Origin: Xanthostigma xanthostigma
Taxonomy: Eukaryota; Arthropoda; Insecta; Raphidioptera; Raphidiidae
Reading direction: 5' to 3'
NCBI GenBank assembly: GCA_963575645.1
Contig: OY754469.1
Span: forward strand, 49,000,753-49,064,752
Length of the DNA: 64,000 nt
A program made the translations under genes and the position numbers. How positions within the stretch are numbered: position 1 is the stretch's first letter; each line of letters begins with the position of its first letter. Positions 1 to 64,000 of this stretch are shown piece by piece. The notes below the pieces were generated by a model that was given only the letters and a program-made list of their open reading frames with translations, did not search any database and was not told the DNA's origin.

Positions 1-246
1 TGATGCCATCTGACGGCTTAGCTCAACGCTTTTGCTACTTGCGCCTCTATATGACAATTTTAGTAAAATATTTCTTCGATCTGTCATCTGAGCTTCATAT
101 TGTAAGACAACAAAAAGAAGAATGTTACGAGCAGTGTGCAAAATTAGAAACGAATTGAATACCTGCAATCATATTTAAAAAATAATTTTGTAAAGTGATA
201 ATTATTATACTTATTTAGTGCGAATAATTCGCACAGGTCACACTAG
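1..246 (+). mobile_element. Helitron-like element, family A, 3' half
   Basis: This is the right-hand part of a non-autonomous element that enters from beyond the window start. Its end has the Helitron layout: a short palindrome (218-234, GTGCGA loop TCGCAC), an 8-nt spacer, then CTAG at 243-246 followed by T. Three more copies lie on the opposite strand at 38095, 42468 and 58695, and two of those also end in CTAG next to T. No Rep/helicase coding is present, so it would depend on an autonomous partner. The Helitron assignment is from end structure only. Confidence 0.65.
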
Positions 247-255
247 TTAGGTTGA

Positions 256-480
256 TAATAATATAATAAATTCTTCTAATTCCCAAATGGAGCATAGGGC
301 CTCTACGAAAATTTTGAATCGAGTCCTATCCTTTACCATATTTTTGACTTGAAGCCAGATAGTTCCCTGTTCCATAACTTCTTCACGAACAGTTCTGTGG
401 GTTCCAATCCAGGGCTCCAAGCTATGTCATCAGTGTTTCGTAGCGTGTGTCCAATCCAATTCCTTTTTCTACGATTTATA
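256..480 (-). pseudogene. RTE-type LINE, ORF2 C-terminal and 3' fragment
   Basis: Read on the minus strand, this matches the LINE tail at 12063-12330 base for base over long stretches. It encodes the motif RRKRNWIGHTLR and then loses frame through internal deletions. The RRxxWIGHxLR motif followed by a WNPQG block is typical of the end of RTE/BovB-type ORF2 proteins. The tail runs into a TTATTATATTATTA-type A/T repeat, as expected of a LINE 3' end. It is a dead, 5'-truncated copy. Confidence 0.7.
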
Positions 481-486
481 GTACAT

Positions 487-1423
487 TAGTTAGAGCTGTG
501 ACTTTTTAATTTTTTTTAGTCGGTTACCGGTTAATAATTTTGGAATAATCGGCACTCAAACAACTTAATGAGTGAAAATCGGTTACCGCTTAACCGGTTT
601 TTACATACTCATAACCGTGCCCCCAACGGCCCACACTATGAACGTCCAGAATCCTCTACCCCCTGCGCCTCTTCCATCTTCCTCCCCACACCTCCCAACC
701 GCTGCGTCTCCACCCCACCATGTTCCCACCTTCTCCTTTCTAGATATTTACCAATTCCATAAAAACTTGCGAGTGATTCGGAAAAATAAATCTGTCTCTG
801 GAGAACGATCTTTATATTCGACTTTTTTTTTCAGTGTTCCAGTTCGGCATCTCGACAAGGTCCTGTAGGAGCGTTGTGCGGTCAGGTCGAAATACTGCAG
901 TAGGGAAACGAATAATAAACGATGGTAATATTTCAAACGTGTACACAATATTAGACAAGTCTGTCTGTATGATGTAGGTGTTCGTAGTAGGCCTTTCCAG
1001 TCGCTACAAACGCCCCTATATAATACATCAAGTGATCGAGAAATATTCTACAGATGCTGGGTTCCACGACGCTGTCTGCAAAAAATCTGGGCTGGTAATC
1101 TTATCAAATGTCATGATTTTTATGAGCGTAAGAACAAAAATTCGATTCATTGTAGCGTCATGCGCGCCACTGCAAAGAAGAAGGATCTAGGGATTAGATC
1201 ATGTGAAACCCCGTCATATACCATATACTATAAAAACCGACTGTACAGCGATAGGCTGTGTTGGGTGAGAGGTATAGTGGCTGCCTCGTACGCAAAAGGT
1301 CGTAGACTTGATTTCAGCAGTTTTTTTTTTGCATTTATTATATATTCTATCTATATTTATTTATATTTTTTCAGTTTTACCGGTTCTATAAGTGGAATAC
1401 TAATTTAAATCAAATTTTACAGT
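487..1423. other. Unassigned repeat-like DNA
   Basis: No gene seen. The part at 500-600 has alternating cggttacc and taaccggt words, as in decayed inverted repeats. 640-745 is unusually rich in C and T on the plus strand. The short frames here have no recognisable protein character. Confidence 0.4.
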
Positions 1424-1625
1424 ATTTTTTCGTTTTGAGGTCCCACGAAACCAGGAAACATATTTTTGGAAAAACTCTGTTTTTTGGTTATGTGAGCACG
1501 ACACATGCAAATTAACTGCTCATCGGATAATTATTTTGGTAAGTTGATTTACATATTAATACGAAGTACCCTATTATTTTTGGAGAAAATAAGCGCATGC
1601 GCAGAAGAAATATAACGTTGTTTTT
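1424..1625 (+). repeat. Dispersed repeat, family M, diverged copy
   Basis: Shares 'catatttttggaaaaactct' and the ending 'gcgcatgc' with the clearer copies at 59630-59900, 53890-54085, 61637-61740 and 62915-63110. No coding capacity. The family's class is unknown to me. Confidence 0.5.
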
Positions 1626-1825
1626 TCAGCTCTATTTTTTATTCATTTTTTCAAGATAAATTTATGAGAAAAATGTGTAACCCTTATAGTTTCGTAAATA
1701 TTTTGTATGTATATGTGTAACCAGTTTTAATTCTGTAGTGTGTAGAGTAAAATGCACAGTATATTTTTTAATATAAATAACATTAGACTTACAACAAAAT
1801 TATTGTCGAAAATACACAAAAAAAA

Positions 1826-2250
1826 GACGGGTTGCACACCGGGAGTGCCGGCAGAAGTGAAAACTTGAATATTACCTCTACTCTCCATTCGTCTTACGAA
1901 TTTTCGATCAGTTTGCCCATACCTCTACTCTCCATCCATCTTACGAATTTTCGATCAGTGTCCTGACGCGAGTTTAACATTTTTTACTCATTACAAAAAA
2001 AGTGTGCAACGCCGCTAAAGAAGTTTTCACTTCAAAAATATTAGGCACATAGGAAATTATGCTTCATAAAGGTACAATCTAAATTGATAGATTTTTGAAG
2101 TGAAAACCTCTTTAGCGGCGTTGTACACTTTTTTTGTAATGGGTAAAATATGTTAAACTCGCGTTAGGACACGTGACCTCATTGAAAATTCGTAAGACGT
2201 TAATATTCAAGTTTTCACTTCTGCCGGCACTCCCGGAGTGCAACCCATCT
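1826..2250. mobile_element. Foldback MITE, 425 bp
   Basis: The two ends are long inverted copies: the left begins gacgggttgcacaccggg and the right ends cccggagtgcaaccc. The complementarity continues inward through 'gccggcagaagtgaaaactt' and, after a part without similarity, through 'aaagtgtgcaacgccgctaa' against its reverse near 2110-2135. A 60-bp segment (about 1876-1960) is tandemly repeated in the left arm only. Non-coding. Confidence 0.75.
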
Positions 2251-2536
2251 TTTTTTTAAAAGGACATACTGTGAACTATCAGCTTAGGTATGTATATCTA
2301 CATAATATACGTATGTAAAATAAGGCCGGCCTGTTTGATATATGAAGTTTATACTCCCAGATCGATAATGACGCCTCGGTATGGGGCAATTAAAATGTCG
2401 TTTAAACATTTGTAAACTTACTACAGTCTACCGCAGTGTGTCTATAGAACCATTGTCGTACGGCAAATAAGGGGCAAACGATCAGTGATTATTCATTACT
2501 TTAGAAGCTATGACGGTTTAAAATGCATAAAAATTA
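2251..2536. other. Unassigned AT-rich spacer
   Basis: No gene or clear repeat end seen between the foldback element and the tandem array. Confidence 0.4.
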
Positions 2537-3835
2537 AATCAGTTTAAATTGGCTATATCTCCGAAACTAAAGGAGTTACAGAGTTGCGGATGGTCGGAAT
2601 CGATTCAGAATGACTTTTTTTATAAGGTCGGTTATAATATAAAACCGGCCAAAAACCAGTTAGTGTCTTAAAAAGTCCCATATTTGCAAAACGCATGACA
2701 ACATGAAAATATTTACGATATTTGGAAAAATATATAAATGTCTCAGATATGCCTAATATTAGCGAGTCTTATAGAAAAAAGTACGCTGAATCGATTGGGC
2801 CTAAGTGCAATTTCGTATCTTGATAAGTTTTGACGCTATAAGTATGTGTAATATCAAAAGAATTTATTTTTCAAAAATTTCTCAATTTTGTAAGAAGGGT
2901 CCCCCTTCTTACTTTTTCTGTTTTTAAGAAAACTCACAAATCTATGAGATTCTGTTTACAAACGACTTATAACTGAGGTTATTCTTATAGAAAAAATCTC
3001 GCTGAATCGATTCTGACCACTCCCATACTTCTGTATCATTCGTCGTTTAGAAGTTACAGCGTTTTGATTTTTTTCCCAAATAATATAAATAAACGCACAT
3101 ATTTCTGAAACTAAAGGTGATACAAGTTTGCGGAATGTCGGAATCGATTCAGCTTGAATTTTCTATAAGTTCGAGTAATATAAAGCGGGACAAAATTCAC
3201 TTGGTGTCTTAAAAACTTGCAAATTTGCAAAACGCATATGAAATATGAAAAATCTGCGATATTTTGAAAAGTATAAAAATATCTCAGATATGCTTAATAT
3301 TAACGTGCCTTATAGAAAAAAGTACGCTGAATCGAATAGGCCAAATTCGTATCTCGCTTAGTTTAGGACAGTGACTTTTTCTATAAGTATGCATAATATC
3401 AAACGAAACAGAGCGAAGAAATTTCACAAAAAAATTCAACTTTGTAAAAAGGGTCCCCCCTTCTTACTTTTTCTGTTTAAAAAAAACACCGAGAAATCTG
3501 TAAGATATTGTTCACATACGACTTACAACTGAGGTTATTCTTATAGAAAAAATCGCGCTGAATCGATTCCGACCACCTCCGTATCATTAGTCGTTTAGAA
3601 GTTATGGCGATAATAAGTTTTTCTCAAATAATATAAATATATGCTCATATTTCTGCAACTAAAAGTGATACAACGTTGCGGATGGTCGGAATCGTTTCAG
3701 AATAACTTTTTCTATAAGGTCGATAAATATAAGACGGGTCTAAAATCAGTTAGTGTCTTAAAAAGTCGCAGATTTGCAAAACGCATGAAAACATGAAAAG
3801 ATTTACCTACGATATTCGCAAAAATATATATAAAT
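2537..3835 (+). repeat. Satellite-like array, about 2.3 units of ~540 bp
   Basis: The anchor 'ctaaaggagttacagagttg' and its variants recur at about 2573, 3107 and 3655, spacings of 534 and 548. Within each unit the order is the same: the anchor, gtcggaatcgattcag, ttataaggtcg, a block with gcaaaacgcatgaa, agtacgctgaatcga, and gggtccccc. A single related fragment lies at 11379-11530. No open frame runs through the units. Confidence 0.8.
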
Positions 3836-4087
3836 CGTGAATATTTTGACAGCAACTGTCACCAACAAATAGATAGGGATTGGTTAACAAGCCGTAGAAG
3901 CGATTGGTACATACAAAACGACACGTGAGGGAAATGAATTTCCGCTAAATTGAGTCCCCGCTTGATTGGTTTCAAATTAGTTGACTGATTGACTATGGAA
4001 TATATACATATAAATACAGATATAGGTCGATAAAATTGCAAGCTTGTACAATATGCATATGCATGTAAACGCAACGCATATAATATA
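3836..4087. other. Unassigned spacer
   Basis: No gene seen. The minus-strand frame that crosses it ends inside the neighbouring Helitron and has no protein-like features. Confidence 0.4.
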
Positions 4088-4357
4088 CTAGCGGTCCCGC
4101 CCGGTTTCACCCGGGTGTAAAAGAACGAATGGGGAAGGGAGCAACATGAGTACACATATTCATCTTAGTTTATCGAGATGAATGTTGTGTCCAAATTTCG
4201 TGATGATCGGAGTTACCGTTCACAAGTTTTTGTCGATAAAAAGCAGTATTTATACTTTTTTTAACTATTATTTTTTTTTTAATTATTTAAATAAAATTTA
4301 AATGTAAGCCTAAGAAGAAAGCAATGTAGAAAATAAAAAAAAAAACAAAAATATATT

Positions 4358-4430
4358 CGCCCAACGTAGGGCTCGAACCCACGACCCTGATATTGACAGT
4401 CGTGTGCTCTACCGATTGAGCTAGCCGGTG
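4358..4430 (-). tRNA. tRNA-Lys-like body inside a Helitron, probably a pseudogene
   Basis: The length is exactly 73 nt. Reading the minus strand, the D-arm region is GGCTAGCTCAATCGGTAGAG and the T arm is GTGGG/TTCGAGC/CCTAC, with one G-U pair. The body is very close to a eukaryotic tRNA-Lys. The anticodon loop reads CTGTCAA, which would give anticodon GTC rather than a lysine one, and the anticodon stem barely pairs. The first two acceptor pairs are also broken. A and B boxes are intact, so Pol III could still bind, but a working tRNA is unlikely. Confidence 0.6.
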
Positions 4431-4492
4431 TTGTATTCTGGCAGCGCTAATATGAGTATATTTAGTTAGTGCATTTCACCTGAATAGAAGCT

Positions 4493-5020
4493 TATATTTG
4501 AGATACATTTTGCAACATTTTTCATTAATGCTCCGCTCCGGTCGTAGCCTGATTTTATATAGCCTATAGCCTTCCTCGATAAATGGGCTATCCAACAAAA
4601 AAAAATTTTTCAATTTGAACCAGTAGTTCCTGAGATTAGCGCGTTCAAACAAACAAACAAACTCTTCAATTTGATATACATTTTGCAACATTTTTCATTA
4701 ATGCTCCGCTCCGGTCGTAGCCTGATTTTATATAGCCTATAGCCTTCCTCGATAAATGGGCTATCCAACAAAAAAAATGTTTTTCAATTTGAACCAGTAG
4801 TTCCTGAGATTAGCGCGTTCAAACAAACAAACAAACTCTTCAATTTGATATACATTTTGCAACATTTTTCATTAATGCTCCGCTCCGGTCGTAGCCTGAT
4901 TTTATATAGCCTATAGCCTTCCTCGATAAATGGGCTATCCAACAAAAAAAATGTTTTTCAATTTGAACCAGTAGTTCCTGAGATTAGCGCGTTCAAACAA
5001 ACAAACAAACAAACTCTTCA
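4493..5020 (-). repeat. Three tandem 173-bp units in the Helitron 5' region
   Basis: The word 'tacattttgcaacattttt' recurs at 4505, 4678 and 4852, giving periods of 173 and 174. Units are nearly identical, including 'tccgctccggtcgtagcctg' and the block ending in repeated aaac. Only the last unit carries the true Helitron 5' end, so the array grew by copying the 5' segment. Confidence 0.9.
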
Positions 5021-5153
5021 GCTTTATATATTAGTATAAGATAATGCGAACACTCTTGTCCACACTGGACTGGTATAGCACGAATTTAAAGTCTATTCGC
5101 TGTACAGTGAATTTAATTTAAGGCAGTTCACTCGCGACAGTCGTAGACAAAGG

Positions 5154-5470
5154 TATAATACGCGTCACGAATCTAAAAGGCTCGTAAGTTAGACGCTGAT
5201 GCGGGCTTGCGCTTGTACAGTTTGTTGAAATACTACAAACTCGCAACTAAACAAAACTAAAATAACAACAGCAACTTGACAATAGCGTACTCGACTGTAC
5301 TTGAAAGCAGGAAAGCGACAAGTGACAAAGGCAACGAGCGATCACCGACGAGCGCACGTTCCGTGCAGGTAGCTGGGATGTGGTGGCGGTCTCAACGGCT
5401 CTAAAATGTGCCTTTGCGACGCTGTTTGTGCCTAACTTCCGAACCTTTTAGATCAGTGGCGCGTATTATA
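5154..5470 (+). mobile_element. MITE, family G, copy 1 (317 bp)
   Basis: The ends are perfect inverted TATAATACGCG/CGCGTATTATA, extended by a ~35-bp imperfect terminal repeat (acgaatctaaaaggctcg against gaaccttttagatcagtgg). Related copies are at 36397-36652 and 39899-40394. The similarity with the 39.9-kb copy continues ~70 bp beyond the right end, so either the element is longer than its inverted repeats or the flank was copied with it. Confidence 0.75.
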
Positions 5471-6840
5471 TATAGCATAGTATAGTAAGTAGCAATAGTT
5501 AAAGATTCACCGTGCGTTTTTGTAGGAGGCTGTACTCATTTTTTAGCTGTATTTTTATATACTTACTCCAAATCATTTTTAGGAGTCATGCTTGCTAAAC
5601 GAAAGCACGAATTATTATACATGTATATATAAATTGCATACTCAATGTGTTGCAGTCCAGAAAGTAATACAAAAACTAACATGATTTTATTTGCCAATTA
5701 CCATAAAATATGGCTTTCAAATATTTTATGTTTGAATTTAAACGAGATATCGATTTGTACTCCAAATTTGTGAACTGCATTTTTTCTGTTGTAGTGTTAT
5801 CAAAAAAACTGGTCAAGTGCGAGTCGGACTCGCGCATTGAGGATTTCGTACTACGGAAAAGCCTTTAAAGTTGTAAAAAAAAAAGGCAAAAACAACACTG
5901 GGATTTAATCAACAATATTCTGCTTTCTAATGTTGTTCACCGATTGGAGCTGTTATTCTGGTAAAGTATGATACTTAGTAATAATATGACACCATGATGG
6001 TGACTTGATTTAAATGTTTGCGTTCATAAATTACTTACAACTTTTTTTATAATTGTATAATTAACTATTTTTAAGTATTTTATTGATACGAGTACCTTAT
6101 ATTGTATATAACTTAGAGCTTCGCACGTTAACAAAATATATCTAAAAACCATGCTTTTAATGGCCGCCCAAAAGCGTTAATTTAGGTAAAACAATTTTAA
6201 AAACATATTCGTGCTCTACTTGCAAAGATATTTCCAACGACACTTCTCAAGCTTAGATACAATTTAAAATTCCCCCCCTCCACTTACAAATATCGCGCCG
6301 CCCTCAATTTTTTTTTTGTAACTTTAAAAACGATTTTTGTCTTTGGGTCAAAGATTTGTGTATTATGCATGAATTTCAAGTCATCTTATTTCGTTTAGAA
6401 TTTAGAAGACGGCCGAACGGTCAACCATAAAAAATGTCTGTACAAGGAAAGCTATGAATACATTATAAGTAAAGCATTTTTTTGAAGACAAACTTTGTGA
6501 GTGAGTGCCAGACACAGTTAAAACTAATTTGTATATAGATCAGTTAGTTACGATACAATATCTGCAGTTAATTACTTCTCACATTAGAATGAACTTCATG
6601 TTTTTCTTGCTTAGGAGAATGGTGCAAAGTAAATCATTTAATTGAAACAACCGTATAATGAACATTACACTCATTCGGCGCTATTCTAAATAATGCATGT
6701 TATTATTTTTAAGGATCATAATATTCAGAACAGATCTATCCACTATGTATGGGGACTATAACTTCATATAGAATCACATAAAATTAAATTGTACTCAAAC
6801 AACAACAAATACTTAATTTACATAAAAAAATATTCTTTAT
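5471..6840. other. Unassigned stretch with a short lepidopteran repeat module
   Basis: The first ~70 bases repeat those after the 40-kb G copy. At 5811-5836 is 'ggtcaagtgcgagtcggact' with its small hairpin (GCGAGT/ACTCGC), a dispersed module I associate with lepidopteran genomes. No gene recognised in the rest. Confidence 0.45.
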
Positions 6841-7143
6841 TCAGCACGCGTGAGTAATATATAATTTCGGGGCAATGCTAAATTCGGGAGAAATAATAAA
6901 TTACTTCATGTTGACGCGTAGAGTGCGAATAATGAGCCGAAACTGTACGTTAATATATTACTGCATAGTTTCTGGACCAATAGTAACGCGGTAGCGATTT
7001 GTATATATGAAAACAGCATCGCAATTCAGCGAAAGTCAGGGCCATCTTGTGTGCATCGAGGGCGGTGGGTACGTCAATCAATGAAGTGATTTATTATTTC
7101 TCCCTCTTTTATCGGGGCCCCGATTACATATTATTCGTGCTAG
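6841..7143. mobile_element. Foldback MITE, ~300 bp
   Basis: The outer ends (tcagcacgcg / cgtgctag) and ~65 bp inward are imperfect inverted repeats, including ttcggggc/gccccga and gggagaaataataaat against attatttctccc. Non-coding. Confidence 0.65.
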
Positions 7144-7873
7144 TTGAATAAAGTATTATGTGCGACTATTGATTGAAGGAGAATATTCCACTCACGTGTT
7201 ATAGCACTCGTTACGCTCGTGCGGCAAATTTCACACGCATGGAATCTTCCCCTTCTCTCACTAGTCGCACAATATACTATTTCCAAGCTTCATTTTGGGC
7301 AAAATGCGCAGTGATATGTTGTTATTAAGTGAAAATTTATAAATGTCTATTTTCTGATTTCGATTTAAAATTCTATCACGCTTTTCTTATGGAGAAATAT
7401 GTGCAATTAGAAGGTCATTGTTAATGCTGACAATGCTTTCTGCAATGTAGCATTAAACAAATAATTTTACAACCTGAATCAATTTTAACGCAGTCGTTAA
7501 TTTCATCGGAAACGGCTCATAATAGTGCCGATTAAACGATATTTGTTGCACGTCTAAGTAGTAATAATAATACATTATACATCAATTAGACTTCTGTATT
7601 CAAGAGAACATTACATATGAGGTATTATTTGTAAGTGAAACTATAGCAATATCTAAATCAAAACTGAAGTGTTTGAAATTATTGCAAGAGACAGCTCAAT
7701 ACCTACAGTATGTTCCATTTAGAGACAAATAACTTATTGAAATAAAATAGCAACAGAACTAGAGAGAGATATTATCAGCAATATTCACCACTAACAAATG
7801 TTTTCAGTAAAATTTACCAATTTTAACTATCAATCACTAATTTATAAGCACATATAAAATTTTTATTTGTATA
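7144..7873. other. Unassigned stretch with a family N fragment
   Basis: 7185-7285 contains the words 'gctcgtgcggca', 'agtcgcac' and 'cacaatatactat', which also occur in order at 37430-37490. No gene seen in the remainder. Confidence 0.4.
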
Positions 7874-8452
7874 CAGTATGTAAACACGTAAGGTGCACAT
7901 AGGGAAATTAACATTGGGAAAAAATGACTGGATCAGAGTGAGCCTTGAAATCTTGTTGTTCAATTTGACAGATAATATTCTTTTGCAAAATGAATGTGTA
8001 GTTATACTACCGAAGAAAATATTCAAATGATTACAACATAATCGGACTTTTTTTATTAATGGGACATTAAATTCCCAAAAATACTTAAATATGGTGCGAG
8101 ATCAAATATCTACGCCTATTCGTGTTGAACCTAAAGGTATTGGGTCACTGTTTTACCAACGCGCATACGTCATACTAGTCAGATAATTTTTGAATGAAAT
8201 GTTTCCAAACAGATGGAGTTGTTTTTTTGTTTTATTTTTGTACAAAAAAAAAATAAAATAGTGATTTATAAGAGCTTTTTATTATTAAAAAAGCCAAGTA
8301 AAATAAAAATAAATCAAAATAAAATAGAAATCCTCAAGATTACCACGATAATTCAATAGAAATAACAATTAATGCAGTCATGGCTAACTCTGATCCAAGT
8401 ATTTTTTCCCAATGCTAATTTCCCTATGTGCACCTTACGCGTTTACATACTG
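7874..8452. mobile_element. Tc1/mariner-like MITE, copy 1 (579 bp)
   Basis: Terminal inverted repeats of about 65 bp begin CAGTATGTAAACACGTAAGG and the element is flanked by TA on both sides (7872-7873 and 8453-8454), as in Tc1/mariner elements. A second copy in the opposite orientation is at 16792-17365. The interior has no transposase. The short minus-strand frames in it are chance frames. Confidence 0.85.
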
Positions 8453-8639
8453 TAGAAATAAAACATCACATGGCATCTGTCATATTCATTTTATTTATTG
8501 CTGCGCCAGCAGTCGAATTTTTGGTAAGCGAGCTTAAAAATAAACTATTTAACAAAATGTGCACGCGTATGGTTTTAGAGAGCAACTTGATCCTGTTAAT
8601 CTTTACGTTACAGTCGGCATTTTGATTTTACATAATCCA

Positions 8640-8843
8640 CCCAAAGAAGTATAACTTCAAAGATTGAAACTAGTTCGTTTAAATACCCTTTCAAACAAAA
8701 AAATAATTATCAAAATCGGACTACTCTGTAAAAAGTTATGCGTGGTCATACATAAATAAAAAAAAAAAAAAAAAATTAAAAAAAAAAATATACGCGTCGA
8801 ATTGAGAACCTCCTCCGTTTTTGTTTTTCGTCGGTTAAAAATA
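8640..8843 (-). repeat. Dispersed repeat module ending in a 'cggaggaggttctcaatt' block
   Basis: On the minus strand it runs from ttaaccgacg through the GGAGGAGGTTCTCAATTCG block to 'gtaatccgattttga'-type sequence. The plus-strand counterpart is at 63161-63350. I recognise this as a common lepidopteran interspersed module. A 17-base A run (8760-8776) lies inside it. Confidence 0.55.
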
Positions 8844-9673
8844 ATAACACTATTGATCTATGCCCAAAAACGAAACATTATACCAGTATGATAGTATCTA
8901 TGCTGGATCAGAGAGTAAATGATAGAATATTTTAATCATGCTAGTAGTACACAAATAATGTGATGAAATAATGCATATAATTTTTTATAGCGTTCCAAAA
9001 CTGTTTCGGACAGTTTAATTAAGGCTTCCGCGCAGAGAAATATCGGAGTGGACTTCAGTTGTCAGCTGTCAAAATCTTCTACAGTCAACTTTAGCGGTAA
9101 CAAATTAATGATTCAGTTGTTTATTTGTACAGACTGATTTTGAAATACTTGACATCAAATATCGCTATATATAAACACTATGCTGCTTATAACAAAAAAC
9201 AAACTAGAATTTCTAGAGTTGTGTAAGTTGAATAAATTACCATTTTTTAATTCTCGTTCGGTATACGATTTTTCGATGCACTCCCGCAGCTCTAAAACCA
9301 GCGTAGCAACTAATCATTTTTCTATTAATTATTTTTGAAGTAAAACTTGTTTTGGGATGGTGTTGTAAAAACTGTCGCAATGGACGTACATCGTATACTA
9401 TAAAAATTGACTGTAGAACATTAAGCTAAGTTCGAGGCGTAACCTCAAGGTCGTAACTCCGATCTCGGTGGTCGATGCCGTTGTTATATTTTTGACAATT
9501 ATATCAGTTTCGCTGCTGTAGTGTGTAATACAAAATACATTTATTTTTTTATTTTCAAAATATTTCCGAAAAAAATTGAATTGACAATCCAAATTACAAG
9601 TCCTCTCTAACTAGATTTATTTTAGAACATAGGACCTGAGGGCTTGTAAGAGAGGAGCGATTGGAACTACGAT
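8844..9673. other. Unassigned stretch
   Basis: AT-rich, no gene recognised and no clear element ends seen. Confidence 0.4.
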
Positions 9674-10091
9674 ATATTTAATACCCTCTGTATTGCTAGC
9701 AAAGATCGGGAGAAAAACTTAAACACTACGGTGCAGACATTTATACGTCTGTCTCACTTATTACACTCTGACACTCATGCGCATGTCCGTGAATGGATGC
9801 CCGTCAGTTTGCACATGGAACTAAGCTGTGAAAGAGAGGTGGCTTGCTCTATTCCACTTACTATATTTGCCCCACTACAGACGCGACACTTGCGCACAAC
9901 GGGTCAAGTAAAAAGAAAGAGATAATAAACAGTGATTTACTGTCTCACTTTATGGGCCACGCTTCTACGTACGACCACTAGCAATATAGAAGTTAATAAA
10001 TATATGGGTGGCTTGCTCTATTCCACTTACTAATTGCCCCACTACAAACGCGACACTTGCGCACAACGGGTCAAGTAAAAAGAAAGAAATA
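9674..10091. repeat. 177-bp-unit relative plus a tandem X-Y-X' duplication
   Basis: 9674-9850 matches one unit of the 50.5-kb tandem array (ctacggtgcagacat, tgcgcatgtccgtgaatgga, gcacatggaactaagctgtg). It is followed by block X (9837-9925), block Y (9929-10005) and X again (10006-10087). A second Y follows at 10658-10737 after the family B insertion, so an original X-Y tandem pair was split. Confidence 0.75.
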
Positions 10092-10657
10092 AAAAAATTG
10101 GTTGTCTGTAAAGTCGGTTTACGGACGATAGTTTTACGTGATAACGTATTCCGTAATACATAACCTAAACCTCCCAAAATTTGGTTTCAATCCGCTTATC
10201 CTTGGTGTCGGAATGATAAGAAATGTCAAAAGTGACGTTTGCAACTGTCAAAGTATTATGTTCTAATAATAATTAGCTATTCCAATACTTAACTTAGAAG
10301 GCGTTGCATTTCACAAAATACTAATGTCAAAAAGTTGAATTAAACATTAGAAATGCAGCCGTTTTCATGTTGTATTTATACAGCTATTTTTCTATATAAA
10401 TTTGTATAAAAAAACTGTTTAGGCAAATTCTGTTATACGAAATCTATGTAAAATGTTCTCCTCTTTCGTTTAAGACTGGTTTCAAACCGATCTGATTTAA
10501 ATTGAGCGAGAAATTAGCAAACACAGGGTCAGGCGGAACGTTACGCGTTACGCGTTACGAACGTTAGGAACGTTACACTTTTTCGTGCATGCACCCGGTG
10601 TTTTATCAATTTATAAGATTGGTGATTCATCAATTTATAAGACGTTATCACGTCAAA
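10092..10657 (+). mobile_element. Family B element, copy 1 (~566 bp)
   Basis: It starts ...aattggttgtctgtaaagtc and ends gacgttatcacgtcaaaa. TTTTACGTGATAACG near the left end is an inverted partner of the right end. Flanks are the duplicated X and Y blocks, and the intact X-Y junction at 9920-9935 shows the empty site. It contains 'cacagggtcaggcggaacgt', present in every copy. Six copies are in the window. No coding region; class unknown. Confidence 0.8.
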
Positions 10658-10737
10658 AACAGTGATTTACTGTCTCATTTTATGGGCCACGCTTCTACTT
10701 ACGGCCACTAGCAATATAGAAGTTATTAAATATATAG

Positions 10738-11378
10738 GAACTACGTATCAAGAAAAGCATGACCTTAACTTATGAAATTTAAAAAATTACGATTTTTGCA
10801 ATAGATGACTTTTGTTGTGTTCAATTTCCATTGTGGGACGTGCATATCGAAGAATCTCGTTAAAGATTCTTTTCTGTGTTAAATGCCGACGAATATCTAA
10901 TTTTAGTATACAAAGAGAATGTTTCTCAACTGCAAACAACAGTAACTGAGCGGTGCCAAGTCGGTTACTTTTATCCGCGTTGATAAAGACAAATATAGAA
11001 ACAAAAGCTTACGATTATTTCCAACTACAAGCAACTAAATTTCCCTATAACATGATGTATTTGTCAGTTTGCAGACGGCGGCGATTCGTTACAATAAACA
11101 TAATGGCGTCGCAGCACAGAACAGTTTGTCTATTATGCGAGACAATGCATTCATTCAACTGGAACTGTAGTGCATTAGCTGAACTTTCTGGCAGACGCTG
11201 AACCTTTACATTTTCACAGATACTCATTTAATAGAGTCTGCATCGAGACTTCTCATAAGCTGGTTATTATTTTAATGTTATCGATAACTTAAGGCAGTTC
11301 ACTCGTGAAACGGCTTTTCTTAGGAATTTAAGAAAATTGAAGTATAAGGTCAATAACCGCACCTTAAAAAAATTTATA
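10738..11378. other. Unassigned stretch
   Basis: No recognised gene. Two overlapping opposite-strand frames around 10953-11227 lack protein-like composition or a plausible initiation context. Confidence 0.4.
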
Positions 11379-11530
11379 AAAACGCGTCTAACTCCGAAAC
11401 CAAAGGAGATACAGAGTTGCGGGTGGTCTCATTGGATTCAGCGTGATTTTTTCCTTAAGCGCATCGGAAGGCTCTTAGTGCCTCAAAAAGCCGCCGATTT
11501 GCAAAAACATCGAAAAACTTCAATTTTTTG
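11379..11530 (+). repeat. Single fragment related to the ~540-bp array
   Basis: Contains 'ccaaaggagatacagagttg', 'gattcagcgtgattttttcc' and the 'gatttgcaaaa' block in the same order as the units at 2537-3835, but diverged. Confidence 0.6.
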
Positions 11531-12062
11531 GAAGCCCTTGTGTAGATGTACGTTTGTAAATGTGTTTGTTGCTGTTAGTTAGTTAGTTAGAGAGTCATAG
11601 TGGATGCAATCTTGTCATACAGAGCTAAAATAAACCCGAGTGGTGCGGCGCGTGTCCCAAGAGTCGTCGTCAGAGCATAAGGTCCCAAATCACACCCATG
11701 TGATCCCCTTGTCTAATGTCAAGGCATACTAAGCCTTCGCATTATCATAGATAAACTCTACTAACGCGTAATATTATTGCAAAGCGAAACTACTATAATT
11801 CCATCTGTGTGTAGTACATTTATACGAGGAGCGACAAACATAACATACACTCTCGTGTTACATTATGATTTGAACATTGATATAAACACAACACATCGGC
11901 ATTTGTCAATTATTTATTGTTTTAAATAAACGATGAAAGAAAGTTTGGTTGATGATCAGAAATAAGCTTTACCAATGTTCTGAACCTCAACCAAACCTTC
12001 CTTTATCGTAACAGTCTATTGGATCAACATGTTAAATAAACTTATTTTGTACACAGTATACT
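11531..12062. other. Unassigned stretch
   Basis: Has a short (GTTA)n run at 11575-11591. Otherwise nothing recognised. Confidence 0.4.
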
Positions 12063-12311
12063 ATGAATGGAAAACGTAGAAAATGGAATTGGATAGGACA
12101 CACGCTACGAAAGACAGATGACGACATAGCGAAGAGAGCCCTGGATTGGAACCCACAGGGATACCGAAAAAGATGAAGACCAAAAATATCCTGGAGAAGA
12201 ACTGTTCGTGAAGAAGTTATGGAACAAGGAACTACCTGGCTTCAAGTCAAAAATATGGCAAAAGATAGGATTGGATTCAAAATTTTCGAAGAGGCCCTAT
12301 TGTCCACTTAG
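12063..12311 (+). pseudogene. RTE-type LINE ORF2, C-terminal fragment
   Basis: The plus-strand frame reads as the last ~82 residues of an RTE/BovB-type ORF2 protein: RRKWNWIGHTLRKTDDDIAK at residues 5-24, then RALDWNPQG, a TGA stop where arginine is expected (about residue 35), then RPKISWRRTVREE and VKNMAKDR. It ends with TAG at 12309-12311. The region belongs downstream of the reverse transcriptase domain, none of which is present. A diverged copy is at 256-480 on the other strand. The internal stop and severe 5' truncation mean it is dead. Confidence 0.8.
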
Positions 12312-13296
12312 GAGTTAAAGGAACTTATTATTATATTACTATGAATGGTCCACAAATCGAGGTGGTTATATAGCTGGCGCCTCTAGCGGTCAAGTTTGCC
12401 AGTGCGCATCCTCATTGCGATATTATTAATTGTGAGAGTAATTTGTAATTATTGACTGTTAAATATTTCGTGTATTAACCAACAGATGGTCTCAAATATT
12501 TATTATTTATAATAATTAAAATTCAAAAATCCGTGAAACATAACAAAAGTCATCATGCGATAACATCGAAATATTTAGCAGTCGATAATTACGGATTACC
12601 TTGCAACTAATAATATTCATTTGGGTTGTTTACGGAAACCACGCCATCTTTGAGTCGCAAGTTAACTCTGTTTATCTTAAAGAGTTTAATGGTAACTAAC
12701 AGATCGATTTTAAAAATTACCGTGTTGGAATAGTAAGATTGCTTTACACACTTGTACGAAATGGATCATTTTAAGATCGCTATACAAGCATGAAAAACAG
12801 CTATTTTATAGAGGGATGTGCAAAAAATATTTTCAAAGTATCTATGCTTATTTTACTTATCTATTTTTTCCTAATTTGTTTGTTTGTATAGTTCGTTTCA
12901 CCGAAATTATTACATACTAGTTTTTTTTAATAAATTACGTGCTTTGCGACACATACCTACATAATAATTATATAAAAATAATATTTGTTTTCTTTTCATT
13001 ATTTTATTTTGTCTACAAAGACTTTATTTTTCAATTTCCGGTTAATCGTAGAACGAATTACTATTTTTATGTAAATCAAGCAAACGTGAACTTTTGTGGT
13101 ACGAAATTTTAAAAGTCTGTATAAAGAAAAGGGCGATCTAATCGTGATTGCAATAGTTTTAGCATTTGCTCAAGTTCCTGTTGTTACTTATGATAAAGTT
13201 ATTTTTGATGTTAAAGTTTGCTGCAGGAGATTGCCGTAAATAATAATGCTTAACTAAACTTTGTTCGCAGAAAGGCATTGCCAGCATTAAAGCTGA
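12312..13296. other. LINE 3' tail, then unassigned AT-rich DNA
   Basis: The first ~30 bases are the LINE 3' end with a TTATTATTATATTA tail. No gene or clear element seen in the rest. Confidence 0.4.
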
Positions 13297-13436
13297 GTAG
13301 CAGCAAGCGTTGTCAGAAAATCAGATTTAACATTAGACCTTAGATTGTGATCACAAATTTCTCCATAAGAAACTTTGTAGAAATTTAAATCGATCCTGCT
13401 TGAAAAATAATTGATCGATTGATACGAAATTTCCTT
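13297..13436 (-). pseudogene. Unidentified conserved reading-frame fragment, copy 1
   Basis: On the minus strand this reads YQSINYFSSRIDLNFY, then GEICDHNLRSNVKSDFLTT. A relative at 57845-57985 on the plus strand keeps SINYFSSRID in one frame and KTDFLTTL in another. Two diverged copies keeping a similar amino-acid string suggests descent from a real protein, perhaps a transposase or a host exon carried along. I do not recognise the family. This copy abuts the foldback element at 13437, with which the open frame merges. Confidence 0.35.
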
Positions 13437-13892
13437 TAAAACTGTGTATATGTTACGGTCAATGTCCGGAATCCGGGCAATGTCGACATTGACCGAGCCA
13501 CATCGAGCAATGTCCGAAATTGGACAAGGTTCAAAAAATAGATTTTTTATAAACATGAAACGCTGACATTTGATTGTATCTTTATCATGATAAGTTATCA
13601 TTAGCCCTTTATGGAATTTTTATCACTGATATCAACTATTGAAGAATATATTTTTTAGCTTTCTATTACAATTATTGATGATTGAAACCACGTACAATTT
13701 ATTTCCACACATTTTATTTATTTTAATGAATAAAAAAATACAGGCATTACTAATATAAATAATTATATTTTTTATATGATATGAGCAATAAACAATATAT
13801 CTCATGGTTTTTGTATTTGAGTAATAAGAAGATTATGAGTAGATCAACTTAAGAGAGCAATAAATATATTTTCGTTTATTAAAATAAATAAA

Positions 13893-13979
13893 ATGCGTGA
13901 AAATAAATTATCCGTAGTTTTGATTTTTATTTTTATTGCTGGAATAAATGTGAGTTCTGAAATTCAATGCATTAGATAG
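13893..13979 (+). other. 28-codon frame resembling a signal peptide
   Basis: The frame starts MRENKLSVVLIFIFIAGIN and then VSSEIQC, with a charged start and a ~10-residue hydrophobic core like a secretion signal. It lies in the foldback loop and stops exactly where the LINE is inserted. With the LINE removed it would run only about ten codons further into the right arm, so it is more likely chance than a gene. Confidence 0.15.
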
Positions 13980-14651
13980 ATAGATAGATAGTTTATTATC
14001 ATTATTGACCTATACAAAGGTATAAATTCGTCAGTAGGTACGTAGTATACAATAAAATATAGTTAAAAATACAAATTTACATAAAATCTAATATATAAAA
14101 TTCTCGTGTCACAGTTTTCGTTGCCATACTCCTCCGAAACGGCTTGACCGATTTTGATGAAATTTTTTGTGCTTATCCGGTATCTATGAGAATCGGCCAA
14201 CATCTATTTTTCATCCCCCTAAATGTTAGGGGTAGTCCACCCCTAAATTTTTTTTCTTCCTTCCCCATTCGTTCTTTTGCACCGGGCACGACGGCGCAGC
14301 CGGAGTGCTCGACATACACACATATACGTCCATGTATATTTTAAAATAAATAAAATAGATAGATAGATGTTCCAATTAAATTGTTATATTATTTCACTTT
14401 ATACGTAGCGAAGCACGTACAGGGCCGCTAGTAAAATATAAAATATACGAGTGGTTGAAATTACTAGTTTCAATGTTTGTACTCTGATAATTTATAATAA
14501 CTGCTTTCGGTTAAATATGCTTAGGTCGCTTTTTTGAAGGCATTGTAACTGCTGATATTTTTAATGTGATTAGGCAGAGCATTGAATAATGTTATACCAG
14601 AATTATACGGAGATTTGTTATAGTAATAGTTATTGTAATTATTTACGTACA
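13974..14651 (-). pseudogene. Non-LTR retrotransposon (CR1/Jockey-like C-terminus), 5'-truncated
   Basis: The minus strand encodes about 43 residues ending FNALPNHIKNISSYNAFKKA and a stop at 14521-14523. The pattern, aromatic-N-x-LPxxIKN then a serine-rich stretch and FKK, is characteristic of the extreme C-terminus of CR1/Jockey-type ORF2. The 3' UTR runs leftward to a (CTAT)n tail at 13974-13993. GCATT occurs on both sides (13969-13973 and 14652-14656), a probable short target duplication. The 3' UTR is interrupted by a Helitron. Confidence 0.65.
14087..14431 (+). mobile_element. Complete non-autonomous Helitron, 345 bp
   Basis: Begins TCTAATATATAAAATTCTCG and ends with a palindromic ACGTAGCGAAGCACGT, then CAGGGCCG and CTAG. 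It lies between A14086 and T14432. It is nested in the 3' UTR of the LINE, so it is the youngest of the three insertions here. Non-coding. Confidence 0.8.
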
Positions 14652-14964
14652 GCATTGAGATATATTGTTTATTGCTCATATCATATAAATAATAAATAAA
14701 TTATACGTGTTTTCAATCATCAATAATAATTGTAATAGAAAGCTGAAAAATATATTCTTCACTGATAAAAATTCCATAAAGCGTTAATGATAACTTATCA
14801 TGATAAAGATACAATCAAATTTCAGCGTTTCATGTTTATAAAAAATCTATTTTTTGAACTTTGTCTGATTTCGCACATTGCCCGATGTGGCCGGGAATGT
14901 CGACATTGCCCGGGCATTGTCGACATTGCCTGGATTGACCGTAACATATAGATATACACAGTTT

Positions 14965-15412
14965 GTTTGTACAATTTCGACTGCAAAACAACATTTTTTT
15001 ACGCAATTTTGATAAAAATATAACCAGAAAAGAGAGAAACATGTCAAATCTACTGATCATCACTTCTTCACGAGCGAAGTATAGGAAGAACGAGATCCGG
15101 TGTTTTCGAAGCGAAGTGAACTTTTGTACAAACAATCTGACATTGTTCATGCAATCCGTACATTTGTTCCGCACAAGACACGAAAGTGTTTGTATTTTTT
15201 ACTATTCTCACTGACATTCGTGTCTCTAATCGTTTACCAGGAAAAAGGTTCATGCATTATATTATAATAGTTCTGTTACAAAATGGTCGATTGGTGGCAA
15301 ACATCTTGTATACATTTGTATAATGTCACTTTACTTATCTATGAAAATTTCTATTCATAAGCTTGTAAAGCTAGTTTTGTTACAAGGTTATAAGACTTCG
15401 TGGTATCATTTC
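14965..15412. other. Unassigned stretch
   Basis: No gene recognised. Frames overlapping on both strands between 14963 and 15253 cancel each other as evidence. Confidence 0.4.
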
Positions 15413-15414
15413 TA

Positions 15415-15727
15415 GTCCAAGCTCCCATGACAAAAAAAGGTACCCCATCGAACACCTCAAAATTATAAAGTGAAAATGGCTGAAAAACATGTAAGAAACA
15501 TGTTACGCCCGCCAGACTAGTAATAATTTGTTAATTGTTATTTTTTATGAATTTTTTAAATTAAAAAAAAATGATTTTTTTTTCAAAACACCTGCTTGAA
15601 ATTTATACAATTTGTAGTAAATAATGTACCATTTTTGAAAAAAATTGTCTGGCTAATAATTTTTGTTAATTAACTTCTGACAGACCATTTGTTATAAAGT
15701 ACCTTTTTTTGTCATGGGAGCTTGGAC
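15415..15727. mobile_element. TA-flanked MITE, 313 bp
   Basis: Terminal inverted repeats of ~30 bp begin GTCCAAGCTCCCATGACAAA and are flanked by TA at 15413-15414 and 15728-15729, the Tc1/mariner pattern. Non-coding. Confidence 0.85.
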
Positions 15728-15868
15728 TATTCCATTAATTAATTTTTCCAAAAATATATGGTTGAACTCTGGTGACTCCAACACGAAAAAATAATGTATT
15801 ATTTCGAAAAATGAAATTTTATCTTAATTGGTACCCGTCGTCCCGTGTGGAGTCGGAATGGTAAAAAA

Positions 15869-16435
15869 AAAATTGGTTGTCTGTAAAGTCGGTTTACGGA
15901 CGATAGTTTTACGTATTAACGTATTCCGTAATACATAACCTAAATTCTACATATAATAATTATAATAATTAGAATCTATGATATTGCATCTTTCGCTTCA
16001 AATTTAGGTTAATTTTATGTATCACCACCTATTTATAATAATAATTGTTTTTTTAACTTTCTTTCTTTCGTATTTATTTTGAGTCTCAAAGATTAATTGT
16101 CATAATATTTTGAAAACAATTGTTTCACTGTTTATATAAAATTCCAAAACCTACTTACAATATTTAAGTATTTTCATACGTCAAAAAATTGATTTTTATA
16201 ATGATAAAATTTGTATGAAAACGATTTTTTCGAGAGATGAGACCTAGCTCAAAACGATTTTTTGCCCCCCAAAATCCCTTTTCAGTAAATTTCATCCAAA
16301 TCGTTAGGGCCGTTTTCGAGAAAAGCACGCACAGGGTCAGGCGGAACGTTACACTTTTTCGTGCATGCAGCCGGTGTTTCATCAATTTATAAGATTGGTG
16401 ATTTATCAATTTATAAGACGTTATCACGTCAAAAA
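15869..16435 (+). mobile_element. Family B element, copy 2 (~567 bp)
   Basis: Same ends as the copy at 10092. The middle differs: it carries a stretch around 16165-16325 with 'aacgattttttgccccccaa', absent from copy 1. This suggests internal replacement while the ends were kept. Confidence 0.75.
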
Positions 16436-16789
16436 TAAATATTTTTGCTTATCACTCGTTTTTAGAGACGTCTTTGGTTGAGTTGAAGCAATATGTGCCC
16501 TTAACATATATCTGTTGCTTCAACAAATCAGTTTACCTAGACAAGCATCAGACACAGTTAAAATCTTTTTGACTACGTAAAAGGGTTAGGGTTTTTGAGG
16601 TTGAAATTAATTAGAAAACAAGTCAGTGAAGAGGCGATAATTATATACAACGCTATTTTGCACTACATATACAGGTGGTTAAGGTTGACACGTGTGGGTT
16701 TGAACTAACTGCCAAACTGCCTGCGTTTGTCATGTAGTAACGAAACCACCATGGCACAGCCATCGACCAGACTATAGAATAGTAGAATA
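16436..16789. other. Unassigned stretch
   Basis: A weak hairpin around 16480-16520 ('gttgaagcaa' against 'ttgcttcaac'). No gene. Confidence 0.4.
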
Positions 16790-16791
16790 TA

Positions 16792-17365
16792 CAGTATGTA
16801 AACGCGTAAGGTGCACATAGAGAAATTAGCATTGGGAAAAAATACTTGGATCAGAGTTAGCCATGACTGCATTAATTGTTATTTCTATTGAATTATCGTG
16901 GTAATCCTGAGGATCTCTATTTTATTTTGATTTATTTTTATTTTACTTGGCTTTTTTAATAATAAAAAGCTCTTATAAATAATTATTTTATTTTTTTTTG
17001 TACAAAAATAAAACAAAAAATCAACTCCATCTGTTTGGAAACATTTCATTCAAAAATTGTCTGACTGGTATGACGTTTGCGCGTTGGTAAATCAGTGACC
17101 CGATGTCTTTAGGTTCAACACAATTAGGCGGAGATATTTGATCTCGCACCATATTTAAGTATTTTTGGGAATATAATGTCCCATTAATAAAAACAGTCCG
17201 ATTATGTTGTAATCATTTGAATATTTTCTTCAGTAGTATGCACATTCATTTTGCAAAAGAATATTATCTGTCAAATTGAAAAACAAGATTTCAAGGCTCA
17301 CTCTGATCCAGTCATTTTTTCCCAATGTTAATTTCCCTATGTGCACCTTACGTGCTTACATACTG
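16792..17365. mobile_element. Tc1/mariner-like MITE, copy 2 (574 bp)
   Basis: Same terminal repeats as the copy at 7874-8452, in the opposite orientation, with TA at 16790-16791 and 17366-17367. The two copies are close along their whole length, so both derive from one non-autonomous family. Confidence 0.85.
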
Positions 17366-17439
17366 TACAGTACTGTCTAGTTAATCTTACACCTGTAAGC
17401 TAATGATCCCTTCGTTGTCGTGCGTTTATAATCAACAAT

Positions 17440-17467
17440 TTCTCTCTCTCTCTCTCTCTCTCTCTCT
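17440..17467 (+). repeat. (TC)n microsatellite
   Basis: About 13 uninterrupted TC dinucleotides. Confidence 0.95.
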
Positions 17468-17497
17468 AGTCGCATGTGCTGTTTGATTTTAACAGAC

Positions 17498-17766
17498 TTC
17501 ATAAGTTCAAAAACTAAAGTCAGACTATACTGAAAAGTATGAAACAAGAAAATATGCTCATCTGAGTATAGACGTGGTCATATGCCACCTACCGTAACAA
17601 AACAATACATTTTAACAGCAGTAAACGATCATAAGCTCTATAGGGCAAAGTGCATCACGAGGGGCCTCATATATATAAGATGGCATACGACCACGGCTAT
17701 CCTCAGATGAGAATATTTTCTTGTTTCATACTTTTCAGTAGTCGGGTTTTAGTTTTTGAACTTATT
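17498..17766. mobile_element. Inverted-repeat element, ~270 bp
   Basis: Arms of about 70 bp ('aagttcaaaaactaaagtc' and 'gaaaagtatgaaacaagaaa' on the left, their reverse complements on the right at about 17695-17766) surround a ~120-bp loop that itself folds around 'ggtcatatgccacc' and 'ggcatacgacc'. Confidence 0.7.
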
Positions 17767-17799
17767 TTTTTTATTTGTTTTCAATTTGCTCTCCTCTCG

Positions 17800-18240
17800 G
17801 ACACATTAGAATAATGGGGCCCCCTAAGGCCTTACCAGAGAATTTTTTTTAATTATAGAGAAAAAAAAATTGTGCTTTAATCTTGAGATTATTGACAGAA
17901 ATGTTAAGCTTAAGAGTTCCAAGCTTACAATCATAAATTTCACGCAGACGAAGTCGCGGGTAGGAGCTAGTTTATGTATAAAATTATTATTTTCTTCTGA
18001 AAGACTGCGACGCCTGATACATTTTTGTTTATATTATTGACTGACGAATTTTTATAGATTGCGTAATGTCGAATACAGCGTATACTGCAGTCCTCAAAAG
18101 GTCATGTCTGTAATTTTATAGTTTTGAAATGTTTAGACTTGAAAGCTGCAACATTAATTACTCTTTTGTTTCTTTATCAAGCTTATTTGCATACATAATA
18201 TCCATGTAAATTTTATAGACTTAACACTGAAGTGATATAT
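17800..18240 (+). repeat. Duplicated module with a Helitron-like 3' end, copy 1
   Basis: Contains 'aatcttgagattattgaca', then 'gacgaagtcgcggg' and CTAG (17967-17970) followed by T, the usual Helitron tail, then 'gcgcctgatacatttttg'-type sequence and 'gcgtatactgcagtcctcaa'. The same order recurs at 20866-21300, and its second half at 22550-22800. Confidence 0.65.
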
Positions 18241-18401
18241 TTTGATATGTTTATTTCAACTTTAAATTTTAAATATCTACAAAAATACAAAAAAAAACTG
18301 TTTTGGCACCAAATTAATTATTATTATACCTGCTTGTTTATACTTTGTCAAAGTCGAATTTTAAAGCCAATATGATATAATCAACATTGTAATACTGTGG
18401 G

Positions 18402-19536
18402 CAGGGCCGGATTATCGTATAGACAAACGAGACAAATGTCTAGGCCCCGGTTTTTAGAAGGACCCGATCAAACTGTTTATTTTGAAAATATTTGTAAACA
18501 AGTTAGTTTACTTTTCTATTGGACAACTGTGTATAATAAACAAAAAATGTCTTGCTTTTTATTTTGTTATTCTAAAATCTAAAAAAAAAATGTGTTCTCA
18601 TGTTTCTTCATATTAAAAACTAATTCTTTCGATAATTTAGAATTATTTTTATACACTTAAAAATAAATAAATATTTGAATTCACTTTTTTTCAACTATTT
18701 TTCAGATTTCAAAAAGAACTCAACTGAGAAAAATATTAAATTTTAATAGTTAACTGAACTACGAATTGTAGTTATTAGTACTGATACTTTTACTAATATT
18801 TCAGGACAAATTTGTGTACTATTTATTAATAGTATGATTTTTGCTATTTTTGTGTATTATCATTTTTTAAGAAAAATTTAAGACTTTTTTAGTTTTTCAC
18901 ATATGTATTTACTTTTGCTTCATTTATTTAACAAACTTAAGTTCACATTATAAAGACACAATTCCTGCATTAACGTTATTTTCTATTGTTGGCAGGAATT
19001 AACTGCCATGCAAGTTTTTTTTTTTTTTGTTTCATATGTCATAAGCAGTGAAGAATATCAACGTTTATTAAAGAAGAAAAAATAATTTTGAAAACTATTA
19101 TCTGTTTTATTGAATCATATTTTTTTTTGTTCGTTATCATCACACTGATTAAAACTTGAAGAAATTAGAAACTTTGCATGTTCAAAAAAACACTAAACAT
19201 TTAGCATTTCTTAAATAAAATATGTTATGTCTATATACCGTGTTATTTAAATAAATATGTTGTATTACTATATTTTTATTGTATTTGTAACTGTAAGGAT
19301 TGTGAAAAATAAACAAAAATTAACGAAATTAATTATTGAATTTTTTATTATAAAAAAATACATATATAAAAAGCGCTGAATACAATAAATTTAAAAAAAT
19401 TTATGTCCAAAAAAAATATCTCTTCGTGTTTCTGCTCCCCTACTCCTAAAATTACAAATTTTAAGAATTTATCTACAGACAAAATATTTCGAAATAATTT
19501 GTGTATAGTGTGCCAAACTGGGTTAGTCCGGCCCTG
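18402..19536. mobile_element. hAT-like element, 1135 bp
   Basis: Ends are inverted: CAGGGCCGGATTATC on the left and agtCCGGCCCTG on the right. It is flanked by 8-bp duplications actgtggg (18394-18401) and actgtgga (19537-19544), 7 of 8 matching, the hallmark of hAT transposition. The interior is very AT-rich with no transposase frame. The 61-codon frame at the left end is chance. Confidence 0.85.
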
Positions 19537-20026
19537 ACTGTGGAAGGGGTTTTAATTGAGAAATATAATTTATTAGATAACAGTCTATTGTTATAGTCGT
19601 CTATGTTCTACTAGCACTATAAATACCTCTTAAATAGTTCTGGGTGCCGGATAGCAAATTTCTGATATTTACGTTTCTGGCAATAAAATTTACTTTTTTT
19701 CACGTCTTTTTCTTAATAAAAAAGGTTAAAAGGGGTTACAGACAACGCACACCCTAAACCGGTAGGTTTAGAGCAGTGAAATTTTGCACATGAGTTCCAT
19801 AAATAACTATACTAAAAACGATTTTTGAAAATTCATCCCCTAACGCCCCGTTAATCTCCTTAGTTAAAACTCTAACATTGACTGACCGTACAGTCTAAAC
19901 CGATGAGGCTAGGAGCATGCAATTTTGCACAGAAGTCCCCTATATGGCGTAAGTGAGCACTAAGAAAAGATTTTTGAAAATTCATCCTCTAAGGGTCTCT
20001 TAAATCTACTTAGTTAAAAGTTAAGT

Positions 20027-20313
20027 AAATTTTATTGCCAAAAACGGAAAAATCAAAAATTTGCTATCCAGCTCCCAGAAGCAGCAAGAGGTATTTATAG
20101 TGAAAAGAGAATAGAAGAAGACAAAACATAGTTGCATAATAGTTTTTATACTCACTCCACAAATTGTCTTTTTGTCAATTTGTGGTGTGAGTATAAAAAC
20201 TATTATGCAACTATGTTTTGTCTTCTTCTATTCTTTTTTCACTATAAATACCTCTAACTGTTTCTGGGAGCTGGATAGCAAATTTTTGATATTTCCGTTT
20301 TTGGCAGTAAAAT
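20027..20313. repeat. Large palindrome, ~135-bp arms
   Basis: Centred near 20173 on 'caaattgtctttttgtcaatttg'-type sequence. The arms include 'agaagacaaaacatagttgc' and 'gggagctggatagcaaattt' with their complements. The two arms differ only at scattered bases. Confidence 0.9.
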
Positions 20314-20865
20314 GTACTTTTACAATTTATTTCCTTAGAATTTCTTAATAAAGGCTAAACAGCCTAAACCGGTGGGTCTAAATGCATGAAATTTTCCTTA
20401 TATAACGTAGGCAAGCTTTAAGAAAACATATTTGAAAATTCATCCCTTAAGGGGGTTTAATCTACTTAGTTAAAACTCTAATATTGACTGACCGTACAAC
20501 GCACAGTCCAAACCGATGACGCTAGGAGCATGCAATTTTGCACGGAAGTCCCCTATATGGTGTAAGTGAGCACACAGAAAGGATTTTTGAAAATTCATCC
20601 TCTAAGGGTCTTAAATCTACTTAGTTAAAAGTTAAAATTCTAACACTGGGCTGACGTACAACGCACAGCTTAAGCCGGTGGATCTAGAAGCATGAAATTT
20701 TTCACAGGAGTTCCTTATATAACCTAGGTAAGCACTAAGAAAGGATTTTTGAAAATTCATCCCCTAAGGGGATTAATCTACTTAGTTAAAACTCTAACAT
20801 TGACTGACTGTACAGCGCACGCCCAGGGCCGTTTTTAACCTATTGGAATCCCTGGGCAGGATAAT

Positions 20866-21300
20866 GGGGCTGCTATGACTTGGACAGAGCACCTTTTTTT
20901 ATTATAGAGAAAAAAAATGTGTTTCAATCTTGAGATTATTGACAGGTGTTTGGGACAATTCTGCAAAACAAAAAAAAACTATTTCCAAATGGAAATATTA
21001 AGCTTAAAAGTTCTAACTGCAAATAGTATACATTCAAATATACCTAGCTTACAGACATAAATTCCACGTAGACGAAGTCGCTGGTAACAGCTAGTTTATG
21101 TATAAAATTATTATTTTTTTCTGAAAGGCTGCGGCGCCTGATACATTTTTGTTTATATTATTGTCAGACGAATTTTTGACGATTGCGTAATGTGGGTACT
21201 GCGTATACTGCAGTTCTCAATCAAGAGGTCATGTCTGTAATTTTACAATTTTGTAAATATATTTAGACTTGAAAAGCTGAAACATTAATTCCTCTTTTAT
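20866..21300 (+). repeat. Duplicated module with a Helitron-like 3' end, copy 2
   Basis: Same order as at 17800-18240, with CTAG at 21091-21094 followed by T. Preceded at 20824 by 'cagggccgtttttaacc', which resembles a hAT end such as the one at 18402, but no partner end was found. Confidence 0.6.
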
Positions 21301-21889
21301 CTCCTTGTCAAGTGTAATTCTTCCTGGAAATTCACTCGATTTACAGGTTTTTGGGACAATTCTGCAAAACAAAACAAAAATATATCAAAACGGAAATGTT
21401 AAGTTTAAAAGTTCTAACTGCAAATACTATACATTGGGCAAATATACCAAGCTTTCGGCAAATATAGTAGGCGTTCTAAAGTTGACATTTAGGACAAATA
21501 ACTTTAGATCACGGTCGTATAAATAGACCTAGACACTGTTGCAGAGTGGGGGTAATCATGAGAGCGTCGCTGTGATTTGAATTTTTGTAGAAACATAAAA
21601 AACAGGCGATAAAGAAAAAATTAACAGCTTTTAAATTTGCAACGCATTCTCCTTGGCTTACGCCGCTTTTAAGCTTTTATCTCTTTGCACTAAAATTATT
21701 CATTTGTTTTATACTTTGCTTCCTTGATTGCTGCGTCCTACCCCCACCAATGCTAATATTATTACCTGTCTTTAAAATGATCTTAGACAAAATCTATTAA
21801 TTATTGCCTGTACAAAAAAAATTCACGAGTTTCAGAAATTAATATTAAAAAAGTTTTGGAGACACTGCATTATCATTATAGACGGCAAT
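21301..21889. other. Unassigned spacer inside the array
   Basis: Repeats part of 20945-21050 ('gtttttgggacaattctgca', 'agttctaactgcaaat'). The 73-codon frame is formed from these repeats and has no protein features. Confidence 0.45.
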
Positions 21890-22080
21890 ATTTGGTGTGA
21901 GTATAAAAACTATTATGCAACTATGTTTTGTCTTATGTTTAAAAATTGTGGTGTGGGTATAAAAACTATTATGCAACTATGTTTTGTCTTCTTCTATTCT
22001 CTTTTCACTATAAATACCTCTAACTGTTTCTGGGAGCTGGATAGCAAATTTGTGATATTTCCGTTTTTGGCAATAAAATG
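21890..22080 (+). repeat. Direct duplication of a palindrome arm
   Basis: 'ctattatgcaactatgtttt' occurs at about 21911 and 21967 in the same orientation, each preceded by 'gtataaaaa'. This is half of the palindromes at 20027 and 23108, unfolded and partly doubled. Confidence 0.7.
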
Positions 22081-22549
22081 TACTTTTATTTTTCCTTAGA
22101 ATTCCTTAATGACAATGTACAGCCTAAACCGGTGGGTCTAAATGCATGAAATTTTGCGTAGGAGTTCCTTATATAACGTAGGTGAGCTCTAAGAAAACAT
22201 ATTTGAAAATTCATCCCTTAAGGGGGTTTAATCTAATTAGTTAAAACTTCAACACTGGACTGACGTAGAACGCACAGCCTAAGCCGCCGATGAATCTAGA
22301 AACATGAAATTTTGCACAGAAGTTCTCATATGACGTATGTGAGCACTAAGCAAGAATTTTTGAAAATTCATCCTCTAAGGGGCTTAAATCTACTTAGTTA
22401 AAAGTTAAAACTCTAACACTGGGCTGACGTACAACGCACAGCTTAAACCGGTGGATCTAGAAGCATGAAATTTTACACAGGAGTTCCTTACAACCTAGGT
22501 AAGCACTAAGAAAGGATTTTTGAAAATTCATCCCTTAGGGGATTAATCT

Positions 22550-22800
22550 ACTTTCTGAAAGGCTGCAGCGGCGCCTGATGCATTTTTGTTTATATTGACT
22601 GACGATTTTTTATAGAATGCGTAATGTCGAATACAGCGTATACTGCAGTCCTCAAAAGGTCATGTCTGTAATTTTACAGTATTGAAATATTTAGACTTGA
22701 AAAGCTGAAACATTAATTCCTCTTTTGTTTCCTTATCAAGCTTATTATGCATGCATAATATCTTTGTAAATTATATAGATTTAACACGGAAGTGATATAT
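22550..22800 (+). repeat. Duplicated module, copy 3, second half only
   Basis: Starts at 'ctttctgaaaggctgcagcg' and runs through 'gcgtatactgcagtcctcaa' to 'tgatatattctgatg', matching 17995-18245. The first half with the Helitron-like end is missing. Confidence 0.6.
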
Positions 22801-23107
22801 TCTGATGTTATTATCAGAAAATGCAAAAGAGATAGGTAGTGAAGGTATCGAAATTGTTTCGTGTAATGATTTGATGAATACAAAAACTAAATATAGACCT
22901 GTCTTTAAAACGGTCTTAGACAAAATCCTGCAATTATTGCCTGCTCACAGAAAAATCCACGAGGTTCAATAAACTGGAAATAAAAAAGTTTTGGAGACAC
23001 TGCATTGTCATTATTTTCATGTTTCTAAATTCATCGGTTTAGGCTGTGCGTTGTACGACAGTCCAGTGTTAAAGTCTTAACAAATTAGATTAACCCCCTT
23101 AAGGGAT

Positions 23108-23690
23108 GAAATTTACAAATATGTTTTCTTAGAGCTCACCTACGTTATATAAGGAAGCCCTACGCAAAATTTCATGCATTTAGACCCACCGGTTTAGGCT
23201 GTACGTTGTCTTAGACTTTTTAAAGGAATTTTAAGAAAATAAAGTGTAAAAGTACATTTTATTGCCAAAAACGGAAATATCAAAAATTTGCTATCCAGCT
23301 CCCAGAAGCAGCAAGAGGTATTTATAGTGAAAAGAGAATAGAAGAAGACAAAACATAGTTGCATAATAGTTTTTATACTCACACCATAAATTGACAAAAA
23401 GACAATTTGTGGAGTGAGTATAAAAACTATTATGCAACTATGTTTTGTCTTCTTCTATTCTCTTTTCACTATAAATACCTCTTGCTGCTTCTGGGAGCTG
23501 GATAGCAAATTTTTGATTTTCCGTTTTTGGCAATAAAATTTACTTTTTTACACTTTATTTTCTTAAAATCCTAATAAAGGCTAAGACAACGTACAGCCTA
23601 AACCGGTGGGTCTAAATGCATGAAATTTTGCGTAGGGGTTCCTTATATAACGTAGGTGAGCTCTAAGAAAGGATTTATGAAAATTCATCC
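23108..23690. repeat. Giant palindrome, ~290-bp arms
   Basis: Centre near 23393. The left arm carries, inverted, the same landmarks as the right arm: 'acccaccggtttaggctgt' against its complement, 'gccaaaaacggaaat', 'ccagctcccagaagcagcaa' and 'ttgcataatagtttttatac'. Near-identity of arms suggests a recent origin or ongoing arm-to-arm conversion. Confidence 0.9.
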
Positions 23691-23896
23691 CCTTACTTTA
23701 ACACTGACCGACTGACCTGAATAAACAGGTATAGACAGTCATTGTTGTTTGATTTTTTAAATAAATGTTTTTCGGTAATAAATTATCTTTTGGTGATCTG
23801 GCAGGAATTAGGGAGTCCCTATTGTTCAAGGGAAAGAAGGGCCTGTCCGGTATTCCCTGAGACCAGACCGACGCTGCAAACTAATGTCATTTAGAC

Positions 23897-24208
23897 CAGG
23901 GGTGTCAGACTGATTTTTCTAAATGGCCATTTATAATATTTAGTGTGTGCTAGCCAGTCAGACTATAAATTAAAACTAATTAAAAACTTAAACACATACT
24001 ATATTAAAATCTTTATTTACTTTAAAACAATTTTCATACAAAGGTAATACAAAAAATAAAATTATCTTGAGCTTGAGGATTCAGAGACACCTGAGGTCTC
24101 TTGTTTTTGATAAGCTCATTAATGTCAGGTGTCTAAAATCCTCACTGGATAGATTCTGGTCGCGGGCCGTTTTGAAATGGCTTGAGGGACGTATCTTTGA
24201 CACCACTG
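23897..24208. mobile_element. hAT-like element, 312 bp
   Basis: Ends CAGGGGTGTCA and TTTGACACCACTG are inverted repeats. 8-bp duplications atttagac (23889-23896) and atttaggc (24209-24216) match at 7 of 8. The right end includes 'gattctggtcgcgggccg', shared with the copy at 24378-24682. Non-coding. Confidence 0.85.
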
Positions 24209-24377
24209 ATTTAGGCGCGTTTGATATAATTAGAATAACTTTTTAGTGACATCTAGCGGCCTTGGATGTAGCAATTTTTAAATAAGTTATTGGTGCCATC
24301 TGTTAGTGAAGTAATGAACTACAAAAAATGCCTTTTCGTGTATGCTCCCTTACTCGTAAAAATACTTTTAAGAATTT

Positions 24378-24682
24378 ATCTGACTGACTTTTCTAAAGGG
24401 CCATCTCTAAGATTTAGGATGTGTTAGCAGGCCAGACTTAAAATTAAAAACTAAAACACATATTAAATTAAAATCTTTATTTATTTAGTTTAAATCAATT
24501 TTTATATAAATGTAATAAAAGGGGTAAATTATCTTGAGCTTGGGGATCCAGCAATCTTAAAAATACCTAGTAGCATCGAATGCCGTCTAAAATCTTCATA
24601 CTGGATAGATTCTGGTCGCGGGCTGTATTGAGATGGCTTGAGGGCCGGATGCGGCCCGCGGGCCGTATGTTTGACATCCCTG
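24378..24682. mobile_element. Second copy of the same hAT-like family
   Basis: Shares 'ggatagattctggtcgcggg', 'tggcttgaggg' and the interior order with the element at 23897. The right end is complete (cggcccgcgggccgtatg, then TTGACATCCCTG) but the outermost left bases are lost, so no duplication can be paired. Confidence 0.75.
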
Positions 24683-25468
24683 CTGTAGAGCATCTATTAT
24701 TTACAACCATTCATTCACTGAAAAAATAACCACATTTTTTAAACGTTTTGATAAAAAATACAAAAATTCGTCAAGTTTGGAGACGTCCTCTCAGAGCCGT
24801 AACCAGAACCGTAACAAGAAGTAAAATTGGGGCCAATTTGTTATATGTCTGCACTTTATTAAATATAAAACAATAAAAATACAATTTTCAATGAGTTTTT
24901 TTTACATACAATTCTAGAAGTAATTTGTGGAAGGGATCCAAAAAGTATCTAGAAAAAACGAGTGTGGGCAACTTCGAGCTCTTAAAAAGTAGGCCCCGCT
25001 TGCCCCATTGTCGATTTGACCATGCGTTCAATACTTGGTCCGTCACTGTGCCAAAATCACACCGACATGTTTATTAGAATGGGAAGTGATCCAGGGGAAG
25101 GTTAGGAAGCCATTTCACGGTTGAGATCGAGAGTCACACGCTGTATGATAACACAGTGGCCACAAACATCCCAACGGTCCCTCCCTGACCGTGTCACACA
25201 GTTTTGGCTACCTGATAACTGGACAACATAAAGTGTTCCCCCAACTCACACACTGTTAACGTCAGACCTCATTGTTTAGATTTAATTTACTGTTAAACAC
25301 CACCTACTGATTTCACCTGCCACAATAAACTACGGGACATTTTCTGATAACTTTGGTGCTTGTGGATATAACAGTGCGCTACATGAAACAAAAAACCTTT
25401 TATTTAGATTTTTTTTTCATAAAGTTGTCTTAAGCTTCACACCGAACCAAAGTTACAAATTAGTTCTC
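24683..25468. other. Unassigned stretch
   Basis: 24795-25015 has 'cagagccgtaaccagaaccg' and 'ggccccgcttgcccca', words seen in decayed hAT elements, but no paired ends. 25020-25260 is richer in G and C with no long frame. Confidence 0.4.
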
Positions 25469-25891
25469 TTTTGACGTGAAAACGTCTTATAAATTGATGA
25501 AACACCGGCTGCACGCACGAAAAAGAGTAACGTTCCGCAAGCGAGAGCGCGATATAAGCGATAGTCTCTCTCTTCTCGCGTGACGTCAGAGAGTAGTGTG
25601 CGTTCAACATTTTTTTCGGCTGTTCCAGCGAAAGCTACATCTGACAGATGGCCAGATAAATTATACGGTTTGTTAACAAATATATAATATTACATTCTTT
25701 TAAATGTCTTTTATAATTGCTTAAAAATATGTATTTTGCTTTGTTTGATCAAATTATTAGTCGGTAAAAATATAGTTTGACAGCTACTAAAATTTAGGTT
25801 ATGTATTATTAAATATGATATTCAAGCGGAATGCGTTATCACGTAAAACTATCGTCCGTAAATCGACTTTACAGACAACCAATTTTTTTTT
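25469..25891 (-). mobile_element. Family B element, copy 3 (~423 bp)
   Basis: Minus-strand copy with both family ends, 'ttgacgtgaaaacgtctta' at left and 'acagacaaccaatttttttt' at right. The interior includes a locally GC-rich part (25540-25640) not in copies 1 or 2. Confidence 0.75.
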
Positions 25892-26088
25892 GCTTTGGAT
25901 TAAGTTCTAAAATAAATCCAAGATAGATAGACAGACATTCATTTATTTGCATTTTCGAAATAAAAGGGTGCATTAATTATATAATTTTTTTTTGGGGAAT
26001 TATAAAACGGTCGAATAAAAAAACAAATTTGGTGACTGATGATGAGGTACTGTTTTAATAACTTGAGATATTAAAATAATTGTTGGAT

Positions 26089-26586
26089 GACTAAATTACT
26101 AAGTGAGCGACTAGAATGCCTTCGGTAATTTTGAAGCAGATATCTTCTTTTGTTTTTACTTTTTATTTTTTTTTCACTTTGAGACTACAACTTAAAACTC
26201 ACATTTTCATGAAGATTGAAAACCACCGCTTTTTTTGGATAAAGGGGTATGCGAATTGTCTCGCAGTGAAACGCGATGGAGCAAAGGTGGAGTTTTTAAA
26301 AAAATAATTCCGGGGTGAACGATAAACGGGTATGCGAATTGTAATTCTGGGGTGAACGATAAAGGGGTATGCGAATTGTCTCGCAGTGAAACGGGAAGGG
26401 GCAAATGTTGAGTTTTTAAAAAAACAATTCCGGGGTGAACGATAACGGGGTATGCGAATTAAATAATTAATTGTTTGAATAGAACTGCGTTTTCTAAAAA
26501 ATGTATATTTAATTGACAGTCAATAAAATATATATTTTTTAGAAAACGCAGTTCTATTCAGTCGCTCACTTAGTAATTTAGTCGCC
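26089..26586. mobile_element. Inverted-repeat element with internal minisatellite
   Basis: Outer arms are gactaaattactaagtgagc on the left and the complement at 26558-26582. A second inverted pair, gaatagaactgcgttttcta and its complement, forms a palindrome at 26474-26560. The repeated cgctcacttag word recurs once more at about 26620. Confidence 0.65.
26244..26460 (+). repeat. Minisatellite, ~120-bp period
   Basis: 'ggggtatgcgaattgtctcg' starts at 26244 and 26364. The shorter 'ttccggggtgaacgataa' word occurs three times. About 1.8 units. Confidence 0.85.
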
Positions 26587-27148
26587 CAACTATTATTTTC
26601 TCGTCACCCGCAGTCAGTCGCTCACTTAGTAATATAGTACAGTAATCCAAATTGATTATTTTTGTCACCCAAAATTGTAATTTACAGTCACTCATTTAAA
26701 TACTACCCATTTTTTTTTTAGTTTAAAAAAATCTCCAAACAAAGCGTCCAGTCATTACCTAGTTGAACATAGGACTTGACCTGTTTTGTATCGTTTTATA
26801 ATTAAGATCTCGGTCGAGATTACAGAAGTCGTTTTGATATAAGATATGTATGTTTATGTTGATATTCATCTACATACATGCTAGCTGAAACTATTTATGT
26901 AATACAATAATTTACAGGGTGTGTGATAAAAATTGACGCATATCCGCTGAACGTTTCTCTGCAATTAGGACGTTTTTATTTATCACGATAATGAGATAAC
27001 TTTAAAAAAGCTGACGGAATCATCTCGATATCTTTAAATTCAACGGAGATATTCAATTGTTTGTACGAGAGCTGCGAGACTGCAAACGAAACTGATCGAC
27101 ATCTGGTTGTTGGCTGTTGGGCTGTATGTCGGTAACAATCTAACCTGT
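26587..27148. other. Unassigned stretch
   Basis: No gene seen. 26916-26960 has 'tacagggtgtgtgataaaaa', a word often at MITE ends, without a visible partner. Confidence 0.4.
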
Positions 27149-27840
27149 TGTAGCAAGCAATATTACATTAACTCTCGCTCTCTCTTTTTTCCAAATTATA
27201 ACAACATTCATTTTTCCAGCGTAGCTAAGGAAAACTAATTTTGACAATATTACAAATAAATATAGTTTTAAAAAAACTAAAAAACACGCTTTATATCGAA
27301 CTAAAAAGTAAAAAATATTTTTTTTAAATAAGCTTAAAACAATAATGAATAAAAAATACAAGTATTATTGTGAAAAAAGCGTAGGGCGCTCGATGTACGA
27401 AAATGTGGAACAACGCGCCCCACGCTTTTTTCACAATACTTGTATTTTATATTCATTATTGTTTTAAGCTTATTTTAAAAAAATTATAATTTACATTTTA
27501 GTTCGATATAAAGCGTGTTTTTTAGTTTTTTTTTAAACTATATTTACTATATTTATTGATTATTGTCAAAAATTTGCCGAAAAAAAACAATTTTTTTTTC
27601 GGCGTGGACGGGATTAGAACCCACGACCCGTGATTACGAGAGTTGACGTCAGCGAAGACCCGTGCCTTAGACCGCACGGCTAACCACTAGTTACAGTGCT
27701 GGCATATTATACTACAGTAATAAACCACTTGCTGTAGTCCAAACGGAGGTTACAAACAAACATACATATAAACTTACAAGTGAAGTTATTATAAAGCGTG
27801 TAAAAAGAGAGAAAGAGTTAATGTAACAAAGCTTGCTACA
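27149..27840. mobile_element. Family L inverted-repeat element with tRNA-like body, copy 1
   Basis: Probable terminal repeats are TGTAGCAAGC...TTACATTAACTC and GAGTTAATGTAA...GCTTGCTACA. Inside is a near-perfect hairpin of two ~125-bp arms (about 27270-27395 and 27405-27535: aacacgctttatatcgaact, gaataaaaaatacaagtatt, aaaaaagcgt), then a tRNA-like body on the minus strand. The second copy starts near 45340 but has lost the outer repeats and is split by a LINE. Confidence 0.7.
27601..27690 (-). tRNA. tRNA-like body in family L, copy 1 (pseudogene)
   Basis: On the minus strand an A-box region GTTAGCCGTGCGGTCTAAGG is followed about 60 nt later by a B box GGTTCTAATCC (consensus GGTTCGANTCC). The layout resembles a long-variable-arm tRNA such as Leu or Ser. 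The anticodon arm is not convincing, so I do not assign a specificity. The same sequence occurs at 45706-45793. Confidence 0.5.
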
Positions 27841-28313
27841 CAAACGATAAAATTTCCAATGCACCGAGTGACCCCTACCCATCCGTAACCAGCTCTTAGC
27901 CTGAACAGGCAATGTGTTAAAGCCTTTCATTTAGAACTAAATGTATTTTCAACTAACACAATTTGTAAAAGTTAATTTTCCGGTATGAAATCCCTCGGGA
28001 CAACTTCCAATTCACATCCTGTATTATAGATATCACGTGCTCGTAGGGGGACATGTGATATGTGAAACAATATGTTTGGATTATTATTTGTTGTGCCGTG
28101 ACTCGATCCCCTCAAATCTCAACTTGATTCCGACGCTCGCGCCGACATTTATGTCGACGCCGGACGCACGCTAGCCTTGCTTTTCTCGGCGGCGGGTTTC
28201 CAACATTCAATAACGTGGCACAGTACAGGTGCCATTATAAAGCGCGACACAGATGTTCAACTTGTCTTGCTTGTTCTTATGCTCGATTCTCTCAACAAAT
28301 TGTTAGTTGGTGT
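27841..28313. other. Unassigned stretch, partly GC-rich
   Basis: 28100-28260 stands out in base composition ('gccgacatttatgtcgacgc', 'ctcggcggcgggtttcc') but has no open frame of note and no recognised repeat. Confidence 0.4.
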
Positions 28314-28821
28314 TAGTGATGTGCCGGATCGTTAAAAATGTATATCCGCGGATACGGATCTGAATATGGATATTTGGTTTCAAGCTCCGCGGATACGGAT
28401 CTTAACTTTCTTAGAGTACGCGGCGGTAAATATAGCACATCGACTTTTGGAAAGAGACTATCTGTTATGGGAAAAAGTTATTGACTTCTTTAACAGATTG
28501 TCTCTTTCCAAAGATCGATGTGCAATATCTCATTATAAAGATAGTTTTTTAGTACCTTTGAGTTATGTACTATTGGTATGGTACTCACTACGATAAATGT
28601 TTGCAATATAAAGGTGCCAAATACGATTTTAAAAAATAAAAAATAATCTGAATGGAATTTAACAGGTTTTCATTATTACCTAATCAGCTATATATACATA
28701 AAATTTCATCTATGAATTGAAAATTAATAAGGTAAAAGATCCGCCAAAAACTAACGGATACGGATATTTGTTCTCTCTCGGATATCCGCGGATACGGATA
28801 CGGATATCCGGCACATCACTA
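28314..28821. mobile_element. hAT-like element, 508 bp
   Basis: Ends TAGTGATGTGCCGGAT and ATCCGGCACATCACTA are perfect inverted repeats. 8-bp duplications gttggtgt (28306-28313) and gttggtat (28822-28829) match at 7 of 8. Many 'ccgcggatacggat' words sit at both sides, and an internal hairpin (28438-28528) makes the 76-codon plus-strand frame a by-product, not a gene. Confidence 0.85.
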
Positions 28822-28841
28822 GTTGGTATATATTCGTAACA

Positions 28842-29347
28842 AACCTTATGTGATTTGGTTCTCGGTTAAAAAGATCGAAATTGGTTTTATTTTATAGTTT
28901 AAAAGTCACTAAGAAAAAGTGTCTATGGGCGCATAGCCTAAAAACCAATAGATTTTTAGCTAGAGATATGTTTAGCGAAATTTTAGATATAGGCCTATCC
29001 ATTGAATTCACAATCTTAAAAAATCCTATGCTCTACAAATAAGTTTTCGAGTGCGCTGAATCCGAATATGTCATTATTATTTTATACAGGTGACACACCT
29101 TCCAACATTACCTAGTTTTCGACTATTTTTCTATTTCTGAGAAAAGCACAAAACTTGAACATGGAACATGTTTGTGAATTCAATGGATATCCCTATATCT
29201 AAAATCTCGCTAAACATATCTGTAGCTAAAAATCTATTAGTTTTTAGGCTATGTGCCCATGGACACTTTTTCTTAGTGAGCTTTAAGCTATAAAATAAAA
29301 ACCATTTTCGATCAATTTAACCGAAAACCAAATCCCATAAGGTTTGT
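28842..29347. mobile_element. Foldback element, ~175-bp arms
   Basis: The left arm starts aaaccttatgtgatttggtt and the right arm ends with the complement of it at 29317-29345. The arms also pair through 'ttagctagagatatgtttag' and 'gccta' blocks. The loop is 29017-29170. Non-coding. Confidence 0.8.
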
Positions 29348-29740
29348 GCGGGATCCTTTCGTCAAGTTCCAATTTTCAATTTTCCCAATTCGCTGAGATG
29401 ATTTTTGTTTTCACAGGTTTCGCTGATGTTGATTATTTCCAACGTGTTGTATTTATTGGCAAGTTTTGTCATTTTGGCCAAACAGATATATTTTTAGTAT
29501 TCTTTGGTTTTGTTGGCAAATTTGATTGTTAATTGATTCCAGCATTCATTGTGTTCATTGATAGTAATTAATAATGCCATACGTCATGAGAAAATAATAA
29601 TAATACACGTTCAAATAAAATATCCATCCAAATAAAAAAAATCGTAAAAGGAAATATTGGTCAAGGAACACGTCAATAATATTGAGTGTCAGAAATTTTG
29701 CGTCTGCTCCCTCATTATGAACAGTGCGAAAAGTTGCCTT
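29348..29740. other. Unassigned stretch
   Basis: The 62-codon frame at 29344-29532 reads FSFQ-like low-complexity sequence. No gene or element ends recognised. Confidence 0.4.
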
Positions 29741-29774
29741 TGACGTTTCGATTCGGATTTAGATCTTCCTCAGA
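29741..29774 (-). ncRNA. Hammerhead-core-like motif
   Basis: Minus strand: CTGAGGA, A, GATCT, loop AAATCC, GAATC, GAAACGTC. The stem pairs at four of five positions including one wobble. See the finding on the motif family. Ribozyme activity is not established. Confidence 0.3.
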
Positions 29775-29879
29775 ATAATACTTGAGCTAAAAAAATTCAA
29801 AAATATAAAAAATTATTAATAACCAAGTGTGTATAGGCTAAGATGAAGGTTTCAATCTAAGTAAAACCTGGACACCAGT

Positions 29880-30125
29880 ACTACCAACCCACTGAATGGA
29901 ACGGCCAATCACAGAAGAGCATACTAAGACCGAGCAGAGAACACGAGCACGCTGACCATAAAAGAAGGAAGTATCTCACTTGTCGACACACTTACCTGTG
30001 AGCAGCCTGGAAGGACACTTCGCCCGCTACCACGTCGCCTTTGATAATGTCTATCGCAGTTGTAGACGATAAGTTAGGTAGAAAGACTAATAGATACAAG
30101 CCCGGAAACTAAGAAGATTTGGATT
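29880..30125 (+). repeat. Family H repeat, copy 1
   Basis: Contains 'gaacacgagcacgctgacca', 'acacttacctgtgagcagcc', 'gacacttcgcccgctaccac' and 'acaagcccggaaactaagaa'. At 30041-30075 it has TTGATAA, T, then a GTCTAT/GTAGAC stem and GATAAG, a decayed form of the hammerhead-like motif. Related copies are at 33660-33905 and 34316-34660. Confidence 0.7.
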
Positions 30126-30129
30126 AATA

Positions 30130-30679
30130 ATCAGTTTGTAATAAATAAAAATGTTGGAGTTTTTTTTTCAATATCAAAATTTTTATTTAGCTCGTTATTC
30201 TTCGAACTTACATTTGCGCAACCGTTGAGTAAAATATGACAGTGTGTGGTGAACTTTAGCAATAAGAAAACATTTTATTGTAAGTTGTATAGGTATAAGT
30301 ATGGAGAAAAGAGAGAAAGAGAGACGGAATGGCGTACACACAGCACTGGGCTGTTATACTGTTACGAGAACCACTAATATTTTGCTTGCCAGTCAAAAAG
30401 CCGTGTTCTTTCACACTTATATTGGTATTTTTATGACTGAACATATATAATGTATTGATTTTGTGTTCGTATTACATGCATGCACGCTTCCATGCACCTT
30501 AAAGCAGACAACACACCGTAATGTTTTCTTTTGTAATCTCTATTCTCATAACAGGATGGCCACATTTCAAATTTCCCTTATAATTCCAGGTTTTCCAGGG
30601 AGTTTATTATACTTTTTTTCATACCTCGATCGAAAGCACACACTTTCGGCATCAATTTTGTAAAGCAGAAAGTCTGTAA
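30130..30679. other. Unassigned stretch
   Basis: Nothing recognised. Short frames on both strands only. Confidence 0.4.
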
Positions 30680-31055
30680 TTTGCGCATTGGTGGGATTAC
30701 ACGCACCGATGCGGGAAGTACGTACGTTCGGGCGGCAGTAAAGAAAAACAACATATCAACTGTTGTTTAGATGTCGTTTCACGAGCAACCCTATTACATT
30801 TTAGCTAATAGTCGCGAACGGCTGTCATTCGTGCTTTTACGTATAACCTCAAAGCTGCTTGCTTGAAATTTATCTGTGTTTTTATGTAATTAATGTATTT
30901 AATAAGCGTACTTACGACCGAGGTATAAAGAAAAATAGTATACAACACACTAGCCGAAAGTTTGATATCCTTGAACTGCGCGTCAGCTTCGCCTCGGGCA
31001 TCATGACGCGCAGTGCAACGTATCAAACTTTCGGCCTTTGTGGTGTGATATAGTA
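30680..31055 (+). repeat. Family F repeat, copy 1
   Basis: Begins near gtgggattacacgcaccgat and ends with an inverted pair gccgaaagtttgatatcc / gtatcaaactttcggcc (30953-31040). A minus-strand copy enters at 63727 and runs off the window end. Fragments are at 57262-57356 and 57797-57850. Non-coding, class unknown. Confidence 0.65.
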
Positions 31056-31176
31056 ATTATTGTTTATCTGATTGTTTTATGACAGCCACTGAGTGTGGAT
31101 AAAGAGGAAGTCGAAAAGTCAATGATAATAACTATGTCTAAAAAAACAGTTGTGTGATTTTAAGAAACCACGACGC

Positions 31177-31502
31177 AAGTGAAACTTTTATTGGATTGTA
31201 GGCGTTGGATTGTAGACACTTATCCATCACGATTAATTATAAACAACAATATTCACATGAATACACGAATAAAAACATGTAAACACTGTTCAGCACTTGC
31301 CCGCATGACAGACTGACTATGTGTTATACATACTACACGGTCAGCTGATGCTAACCATGAGCGCCGCCATATTGGCCTTGGCTGCTCTACCGAGCGCCTA
31401 CTCCGAACGCCTTTCATTTCACCCCTACTCCGCGGCCGCCTGTAATGCGACATGCAACAGACGGCCAGAAAAATTCGGGGCGATAGAATAAAAGTTTCAC
31501 TT
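31177..31502. mobile_element. MITE with 16-bp perfect terminal repeats, 326 bp
   Basis: AAGTGAAACTTTTATT at 31177-31192 and its exact complement at 31487-31502. The interior at 31350-31445 is GC-rich ('gagcgccgccatattggcc', 'tccgcggccgcctg'). No coding. Confidence 0.75.
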
Positions 31503-31595
31503 TAAAAATATTTTTATATTAAAGAGGTATGCAAATGCTATAGCCATTTATGAAGAGCGCATCTTAGCAACGATGAGTTTGTAGAAACTGGATAC
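31503..31595. other. Spacer
   Basis: AT-rich, nothing recognised. Confidence 0.4.
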
Positions 31596-31850
31596 CTACC
31601 TAGAAAGCGGTATAATGTAAGACGTCTTGCATCCAACAGGAGACGAAGCGGGGCAGGGAGGTCTGCTGTTGCTATCAAACATTCCTGGTCTGATATGATA
31701 GCCGGTAGTTGGTACATCATCACAATACATAATGCCCAAGTCCTTCTTGTACCCCCTCTTCCAGTCTTCCAGCTGCACTGTCCTATATCTCTTACACACC
31801 AAATAGCTCCCAGCTATGTGTGTACACGTTGGTCCAATAACTAGTCCCAA
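31596..31850 (-). other. Unrecognised 84-codon frame in a GC-richer island
   Basis: Starts MGLVIGPTCTHIAGSYLVCK, continues with RTVQLEDWKRGYKK, and contains five cysteines. No known domain is apparent to me. Base composition is nearer balanced than the flanks, and a second minus-strand frame overlaps it (31538-31723). It could be a fragment of a captured exon or a transposon, or simply chance. Confidence 0.2.
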
Positions 31851-31916
31851 AAGTTTTAGTAGAAAATCTTAGAACATATCTGTAGCAAAAATTAAAAAAA
31901 ATATTTCTGTACTCTT

Positions 31917-32130
31917 AAGTTAAAATCTTTGATTAACGTCTGATTAGAACTCTTCAATAAATAAAATTATCGACTAACTATTCAGACAACTATAATAATA
32001 AAAATATATAACAAATCACTACATTAACGTTTCGGTCCTGATTTGTATCTTCTTCAGAAAAGCGCTAAAAAATACAAAAATTAATTAATAATAGTAAATA
32101 GTAAAATTCGCTTTAAGTTATTTTATATAA
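31917..32130 (-). repeat. Family I repeat with hammerhead-like motif, copy 1
   Basis: The edge carries 'ctttgattaacgtctgatta' and 'gaactcttcaataaataaaa', shared with copies at 49345, 52258 and 54141-54410. The motif at 32025-32057 (minus strand) is CTGAAGA, A, GATAC, AAATCA, GGACC, GAAACGTT, with a stem weaker than in the other copies. Confidence 0.65.
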
Positions 32131-32500
32131 TAAGGCAAAAGTCCCAATACCGGAACGACGAAGGGCATGTGACTAGTTTTTATTATTTAAAAAATATTTA
32201 TGCAGTTCATAAAAGACAGTATTTGCCCCATTATATAAAATGGACATTTGGCTATTCGATAATAATCAAATTAATAAGTTTTTCTGATATTTAATATATA
32301 AAATAAATGTTTTTCGAAGAAGTCTAAAAGACCCAGTATTGGAACGCTTAAAAAGCCTTGTCTTAATATCGGAATATGGTTGACCCAGTACCGGAATACT
32401 GAAAAAATTGGTGTATAATTTTATTTATTGAACTATTAAGTTAAGACTGAAAAAAGCTGGCAAAGAAGTTTGATGTAAAAAAAGTATGGAGAAAAAAAAT
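32131..32500. other. Unassigned stretch
   Basis: The word 'ccagtaccggaata' and relatives ('cccagtattggaacg', 'ccaataccgg') recur three or four times between 32140 and 32400. No gene. Confidence 0.4.
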
Positions 32501-32615
32501 CCTAAACTTTAAACACTAAACTTTAGTGTTTCCTGAAGATGAGAGCATAGCTCCCGAAATGTACATACGTTAATAAAACTGTTGTGGTAAGAAATCACTA
32601 TTCTTTATTTTTTTA
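32500..32615 (+). repeat. Hammerhead-like repeat, second subtype, copy 1
   Basis: Motif at 32532-32564: CTGAAGA, T, GAGAGC, ATA, GCTCCC, GAAATGTAC, one mismatch in a 6-bp stem. It is followed by 'taataaaactgttgtggtaa', whose complement precedes the copy at 48168-48199 on the other strand. Confidence 0.55.
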
Positions 32616-33510
32616 AAAGAAAATTAGAAATGTATAGGAAATTTTAAAACGATGCTTTTGAAACAATCTATATTTTTATATCGTTCGGCCAGCGCTGTTT
32701 GGTTTGTAGCTACCTTCACTACACCAGAATGTGAACATTTAATAATGGTGTCAGGGGATTTGAATACAAACATATATAATATTATGTACATACCTTCATA
32801 AGGTTACAAGCCGATGGGAAATCATGTGTTGTACGCCACTGGATAATACAACGACCACCGTCGGTTTAATAAATAATAATTGTATTAATATCAAAAGGCA
32901 CAATAGAAGGTCAAACGGAAAATTATTTTTAGTGTGCAGTCAACGAAAAAATAAATATTTTTTGTCCTGATATATCGCATAATGAATCTTTTAAATCATA
33001 TATTTGCAGATTACTGAGTCGGAAACCACTCTAATCATACATAGGTAGGTAAAAGTTCAATATTTTTAACGATTTTTAGTTATTTATAAGTTGCTTCAAC
33101 GAAAGAAAGTTTCGAGAACTAAACAAAGAATGCCTAATTACACGAACGGAAGAATTTGGAGTGGATAGGAAGAAGCAAGTTTGGGTTCATATTGCTTTGT
33201 TCTGCTTCTGGTTTCCAATTTGAATATAAAATGTCCAAAAATGATATTCTTTAAACAAAGATGAATTAACAATATTCTTGACTGTCCAGTTTTTGCGCTG
33301 TACTGGATGAGTGCGTGTGCCTCTGGAGGTGAAGGGAGAACGAAATAGAGAGAGAGAAAATAAATGCAAGGGGACTCCCGTAACCACACCTCCGTTTCAC
33401 CAACGTGATAAGCTTAATTGGTTTCCTCTTACAGTTCCTCTTTCTCTCCTTCTCACCCTTTAAATGAAATCGGTTAGCTCTAATCTGGAGTAAATTACTA
33501 AGAAACATAA
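32616..33510. other. Unassigned stretch
   Basis: Three overlapping minus-strand frames at 33138-33538 have no recognisable domain and use different frames of the same bases. No element ends seen. Confidence 0.4.
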
Positions 33511-33659
33511 TGAGCACACTGTATATACAGGATGTCACAGAAATTCACCGACAACTATGAAAATTATACTAGAATCCGTTGTATTTTCATTATGTCTAAA
33601 AGTGCCAGTTTTCAAACCATAATAAATTTTAGAAATTGTTGACAGAAGTGTTTAACTTG

Positions 33660-33905
33660 GACATCAGCACCGCGACATACAAAACCGGAACGACCACGAA
33701 AGAGCTACAACCGATCAGAGATCACTAAAACATTAAGCGTGAATTAAGGGAGAACACCAGTTAACGACACACTTACCGGTAAGCCGCCGAGGAGGACACT
33801 TTTCCCGTCGTCACACCGCTTTTGACAATGTCTAGACGAAACTTCAAGTAGAAATACAAATGAACAATAGCCTACAAGCCAGGAAATCAAGAAGGTTTGG
33901 AAGAA
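33660..33905 (+). repeat. Family H repeat, copy 2
   Basis: Shares 'acacacttaccggtaagccg'-type and 'gacacttttcccgtcg' landmarks with the other H copies, at lower identity. At 33822-33845 the motif is TTGACAA, T, then GTCTAGAC with no loop left, then GAAACTTC. Confidence 0.6.
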
Positions 33906-34315
33906 CGCCTACTCACTTGGATGTTCCCATGTTAATTCGATTAGATAGCCATTTCTATATTTCTCATCTAGTAAACAATCGCTAGAAACTAAAATTTCTT
34001 CCTACAAAACAATACTCTTTTCATATTGTTAATACAAAAGTCATGGCCATCTTGTTTTTTGATATATTAAGAACTCGTGTGGCACAGCACAACCAAAGGC
34101 GAGTTCTCTCAACACCTCATGCCAAATTAGTCACGTGCAGCATGAATGGCTAATGTATATTATTCTTGTTACACACTTTTATAAAACATCGTGTATATAT
34201 TTGGCCGTGCAAAAACAAGTCTATAATAGCATTCCGAGTGAAGCACTCCGAAAAGTTCTTTGAATACGACTGGAACGTCTACAGGTTGATTCAAACTCCT
34301 TCAGCATTGAGAAAG
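33906..34315. other. Unassigned stretch
   Basis: No gene. The 124-codon frame starting at 34166 runs into the H palindrome and has no family resemblance. Confidence 0.4.
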
Positions 34316-34660
34316 TTTATCAAAGGCGATGTGGTAGCGGGCGAAGTGTCCTTCTCGGCTGCTCACAGGTATGTGTGTCGACAAGTGTGGTACTTCCGTC
34401 TTTTATGGTCAGCGTGCTCGTGTTCTCTACTCGGTCGTAGTATGCTCTTCTGTGATTCTAGAAGAAGACCGAGTAGAGAACACAAGCACGCTGACCATAA
34501 AAGACGGAAGTACCACACTTGTCGACACACATACCTGTGAGCAGCCGAGAAGGACACTTTGCCCGCTACCACATCGCCCTTGATAATGTCTACCGCAGTT
34601 GTAGACGAAACGTCAGGTAGAAATATCTATGGACCACGGTATACAAGCCCGGAAACCAAG
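34316..34660. repeat. Family H, head-to-head palindrome
   Basis: Two ~120-bp arms (34316-34437 and 34469-34590) are near-perfect inverted copies ('gtgtcgacaagtgtggtact' and complement), separated by ~31 bp. Only the right arm continues into the full H end with the motif at 34580-34614: TTGATAA, T, GTCTAC, CGCAGTT, GTAGAC, GAAACGTC, a perfect 6-bp stem. Confidence 0.8.
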
Positions 34661-34902
34661 AATTGCACATACCGCTAAACTAGCGGTATGTGCTTTATTA
34701 TCGCTTTGTGCGTCAGAGCTGACTTTCGTTCATATAAGAAGTTATATCTAAGTTAATTTCACACGAAATCCATTCAAATTGAAGCTTTTTGAAAAGAGGA
34801 GATTCTAATCTATAAAATAGAACCATTTTTAAATCAATTTGAGTTCATAAATACTATTAAAATTGTAATTGAAAATCACAAACAGCAGTTGTCGGTTGGT
34901 CT

Positions 34903-34948
34903 GTACGTATGTACGTACGTACGTATGTACGTACGTATGTACGTACGT
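34903..34948 (+). repeat. (GTAC)n-type microsatellite in family K, copy 1
   Basis: Alternating gtacgtac and gtatgtac units. The equivalent place in copy 2 (41286-41346) is longer and purer. Confidence 0.9.
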
Positions 34949-35209
34949 CACGACTCTACAGATCGCAATTTTGGTCGGATTGCCTTGGGTTATATTTTAT
35001 TCACTTTGTTTACTATCAGACCAGAACCCTATTTAAATTCACTAAAATGTGTTCAGTAGTTTAATTTTTATAAACAGTTTTATTTTTTATTATTTTTGAC
35101 AGCTAATTAATAGTTTAAAAACAATATAATAATTGCTGGCTAAACATAGTGTAATCCATAAAACAAGTGCTACACTTGTATACCGTGATAACACCACTAT
35201 ACGTATTAG

Positions 35210-35282
35210 GCAGCCGTGGCGTAATGGTTATGCCGTCGGATCGCCAAGGGCAAGGTCCTGGGTTCGATTCCTTACGATATCA
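35210..35282 (+). tRNA. tRNA-like body in family K, copy 1 (pseudogene)
   Basis: A-box-like GTGGCGTAATGGTTATGCCG and B box GGTTCGATTCC (35261-35271) are spaced as in a tRNA. Anticodon stem and acceptor stem do not pair well. It sits in the same slot as the body at 40953-41024 but differs at many positions. Confidence 0.45.
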
Positions 35283-35539
35283 TTGATATTTTTCTTTTTT
35301 TTTCTTTTTATTTTGTTTTATTTTATTCCACTTGATATTAATTATATATTATATTATGTATAGTACTTAATTTTTTTTATTTTTGCAAACTTAAAAAAAA
35401 ATATTTTTTCAATTTTTAATTATTTATTTCTTTAAATTTTTAAATCTTTTTAAATTTATTAAAAATATTTTTTAATTGTTATTTTTTTATCATACAGTGG
35501 AAAACTTGCGGGATGTGCACTTTTGGTTTTGCCAACTAT

Positions 35540-36130
35540 ATTTAAATTAGTACCATTTCGACACGTGTTGGAACGGTAAAAAACTGTTCACAAAAACCAA
35601 GGGCACTAAAAAATTAAATCTGGTGCTGGGAATAATTATTAAGGGTGAATCTAAAGTAGTACCAAATATAATTTTCGACTAATTGAAGAATATAATCAGA
35701 CGCTAATCAAAGTTTTCTCTAAAGTAGTAATATCGCAAGTTTTTGCCAAATATTATTGATGCACTTATAATAAAATATGCAACATAATAACACATAATTA
35801 GATCATATAGGCACAATTAAAATTATACGGAAAGATAAGAAAGAGCTATGCAATATAAAATTTAAAGTTCATAATAAGTTAAGAAAAACCCGTTATACGG
35901 AGTTTGTACACTCCTATTAATATCCGTTTGGTAGATCGAGGACACCAAATGTATCGTGGTTTTGTTTCTTTTAATCCTATACCTAATGCATTTCTCAGTA
36001 GGTAACTATACTTTGACTACCCTAAAAAAGGGGAACCCAAATTTTAGAAACTGACTGTTATCATTCCGTGAATGAATTTTCGAAGACTATTTTTATTTTA
36101 AATGACATATCATATTACTATACATTAGAT
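35540..36130. other. Unassigned stretch with a family I edge
   Basis: 35673-35715 ('cgactaattgaagaa', 'cagacgctaatcaaagtttt') is a diverged edge of family I. Otherwise nothing recognised. Confidence 0.4.
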
Positions 36131-36396
36131 CAGTGGTTCCCAAACTTATTTGGCCTACCGCCTCCTTTTCAGAAAAAAATATTACTCAGCGCCCCGTTGA
36201 ATTTTTCTTTTTAATTTTAACAGAAATTAAACGGAAAAATATGTGTATTAATGTTTCTAGCTTTTTTGTAAAATATAGTAAAGAAATGTGTAAATTAGAA
36301 AAATTGAAGTTTAAAATTATTAAACTAGGTATTTGAGTTCTGAGTTCAGAATTCATCGCCCCCAAATTCACCTGTGGCCATCACCGCCCCCCTGGA
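36131..36396 (+). mobile_element. hAT-like element, truncated on the right
   Basis: Starts CAGTGGTTCCCAAACTTATT, followed by 'ctaccgcctccttttcag' and 'cagcgccccgttga'. This is the end of a widespread non-autonomous hAT type. The expected inverted partner is missing: the sequence passes directly into MITE family G at about 36397, inside 'ccaccgcccccctgg...' context. The 67-codon frame is chance. Confidence 0.7.
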
Positions 36397-36652
36397 TTTT
36401 AAAGCCGTTGTGACTCCCACCACCTCCCAGCTACCTGCACGGAACGTGCGCTCGTCGGAGATTGGCCGTGATCACTCGTTGCCTTTGTCACGTGTCGCTT
36501 TCCTGCTTTAAAGTACAGTCGAGTACGCTATTGTCAAGTTGTTATTTTAGTTTTGTTGACTTGCGAGTTGGTAGTTTTTCAACAGACTGTACAAGCGCAA
36601 GCCTGCATTCGCATCTAACTTCCGAGCCTTTTAGATTCGTGGCGCGTATATA
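36397..36652 (-). mobile_element. MITE, family G, copy 2, truncated
   Basis: Matches 'ggaacgtgcgctcgtcgg', 'gtcgctttcctgctttaaag' and 'acttccgagccttttagatt' of the other G copies in reverse. The right terminal repeat (ggcgcgtata) is present and the left one was lost at the junction with the hAT. Confidence 0.7.
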
Positions 36653-38094
36653 GTGCAAAAAATATATAAATTTTTACTTGACCTGTTTGTTGGAAATGGA
36701 CTCGATTGAATAGTTTTGTACGCAATACGTTTTGCCACTAAACACACAGCGTCGTGTGTGTGGGTGGTAGCTTGTTTGGGGTTGGGGTGTGGTGACTGCC
36801 AGGTTGAGTTACATGGCTCTAATGTCTCCAGAACTTAACTTCAATAGACTTATACTGCACCTAAGCCGACAAAGCTCCGGTGCTGTTGCTTTACTAACTA
36901 GACAGGGTTCACAACAAACTCTTTCAGTGTTTCCAACCGCTTAAAGATGTAGCAAGTCTGAATTTTTTTTTTCAAAAATTCAAAAATAGCCAGAATAGCT
37001 TCTTATGACCCCCAACATGTTGAGATTTGATGAAAACTCGATTTTCGAAAATCGGACCGAAACCAATAACTTTTTTGAAAATTTTCGAGGTTAGAGTACG
37101 ATAACTCGATGTACAAAATATCCATTGGAAATACACAATTATTATTTTTTATTACTCATGCGGGAAAAGTGGTATGTTTACGCACGCTGTTACGGTTGAA
37201 AAGTAGCTATTTTCATTTGCGTGCGGAAACTTTATTTGTCGCACTGAAATTATTGTTTGCCGCACGCAAATTCAGAGTTACCATAGTTACCAATACAATA
37301 ACAATTTTAACTGAATTTTCAACTTTTTAATGATTTAGTTTTAATTTTTATTACTTCTAATTTCTTTTTTTAATTCGTAATAAAATTTTAATTTCAATTT
37401 AATTTAATTCGTAATAAGAAATAGTATGTGCAACTCGTGCGGCATTGTCGCACTAGTTTCACAATATACTATTATTTAAAATATAGCCAGTGTTATAAGC
37501 CATTTTAAGTGTGGATATTTTTTTTATAAATTATTTCTTTTTGCGTTTAGGGGGATTTCTTCAAAAAACAAAAACGGTGTCGTGTCGACGCGATGAAGTT
37601 TTTTTTTGCGCCTTGAAGAGGGGAGGGCGTTTGGGGGTTGTTCTTTAAAAAACAATAACGGGGTCGTGTAAACAAAGTGAGATAGTAATACAGTAATTCT
37701 ACACCAGTAGTTATGACGTGTAAATGTGATTTCTGTTTGGTTAGATTCAAAAAATGACAATGAAAGCCGAAAAGTTTATACGTATTTTTGAGAAAATTTG
37801 TGAATAATCCGCAGTTTTTTTTTGGAACATTAAAAAACGTTTTTTATGACTTAAAAAAAGTCAAAATTTGGGCATATCGAGTCATCGAACTAGACCCAAT
37901 TTTCGATAGCGAGAAGTTACAAAACGTTCATTTTGAATGCGTTCATGTAGAAGTGACTCCTTAATTAACATTTCAGTCAACCGTTTTTCAACGGCGAGTA
38001 GCAAACTGAAGAGAATGTGATATTGTTGTAGCCCTGAATTGTTTTACCTGTTCAGTGTACAGTACCTTAATGCGGTAGGGTTATTTTTGTTTGA
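36653..38094. other. Unassigned stretch with a family N region
   Basis: 37140-37490 carries 'tttgcgtgcggaaact', 'tttgccgcacgcaaatt' (an internal inverted pair) and 'aactcgtgcggcattgtcgc'. 37545-37690 has a tandem-like pair of 'ttcttcaaaaaacaaaaacg' and 'ttctttaaaaaacaataacg'. No gene. Confidence 0.45.
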
Positions 38095-38605
38095 CTAGTG
38101 TGACCTGTGCGAATTATTCGCACTAAATAAGTACTTAAGTATAATAATTATCACTTTACAAAATTATTTTTTAAATATGATTGCATGTATTCAATTCGTT
38201 TCTAATTTTGCACACTGCTTATAACGTTCTTCTTTTTGTTGTATTACAAAATGAAGCTCAGATGACAGATCGAAGAATTAATATTTTACTAAAATTGTCA
38301 TATAGAGGCGCAAGTAGCAAAAGCATTGAGCTAAGCCGTCAGATGGCATCATGCAGCATTGCTGTGACGTTGTTCAGCGTTGCTCGCTGTTTCAAAATTA
38401 AAGCCGTCAGATGGCAGACGTTGTTCAGCGTTGCTGTTAATTAATTAATTTACAAAAACAAAAGCAATAATACATTTTTTAGTTGTCGATGTCAGTAGAG
38501 CAAGCAATTATCTGTAAAATGATATATAATTTATGTGGAGACATTGGGAGGTTTTTTCTAAAAAGGGAGGCAAACATCTTAACCTTAGCGTATTAATATA
38601 TATGA
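38095..38605 (-). mobile_element. Helitron-like element, family A, copy 2
   Basis: On the minus strand the 3' end is the GTGCGA...TCGCAC hairpin, AGGTCACA, then CTAG next to T, identical to the copy at 1-246. This shorter version lacks an internal duplication present in copies 3 and 4. The left end near 38605 is placed where similarity stops. Confidence 0.65.
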
Positions 38606-39009
38606 TAATAATAATCGTTTTGTCAAAGGCAGGAAATAAAGCTAAGTTGGACTCAAGTAACGATAGATTGGCAGCCCTGGGGCAGATGACGTTAACCCGT
38701 TCAGCTGTACAGGTGTAACTACGTGGGCACGTAATGTGGCGTTTATTTTTGTTTGCAGTTTAATTGGATAACCGCTTTTCAAACGTGAGAAGTGAACTAA
38801 AGTTTACAATAAGTGAACAAACATTAAAACAGATTTGCAGCCATGTTCACGTAACGCGGAAGTTTCTGCTGATTTCTCTTTGTTTCTTGAGTTGTTTTCA
38901 TTTGTTTTAACCTTAATTATTTTGCAAATTATAAATATGTCAAGATTATAATTTTAATTATTTTCCTCGATTTATTACATTTTTAATACATCTGCCTTAT
39001 AGTATCGGT
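38606..39009. other. Unassigned stretch
   Basis: No gene or clear repeat seen. Confidence 0.4.
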
Positions 39010-39438
39010 CCGAGCGGGGTGGCGTAGCGGTGAGAGCACTAGACTTGCATTTCATAGATAGCGGGTTCGAATCCTGGCGGGGGCAGATGTGGCTGAGTTT
39101 TTTTCCTGCTGCCTCTCGCCGAAAAACGGTAATTCCTGTATCGGCCATCTTGTTGAGGTTTTCCATGGTTTCCGTCAATAATTCCAGATAAATAAAGAGA
39201 TGGTTCCTTATTCCAGGCCATCGTCGATTACCTGTCAAACTCCTCTGCTCAAAATCTGCCTACCTTATCCTAATGTCCTAAAATTCCTTTATTCGCCCAT
39301 TGTTATTATTTAAGTGGAAGTTGATAAAAATGTAGAAAATAATGGGAAGTGTGATAGATGGAAAATAGTAATGATGCGAATGGCGTCTGTTATGACCGAA
39401 AGTCGAGAAACGGACGTTAAACACATTATTATTATTAC
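39010..39438 (+). mobile_element. tRNA-derived SINE, ~430 bp
   Basis: The head is tRNA-like: A box GGCGTAGCGGTGAGAGCAC (39021-39039) and B box GGTTCGAATCC (39064-39074), with a loop reading ACTTGCATT that suggests an alanine-type (TGC) ancestor. A body without tRNA similarity follows ('ggccatcttgttgaggtttt', 'aagtcgagaaacggacgtta'), ending in an (ATT)n tail at 39425-39437. Antisense frames of 60-87 codons over it are chance. The structure is that of a full-length SINE. Confidence 0.8.
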
Positions 39439-39898
39439 AGTATGGGCATTACTGTTAGTTGGATGGTGGGACCATGAAATCTTGACGTTTTGATATTATT
39501 TTAAACAATTTAGTAACATTTTTGAAAAATGGTGAGGAAACAGTCTCTAGAAAGCAACGAAGCTAGAGTCAAAATGTTCCCCGTCGCTATTTTCCCGTCA
39601 AGATAAGAATAGACAATTCTCATCCAGGCAGAATTTCTAAAGGTGCGTTTTCACTGTAAAAGTTATGGCATTCCCTGTCATGACATTGTGATATTTTTTG
39701 TGAATGTGATCTGATCAGAGCACACGCCGTGCTTGTTTGTGGGCGTTTGTCTATGTTGCCCACGTGACAAGATACTGCTTCCTGATTGGTTCTTGTTCAT
39801 ACCTAGCAGCTGACCAAGCAAGAAAAACAGTCCCTGTTCTAATTTTAAAACCTGTGAGCTAGCAGGCGAGCCCGCAGCGACGTAATTTCCAGCTTCGT
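39439..39898. other. Unassigned stretch
   Basis: No gene recognised. Confidence 0.4.
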
Positions 39899-40394
39899 AT
39901 AAATACGCGCCACGAATTTAAAAAGCTCGGAAGTTAGATGCGCTTGTACAGTCTGTTGAAAAACTACAAACTCGCATCTCAACAAAACTAACATAGCAAT
40001 AACAACTTGACAATAGCCGTACTCGACTGTACCTTAAAGCAGGAAAGCGACAAGTGACAAAGGCAACGAACGATCACGAGCAATCACCGACGAGCGCATG
40101 TTCCGTGCAGGTAGCTGGGAGGTGGTGGGAGTCACAACGGCTCTGAAATGTGCCTTTGCGACGCTGTTTGTGACTAACTTCCGAACATTTTAGATCAGTG
40201 GCTCGTATTATATATAGCATAATATAGTAAGTAGCAATAGTTAAAGATTCACCGTGCGTTTTTGTAGAAGACTGTACTCAATTTTTCCGTGCAGGTAGCT
40301 GGGACGTGGTGGGAATATCAACGGCTCTTATATGTGTCTTTGCGACGCTGTTTGTGACTAACTTCCGAACCGTTTAGATCCGTGGCGCGAATTA
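39899..40394 (+). mobile_element. MITE, family G, copy 3 plus partial duplication
   Basis: 39899-40212 is a full G copy with terminal repeats tataaatacgcgcc and ggctcgtatta. The right third is repeated at 40289-40394 (ccgtgcaggtagctggga, gactaacttccgaaccgttt). The linker 40213-40288 equals the sequence after copy 1 at 5471-5540, so the repeat unit extends past the terminal repeat. Confidence 0.75.
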
Positions 40395-40952
40395 TTTATT
40401 TATTGATTTTACCCTACAGGCTAAAAGCCCAATTACAGAGTAAGTTACAAATGATGCAAGTGCGCATACACAATATTACAAAATAGTTGGCAAAACCAAA
40501 AGTGCACATCCCGCAAGTTTTCCACTGTACATTATATTATAATGAAAAAAATTGAGAAAATAGATTAAAACAAATAAAAAAAAAATAAAAATATACGAGA
40601 AACATTAGTAAAATAAGAAATTTTTTTTAGCAATTATGCACGGGTTTTGCTCTCAAAAATCCCGATTTTTTGAGTTTCTTGTCCTAGTTTATTGACTTTC
40701 TAGTTTATCGAAGAACGCATTTTATAGACACAATATCCCAAAACACTATTTTTCAAGAATATCCCACCGCTACACTAGCGGTATGTGCAATAGATTAAAA
40801 AAAACAATTAAAAAATTAAAATGAAAAAAATAAAATGAAAAAAAAAATAATAATAAAAAAAATATATGAGAAATATATTATATATAATATATAAATATTA
40901 AGTGGAATTAAGTGGAATAAATGGGAATATAAAAAAAAAAAAAATTCTTATG

Positions 40953-41024
40953 TCAGCGGGAATCGAACCCGGCACCTTGGGATTACAGGACTTACGCTTT
41001 AACCGTTCGGCCACACCGATGCCG
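40953..41024 (-). tRNA. tRNA-like body in family K, copy 2 (pseudogene)
   Basis: Minus strand: A box GTGGCCGAACGGTTAAAGCG, B box GGTTCGATTCC. The loop CTGTAAT would present GTA (tyrosine), but the stems around it are poor. Compared with copy 1 (35210-35282) the boxes are conserved and the anticodon region is not. Confidence 0.5.
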
Positions 41025-41285
41025 TACAACGTCTTTGTTATTATGGTATAGAAGTGTAGCAGTTATTTTACGTATCATACTACATTAATTGAGTATATTT
41101 ATTATGTTTTTTGTTTTTTTATTTTAATTAGCTGTCAAAAATAATAAAAAAAAAACTGTTTATAAAAATTAAACTACTGAACACATTTTAGTGAATTTAA
41201 ATAGGGTTCTGGTCTGATAGTAAACAAAGTGAATAAAATATAACCCAAGGGGATCCGACCAAAATTGCGATCTGTAGAGTCGTGA

Positions 41286-41346
41286 CGTACGTACATACGT
41301 ACGTACGTACGTACGTACGTACGTACGTACGTACGTACATACGTAC
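41286..41346 (+). repeat. (ACGT)n microsatellite in family K, copy 2
   Basis: About 13 acgt units with two a-to-g type interruptions. The YVRT-repeat frames on the minus strand are translations of it. Confidence 0.95.
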
Positions 41347-41586
41347 AGACCAACCGACAACTGCTGTTTGTGATTTTCAATTACAATTTTAATAGTATTT
41401 ATGAACTCGAATTGATTTAAAAATGGTTCTGTTTTATAGATCAGAATCTCCTCTTTTCAAAAAGTTTCATTTTGAATGGATTTCGTGTGAAATTAACTTA
41501 GATATAACTTCTTATCTGAACGAAAGTCAGCTCTGATGCACAAAGCGATAATAAAGCACATACCGCTAGTTTAGCGGTATGTGCAA

Positions 41587-41786
41587 AAAATTGGTTGTCT
41601 GTAAAGTCGGTTTACGGACGATAGTTTTACGTAATAACGTATTCCGCTCGAATATCATATTTAATAATCACGCACAGGGTCAGGCGGAACGTTAGGAACG
41701 TTACACTTTTTCGTGCATGCAGCCGGTGTTTCATCTTTTTATATTGACGTGATTCATCAATTTATAAGACGTTATCACGTCAAAAA
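41587..41786 (+). mobile_element. Family B element, copy 4, internally deleted
   Basis: Both family ends are present but only ~200 bp remain. It lies 3 bp from the terminal hairpin of family K copy 2. Confidence 0.75.
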
Positions 41787-42467
41787 ATAAAAAACAAAAT
41801 TAAACAAACATTAAAGAGCAGAAGTCCAACCAGTATTTCTAGCCTCGTGTGCAGTGGCCTTTTTGCAATCCATCTTGTACCTTGCACTGCAGTGACGGTA
41901 TATCCGATCTCGTAGCCGGTCCGCCGGCCAGCAGGAGCTTCAGGAACGGTTCTAGTGGCAAAACCAGCCCCGTGTGAAGCGGCTCTTAGAATTTCGAGGT
42001 CAGTGGAGACGATTTGATATTCGGCAAGTGTCAGAGTTATATGTGACAGATATGCCCTGCGTACGGCATAATAGTAAACGGCAACGCAAGTCGTAGTACG
42101 AGCTACGACGACACGGGGAACACAGACCGCGACACTACGACACCTCAGAGGACGGTTCTAGTTAACGACAGTTTCAGACACATTCTTAGTTAACTGTGCG
42201 AGTGTAATAAACTACAAAATGCCGATCGTTACCCTCTCTTTTCTCTCTCTCTCTTTCGTATACCCTTGAATGTGAGCCCTTGCGACTGCTCTCTGTTTCT
42301 CTGTTTTCTCGTATAAAGTTTCAGGCTTAAATTTTAAGGACGCACGTCACTAATTATTATTATAATGATTTATGCTGGTTTTTAGAAATGTTATGTCGAA
42401 AGAACTAATGGCTCTTTGTCTTTTAAAATTCCATTACTAAACTACTGCTTTATACGAAATTAAAATT
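41787..42467. other. Unassigned stretch, partly GC-rich
   Basis: 41900-42170 is comparatively GC-rich ('gtagccggtccgccggccag', 'gacgacacggggaacacaga') without a long frame. A polypyrimidine run is at 42231-42256. It could be part of an LTR or an untranslated region, but nothing specific supports either. Confidence 0.4.
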
Positions 42468-43057
42468 TGACCTGTGCGAATTATTCGCACTAAATAAGTA
42501 TAATAATTATCACTTTACAAAATTATTTTTTAAATATGATTGCAGGTATTCAATTCGTTTCTAATTTTGCACATTGCTTATAATGTTCTTCTTTTTGTTG
42601 TATTACAATGTGAAGCTCAGATGACAGATCGAAGAAATATTTTACTAAAATTGTCATATAGAGGCGCAAGTAGCAAAAGCGTTGAGCTAAGCCAGATGGC
42701 ATCATGCAGCATTGCTATGTGACGTTGTTCAGCGTTGCTAGCTGTTTCAAAATTAAAGCCGTTAGATGGCAGTATGCAGTATTGTGTCTGTTGTATTACA
42801 ATATGAAGGTCACATGACAGATCGAAGTGTTGACGTTGTTTCAAAATTAAAGCCGTCAGATGGCAGACGTTGTTCAGCGTTGCTGTATTTTAATTAATTT
42901 ACAAAAACAAAAGCTATAATAAATTTTTTAGTTGTCGATGTCAGAAGAGCAAGCAATTATCTGTAAAATGATATATAATTTATGTGGAGAAATTGTGAGG
43001 TTTTTTCTAAAAAGGGAGGCAAACATCTTTAACCTTAGCATATTAATGTATACTAGT
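42468..43057 (-). mobile_element. Helitron-like element, family A, copy 3
   Basis: Long version with an internal duplication of the 'aaagccgtcagatggca' block (around 42755-42870). The terminal hairpin is intact, but the bases beyond it do not read CTAG, unlike the other three copies. Confidence 0.6.
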
Positions 43058-44155
43058 GTACCCGTGCAAAACCTTTTGCATTTTTTTCATATTGTTTTCA
43101 AAAAACGATATTTTGATACAGACCTACGACAATAATTTTATTCCTCATTAGTTTCCATTTACAGTTATTTTTCTTTTGATTTAGCTTAATCTAATTTGAT
43201 TGTCTCTATATTTAATTGGTTATAAATTCAAAAAAAAATGTATGAGATCTGTTCATCGTTGTCATGGTTACCCTGCAAGAGCTGTCACAATTCATTTTTA
43301 GAAAATCTAACCTCATTTGATACGTTTACGATTTTCACTATTTTTTTCTGATCTGAGACCAAATTTTAGACTTACAGTATGTAATATTTAAAAACACTAT
43401 TTTGGCATTAAATTAACATAAACTTACACGTTTTTAAATTATTTGGAAAATAAAATAAAATTTATTTGTGTATTAATATTTGGAATATTTGCGCTAAAAA
43501 ACGAAGTAAGATCAGAAAGAATTATGTAATTAACAACTTGTTGAATTTTATAGTAAAGCGCTTACTAATTTTGTTTCTATAAATAAAGCATTGGTATTTT
43601 TTTAACTTCATATACGACTTCCATTCAACACAAAGGACGATAAGATCTCGTCGTTAACCGGACAACAATGAATGTTCGCATTTGAGCCGTTAGCGGTAAA
43701 TTAAAAAAGCCTATGTAATGACGTGCATACATAAACAGGCAACTGAATGGCCGCAGGATATCTTCCTGCGGTTGTTAAGCTAAACGTATGGTTCGCCCAA
43801 CAAGCACACGCTGTTGTTCGGGCTACGAGAACGACCCAGTGGTCCAAAATAGTAGGGTGCGGTGGTGTCGCTCTTTAGATAGACTACCTGTATAGGTCCT
43901 TGCTCAATACATTGATATCACTGGGAAAATAATTTTTAGTCTCTTCTCTGGTAAGTTATCGGGTATTAAATTATCCGGTTGCCGGACAGAAGAAACTGGA
44001 TATTCGGTTCATCCTTGTTAGAGCATTCGTACTGCAGAACACATATTTTTTCAGTGTGAAAAATAATTAATAATTCTCCATCTCCGGATAATCCATAAAA
44101 AAACCTCGTCGTTACCCTTCCTTAGAACTCTTTAGCGAATTTCGAGTATTGAGTA
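43058..44155. other. Unassigned stretch with a perfect hairpin
   Basis: CCGCAGGA/TCCTGCGG at 43751-43771 is a perfect 8-bp stem with a 5-nt loop. It is followed by 'ggttcgcccaacaagc' and 'gttgttcgggct', an imperfect inverted pair. No gene recognised. Confidence 0.4.
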
Positions 44156-44590
44156 CTAGCCGCTACCCGCGGCTACGCCCGCGATTGAGATGGAAATCGA
44201 CTTTTGACATGCATATCAGGGGTTGAGGTATTGTACATATTTTGACAAACAATTTTCTTATTTTTCGTAAAAAAATTTTATTTTTTTTTAATAAAAAGTA
44301 TCCTATGTTACTTCTAATACCTTCAAGAGTGTATGTGCAAAGTTTCATGATGATCGGTTAAGTAGTTTTTGCGTGAAAGCGTAACAAACATTCGCATTTA
44401 TAATATTAATATGATATGATATGATTTTTCGTAAAAAAATTTTATTTTTTTTTTTTAATAAAAAGTATCCTATGTTACTTCTAATACCTTCAAGAGTGTA
44501 TGTGCAAAGTTTCATGATGATCGGTTAAGTAGTTTTTGCGTGAAAGCGTAACAAACAAACTTACATTCGCATTTATAATATTAAATATGA
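44156..44590 (-). mobile_element. Complete non-autonomous Helitron with duplicated 5' part
   Basis: On the minus strand it begins TCATATTTAATATTATAAAT and ends GCGGGCGTAGCCGCGGGTAG, CGG, CTAG. It lies between A44155 and T44591. The 5' ~160 bp ('catgatgatcggttaagtag', 'tttttgcgtgaaagcgtaac') is present twice in tandem (about 44266-44410 and 44427-44580). Confidence 0.8.
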
Positions 44591-44594
44591 TGAT

Positions 44595-44918
44595 ATGATG
44601 ATTACTCAACTATTTGCTAAAGATGCTCTATCCGTGTTCCATAAAAAGCCAGAAAACCGTATCCCATATCATCATAATTACGAAACAAGAATGATGTCCC
44701 AAAATCCCATACAAGTGCCAAAAATGTCGAAGACTTTTAGCCAAAACCATACGTTATTCCTAGCTCCTAAGCTATACAACAGCATGCCTGTTAAATTCAA
44801 GAAAATAAAGCCCCTACAAACATTTAATAAAAAAATATTCGGCTTGTTGTTACATGAAAACAACTCAAAAATTGTTTACAGCATCCTCAATCACTCTGAA
44901 TTTACTAAAACTTCGTAA
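44595..44918 (+). pseudogene. Non-LTR retrotransposon ORF2, C-terminal remnant
   Basis: The 107-codon frame contains HHNYETRMMSQNPIQVPKMS at about residues 26-45, then NHTLFLAPKLYNSMPVKFKK and TFNKKIFGLLLHE. The order HNYxTR, a basic stretch, KLYNSxP, xFxKK is the usual end of CR1/Jockey-type ORF2 proteins, beyond the reverse transcriptase. No RT domain is present, so the annotated ATG is not a real start: the frame is the surviving 3' part of a 5'-truncated copy whose left border touches the Helitron at 44591. The 3' UTR follows. Confidence 0.7.
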
Positions 44919-45133
44919 GTTATTATTAATTCATTTCATTTATTTTCGTTCCATTTTTTTTCATTCGTATTTTGAAAATATTATAGGCTACAAATACCTA
45001 TTAAAATTGTAAAATGTTTTGTTTCCTACCCTGGAACTGGCTTTGCCAAGTTGGGTAGGATAACTTACATATTATAATGACATTTTGTAAAAATAATACT
45101 ATGTAAAAGCAAGTAAAATAAATTCATATTCAT
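44919..45133 (+). mobile_element. LINE 3' UTR and tail
   Basis: Follows the ORF2 remnant directly and ends in 'aaattcatattcatattcat', a short tandem tail typical of non-LTR retrotransposons. Confidence 0.6.
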
Positions 45134-45250
45134 ATTCATAATTTAGTGATGATGATCCTGTCTAAATATTGGAAGATTAAAGGATGAAACCTGGTGGCAT
45201 AGGATCAATGAACTAAGCAAATACTGACGATTTTTTTTTATTGTTTTTTA

Positions 45251-45290
45251 TTGTCTGACGTTTCGGCAAACTTTATGCCATTTTCGAAGA
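45251..45290 (-). ncRNA. Degenerate hammerhead-like motif
   Basis: Minus strand ends in GGCA, loop, TGCC, GAAACGTC. The upstream box reads TCGAAAA instead of CTGANGA. It is kept as a related member because the right half and spacing match. Confidence 0.2.
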
Positions 45291-45705
45291 ATCAATTCTG
45301 TCTGTTTTCTCAGTATTGTTTATATGTTAAAAATAAATTAAAATAAAAAAATATAGTTTAAAAAAAAACTAAAAAACACGCTTTATATCGAACTAAAAAG
45401 TAAAAAATATTTTTTTAAAATTAGCTTAAAACAATAATGAATAAAAAATACTAGTATTATTGTGAAAAAAGCGTGGGGCGCTTTTTGTTCCACATTTTCG
45501 TACATCGAGCGTCCCACGCTTTTTCACAATAATACTAGTATTTTTTATTAATTATTGTTTTAAGCTTATTTTAAAAAAAATATTTTTCACTTTTTAGTTC
45601 GATATAACGCGTGTTTTTTAGTTTTTTTTTAAACTATATTTATTTTCCACTTTTTAGTTCGATTTATTGTCAAAAATTTGCCGAAAAAAAACATTGTTTT
45701 TTTCG

Positions 45706-45793
45706 GCGAGGACGGGATTAGAACCCACGACCCGTGATTCCGAGAGTTGACGTCAGCGAAGACCCGTGCTTTAGACCGCACGGCTAAACACTG
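45706..45793 (-). tRNA. tRNA-like body in family L, copy 2 (pseudogene)
   Basis: Nearly identical to 27601-27690, with the same A-box and B-box (GGTTCTAATCC) bases. Specificity unassigned. Confidence 0.5.
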
Positions 45794-45885
45794 TAGTTAC
45801 ATTGCATATTATACTACTGTAATAAACCACTTGCTGTAGTCCAAACGAGTTTACAAACAAACCTACATACAAACATACATACATA

Positions 45886-47724
45886 TAATAATAATAATAA
45901 TAATTTATTCATATTATGATGTATACATAGGTACATATTGAAAAGTCAAGAAATGGTAAATACGAAATCAGATCGTGTCATTTAAATATTCCTTACAACT
46001 ATAATAACACTTATTACTTAACATGGCTTTGCACTCTTTTAGAAAAGTACTTGTATTTTTAATATCTTTAATATTACAAGACAATTTGTTATAAAACTTG
46101 TGCCCCCAATATTAGTCCGGGAGCTGTCGATCTAAAAAGCCCCCTCATATGTGCATGCAATTTTTTTTATGTAAATTAATAGTTTAAAAGTATATAAACA
46201 AGAAACGCTTGGTTTGCGTTGATTTAAATAGCCGAAAAAATGTTTAAAAAAATTAATTATAAAAAAATGACATTAATGTTTCTCCTACATCACGGATATT
46301 GGTTGCTAGCATCCAATTTTACAAAAAAATTCGTGCTTTTTAAGAAAACATTCGCGCAAACCAATTTTTTTTGCCGAGAGAGTCAGGCAACCCTCTTAAA
46401 GTTTGTGATGAGGGAGAAAATTTCACCGTCATTCGTAACATAATTTTTTTTTTTCATTTTATTCGTTTTAGTGTGAATTTTAAGAATATGTAGGTTTGCG
46501 GGCTCTAAAATTGCCGGAAATACTCCGCAAACCAGTTTTAAATGCGCTAGCTCCAAGCTTATTTTCCACTAGTAATATTTAAATCAATAAATTTATATTA
46601 AAATTATATATATAGAAACATTGGTCGACAATTTTATTTACTTAAAATAAATGTTATATAAAATTAAATATTGAATTTTTTTTTAGATTTATAATTATGA
46701 AAGGATATATATGATCATGACACAATAGACTGAAGGGACTAGTCAGCTGCAACATTCAAAAATGCTATAGGACAACCATTACCTTTACCAAAAAAAAAGA
46801 AATGCTTATATATCTCCTCTCTGTCTTAAAGTATTATGTATACCCTATAGCAGATGCAGGTAAATTTCAAGCGTACAGAAGAAAGAAAGAGAAAAATTTC
46901 TATAAGTTATTCCACTGCAGCAACTGTATCATGTATAAAAAAAAAAGAAAAATTAAATTTTGTAAGAAACAAAATCAATATTAATATAACAAACAAGATT
47001 ATAATAATTGTGGAACAACAGTAGTTCTACAAAAAACATCTATTTTAATATAAATTTATTGATTTAATAGTGGAAAATAAGCTTGGAGCTAGCGCATTTA
47101 AAACTGGTTTGCGGAGTGTTTCCGGCAATTTTAGAGCCCGCAAACCTACATATTCTTAAAATTCACATTAAAACGAATAAAATGAAAAAAAAAAAATTAT
47201 GTTACGAATGACGGTGAAATTTTCTCCCTCATCACAAACTTTAAGAGGGTTGCCTGACTCTCTCGGCAAAAAAAATTGGTTTGCGCGAATGTTTTCTTAA
47301 AAAGCACGAATTTTTTTGTAAAATTGGATGCTAGCAACCAATATCCGTGATGTAGGAGAAACATTAATGTCATTTTTTTATAATTAATTTTTTTAAACAT
47401 TTTTTCGGCTATTTAAATCAACGCAAACCAAGCGTTTCTTGTTTATATACTTTTAAACTATTAATTTACATAAAAAAAATTGCATGCACAATATGAGGGG
47501 GCTTTTTAGATCGACAGCTCCCGGACTATATGTAGGGCCTTGCTCAAAAAATGACAAGTTATGTTTGGGTGTTCTAATATTTGAACTATCTCTAGTGCAG
47601 TAATTATGGATATCACTGTTAAGAATGCATTGATCTGCGTTATTTTTAATTGATTTTAAACATTCATATATGTATATGAATGATAACGGAAGAATTTTAA
47701 ACTGCTTAAATATAGGCCTGCAGG
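45886..47724 (-). pseudogene. LINE (CR1/Jockey-like) fragment, split by a foldback
   Basis: The minus-strand frame entering at 47724 reads RPIFKQFKILPLSFIYIYE, then NSDIHNYCTRDSSNIRTPKH and FFEQGPTY. It stops matching at 47529 and resumes at 46112 as WGHKFYNKLSCNIKDIKNTS to a TGA at 45968-45970. The two halves join in frame if the foldback and one copy of TAT are removed. The tail at 45886-45905 is (ATT)n. acatacatacata-type repeats flank the LINE, as expected for insertion into family L. It was 5'-truncated before the foldback arrived. Confidence 0.85.
46113..47528. mobile_element. Foldback element, ~490-bp near-identical arms
   Basis: Ends TAGTCCGGGAGCTGTCGATC and its complement. Arms 46113-46610 and 47035-47528 surround a 424-bp loop. 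TAT lies on both sides, and the interrupted LINE frame confirms the 3-bp duplication. The arms are so alike that both encode the same 67-codon chance frame, identical in every residue. No transposase in the loop. Confidence 0.9.
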
Positions 47725-47790
47725 ACATACATACATACATACAAACTTACAAGTGAAACTAATATAAAGCATGTAAAATGACATCAGCGG

Positions 47791-48114
47791 GTATTAAAAT
47801 TACTCTTTTTCTTGAAAAAACGACTGATTTTTACTGAAAATTGTATAAACGTGTCAAATGTAACTTGTTTCAAATTATACTATTATAATTTTAAACAAGT
47901 TACTTTTGACACGCATTATTATTATTATTTTTATTATTATCTATTATCATATTTGAGAAATAATGTTTCGAAGCAGTTTTCTTACTAAAAATCTTTTCTT
48001 AATTAATAGGTCGAGAATTTGGTTTTAGATAAATATAACAGTTTGAATTTAGTCACTTTAAAAGGTAACTCCGGAGGTTTTAACAAAAATATTAGGAGCA
48101 CTGTGGTTTGAATC
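47791..48114. other. Unassigned stretch with a palindrome
   Basis: GTGTCAAATGTAACTTGTTT and its complement form a 62-bp palindrome at 47851-47912. No gene. Confidence 0.5.
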
Positions 48115-48215
48115 TAATAAAAAATAGAGAATAGTTACTTCTTACCACAACAAGTTTATTAGTGAATGTACATTTCGAGAGCTATGCTCTCATCTTCAGC
48201 AATACACTACGTGTT
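48115..48215 (-). repeat. Hammerhead-like repeat, second subtype, copy 2
   Basis: Minus-strand motif at 48168-48199: CTGAAGA, T, GAGAGC, ATA, GCTCTC, GAAATGTAC, a perfect 6-bp stem. The flank 'cttaccacaacaagtttatt' matches the copy at 32572-32592. Confidence 0.6.
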
Positions 48216-48750
48216 TACTAAGAGGTTTTATTGAACAGAACCCCTGTGGCGGAGTCCAGTTAACCCAGACGTCCATTCGTTGGCCCAACCTCTGCCATGT
48301 AACAGCATAGGTGTAGAGTGTAGACGCTTGTATATTCCCGAACTGTTTTAATGCGATAACGCCTGCATATAGTAATTAACATTTTAACGAGATACGAATG
48401 GATAAATAATTTTGATAGATAGTGTTCACACTGGACCATGTACAAAGGTCTGCTTTCGGCAAATCTACGTTTAAAATTTAGTTTCTAAACATAAATCTCA
48501 ACAATGTAAAATAAGTCACATACAGAATGTCCAATGCGTACCAAACGCGTATATTTTTATCAATACAGTACTGTGCAAAGTATAGCCTGTGATGACATAA
48601 TGCGCCCACTCTTCGACAAACTAGTTTTAATTTCGGTTGTCGGATGTAAAGCAAAGATACTTTATTTATTTAATACGCGGGCTTTCTTTAATTGGAAATA
48701 GGAAATACCTAAAACTATTATGCAGAGTGTTTTTTAAGTAGATTCTTTTT
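48216..48750. other. Unassigned stretch
   Basis: Nothing recognised. Confidence 0.4.
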
Positions 48751-49185
48751 TTAACACCCTGTAGAAATCATATAGACGAACAAATGTTTCAAGTAAACTT
48801 TTTATCAAAACTCAAAAATGAAAGAGAAACAGGCTTTCAAAGTTGTATTAATTTTGAGGTCGGTCTTGGCGTTATGTTATGTCACTATGGAAATATGTTA
48901 TGTCGTCGTCAAGTATTCACAGAAATTGTTTGAAGCTGTCCCCCGTTTTGTTCGACATAAAGATGCGTTCGTCGTAGCCATGCTTGTAGTAGCGATAAGG
49001 GTCTTAACCGAATTCTTTGAGATTTCCGGTTCGTGCTACCATTTCTTCGCGCGTGTTAACCGGGCTTTTGAATTAATTAAATAAAATTTAATTAAACTTT
49101 GAACGACTGTTTCACCCTTATTTTTGAGTTTTGTTAAAAAAGTTACTTTAAATATTTTAACCTATTTGATTTCTACACGCTGTTA
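48751..49185. mobile_element. MITE-like element with long inverted ends
   Basis: Left 'taacaccctgtagaaatcat' pairs with right 'tgatttctacacgctgtta'. Further in, 'ttatcaaaactcaaaaatga' pairs with 'atttttgagttttgttaaaa'. About 435 bp in all. Confidence 0.65.
48818..49084 (+). other. 88-codon frame inside the MITE
   Basis: Reads MKEKQAFKVVLILRSVLALC at the start and CYHFFARVNRAFELIK at the end. The first codons lie in the terminal inverted repeat, and the middle is less AT-rich than the surroundings. It has hydrophobic stretches but no family resemblance. Captured sequence or chance. Confidence 0.15.
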
Positions 49186-49339
49186 TAAAAGACGAAACAA
49201 ATTAAAAATCACCTGTATATAACGAGTATCAAAGTTGGCAGAAAGCGCTATGTCAGTTACTGATCTTATTGTAGTATTTTCGTGCCAAGCCTTTAAATTT
49301 AGGAATAAAAAGAATATTTTAAAATCATGTTGCAACATT

Positions 49340-50000
49340 TTTTATACAAATCTTTGATTAACGTCTGATTAGAATTCTTGAATAAATAAAATAATCGACC
49401 ACAAAATTAATCGGGATAGTATAAAAAGTTTAGATAATGAAACAAATTTCTTTACAAGAAATATTTCGGAAATGTTACATATAAAATCAAATAAAAGTTC
49501 AAATAATTTTTGTTTTTAATGAATTTTTTCTTTCTTTTTAGGTATTTAGATATCCATGATTACTTATTAAAAATTGGTTGTCTGTAAAGTCGATTTACGG
49601 ACGATAGTTTTACGTGATAACGTATTCCGTAATACATAACCTAAATTTTAGTAGCTGTCAAACTTGGGCCGAAGCATACTGCGCTCTCGCTTGCACGCAC
49701 AGGGTCAGGCGGAACGTTACACTTTTTCGTGCGTGCAGCTGGTGTTTCATCAATTTATAAGACGTTATCACGTCAAAATTGTTTGTTATTAATATTCCTA
49801 ATTTTCAAAAATTATTTAAAAAATTCAAGTTTAATTCTATCGTAAAATAAGTAGACACTAATTCTTTTTTATATTTTTTAGATTATATATTTCAGAAGAA
49901 GGTCCAAATCCGGAACGAAACGTCAATGTATTAATTATTAATTTTTGTTAATAATGTATTTGTCTGAAAAATTGGTCGATAATTTTACTTATTGAAATAT
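49340..50000. repeat. Family I repeat, copy 2, split by a family B element
   Basis: Left edge 'ctttgattaacgtctgatta' (49353-49372), right edge 'ggtcgataattttacttatt'. The motif at 49893-49924 (plus) is CAGAAGA, A, GGTCC, AAATCC, GGAAC, GAAACGTC. Family B copy 5 sits inside. Confidence 0.65.
49570..49778 (+). mobile_element. Family B element, copy 5, internally deleted
   Basis: ~209 bp with both ends intact. It is nested in a family I repeat, so B moved after that I copy had arrived. Confidence 0.75.
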
Positions 50001-50466
50001 TTATTATATTTGAAATTATTATTGCATGTTTAGATCTACATACAAACAATTTCGCTTTATATATTTGTTTTTGTATAATATACAGCAGATAAGTACATAA
50101 TACGTACACGTCGTACAGGTATGTTTGTATGGCACATATATGTCTGTATATAGGATCACGTAGACGACGCTCAGCGTCCCGATCCGACGCCCAGCGTCCT
50201 TCACCCAACGGTACGCTGCTTCATGCATATTCCACAATCTCATTTGACTGCATAATCTCAACGCCGGTGTATACAGCTTGTTTACAATGACAGCCAAACG
50301 CCTGCCTGGTGGCCTCGCATTAGCCAACCGACACGTTGCGCTAAAGTCGGACGCACGCTGACACATTATTAACCGTGCGACAATTTTCCTACAGTGGCAT
50401 TTACCATATAGGCATTTAATACCCTCTATAGATACATTTTCCTAACATAGAGTTGGTCATACATTT
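50001..50466. other. Unassigned stretch, partly GC-rich
   Basis: 50160-50215 contains a direct repeat (gctcagcgtcccgatccg and gcccagcgtcc). The overlapping minus-strand frames are not convincing. Confidence 0.4.
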
Positions 50467-50949
50467 AATACCCTCTATATTGCTAGCAAAGATCGGGAGA
50501 AAGACTTAAACACTACGGTGCAGACATACGTCTGTCTCTCTTATTATACTCTGAGACTCGTGCGCATGTCCGTAAATGGATGCGCGTCAGGTGCAGCGTC
50601 AGTTTGCACATGGAACTAAGCTGTGAAAGGGAGGTGGCTTGTTAATATCCTCTATATTGCAAGTAAAGATCGGAAGAAAGACTTAAACACTACGGTGCAG
50701 ACATACGTCTGTCTCACTTATTATACTCTGAGTCTCATGCGCATGTCCGTGAATGGATGCGCGTCAGGTGCAGCGTCAGTTTGCACATGGAACTAAGCTG
50801 TGAAAGGGAGGTGGCTTGTTAATATCCTCTATATTGCAAGTAAAGATCGGAAGAAAGACTTAAACACTACGGTGCAGACATACGTCTGTCTCACTTATTA
50901 TACTCTGAGTCTCGTGCGCATGTCCGTGAATGGATGCGCGTCAATTGCA
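50467..50949 (+). repeat. Tandem array, 177-bp units, ~2.7 copies
   Basis: 'cctctatattgc' recurs at 50472, 50649 and 50826. Each unit contains 'aaacactacggtgcagacat', the palindromic 'gacatacgtctgtc' and 'cacatggaactaagctgtga'. The third is cut at about 50949. One more unit is at 9674-9850. Confidence 0.9.
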
Positions 50950-51700
50950 GCTCTATAAGAGAAAAATGTTTTTCACTCATTGACCTCTATAATTAAGACT
51001 ACCTGTCTATAAGCGATAGTAGAACGTATTAATAGTTCCACGAAATTTAAGAATGAGTCATAGATAGCTGAACTAACTAACATTGTTTCTATAGATCTCT
51101 GTAAATGAGAAAAGGTTAGTGAAAAACCTCCATAAGCGAAAAAGAGATCGCGGTCCCTTGAACTCTTGCTTATTCAGGTTCGACTGTATTTATATAAATT
51201 ATTGTATTGTCATGGATTCTTAATAAGTGTGCAAAATTTCAAATAATTCAGACGTCTGGAAGTGGATGACAATTAAATTGAAAGATTCCATTACATACAA
51301 GTGAGGTTAAGTTTGTCGCTTAATTGTGTTGTGAGCAAGATCAAGCGAATATAAAGCGTCCTTTTCGTATACAATCTACACTTTAACAGGTGCCGTAGTC
51401 GGTGCTACATAGCCGTTGTACGGATATCATGAATATATCAAAATGATTGTCCGTTGTTTCATAGCGCATTACATAACGTGGAGGGCAATATTAGCGGGAT
51501 AATTTAAACGGATTCATCTCAACAGTGTTGCGGTTAAGTATAGGGGAATAAACAATGACGTATCTCTGGATTTGGGAACACTTTCATTTGGCGTCGATCC
51601 GTTGTTGCGTAGTCACACATCCGGGCATGCTTAATATAATCAGAGCAGCGGCGAAACACTTCATAATGTTACAGTCTCCCCGTTGGGACAACAAAGATAT
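50950..51700. other. Unassigned stretch
   Basis: Nothing recognised. Confidence 0.4.
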
Positions 51701-52120
51701 TTGTGAGACGACAATCAGCTAGTCATTCTGACAATGAGACACATATTGTTGAGGGAGACAACAATCGACTTGATTGTTGCTCTAACAATATGCCTAGGTA
51801 AAAAGGACTTTGTTGCCAAATTCCAGACAACAATGAAAGCAACAAAGGAAAGAACGATCCAGCGCCTATATAAACCAGGAACTAGCTCACGATCGGGGTC
51901 AGTCATGATACGACAGTGATACCTACATTGTGAAGAATCGACATAAATTAACAGTCAGTGAACAGTGCTGAGGTAACTGCTAAGATTTTATTAGTTAGAA
52001 CTGTTGGTTTGTTTCTGTTACGTTATAAAGCCAAACCAAGAAGATTTGGTATTAAACATTTGTTAATATGAAGGGCTTACTTCGAACAAAATTAGTGAAG
52101 TAAATTCATTTTTATCAAAT
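51701..52120 (+). other. Possible solo LTR or promoter-bearing remnant
   Basis: Surrounds the core promoter. 51690-51800 is rich in 'gacaacaa' and 'tgttga' words. No paired second copy, primer-binding site or coding sequence was found, so borders are guesses. Confidence 0.25.
51867..51904 (+). promoter_or_regulatory. TATA box with arthropod initiator
   Basis: TATATAAA (51867-51874) is followed by TCAGTC with its A at 51901, 32 bases from the start of TATAAA. A TATA box about 30 bp before TCAGT is the standard arthropod Pol II core promoter and is frequent in LTRs. No coding region follows, so this may be the remnant of a solo LTR. Confidence 0.4.
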
Positions 52121-52257
52121 TTTTATTATGTCGAGGGCAAATATAGATAGGTACCTACGTTTTAATTTGAACAAAAATCTAGAAATCTATTCAGGATAGG
52201 ATTTTTCAGGCGCGCTGATGATTCAAGTGATTTCAAAATTTTAATTTAACTTAATAT

Positions 52258-52745
52258 TCAAATCTTTGATTAACGTCTGAATAGAACTCTTCAAATAAAT
52301 AAAATTGTCGACCAATTTTTTTCAGACTATATATTGACAAAAATATAATTATAAATCAATATACTAATTAATTTTTATATTTTTTAGATTATTTCTGAAG
52401 AAAATCCAAATCCGGATCGAAGCGTCATCTTTCGTAATATTGATTTGTAATTATATTTTTGTCAATACAGTGTAATCTCAGTAATCCGGCACTATTAAAA
52501 ACCGGAGGGTGCCGGATTATTGGTATGTTCGGATTACTGGATTATAGTGAAAAAGTCATAGGCAATGAATAAAATAAAGCATTTCATAGAGGGAATAAAT
52601 GTATGTTATGTATTAAATTATATATAGAGGGGCGAAGGAGGCGTGGGCGGAGGGTGCCGGATTATTGGACGTACCGGATTAGTTAGATTATACTGTATAT
52701 AGTCTGAAAAAAATTGGTCGACAATTTTATTTATTTGATTAACTC
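52258..52745 (+). repeat. Family I repeat, copy 3, split by a pogo-like MITE
   Basis: Edges 'ctttgattaacgtctgaata' and 'ggtcgacaattttatttatt'. The motif at 52395-52426 is CTGAAGA, A, AATCC, AAATCC, GGATC, GAAGCGTC, with the A of GAAA changed to G. The internal MITE separates 'tatatttttgtcaata' from 'tatagtctgaaaaa'. Confidence 0.7.
52468..52695. mobile_element. pogo/Tigger-like MITE, 228 bp
   Basis: Terminal repeats CAGTGTAATCTCAGTAATCC and the complement of CAGTATAATCTAACTAATCC, with TA at 52466-52467 and 52696-52697. The 'gtgccggattattgg' core is doubled. These ends resemble pogo/Tigger elements. Confidence 0.85.
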
Positions 52746-53035
52746 ATTATTAGAAATTTTCAAGCGTACGCCGCTGACACATACATGTTTCAACAACCCC
52801 TGACATTTTTCATCTGCTCGAAGGAGATGGCAGTTATTACATAATGCAGAAGATGTCCACCGTCGCGGTGTATCTTAGGGTGAGTATCCAGGCGGCGTAT
52901 AAATATTAATTAATATAATTACACAGCCACTAAATAATCATAATTAAACAACGTGACTGCCGTGATGTTAGCCACTTACAGTTGTTATTAGAACATAATT
53001 CAGCAGTATTCAACTTACGCAACTTGCGTAACTGT
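52746..53035. other. Unassigned spacer
   Basis: Nothing recognised. Confidence 0.4.
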
Positions 53036-53692
53036 TTTTAACGTCTTATAAATTGATGACTCACCAATCTTATAAATTGATAAAACACCGGCTGCATGCA
53101 CGAAAAAGTGTAACGTTCCTAAATCCTACCGTTCCTAACGTTCGTAACGCGTAACGTTCCGCCTGACCCTGTGCGTGTTTTTTGATAATTTCTCGCTCAA
53201 TTTAAATCAGATCGGTTTGAAACCAGTCTTAAACGAAAGAGGAGAACATTTTACATAGACTTCGTATAACAGAATTTGCCTAAACAGTTTTTTTATACAA
53301 ATTTATATAGAAAAATAGCAGTATAAATGCTGTCTAATGCATGGCGCGACGCGGTCGGTCGTCTTTGTTTGCCGTACATGGAAATTAGAAGATAACGTAT
53401 GTCTTGTCTTAACATGAAAACGGCTGCATTTCTAATGTGTAATTCAATTTTTTGACATTAGTATTTTGTGAAATGCAACGCCTTCTAAGTTAAGTATTGG
53501 AATAACTAATTATTATTAGAACATAATACTTTGACAGTTGCAAACGTCACTTTTGACATTTCTTATCATTCCGACACCAAGGATAAGCGGATTGAAACCA
53601 AATTTTGGGAGGTTTAGGTTATGTATTACGGAATACGTTATCACGTAAAACTATCGTCCGTAAACCGACTTTACAGACAACCAATTTTTTTT
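53036..53692 (-). mobile_element. Family B element, copy 6, longest
   Basis: Almost collinear with copy 1 in reverse, with ~75 extra bases at 53338-53412 ('gcatggcgcgacgcggtcgg'). The shared 'ggtttcaatccgcttatcct' part shows that copies 1 and 6 form one subfamily. Confidence 0.8.
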
Positions 53693-53889
53693 TGCTAACA
53701 CTGTAGGTGTCGAGGCGTGCCATGAAAAGTGTATCTACCTTAAATACTTAGTAAACCCGATTTCACACTCCTAAGAAAATACAAACATAAAATATTACTG
53801 TTTCGTGCCCTGAAAAAAATTATTCAGTCTTTGCAAAATAAGTTTTGTTTATGGCAAATGGCAATTTATTCAGAAGACGATGTTTGTGA

Positions 53890-54085
53890 TTTTACCCCAA
53901 ACATCCTCCCAAAATTTGGTTTCAATACGTTCATCGTGATCACAGACAAACAGACGCACAGAGTTTTTTCCAAAAATATGTTTTTTTGGATACGGGGGAC
54001 CTCAAAACGAAAAGATATTGTAAAATTTTGAAAAGTGATTTTTGACCTAAGCTTGTACCATTGCCCACTTGTGGGTTGGAATGAT
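53890..54085 (-). repeat. Dispersed repeat, family M
   Basis: Minus-strand version of 59640-59850: 'tcccaaaatttggtttcaat', 'tccaaaaatatgttttttt' and 'cctcaaaacgaaaagatatt' all have complements there. The frames on both strands are chance. Confidence 0.65.
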
Positions 54086-54140
54086 AATTTAAATAAAACT
54101 GTTTTATTGAAAAAATGTTCGGTTTTGTGTTTACTAGGGG

Positions 54141-54410
54141 ATAAGTATAGAATAAATAAAATTATCGACCAATATTTCAGACAATATATTAACAAAAAAT
54201 ATAATTAATACATTAACGTTTCAATCCGGATTTGGACCTTCTTCAGAACTGATCTAAAAAATATAAAAAATAATTAATATTTAATTTCTAATTCGCTTTA
54301 TATAAAATTCTTTCAAAATTATTAATTAGTATCAAAATATTGAAAAAATAATAATTTTATTTATTGAAGAGTTCTAATCAGACGTTAATCAAAGATTTGG
54401 ATTTCCCCAA
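54141..54410 (-). repeat. Family I repeat, copy 4, uninterrupted
   Basis: The clearest full copy: inverted edges 'aataaataaaattatcgacc' and 'ataattttatttattgaaga' plus 'cagacgttaatcaaagattt'. The motif at 54215-54246 (minus) is CTGAAGA, A, GGTCC, AAATCC, GGATT, GAAACGTT, with a fully paired stem if G-U pairs are allowed. Confidence 0.7.
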
Positions 54411-55560
54411 ACGGATTTCTTTCAGTTCTGTTAATATGTTGTGTGTAGACTAAAAACCCTACGTGCAGAAAGCTAATTTTTTGAACAGCTTATTCGCTAT
54501 GTGCAACATCAAAGCGGAGACATCTAGCGTTATTTATCGGCGAACCCACTGCTACTAAAATACATTATGTCAAATGGGACAACAAGTAAAACGTGAATTA
54601 AAATTAAAGTTAAAGATAAAAGTGAAAAGTATGGATGCTATATTAAAAACGGGTTTTGAAAAAATAAATCATTCTTTAAATTTTCACCCTCAAACTGTGC
54701 CAAAGGGTAAAGCTATCGCTGTGTAATTGATGTTGTTTCAGCTAGATTTTCTAAAGTGGAATAAAAATTCTAGACAGTGTTGTCCTGTGTACGGAAAATA
54801 TTGCACCTATTCCTGTAAATGTCAAAGCAGTTTTCATCTTGAAAAGAAAAATAAATAGTCTAATTTTTAGATATTTGAATTTTTTGTGAAACTGTCAATT
54901 TGTTCAGAAAATAATTATAAGTCTCAAATGATACACCAGAAAGATTTCTTAGCTGTTTATCATTTGTAACTGTTCCTTGAAAAGTAATTGAATCATCAAC
55001 AAATTCATTGTACATCACAATCAGGTTCAACTGCTGTATCGACATTCGACAAACTATTTTTGAGGCGTACCTCGAGTTGCCAGGCCTTAAAATTCAAAAG
55101 CCGGATTCGGCGCTGTATTAGGCCGGACATTTTGCCCTAAAAGCCGGACATACATTTTTTAAAAGTCAAACACACCTTTTTAAAGCCGAACATCACATTT
55201 AAAATAAAAAAAACTCAGTTAGGTTCGTAATAAAGTTGTTTATTAATTATTTAATGTGAATCACAGATTTGTTATAAAATTAACAACATTAACAGTTCTA
55301 CGCACCTATTATTATCATTTGTATTTATACCTATGATATTGATGAAGTGAAAAATGGTCAGTCTTCTGTAATCTATTAATAGGTAAATTTAAAAAAAACA
55401 AAACAAATATAACAAAATACTAAAAGTTTTTGTTAACCAAATCAAAAACGTATATCCATTCTTTTGGATAAAAACAAAAAGATCTTTATTAAAAAATAGC
55501 AATTTCAAACTCTTGAAAAATATCAAAAAAGTCTTTACCTTAGGTTTATGTCAATGGTAC
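54411..55560. other. Unassigned stretch
   Basis: 55075-55195 has four 'aaaagccggacat'-like words at ~30-40 bp spacing. No gene. Confidence 0.4.
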
Positions 55561-56099
55561 ACGAGCAGAAGGTTTGCTATCTTTCGCCGCTACGTGCGCA
55601 TTGTCGTTCAACGCCTTCGTTCCAAGCAGCTGCACATAGCGAATATGTATCGTAGGTACTTATGTAAATAGACACACAACAATAGCACATAGCTAACAAT
55701 AATGCTACTTTCACGTTGACCCTTATATAAGCAAATCTCAGTCAACGCCGACCTACTGTCGACGCTAACGGGCACATTGCGCCCTACCGTTGCGACGCCA
55801 CGGTCCTGTTTGCACGTACACACTAATAATAGTGCCACTCGCCTCAAAATGGCACCGCACATACTCCTACACACACACACTTGCATTCTACTCCAACGAG
55901 GCCGTTGACTCGGTTCGATTCGAATCATCGACGTGAATAGTCCAGAGTAGACGCTAAAGACAAATGTCGAATTATTGCGTTTTCTAAAACAGACATGAAA
56001 TTTGGTAGAATTGTACTTCAGAACTCTATTCTCAAATGAAGGAATAAGTTGAGCGTTATGGATTAATAGCCCCGCTAAAAGAGTGTTTGTGCTCCTCCT
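55561..56099. other. Unassigned stretch, GC-richer part at 55580-55930
   Basis: The 106-codon minus frame (55608-55928) has a cysteine- and arginine-rich composition but no family signature, and is probably chance in a GC-richer tract. Confidence 0.35.
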
Positions 56100-56104
56100 T
56101 ATCC

Positions 56105-56790
56105 TGAACCTAGTCCTCCAATAGTTTGGATCTTCTCATGAACTCCAGAAGATCGGTGACTAGACTGTCCTGAGGAATTGCTTCGCTCTCATCAAAGTAT
56201 CCAAAGATGTTCTCCTGTAGGCTAGGGTATCACATTCGAACAGTTGGTTGGCGGTTTCGTCTTCCATTTCGCAAAATCTACACTGTGTGGATATCCTGAC
56301 GTATCCGTGTGTAGATGTTTCCTTAGGCGTCAAGAGTTTGATCAAGTCCTGTTTAAAGGGCCCACAAGCATTCTTTTCCCATGTAAGTTTCCTGGATTCA
56401 AACTCCAGTCAGTGATTTGCTGATTGCGGGTCCAGCTTTTGACAGTTCGTTGAATATTTGTATAAATAATGCCACAAACTGGTTTTGGTCCAATGAACTT
56501 TGCAGAGGCTCCTTGTCGAGCAAGTCTATCCGCCATCTCATTGCCCCAGATACTTTCATGATCCGGTACCCACATTAAACATACTTTGTTCTTAGTTCCC
56601 AGATCATTGAGTAGACGATGGCAATCCCACACCAGTTTTGAACTGATTTTGTGGGATTGCAGTGCTTTGATTGCCGCCTGGAAATCAGGATGAGTTGGTT
56701 CTCCTGCGCACATACGGTAATTGCCATTACTTCAGCTTGAAATGCAATGGCATGAGTACCGATGTTAAATTTGTTACAAAGAAAAGAAAT
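56105..56790 (-). pseudogene. LINE ORF2 RNase H domain and C-terminus, frameshifted
   Basis: Minus strand, upstream to downstream: GTHAIAFQAEVMAITVC (56714-56775, with the catalytic-type E of FQAE), a 1-base frameshift near 56709, then PDFQAAIKALQS, VWDCHRLLND, VCLMWVPDHESIWGNEMADR and LARQGA (56342-56713). A second frameshift near 56343 leads to CRFCEMEDETANQLFEC, a CxxC...H/C-type cysteine pattern. This is the RNase H and tail region of a non-LTR element from the I/R1/LOA/Jockey side. The D of DSQ survives in PDFQ, and the expected G of VPGH is D. No RT domain upstream. Confidence 0.8.
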
Positions 56791-57261
56791 GATTTTTGCA
56801 CTGTTTCATTAAAATGCAACCGTGTTTCGAACATTTTGTGATTGTGGATGGAGAACGGAGCTTGCCGAATGCAAGCATAATAGACGTCAGCCACCATAAT
56901 AAACGCGCGGATGGGTAATTAGCAGCGGTGGGAAATGTTTAAACAGCGTTATAATAATATGACTGACAGATATCAAGTCGGGGAAATGCATTTGAACCCT
57001 AGCATTAGCTGTGACTGAATGACAAATGAAATAAAACTGACGATACGGTTATATATTCATTGTCAGAGAACATCTACAGACGATTCGCTTGATATTGTGT
57101 GAACATACCTCCCTCCATATTTCTCTGTTAACAAATGGAATCTAGAAGACTTCCTATACTCTGCAACATGTGATAAGAACTGGCATCTTATCAATAAAGA
57201 GAGCATAGAGCGATTCAAAACATCAAGCCTCGGTTAAACGAATGGAAGAATTAGAATTATT
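56791..57261. other. Unassigned stretch
   Basis: Nothing recognised. Confidence 0.4.
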
Positions 57262-57356
57262 ATGGAAACGACATCTAAACAACAGTTAATAGATGATTTT
57301 TCTTTACTGCCGCCCGAACGTACGTACTTCCGGCATCATTGCGTGTAATCCCACCA
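57262..57356 (-). repeat. Family F fragment
   Basis: Reverse match to 30688-30790 ('gccgcccgaacgtacgtact', 'gcgtgtaatcccacc'). A second piece on the plus strand at 57797-57850 ('gccggaagtacgtac', 'accgaagtatgaagaaaa') flanks the intervening palindrome. Confidence 0.6.
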
Positions 57357-57461
57357 ATATTAATTAATAGAAAAATGTCTTTGTTGTATTGACGAGTTTT
57401 AATTTTATCTGTATTTTAATTATTTTTGTTGTTGTTATTATCATCCATAATTATAAATATA

Positions 57462-57672
57462 TATTAATAATATCAGGAATGTGGACCACTACATTGGCAC
57501 AATAATTATTACATGTAATAATTATTGTGCCAATGTAGTGGTTAAGTAAGTACATATGTAATTATTTCAGATGCCTGAGGAAGGTCTAATAAAGACCGCA
57601 ACGTTGCAGAAATAATAAAGTGATTATTATTTACCATCTTATCTAGTCCACATTCCTGATATTATTAATATA
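57462..57672. mobile_element. Inverted-repeat element with hammerhead-like motif
   Basis: Outer arms atattaataatatcaggaat and its complement at 57648-57672. Inside are a perfect 56-bp palindrome and the motif at 57575-57606: CTGAGGA, A, GGTCT, AATAA, AGACC, GCAACGTT, a perfect 5-bp stem with GAAA changed to GCAA. Confidence 0.65.
57486..57541. repeat. Perfect 56-bp palindrome
   Basis: CCACTACATTGGCACAATAA and the next eight bases are followed with no spacer by their exact complement, centred on ACATGT. Confidence 0.95.
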
Positions 57673-57844
57673 TATTTTAATTATTATTTATGTAATGTAT
57701 ATTGACATATTTCACAGCTTTTATGCTATTCTCGAAATAAATCTTTTAAATTTAAATTTAAAAATAAATTTGAATAAAATTTAAGAAAATGCATAAAATT
57801 GATGCCGGAAGTACGTACTTTCGACCGAAGTATGAAGAAAACTG

Positions 57845-57985
57845 TCATTTATTCGATCAATTATTTTTCGAGTAGGATTGATTTTAAAAACCTCCCTGCT
57901 TCTCTTGTGTATAGAAATATATGTGGTCACAAACTACAGTCGTGTCAAAACAGATTTCCTGACAACGCTTTTGGCAATCCAGCAT
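57845..57985 (+). pseudogene. Unidentified conserved reading-frame fragment, copy 2
   Basis: Plus-strand relative of 13297-13436. YSINYFSSRID is in one frame and KTDFLTTLLA in the next, so at least one frameshift separates them. Shared nucleotides also extend to 'gacaacgct' and 'ggcaat..cagcatta'. Protein family unknown. Confidence 0.3.
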
Positions 57986-58694
57986 TATAGGACTAGCACG
58001 GAGTTTTCAGTTGAATTCGTGATCTATGTTTGTGCGCCAATATCAAAAAAACAAATACATTATGTTATGAGGGTCGCCTGTGATCGGGCGCCCCTTGCCA
58101 GTAACCACTAACCAAACCTATGTTTGTTTTCAATATATAACATCAGTTGGTTATGTCAAATCGATCATTAGTATTTGCATTATGCAGTTGCCACTTAGTT
58201 AATCGTCCAGCGGGTTGATACAGCGACATATTTTTTGCTCTTTTTTTAACGAAATAGGGTGCTAGCAAAAACAACGGGGCTATAAATACACATAAATCGT
58301 TCATTAAAACTAACAAATTAATGTAAAATCGTTAACATTGTTTTCAGCATTTTGGATTATTTTACCCCCAAAGCAAATCCCAAAGTTATGATAATACGAC
58401 AGGATTAAAAAAAAATATATAAATTGACATTTCTCTCATATTTTTTTAAAAATATTTCTATAGCTCGAATACCATTGCAATTTTATACGCTGGTGTTGGT
58501 ATTAACTCCAGTGATGCTCAACCAAAACCTTCCTTCGTTGTAAGATTCCTGTTAATGATTAACAGGCACATCAATAAACAAGGATGAAAGCTGGTATGAA
58601 CGTAAAAATGTTCACAGGCTTTTAGATACGACTTTTAGAAGAGACCAAAACAGACGCAGATTGTAATTTTAGATAGTTGCTAGATTGTAGTTAA
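57986..58694. other. Unassigned stretch
   Basis: Nothing recognised. Confidence 0.4.
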
Positions 58695-59262
58695 CTAGAA
58701 TGACCTGTGCGAATTATTCGCACTAAATAAGTATAATTATTATCACTTTACAAAATTATTTTTTAAATATGATTGCAGGTATTCAATTCGTTTTTAATTT
58801 TGCACACTGCTTATAACGTTCTTCTTTTTGTTGTATTACAATATGAAGCTCAGATGACAGATCGACGAAATATTTTACTAAAATTGTCATATAGAGGCGC
58901 AAGTAGCAAAAGCGTTGAGCCGTCAGATGGCATCATGCAGCAATGCTGTGACGTTGTTCAGCGTTGTTCGCTGTTTCAAAATTAAAGCCGTCAGATGGAA
59001 GTCTGCAGTATTTACAATATGAAGGTCAGATGACAGATCGAAGTGTTGACGTTGTTTCAAAATTAAAGCCGTCAGATGGCAGACGTTGTTCACCGTTGCT
59101 GTTAATTAATTAATTTACAAAAACAAAAGCAACAATAAATTTTTTAGTTGTCGATGTCAGTAGAGCAAGCAATTATCTGTAAAATGATATATAATTTATG
59201 TGGAGAAATTGTGAGGTTTTTTCTAAAAAGGGAGGCAAATCTCTTAACCTTAACGTATATAT
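58695..59262 (-). mobile_element. Helitron-like element, family A, copy 4
   Basis: Minus-strand 3' end with hairpin, AGGTCATT, CTAG next to T. Long version with the internal duplication, like copy 3. Confidence 0.65.
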
Positions 59263-59629
59263 AGGTACTTATGATGATGTATTTATTCATTTCTACGTTT
59301 AAAAGTAGTCAGGTTATGTGAGGGTGTTAGATGAAACGTGATCCACCATATACATATTATGTTTGTCCGGTCGTACGAAACACAATTATCGTTATATGTA
59401 GGTATTGTTTAATCAGCTGAATAAACCATAACTAATAACTCTATTCAATATTTACACTGACACGGCGCAAGTCTAGCTCTGGCTAGCTCACCTCTGGGTA
59501 TATACAGTATAAACATTGAACAAACTATAACGCCGCGCTTTATATGACGAAGACTATTTCCTGTAGTGGAAATTCAACATGGAAGAAAGGCAATAAGACC
59601 ATCGCCTTTTCTTCCGAACATCAATTACC
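59263..59629. other. Unassigned stretch
   Basis: Nothing recognised. The 105-codon frame starting at 59544 is mostly family M sequence. Confidence 0.4.
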
Positions 59630-59900
59630 ATTCCATATTTCCAACACACAAGTGGGGAATGGTACTAGTTTAGGTCAAAAATCCCTTTTCAAAATTTTAC
59701 AATATCTTTTCGTTTTGATGTCCCCCGAATCCAAAAAAAACATATTTTTGGAAAAACTCTGTGCGTCTATTTGTCTGCTAGTCTGTGAGCACGATACAGG
59801 TCAAACAGATGAACGGATTGAAACCAAATTTTGGGAGGATGTTTGGTATATGCAAATATGAAGGGCCCCATTGTTTTTGGGGCAAATCGGCGCATGCTAT
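59630..59900 (+). repeat. Dispersed repeat, family M, best copy
   Basis: 'acggattgaaaccaaatttt', 'gggaggatgtttgg', 'gcaaatatgaagggcccc' and 'gggcaaatcggcgcatgc' in order. It is interrupted on the right by the element at 59917-60264. Confidence 0.7.
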
Positions 59901-59916
59901 AACAGTGTTTTTTATA

Positions 59917-60264
59917 AGGAGAAAAATTAACGGGTGAAATAGCCAATTTAGAGTTATAGAATTTTTATTTTTATAGTATCGTCAACGTTTCGCTAACGTT
60001 TGTTAGCATCCTCATAATACTAAAAGTTAAACTTTTATATCTTAGTTGGTAAGAATTGTTTGTAATTTTGTTATTTCGGTTCATGTATTCTGCTAATTAT
60101 TGTACTTATATTGTGCATATTTATATGATCCTTAGGTCCTGAGGATGCTAACAAACGTTAGCGAAACGTCGACGCTACTATAAAAATAAAAATTCTATAA
60201 CTCTAAATTGACTATTTCACCCGTTAATTTTTCTCCTTATCAAGATCACAGCCGTCATCGTATC
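59917..60264. mobile_element. Inverted-repeat retroelement-like unit with 16-bp duplication
   Basis: Arms of about 100 bp (gagaaaaattaacgggtgaa to tttgttagcatcctca, and complements) are inverted. It is flanked by the perfect 16-bp direct repeat aacagtgttttttata (59901-59916 and 60265-60280). Each arm holds a hammerhead-like motif: plus 60139-60170 (CTGAGGA, T, GCTAAC, AAAC, GTTAGC, GAAACGTC) and minus 59983-60014 (ATGAGGA, same stem, GAAACGTT). Confidence 0.8.
60139..60170 (+). ncRNA. Hammerhead-core-like motif, best example
   Basis: CTGAGGA and GAAA flank a perfect 6-bp stem with a 4-nt loop. One extra T lies between CTGAGGA and the stem, which canonical hammerheads do not have, and stems I and III cannot be drawn with confidence. 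Confidence 0.35.
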
Positions 60265-60280
60265 AACAGTGTTTTTTATA

Positions 60281-61530
60281 TAATAATGGTATAATTTTCG
60301 TAACAGTTTATTATTCTATTTATTTTTTCAAAGTTTCGAAAATATTTTAAAAATAAAAAAAAATTAGCTGTCCTTTTGTATTGTAGATCTGTCAGAAATA
60401 AAGTAGTTATAAGCATGCTTTGATTAATTTTTACATGACGTGGAACGTATTATGTAGGTAACCATGACAACGAATAGCCATTACCCGCGTCACCTAACGC
60501 GATATCCTAAATTTCATTTTCTTTATTATATTACACCAACTATAAAAATTTTGAAGTTGGAATGGTCTCGTCGCCCAATTGGCTGAATTTTTAAAAAAGG
60601 AGGTTCTTAGTCCGGTGTGCTTATTTTTTTTGCATGCCTGCGAATAATTTTTTGATTAATTAATTTTAGTTACAGTTTAGGTAATTAGAGTTCATGAACT
60701 TAACTTTATGAACGAATGTCATAATTTCGATTGGAATGGTTGCGATTTGTTGAGCACATAAAAAAAATGTTGTCTTTATATAACTGTTTCGGCGTGGTTG
60801 ACAACAAACTTACCTGAATTAAACCCAACTTTGGTCATCCCTGTTCACTATCTTAATTTACAGGGCAAGCAGCACTTACTGATTATTATGTAGTAATTTT
60901 GACATGGCGCTTTAATGATAATATAACGATGGATGCAATGCAATATCAGTGCGTTAATCAAATCGAAAAGAATGAAAAAGTGGATAATAATGATTAGGAC
61001 AGAGATAATGAAAAATACTGCAACAAACACCTATATTGTTACATATTAAAGTATTATAATATTATAATAATGGATAAAAGAATATATATAACTTGCAGAT
61101 TGTACTATAAAAAAATCCAAAAAATATATTTATTCAACTCATGCGCGCTATTCATGTTTTATCATGCCTAAAAACCGAACCCTAAATAGCCATTTACCGA
61201 CTGGTGACAATTACTTGTCATAACTCAATGAAGATTCCTACTAGCTCGGCCATTGTGGAGTAATGAAAATAAACGTAACTATTTTCTGAGTCGTAACGAA
61301 ATAGTAGGTAACAACAACTCCGTTGTTACCCATTGAGGCTAAAATTGAGAGGCCGAATGTTTTCGACATGGAGTTTATTCATAACCGGCTAACCTCAAAC
61401 CAAAACATTGAATCGTGCTGTTTGGTGCTGTTAGTATTGACAGTTTTTTTTATAAAGAAATAAATAGATATTTACAACATCTCATTATAATTAAAACATG
61501 AATAACGCGCAATTGTTGAATAAAATTATG
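60281..61530. other. Unassigned stretch with a Helitron-tail relative
   Basis: 60475-60620 ('acccgcgtcacctaacgcg', 'gtctcgtcgcccaattgg') resembles the ends at 62166 and 62560-62723 but lacks CTAG. No gene in the rest. Confidence 0.4.
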
Positions 61531-61596
61531 GGCGTAACTTGTAGGCTAAGTCATGACCTGTCAGCGCGATGAATGACTTAGACTACTAGTTACGCC
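61531..61596. repeat. Hairpin, 24-bp arms
   Basis: GGCGTAACTTGTAGGCTAAG and its near-complement (two mismatches) around an 18-nt loop. Confidence 0.8.
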
Positions 61597-61636
61597 AATA
61601 ACTATTGTTACAGGATACAGATCGAACGGCTGAATG

Positions 61637-61740
61637 GCTTGGAAGCAAATTTTGGAAGGATGTTTGACATGCAAATATGAAGAGCCCTATCGTTTTTGGG
61701 TACGATCGGCTCATGCTCACAAGAGAAATATGCTATAACG
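61637..61740 (+). repeat. Dispersed repeat, family M, fragment
   Basis: 'gaagcaaattttggaaggat', 'tgcaaatatgaagagcccta' and 'cgatcggctcatgc' match the copy at 59820-59900. Confidence 0.6.
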
Positions 61741-61759
61741 TTGTTTCTTTATATTATAA

Positions 61760-61948
61760 TAGGTATATGTTCCAAGCAGCCAGAGAACGGACCGTCACCG
61801 TTAGCTACAACGAAATTACTTGTATCGGTTCTCGAGCTACCGCGCAAGACTGTATACGATTAGGTATGTTCCAAACAGTCAGAGAACGCAGTAGCGCATG
61901 ACAGTGACGGTTTCGTGTTCGTTCTCTGACTGTTTGGAACATACCTAA
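61760..61948. mobile_element. MITE with nested inverted repeats, ~190 bp
   Basis: taggtatatgttccaagcag at the left and tgtttggaacatacctaa at the right. A third copy of the end, ttaggtatgttccaaacagt, lies inside at 61860. The 74-codon frame across it is chance. Confidence 0.7.
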
Positions 61949-62168
61949 TGGTATACTTTGTATAACGGTTTGTTATTCAATTTTTCAAAGGAATTTTTGT
62001 AAAAAAAATGTTTTTCTTAACATAGTTTCGGAAATATTTTAAAAATAAACAAATCAGCTGTCCGTTTGTTCTGTCAAAAAAAAAGCATGTTTTGATTATT
62101 TTTTATGTATTGTGATAATATATTATGTAACTATGCAAAACGGATAGCAAATATCATAATATTTGATA

Positions 62169-62723
62169 CTAGCCGCTACCAGCGTCACACATTTAATGTC
62201 TTTATTGTAATATGTCAAAAGTCAAAATTTTTGAAGTAAGAACGGTCGCCCGTCGCTTAATTCGTGGGATTTTTTTGATCATGCAAAATTTATGCACTGA
62301 TCAGTTTGAATTAACTTCGGCTTATCTAGGTTGTTCTAGAGTTTATGGTAAAAAAGTCGAACAATATAGCAACATATTAATATATTAGTCACAAAAAGCT
62401 TTTAGTAAAATTGGTCATACATCACCAATAGGTTATCCATAAAAGTTATTTACTGCATGTGAAATACATTATATAATACCTATGCGTCTGGCGCCTCTTT
62501 ACGGCGCGTCTCGACGCTTATCAATCATTGCACGACGTTCTTAATTGTCTTCATGTGAGATTCGACTACCTAAATATCGAAGTTAATTCGGAAGTTTGTA
62601 AAAAAAAAACTCCAGCCAATTGAGAGGGCGACAGGATCATTCAAATCTCAAAAATATTGACATGTAGGTAGTAAATAAAATAAAATTTCTGTTAGCGCGT
62701 GCGGTGACGCGTCTAACAGCTAG
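62169..62723. mobile_element. Two outward-facing Helitron-like tails
   Basis: On the minus strand a tail ends GGTAGCGGCTAG at 62169 next to T. On the plus strand one ends at CTAG 62720-62723 followed by T, after the hairpin CGCGTgcggtgACGCG. Parts of the interior are inverted copies ('ccgtcgcttaattcg' against 'ccaattgagagggcgac'). Confidence 0.5.
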
Positions 62724-62914
62724 TAATAAATATGTATTATGGTGGCTAAATGTAAAAATTATCCAACGCATGCTTGTTAACTACCTAAACATTTTTGACA
62801 GATTTTCAGAACAAAAGGACAGCTGACTGTTTTTTCCGAAGCTAATGTTTAGAAAAAAAATCTTTACGAAAAAAAATAATAAACCGTTATGAAAAGTATA
62901 TCATTATAACAGAA
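62724..62914. other. Unassigned spacer
   Basis: Nothing recognised. Confidence 0.4.
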
Positions 62915-63110
62915 AAATGTATATATTTGGTTTCCAATCGCTAAGCTGGTTGATTTGTATTTTGCTCACAGACAAAAAGACGAATAATTGTTTCCAGAAA
63001 TATGTTTTTTGGAGTCGGTGAACGAAAAAATATTTAAAAAATTTTAAAAGTGAATTTTGACCTAAATTAGTATCTATACCGTTCCCTGCTTATAAAGTTG
63101 GAATGGTAAA
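62915..63110 (-). repeat. Dispersed repeat, family M
   Basis: 'ccagaaatatgttttttgga' and 'tttgacctaaattagtatct' correspond in reverse to 59640-59760. Confidence 0.55.
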
Positions 63111-63160
63111 ATATTTATCAAAATTATATAGCGTTATTTAGAATGTTATAATTACTTTTT

Positions 63161-63360
63161 AACCGACTCCAAAAAAAGGAGGAGGTTCACAATTTGATTG
63201 AATTTTTTTTTATATGTTTGTCCGTCGATATCTTCACCGGCTGTGAACCAATTTCGATTATTCTTTTTTTATTCGATAGAGTATCTCTCCAAGTTGGTCC
63301 CATATAAATTTTAGCAAAATCGGCTCAGCAACTTTTTAGGAAAAAAAAATCCTGTATGTA
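63161..63360 (+). repeat. Dispersed repeat module starting 'ttaaccgactcc'
   Basis: 'accgactccaaaaaaaggag', 'aattttagcaaaatcggctc' and 'agcaactttttagg' are in the order I know from lepidopteran interspersed repeats. Counterpart of 8640-8843. Confidence 0.6.
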
Positions 63361-63724
63361 TATTTTGTCATAAATGTGTGTGGGCAATAATTTAAAAAAT
63401 TAATTCATTTTGAATTCAAATTCAAAATATTACAATTTAATTTCATAACAAAATACTGTGTACTTACAACAAAGGAGAGGTGGTTATGTGTTATAATCAT
63501 ATTATGTTTGATATTATCAATTATTAAACATTAATTCTAACAAAGAACACACTTATTGGTATAATAATACACGCAGCACCTATTGTATTATGTTTTGCCT
63601 GCATATACAATAGGGTAGCAGTGTCAGCACCCGATCTCCGTGTTTTGTATAATTACAGTTAAGAGAAAAAAATACACAATTGCACCGATATAGGTATTAT
63701 TGGTAAAATAAAAAACTAGACGCT
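63361..63724. other. Unassigned stretch
   Basis: AT-rich, nothing recognised. Confidence 0.4.
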
Positions 63725-64000
63725 AAAAATAGTACATTACACCACAAAGGACGAAAGTTTGATATTCTTGATATTCGCTTCGAGTATCATGAACTTTCGG
63801 CCAGTGTAGTGTATACTATTTTTCTTCATACCTCAGTCGTAAGTACGCTTATTATTAAATAATTAATTACTTGTTACTTACATTAAAAACACAGATAAAT
63901 TCTAAGCAAGCAGCTTTGAGGTTATACGTAAAAACAAATGACAGCTGCTCGCAACTATTAGCTAAAATGTAATAGGGTTGCTATGGAAACGACATCTAAA
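63725..64000 (-). repeat. Family F repeat, copy entering from the right
   Basis: Reverse of 30770-31050: 'ggacgaaagtttgatattc' and 'catgaactttcggcc' form its end hairpin, then 'ttcatacctcagtcgtaagt' and 'aaatgtaatagggttgct'. It continues beyond the window. Confidence 0.7.

What the first reader, a model, noticed from the sequence alone, without database searches (positions are those of the whole stretch)
29741..60170. A recurring hammerhead-core-like motif in several unrelated repeats
Seen: about fourteen places on both strands share a box close to CTGANGA, one unpaired base (T or A), a 4-6 bp hairpin, then GAAA(C/T)GT. Loci: 29741, 30041, 32025, 32532, 33822, 34580, 45251, 48168, 49893, 52395, 54215, 57575, 59983, 60139. 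Stem sequences differ (GCTAAC, GAGAGC, GTCTAC, GGTCC, GGTCT) while pairing is mostly kept, which suggests selection on structure rather than copying alone. Known: hammerhead ribozymes have CUGANGA, stem II, GAAA, and occur in Penelope-like elements. Against: the extra base before stem II is not canonical and stems I and III are not visible. Inference: the repeats may come from Penelope-like or other ribozyme-bearing retroelements.
Basis: partly seen in the sequence, partly recalled or inferred. Interest (0 to 1): 0.82.

Follow-up and report, generated by a model that had tools for sequence, protein, structure and literature searches.

The report
Decayed hammerhead ribozymes in mobile repeats
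At least four, probably six, dissimilar repeat families in this stretch of animal-like DNA carry the same small self-cutting RNA shape (a stripped-down hammerhead ribozyme) that is already known from Penelope-type jumping elements; most copies here look worn out, so the find is real but not new.

Summary
CTGANGA...GAAA(C/T)GT occurs exactly 6 times where 0.07 is expected. The 14 loci form six families (A-F). Stem I pairs directly beside the box and exactly one base (H17) after ACGU; of 32 registers only this one ranks first of 720 family permutations. Stem II covaries between families. Stem III is absent: GAA is followed by the palindrome ACGU (AUGUACAU in B), which can pair only between two copies. 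A covariance model from A-C finds F independently (E 5e-5), E only marginally and D not at all. D and E carry U3/A8 instead of C3/G8, a swap already reported in natural hammerheads. This is the minimal type I hammerhead described for Penelope-like elements (PLEs) and as thousands of dispersed metazoan copies. Supporting PLE origin: head-to-head inverted arms, a weak candidate target duplication, an AUG overlapping the core. Against: no PLE protein domain in 150 ORFs, no Rfam hit, no close tandem copies, an unfavourable modelled dimer, only 6 of 14 cores intact. Activity untested. New members of a known kind.

The parts
60139..60170 (+). family C minimal hammerhead, intact core: box 60139-60145, extra T, 6-bp stem II, GAAACGU, H17 = C at 60170; predicted cut 60170/60171; AUG at 60145-60147
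59984..60015 (-). family C hammerhead, C3 mutated to A; 6-bp stem II; outer stem I TAGTAT/ATACTA read from the flanks
59905..60014 (-). family C left arm, head-to-head inverted copy (95%)
60140..60249 (+). family C right arm; the sequence up to 60264 is a possible tail (inference)
59901..59910 (.). candidate 10-bp target site duplication AACAGTGTTT, left copy
   Evidence: a direct repeat of 10 bp or more in 1.8% of 2000 random pairs
60265..60274 (.). candidate 10-bp target site duplication AACAGTGTTT, right copy
48169..48199 (-). family B hammerhead, intact core, 6-bp stem II, GAA followed by the palindrome AUGUACAU
32533..32563 (+). family B hammerhead, intact core, one A-C mismatch in stem II, C-C mismatch at 1.1/2.1
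54215..54246 (-). family A hammerhead, intact core, 5-bp stem II with two G-U
29742..29773 (-). family A hammerhead, intact core, 3-bp stem II
32026..32057 (-). family A hammerhead, intact core, eroded stem II
49893..49924 (+). family A hammerhead, U4A
52395..52426 (+). family A hammerhead, A15.1G
52332..52467 (+). family A: 31-nt inverted arms (52332-52362 / 52437-52467, 97%) holding the hammerhead in the 74-nt tip
57575..57605 (+). family F hammerhead (A13C); the minimum-energy fold is stem I 3+8 bp with an AGA bulge plus stem II 5 bp
57455..57677 (.). family F: 32-bp perfect inverted arms (57455-57486 / 57646-57677) and perfect palindrome 57485-57542 around the hammerhead
34580..34614 (+). 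family D hammerhead-like motif with U3/A8, 6-bp stem II, GAAACGU; A-C mismatch at 1.1/2.1
30041..30075 (+). family D motif, decayed 3' box (GATAAGT)
33822..33845 (+). family D motif, loop II deleted, 3' box GAAACTT
34317..34586 (.). family D head-to-head inverted arms 34317-34436 / 34467-34586 (98%); the left arm stops at the box
45257..45287 (-). family E hammerhead-like motif, U3/A8 and U4C, 4-bp stem II; possible only
   Evidence: E 0.15; 0.08 expected

Best explanation
These are minimal type I hammerhead ribozymes, most of them decaying, left in the genome by several lineages of Penelope-like retroelements (pseudo-LTR pieces and derived non-autonomous inverted-repeat copies). Layout: stem I, CUGANGA, one extra base, stem II hairpin, GAA, ACGU, H17, back to stem I. 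No stem III hairpin is possible where ACGU is contiguous. Two copies, from tandem pLTRs in one transcript or from two transcripts, would pair their ACGU palindromes as a shared stem III and cut after H17. Shown here: the motif, both stems, their covariation, the register, the inverted arms. Inferred from published relatives: Penelope origin, dimer cleavage, and a role in trimming element RNA into unit-length templates. Most copies in this window are probably inactive.
For: Exact motif 6 against 0.07 expected. A window-wide scan on core, stem II and stem I ranks 60139, 48168, 59983, 54215, 57575 and 29741 first (expected 0.01 or less each, 100 shuffles); with the U3-A8 swap allowed 34580 and 45251 join them (0.013 and 0.08, 300 shuffles). 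Stem I only in the hammerhead register: rank 1 of 720. Stem II: rank 1 of 720. Pair counts 84.5% against 55.7%, 0 of 500 shuffles. Model from A, B, C finds F at 5e-5. H17 is not G in 14 of 14 (weak, as G is rare here). F folds unaided into hammerhead stems I and II. [quoted passage not shown] ORF starts at stem II; [quoted passage not shown]); at 60139 the distance from A of AUG (60145) to H17 (60170) is 26 nt, the same if the paper counts from that A, which the passages do not say. PMC7761336 section 8. Head-to-head inverted pLTRs, tails and TSDs in PLEs (PMC3846280 passages), resembled by C and D.
Against: No Pfam RT or GIY-YIG match in the 150 longest ORFs (62 aa or more; of 458 of 45 aa or more); only an RNase H passed 0.001. 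No hammerhead family of Rfam at E up to 10. The base inserted before stem II is outside the canonical consensus. By duplex energy stem I is weak and fades with flank length (own -2.37 against cross -1.21 at 10 nt, -3.63 against -2.21 at 14 nt, -3.94 against -3.50 at 20 nt; sd 1.7-2.0). In one search the number of pairs with double change (7 against 6.1; 176 of 500 shuffles reach it) is unremarkable. The modelled hammerhead dimer is less stable than the free dimer fold, and than two free monomers, in 7 of 7. 49893, 32532 and 32025 score near chance alone, and 52395, 30041, 33822 are not among the 22 rows printed. For 48168 a second register (AUGUACAU as stem III) gives as many inner stem I pairs (2; read). 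Only 6 of 14 cores are intact. Nearest like-oriented copies of one family are about 0.76 kb apart (33822, 34580).
Confidence: 0.83

Rival explanations
1. The motif descends from PLE hammerheads, but in these elements it is kept for another job: as a start-codon hairpin or a protein-binding/RT-initiation site, not for self-cleavage.
For: In B, C, D and E the extra T makes AUG across A9-U-G10.1. In the one PLE tested in vitro, hammerhead mutants did not change insertion, and no RNA-seq ends were found at the cut site (PMC11167929 passages).
Against: Conservation here is of the catalytic boxes and both stems in hammerhead register, more than a start codon or hairpin would need; in both B copies the fourth codon of that AUG frame is a stop, and A and F have no AUG there.
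Confidence: 0.11
2. Non-autonomous retrozymes (metazoan non-LTR retrozymes with type I hammerheads).
For: Short elements, type I layout, hairpin-rich.
Against: Retrozymes occur as tandem repeats with canonical type I hammerheads (PMC7229834 passages; PMC7761336 section 8); here copies are dispersed or inverted, and none of the 28 tandem repeat rows overlaps a motif.
Confidence: 0.04
3. Chance matches in AT-rich, hairpin-rich repeats.
For: Loosely defined motifs (up to 3 mismatches, 4 bp or more) are common: 38 in the window against 25 in shuffles; D and E are not significant with the strict core (0.35 and 1.1 expected).
Against: Exact motif 6 against 0.07; rank 1 of 720 for stem I and for stem II; several dissimilar families.
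Confidence: 0.02

Closest known systems
[quoted passage not shown] Lunse, Weinberg and Breaker 2017; neither held, known here through citing passages and reference lists)
   Same: Type I layout, short stem I, stem II hairpin, no stem III, many dispersed copies in metazoan genomes
   Different: No protein-coding PLE seen in this window; whether the one-base insertion before stem II is usual in PLE hammerheads could not be read in the sources
PAc, Poseidon element of Anolis carolinensis (PMC11167929, passages)
   Same: Hammerhead with stems I and II, start codon at stem II, cut site 26 bp after the start codon (26 nt at 60139 if counted from A of AUG)
   Different: Full ORF there; here only short fragments
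Penelope pLTR arrangement in Adineta vaga (PMC3846280, passages)
   Same: Head-to-head inverted pLTRs, palindromes at the junction, optional tail, 8-10 bp TSD; families C and D resemble this
   Different: Arms here are 110-120 nt and no ORF was recognised; the TSD is only a candidate
Natural hammerheads with the U3-A8 core pair (PMC3088659, section 8)
   Same: D and E boxes have U3 and A8 together
   Different: E also has U4C; D copies carry further damage

Membership tests
hammerhead ribozyme, type I minimal | core CUGANGA / GAA-A...U-H with conserved residues | tested here: met
   6 of 14 loci intact, in families A, B and C; 7 of 14 if U3-A8 is allowed (34580); the rest have one or more core changes
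hammerhead ribozyme, type I minimal | stem II hairpin between the boxes, covarying | tested here: met
   rank 1 of 720; helix 89.7% paired, 4 of 5 pairs changed on both sides
hammerhead ribozyme, type I minimal | stem I closing directly beside C3 and H17 | tested here: met
   (76.2% paired, 3 of 3 pairs with changes on both sides); weak by duplex energy
hammerhead ribozyme, type I minimal | H17 is not G | tested here: met
   14 of 14
hammerhead ribozyme, type I minimal | self-cleavage, as dimer | not testable with these tools
   needs RNA; the dimer geometry was only scored by an energy model, where it is less stable than the free dimer fold in 7 of 7
canonical hammerhead (Rfam models) | match to an Rfam hammerhead family | tested here: not met
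   Searches (whole window; around C and B): none at E up to 10
canonical hammerhead (three stems) | stable stem III | tested here: not met
   after GAA comes ACGU in 9 of 14, AUGU in 2, GCGU in 1, damaged in 2
Penelope-like element | RT plus GIY-YIG ORF | tested here: not met
   no match in the 150 ORFs of 62 aa or more; the other 308 ORFs of 45 aa or more were not scanned, so short remnants are not excluded
Penelope-like element | pLTRs in direct and/or head-to-head inverted order, TSD | tested here: inconclusive
   head-to-head inverted arms in C and D; one candidate 10-bp TSD, 1.8% chance per element with 11 elements looked at
Penelope-like element | minimal hammerhead in pLTR | tested here: inconclusive
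   the motif lies within or at the end of repeat arms in A, C, D; that these arms are pLTRs is inferred
metazoan retrozyme | tandem repeats with canonical type I hammerhead | tested here: not met
   none of the 28 tandem repeat rows overlaps a motif

The most novel reading that the evidence does not exclude
Families A and F are non-autonomous foldback elements in which long inverted arms act as an extended stem I and present a minimal hammerhead at the hairpin tip, while D and E are separate lineages carrying the U3-A8 core pair: several ribozyme lineages co-existing in one genome, with the ribozyme spreading in short inverted-repeat elements moved by PLE enzymes.
Probability: 0.15. Interest if true: 0.4.

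Novelty: new member of a known kind. Interest (0 to 1): 0.22.

Why it matters
It shows that repeats of this region carry the known PLE-type hammerhead in at least four, probably six, dissimilar families, gives the exact register (extra base, no stem III, ACGU palindrome), and supplies a covariance model that catches copies which Rfam's models miss in this window. It also adds candidate natural cases of the U3-A8 core swap. It does not change what is known of hammerheads.

Tried and rejected
Chance: rejected for A, B, C and F. Canonical hammerhead with stem III: three family A copies (32025, 49893, 54215) could form a 3-bp ACG/UGU hairpin after GAA, but stem I would then start at a place where they have 1, 0 and 0 inner pairs, against 2, 2 and 3 in the register used (read from the flanks; over the six families the register 7 bases after GAAACGT ranks 356 of 720). 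Retrozyme: no tandem arrays with the motif. PLE protein in the window: not found. The folding test with an artificial linker is void (the constraint blocked all flank pairs). Duplex energies support stem I only weakly. Target duplications: of 11 elements looked at, only C gave a convincing one; F also gave a 10-base repeat, but it is AT-only and lies inside its arms; D30041 (7 bases), A32025 and A49893 (8 bases each) gave shorter ones that I did not count.
Full report
What was claimed.

Observation. All 14 exist. Six have both boxes exact; 0.07 would be expected from shuffles. 34580 (0.35), 32025 (0.44) and 45251 (1.1) are not significant by that strict score; 49893 (2.9) and 32532 (3.4) score poorly because box or stem II is damaged, and 52395, 30041 and 33822 are not among the 22 rows printed; these belong to families A, B and D by sequence. 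BLAST groups the loci into A (5, of which 29741 joins only with short words), B (2), C (2), D (3), E (1) and F (1). No hammerhead family of Rfam matches at E up to 10 in the window or in short stretches around C and B.

The missing stems. If these are type I hammerheads lacking stem III, stem I must begin directly 5' of the box and exactly one base (H17) after GAA-ACGU. Pairing the 5' flank of each family with its own 3' flank in that register gives 14.2 summed contiguous pairs against a mean of 6.8 over all 720 family permutations, rank 1; of 32 registers tested only this one ranks first (the next, rank 15, contains part of the same helix). Restricted to A, B, C, F or to A, B, C, D it ranks 1 of 24 in each. 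Duplex energies agree only weakly, and an anchored folding test failed technically. For 48168 the register is ambiguous, because AUGUACAU can itself be the palindrome and leaves an equally good start of stem I (read). H17 is C, U or A in 14 of 14. Stem II within families beats every other permutation (22.5 pairs against 14.1, rank 1 of 720). On the 14-row alignment A7, 84.5% of cells pair (shuffles 55.7 +/- 3.3, 0 of 500; slides 29-38%), and 38 cells changed on both sides against 14 in shuffles (0 of 500); further pair types are 21 against 17.1 (25 of 500), and pairs with double change, 7 against 6.1 (176 of 500), are not unusual.

Model. A covariance model from A, B and C only (9 rows) finds those by construction, F independently at E 5e-5, E at 0.15 at the edge of noise, and no D locus up to E 10; the next match has E 1. 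So 10 loci (A, B, C, F) are firm, E is possible, and D needs a separate argument.

D and E. Both have U at position 3 and A at position 8. [quoted passage not shown] Allowing this swap in both window and 300 shuffles, 34580 is expected 0.013 times and 45251 0.08 times per window. In D, position 1.2/2.2 is G-C in 30041 and 34580 and A-U in 33822, while 1.1/2.1 is mispaired in 34580.

Surroundings. C is a pair of head-to-head inverted arms of 110 nt (95%), with a 10-bp direct repeat AACAGTGTTT at its ends; a repeat this long occurs in 1.8% of 2000 random placements and 11 elements were looked at, so it is suggestive only. D is a head-to-head inverted repeat of 120 nt (98%) whose left arm stops at the box. 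A has inverted arms that also occur alone; at 52395 31-nt arms enclose the hammerhead. F has 32-bp perfect arms and a 58-bp palindrome, and its minimum-energy fold alone gives stem I (3+8 bp, AGA bulge) and stem II. Head-to-head inverted pLTRs with palindromic junctions, optional tails and short target duplications are described for Penelope elements in PMC3846280 (passages). In B, C, D and E the extra base is T, which makes AUG with A9 and G10.1; [quoted passage not shown] At 60139 the distance from A of AUG to H17 is also 26 nt (60145 to 60170); whether the paper counts in this way was not in the passages seen. Among the 150 ORFs of 62 aa or more only an RNase H (1.1e-6) passed 0.001; no RT or GIY-YIG. 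The other 308 of 458 ORFs of 45 aa or more were not scanned.

How it would work. With ACGU contiguous a monomer cannot form stem III; two copies can pair ACGU with ACGU (AUGUACAU in B). The modelled dimer is less stable than the free dimer fold, and than two free monomers, in 7 of 7 cases, so help by protein or by tandem transcription would be needed; in PAc cleavage needed added protein. Cleavage and its role are inferred, not shown.

What is known. PMC7761336 section 8, read in full, states that many metazoan genomes hold thousands of minimal type I hammerheads lacking the non-conserved part of helix III, mostly dispersed, some in PLE pseudo-LTRs, which may cut as dimers, with in vivo activity and role unknown. 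PMC7229834 and PMC6155905 (passages) agree. The primary papers (Cervera and de la Pena 2014; Lunse et al. 2017; Arkhipova et al. 2017) are not held, so I could not check whether their consensus has the one-base insertion; [quoted passage not shown]

Verdict. Most copies are probably dead. The source organism was not identified; animal origin is inferred from repeat type and lack of long ORFs. On checking I lowered the family count claimed as firm to four, recorded the dimer energies and the ambiguous register of B as evidence against, and lowered confidence slightly (0.85 to 0.83).

Noticed in passing
57447-57684: Perfect 58-bp palindrome (57485-57542) and 32-bp perfect inverted arms around hammerhead F: looks like a young foldback element.
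   Followed up: partly
34317-34586: Head-to-head inverted repeat of family D, 120-nt arms 98% complementary.
   Followed up: partly
56345-56731 (-): ORF that by its sequence is the likely source of the single RNase H match (Pfam 1.1e-6, which does not name the member); probably a LINE remnant.
   Followed up: no
4496-5010, 20394-20791, 50465-50951: Tandem repeats of 174, 162 and 177 bp units.
   Followed up: no
1982-2148, 20096-20246, 23361-23435, 26477-26558, 61855-61953: Long hairpins that draw microRNA-family hits below gathering scores; perhaps hairpin-type non-autonomous transposons.
   Followed up: no
49343-49401, 35664-35716, 52690-52738, 46587-46680, 32403-32437: Partial copies of the family A arm outside the five hammerhead loci.
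   Followed up: partly
L018 76-109 (-), L033 11740-11773 (+): Two viral-contig matches with 6- and 7-bp uninterrupted stem II between exact boxes; no chance calculation was made for them.
   Followed up: no
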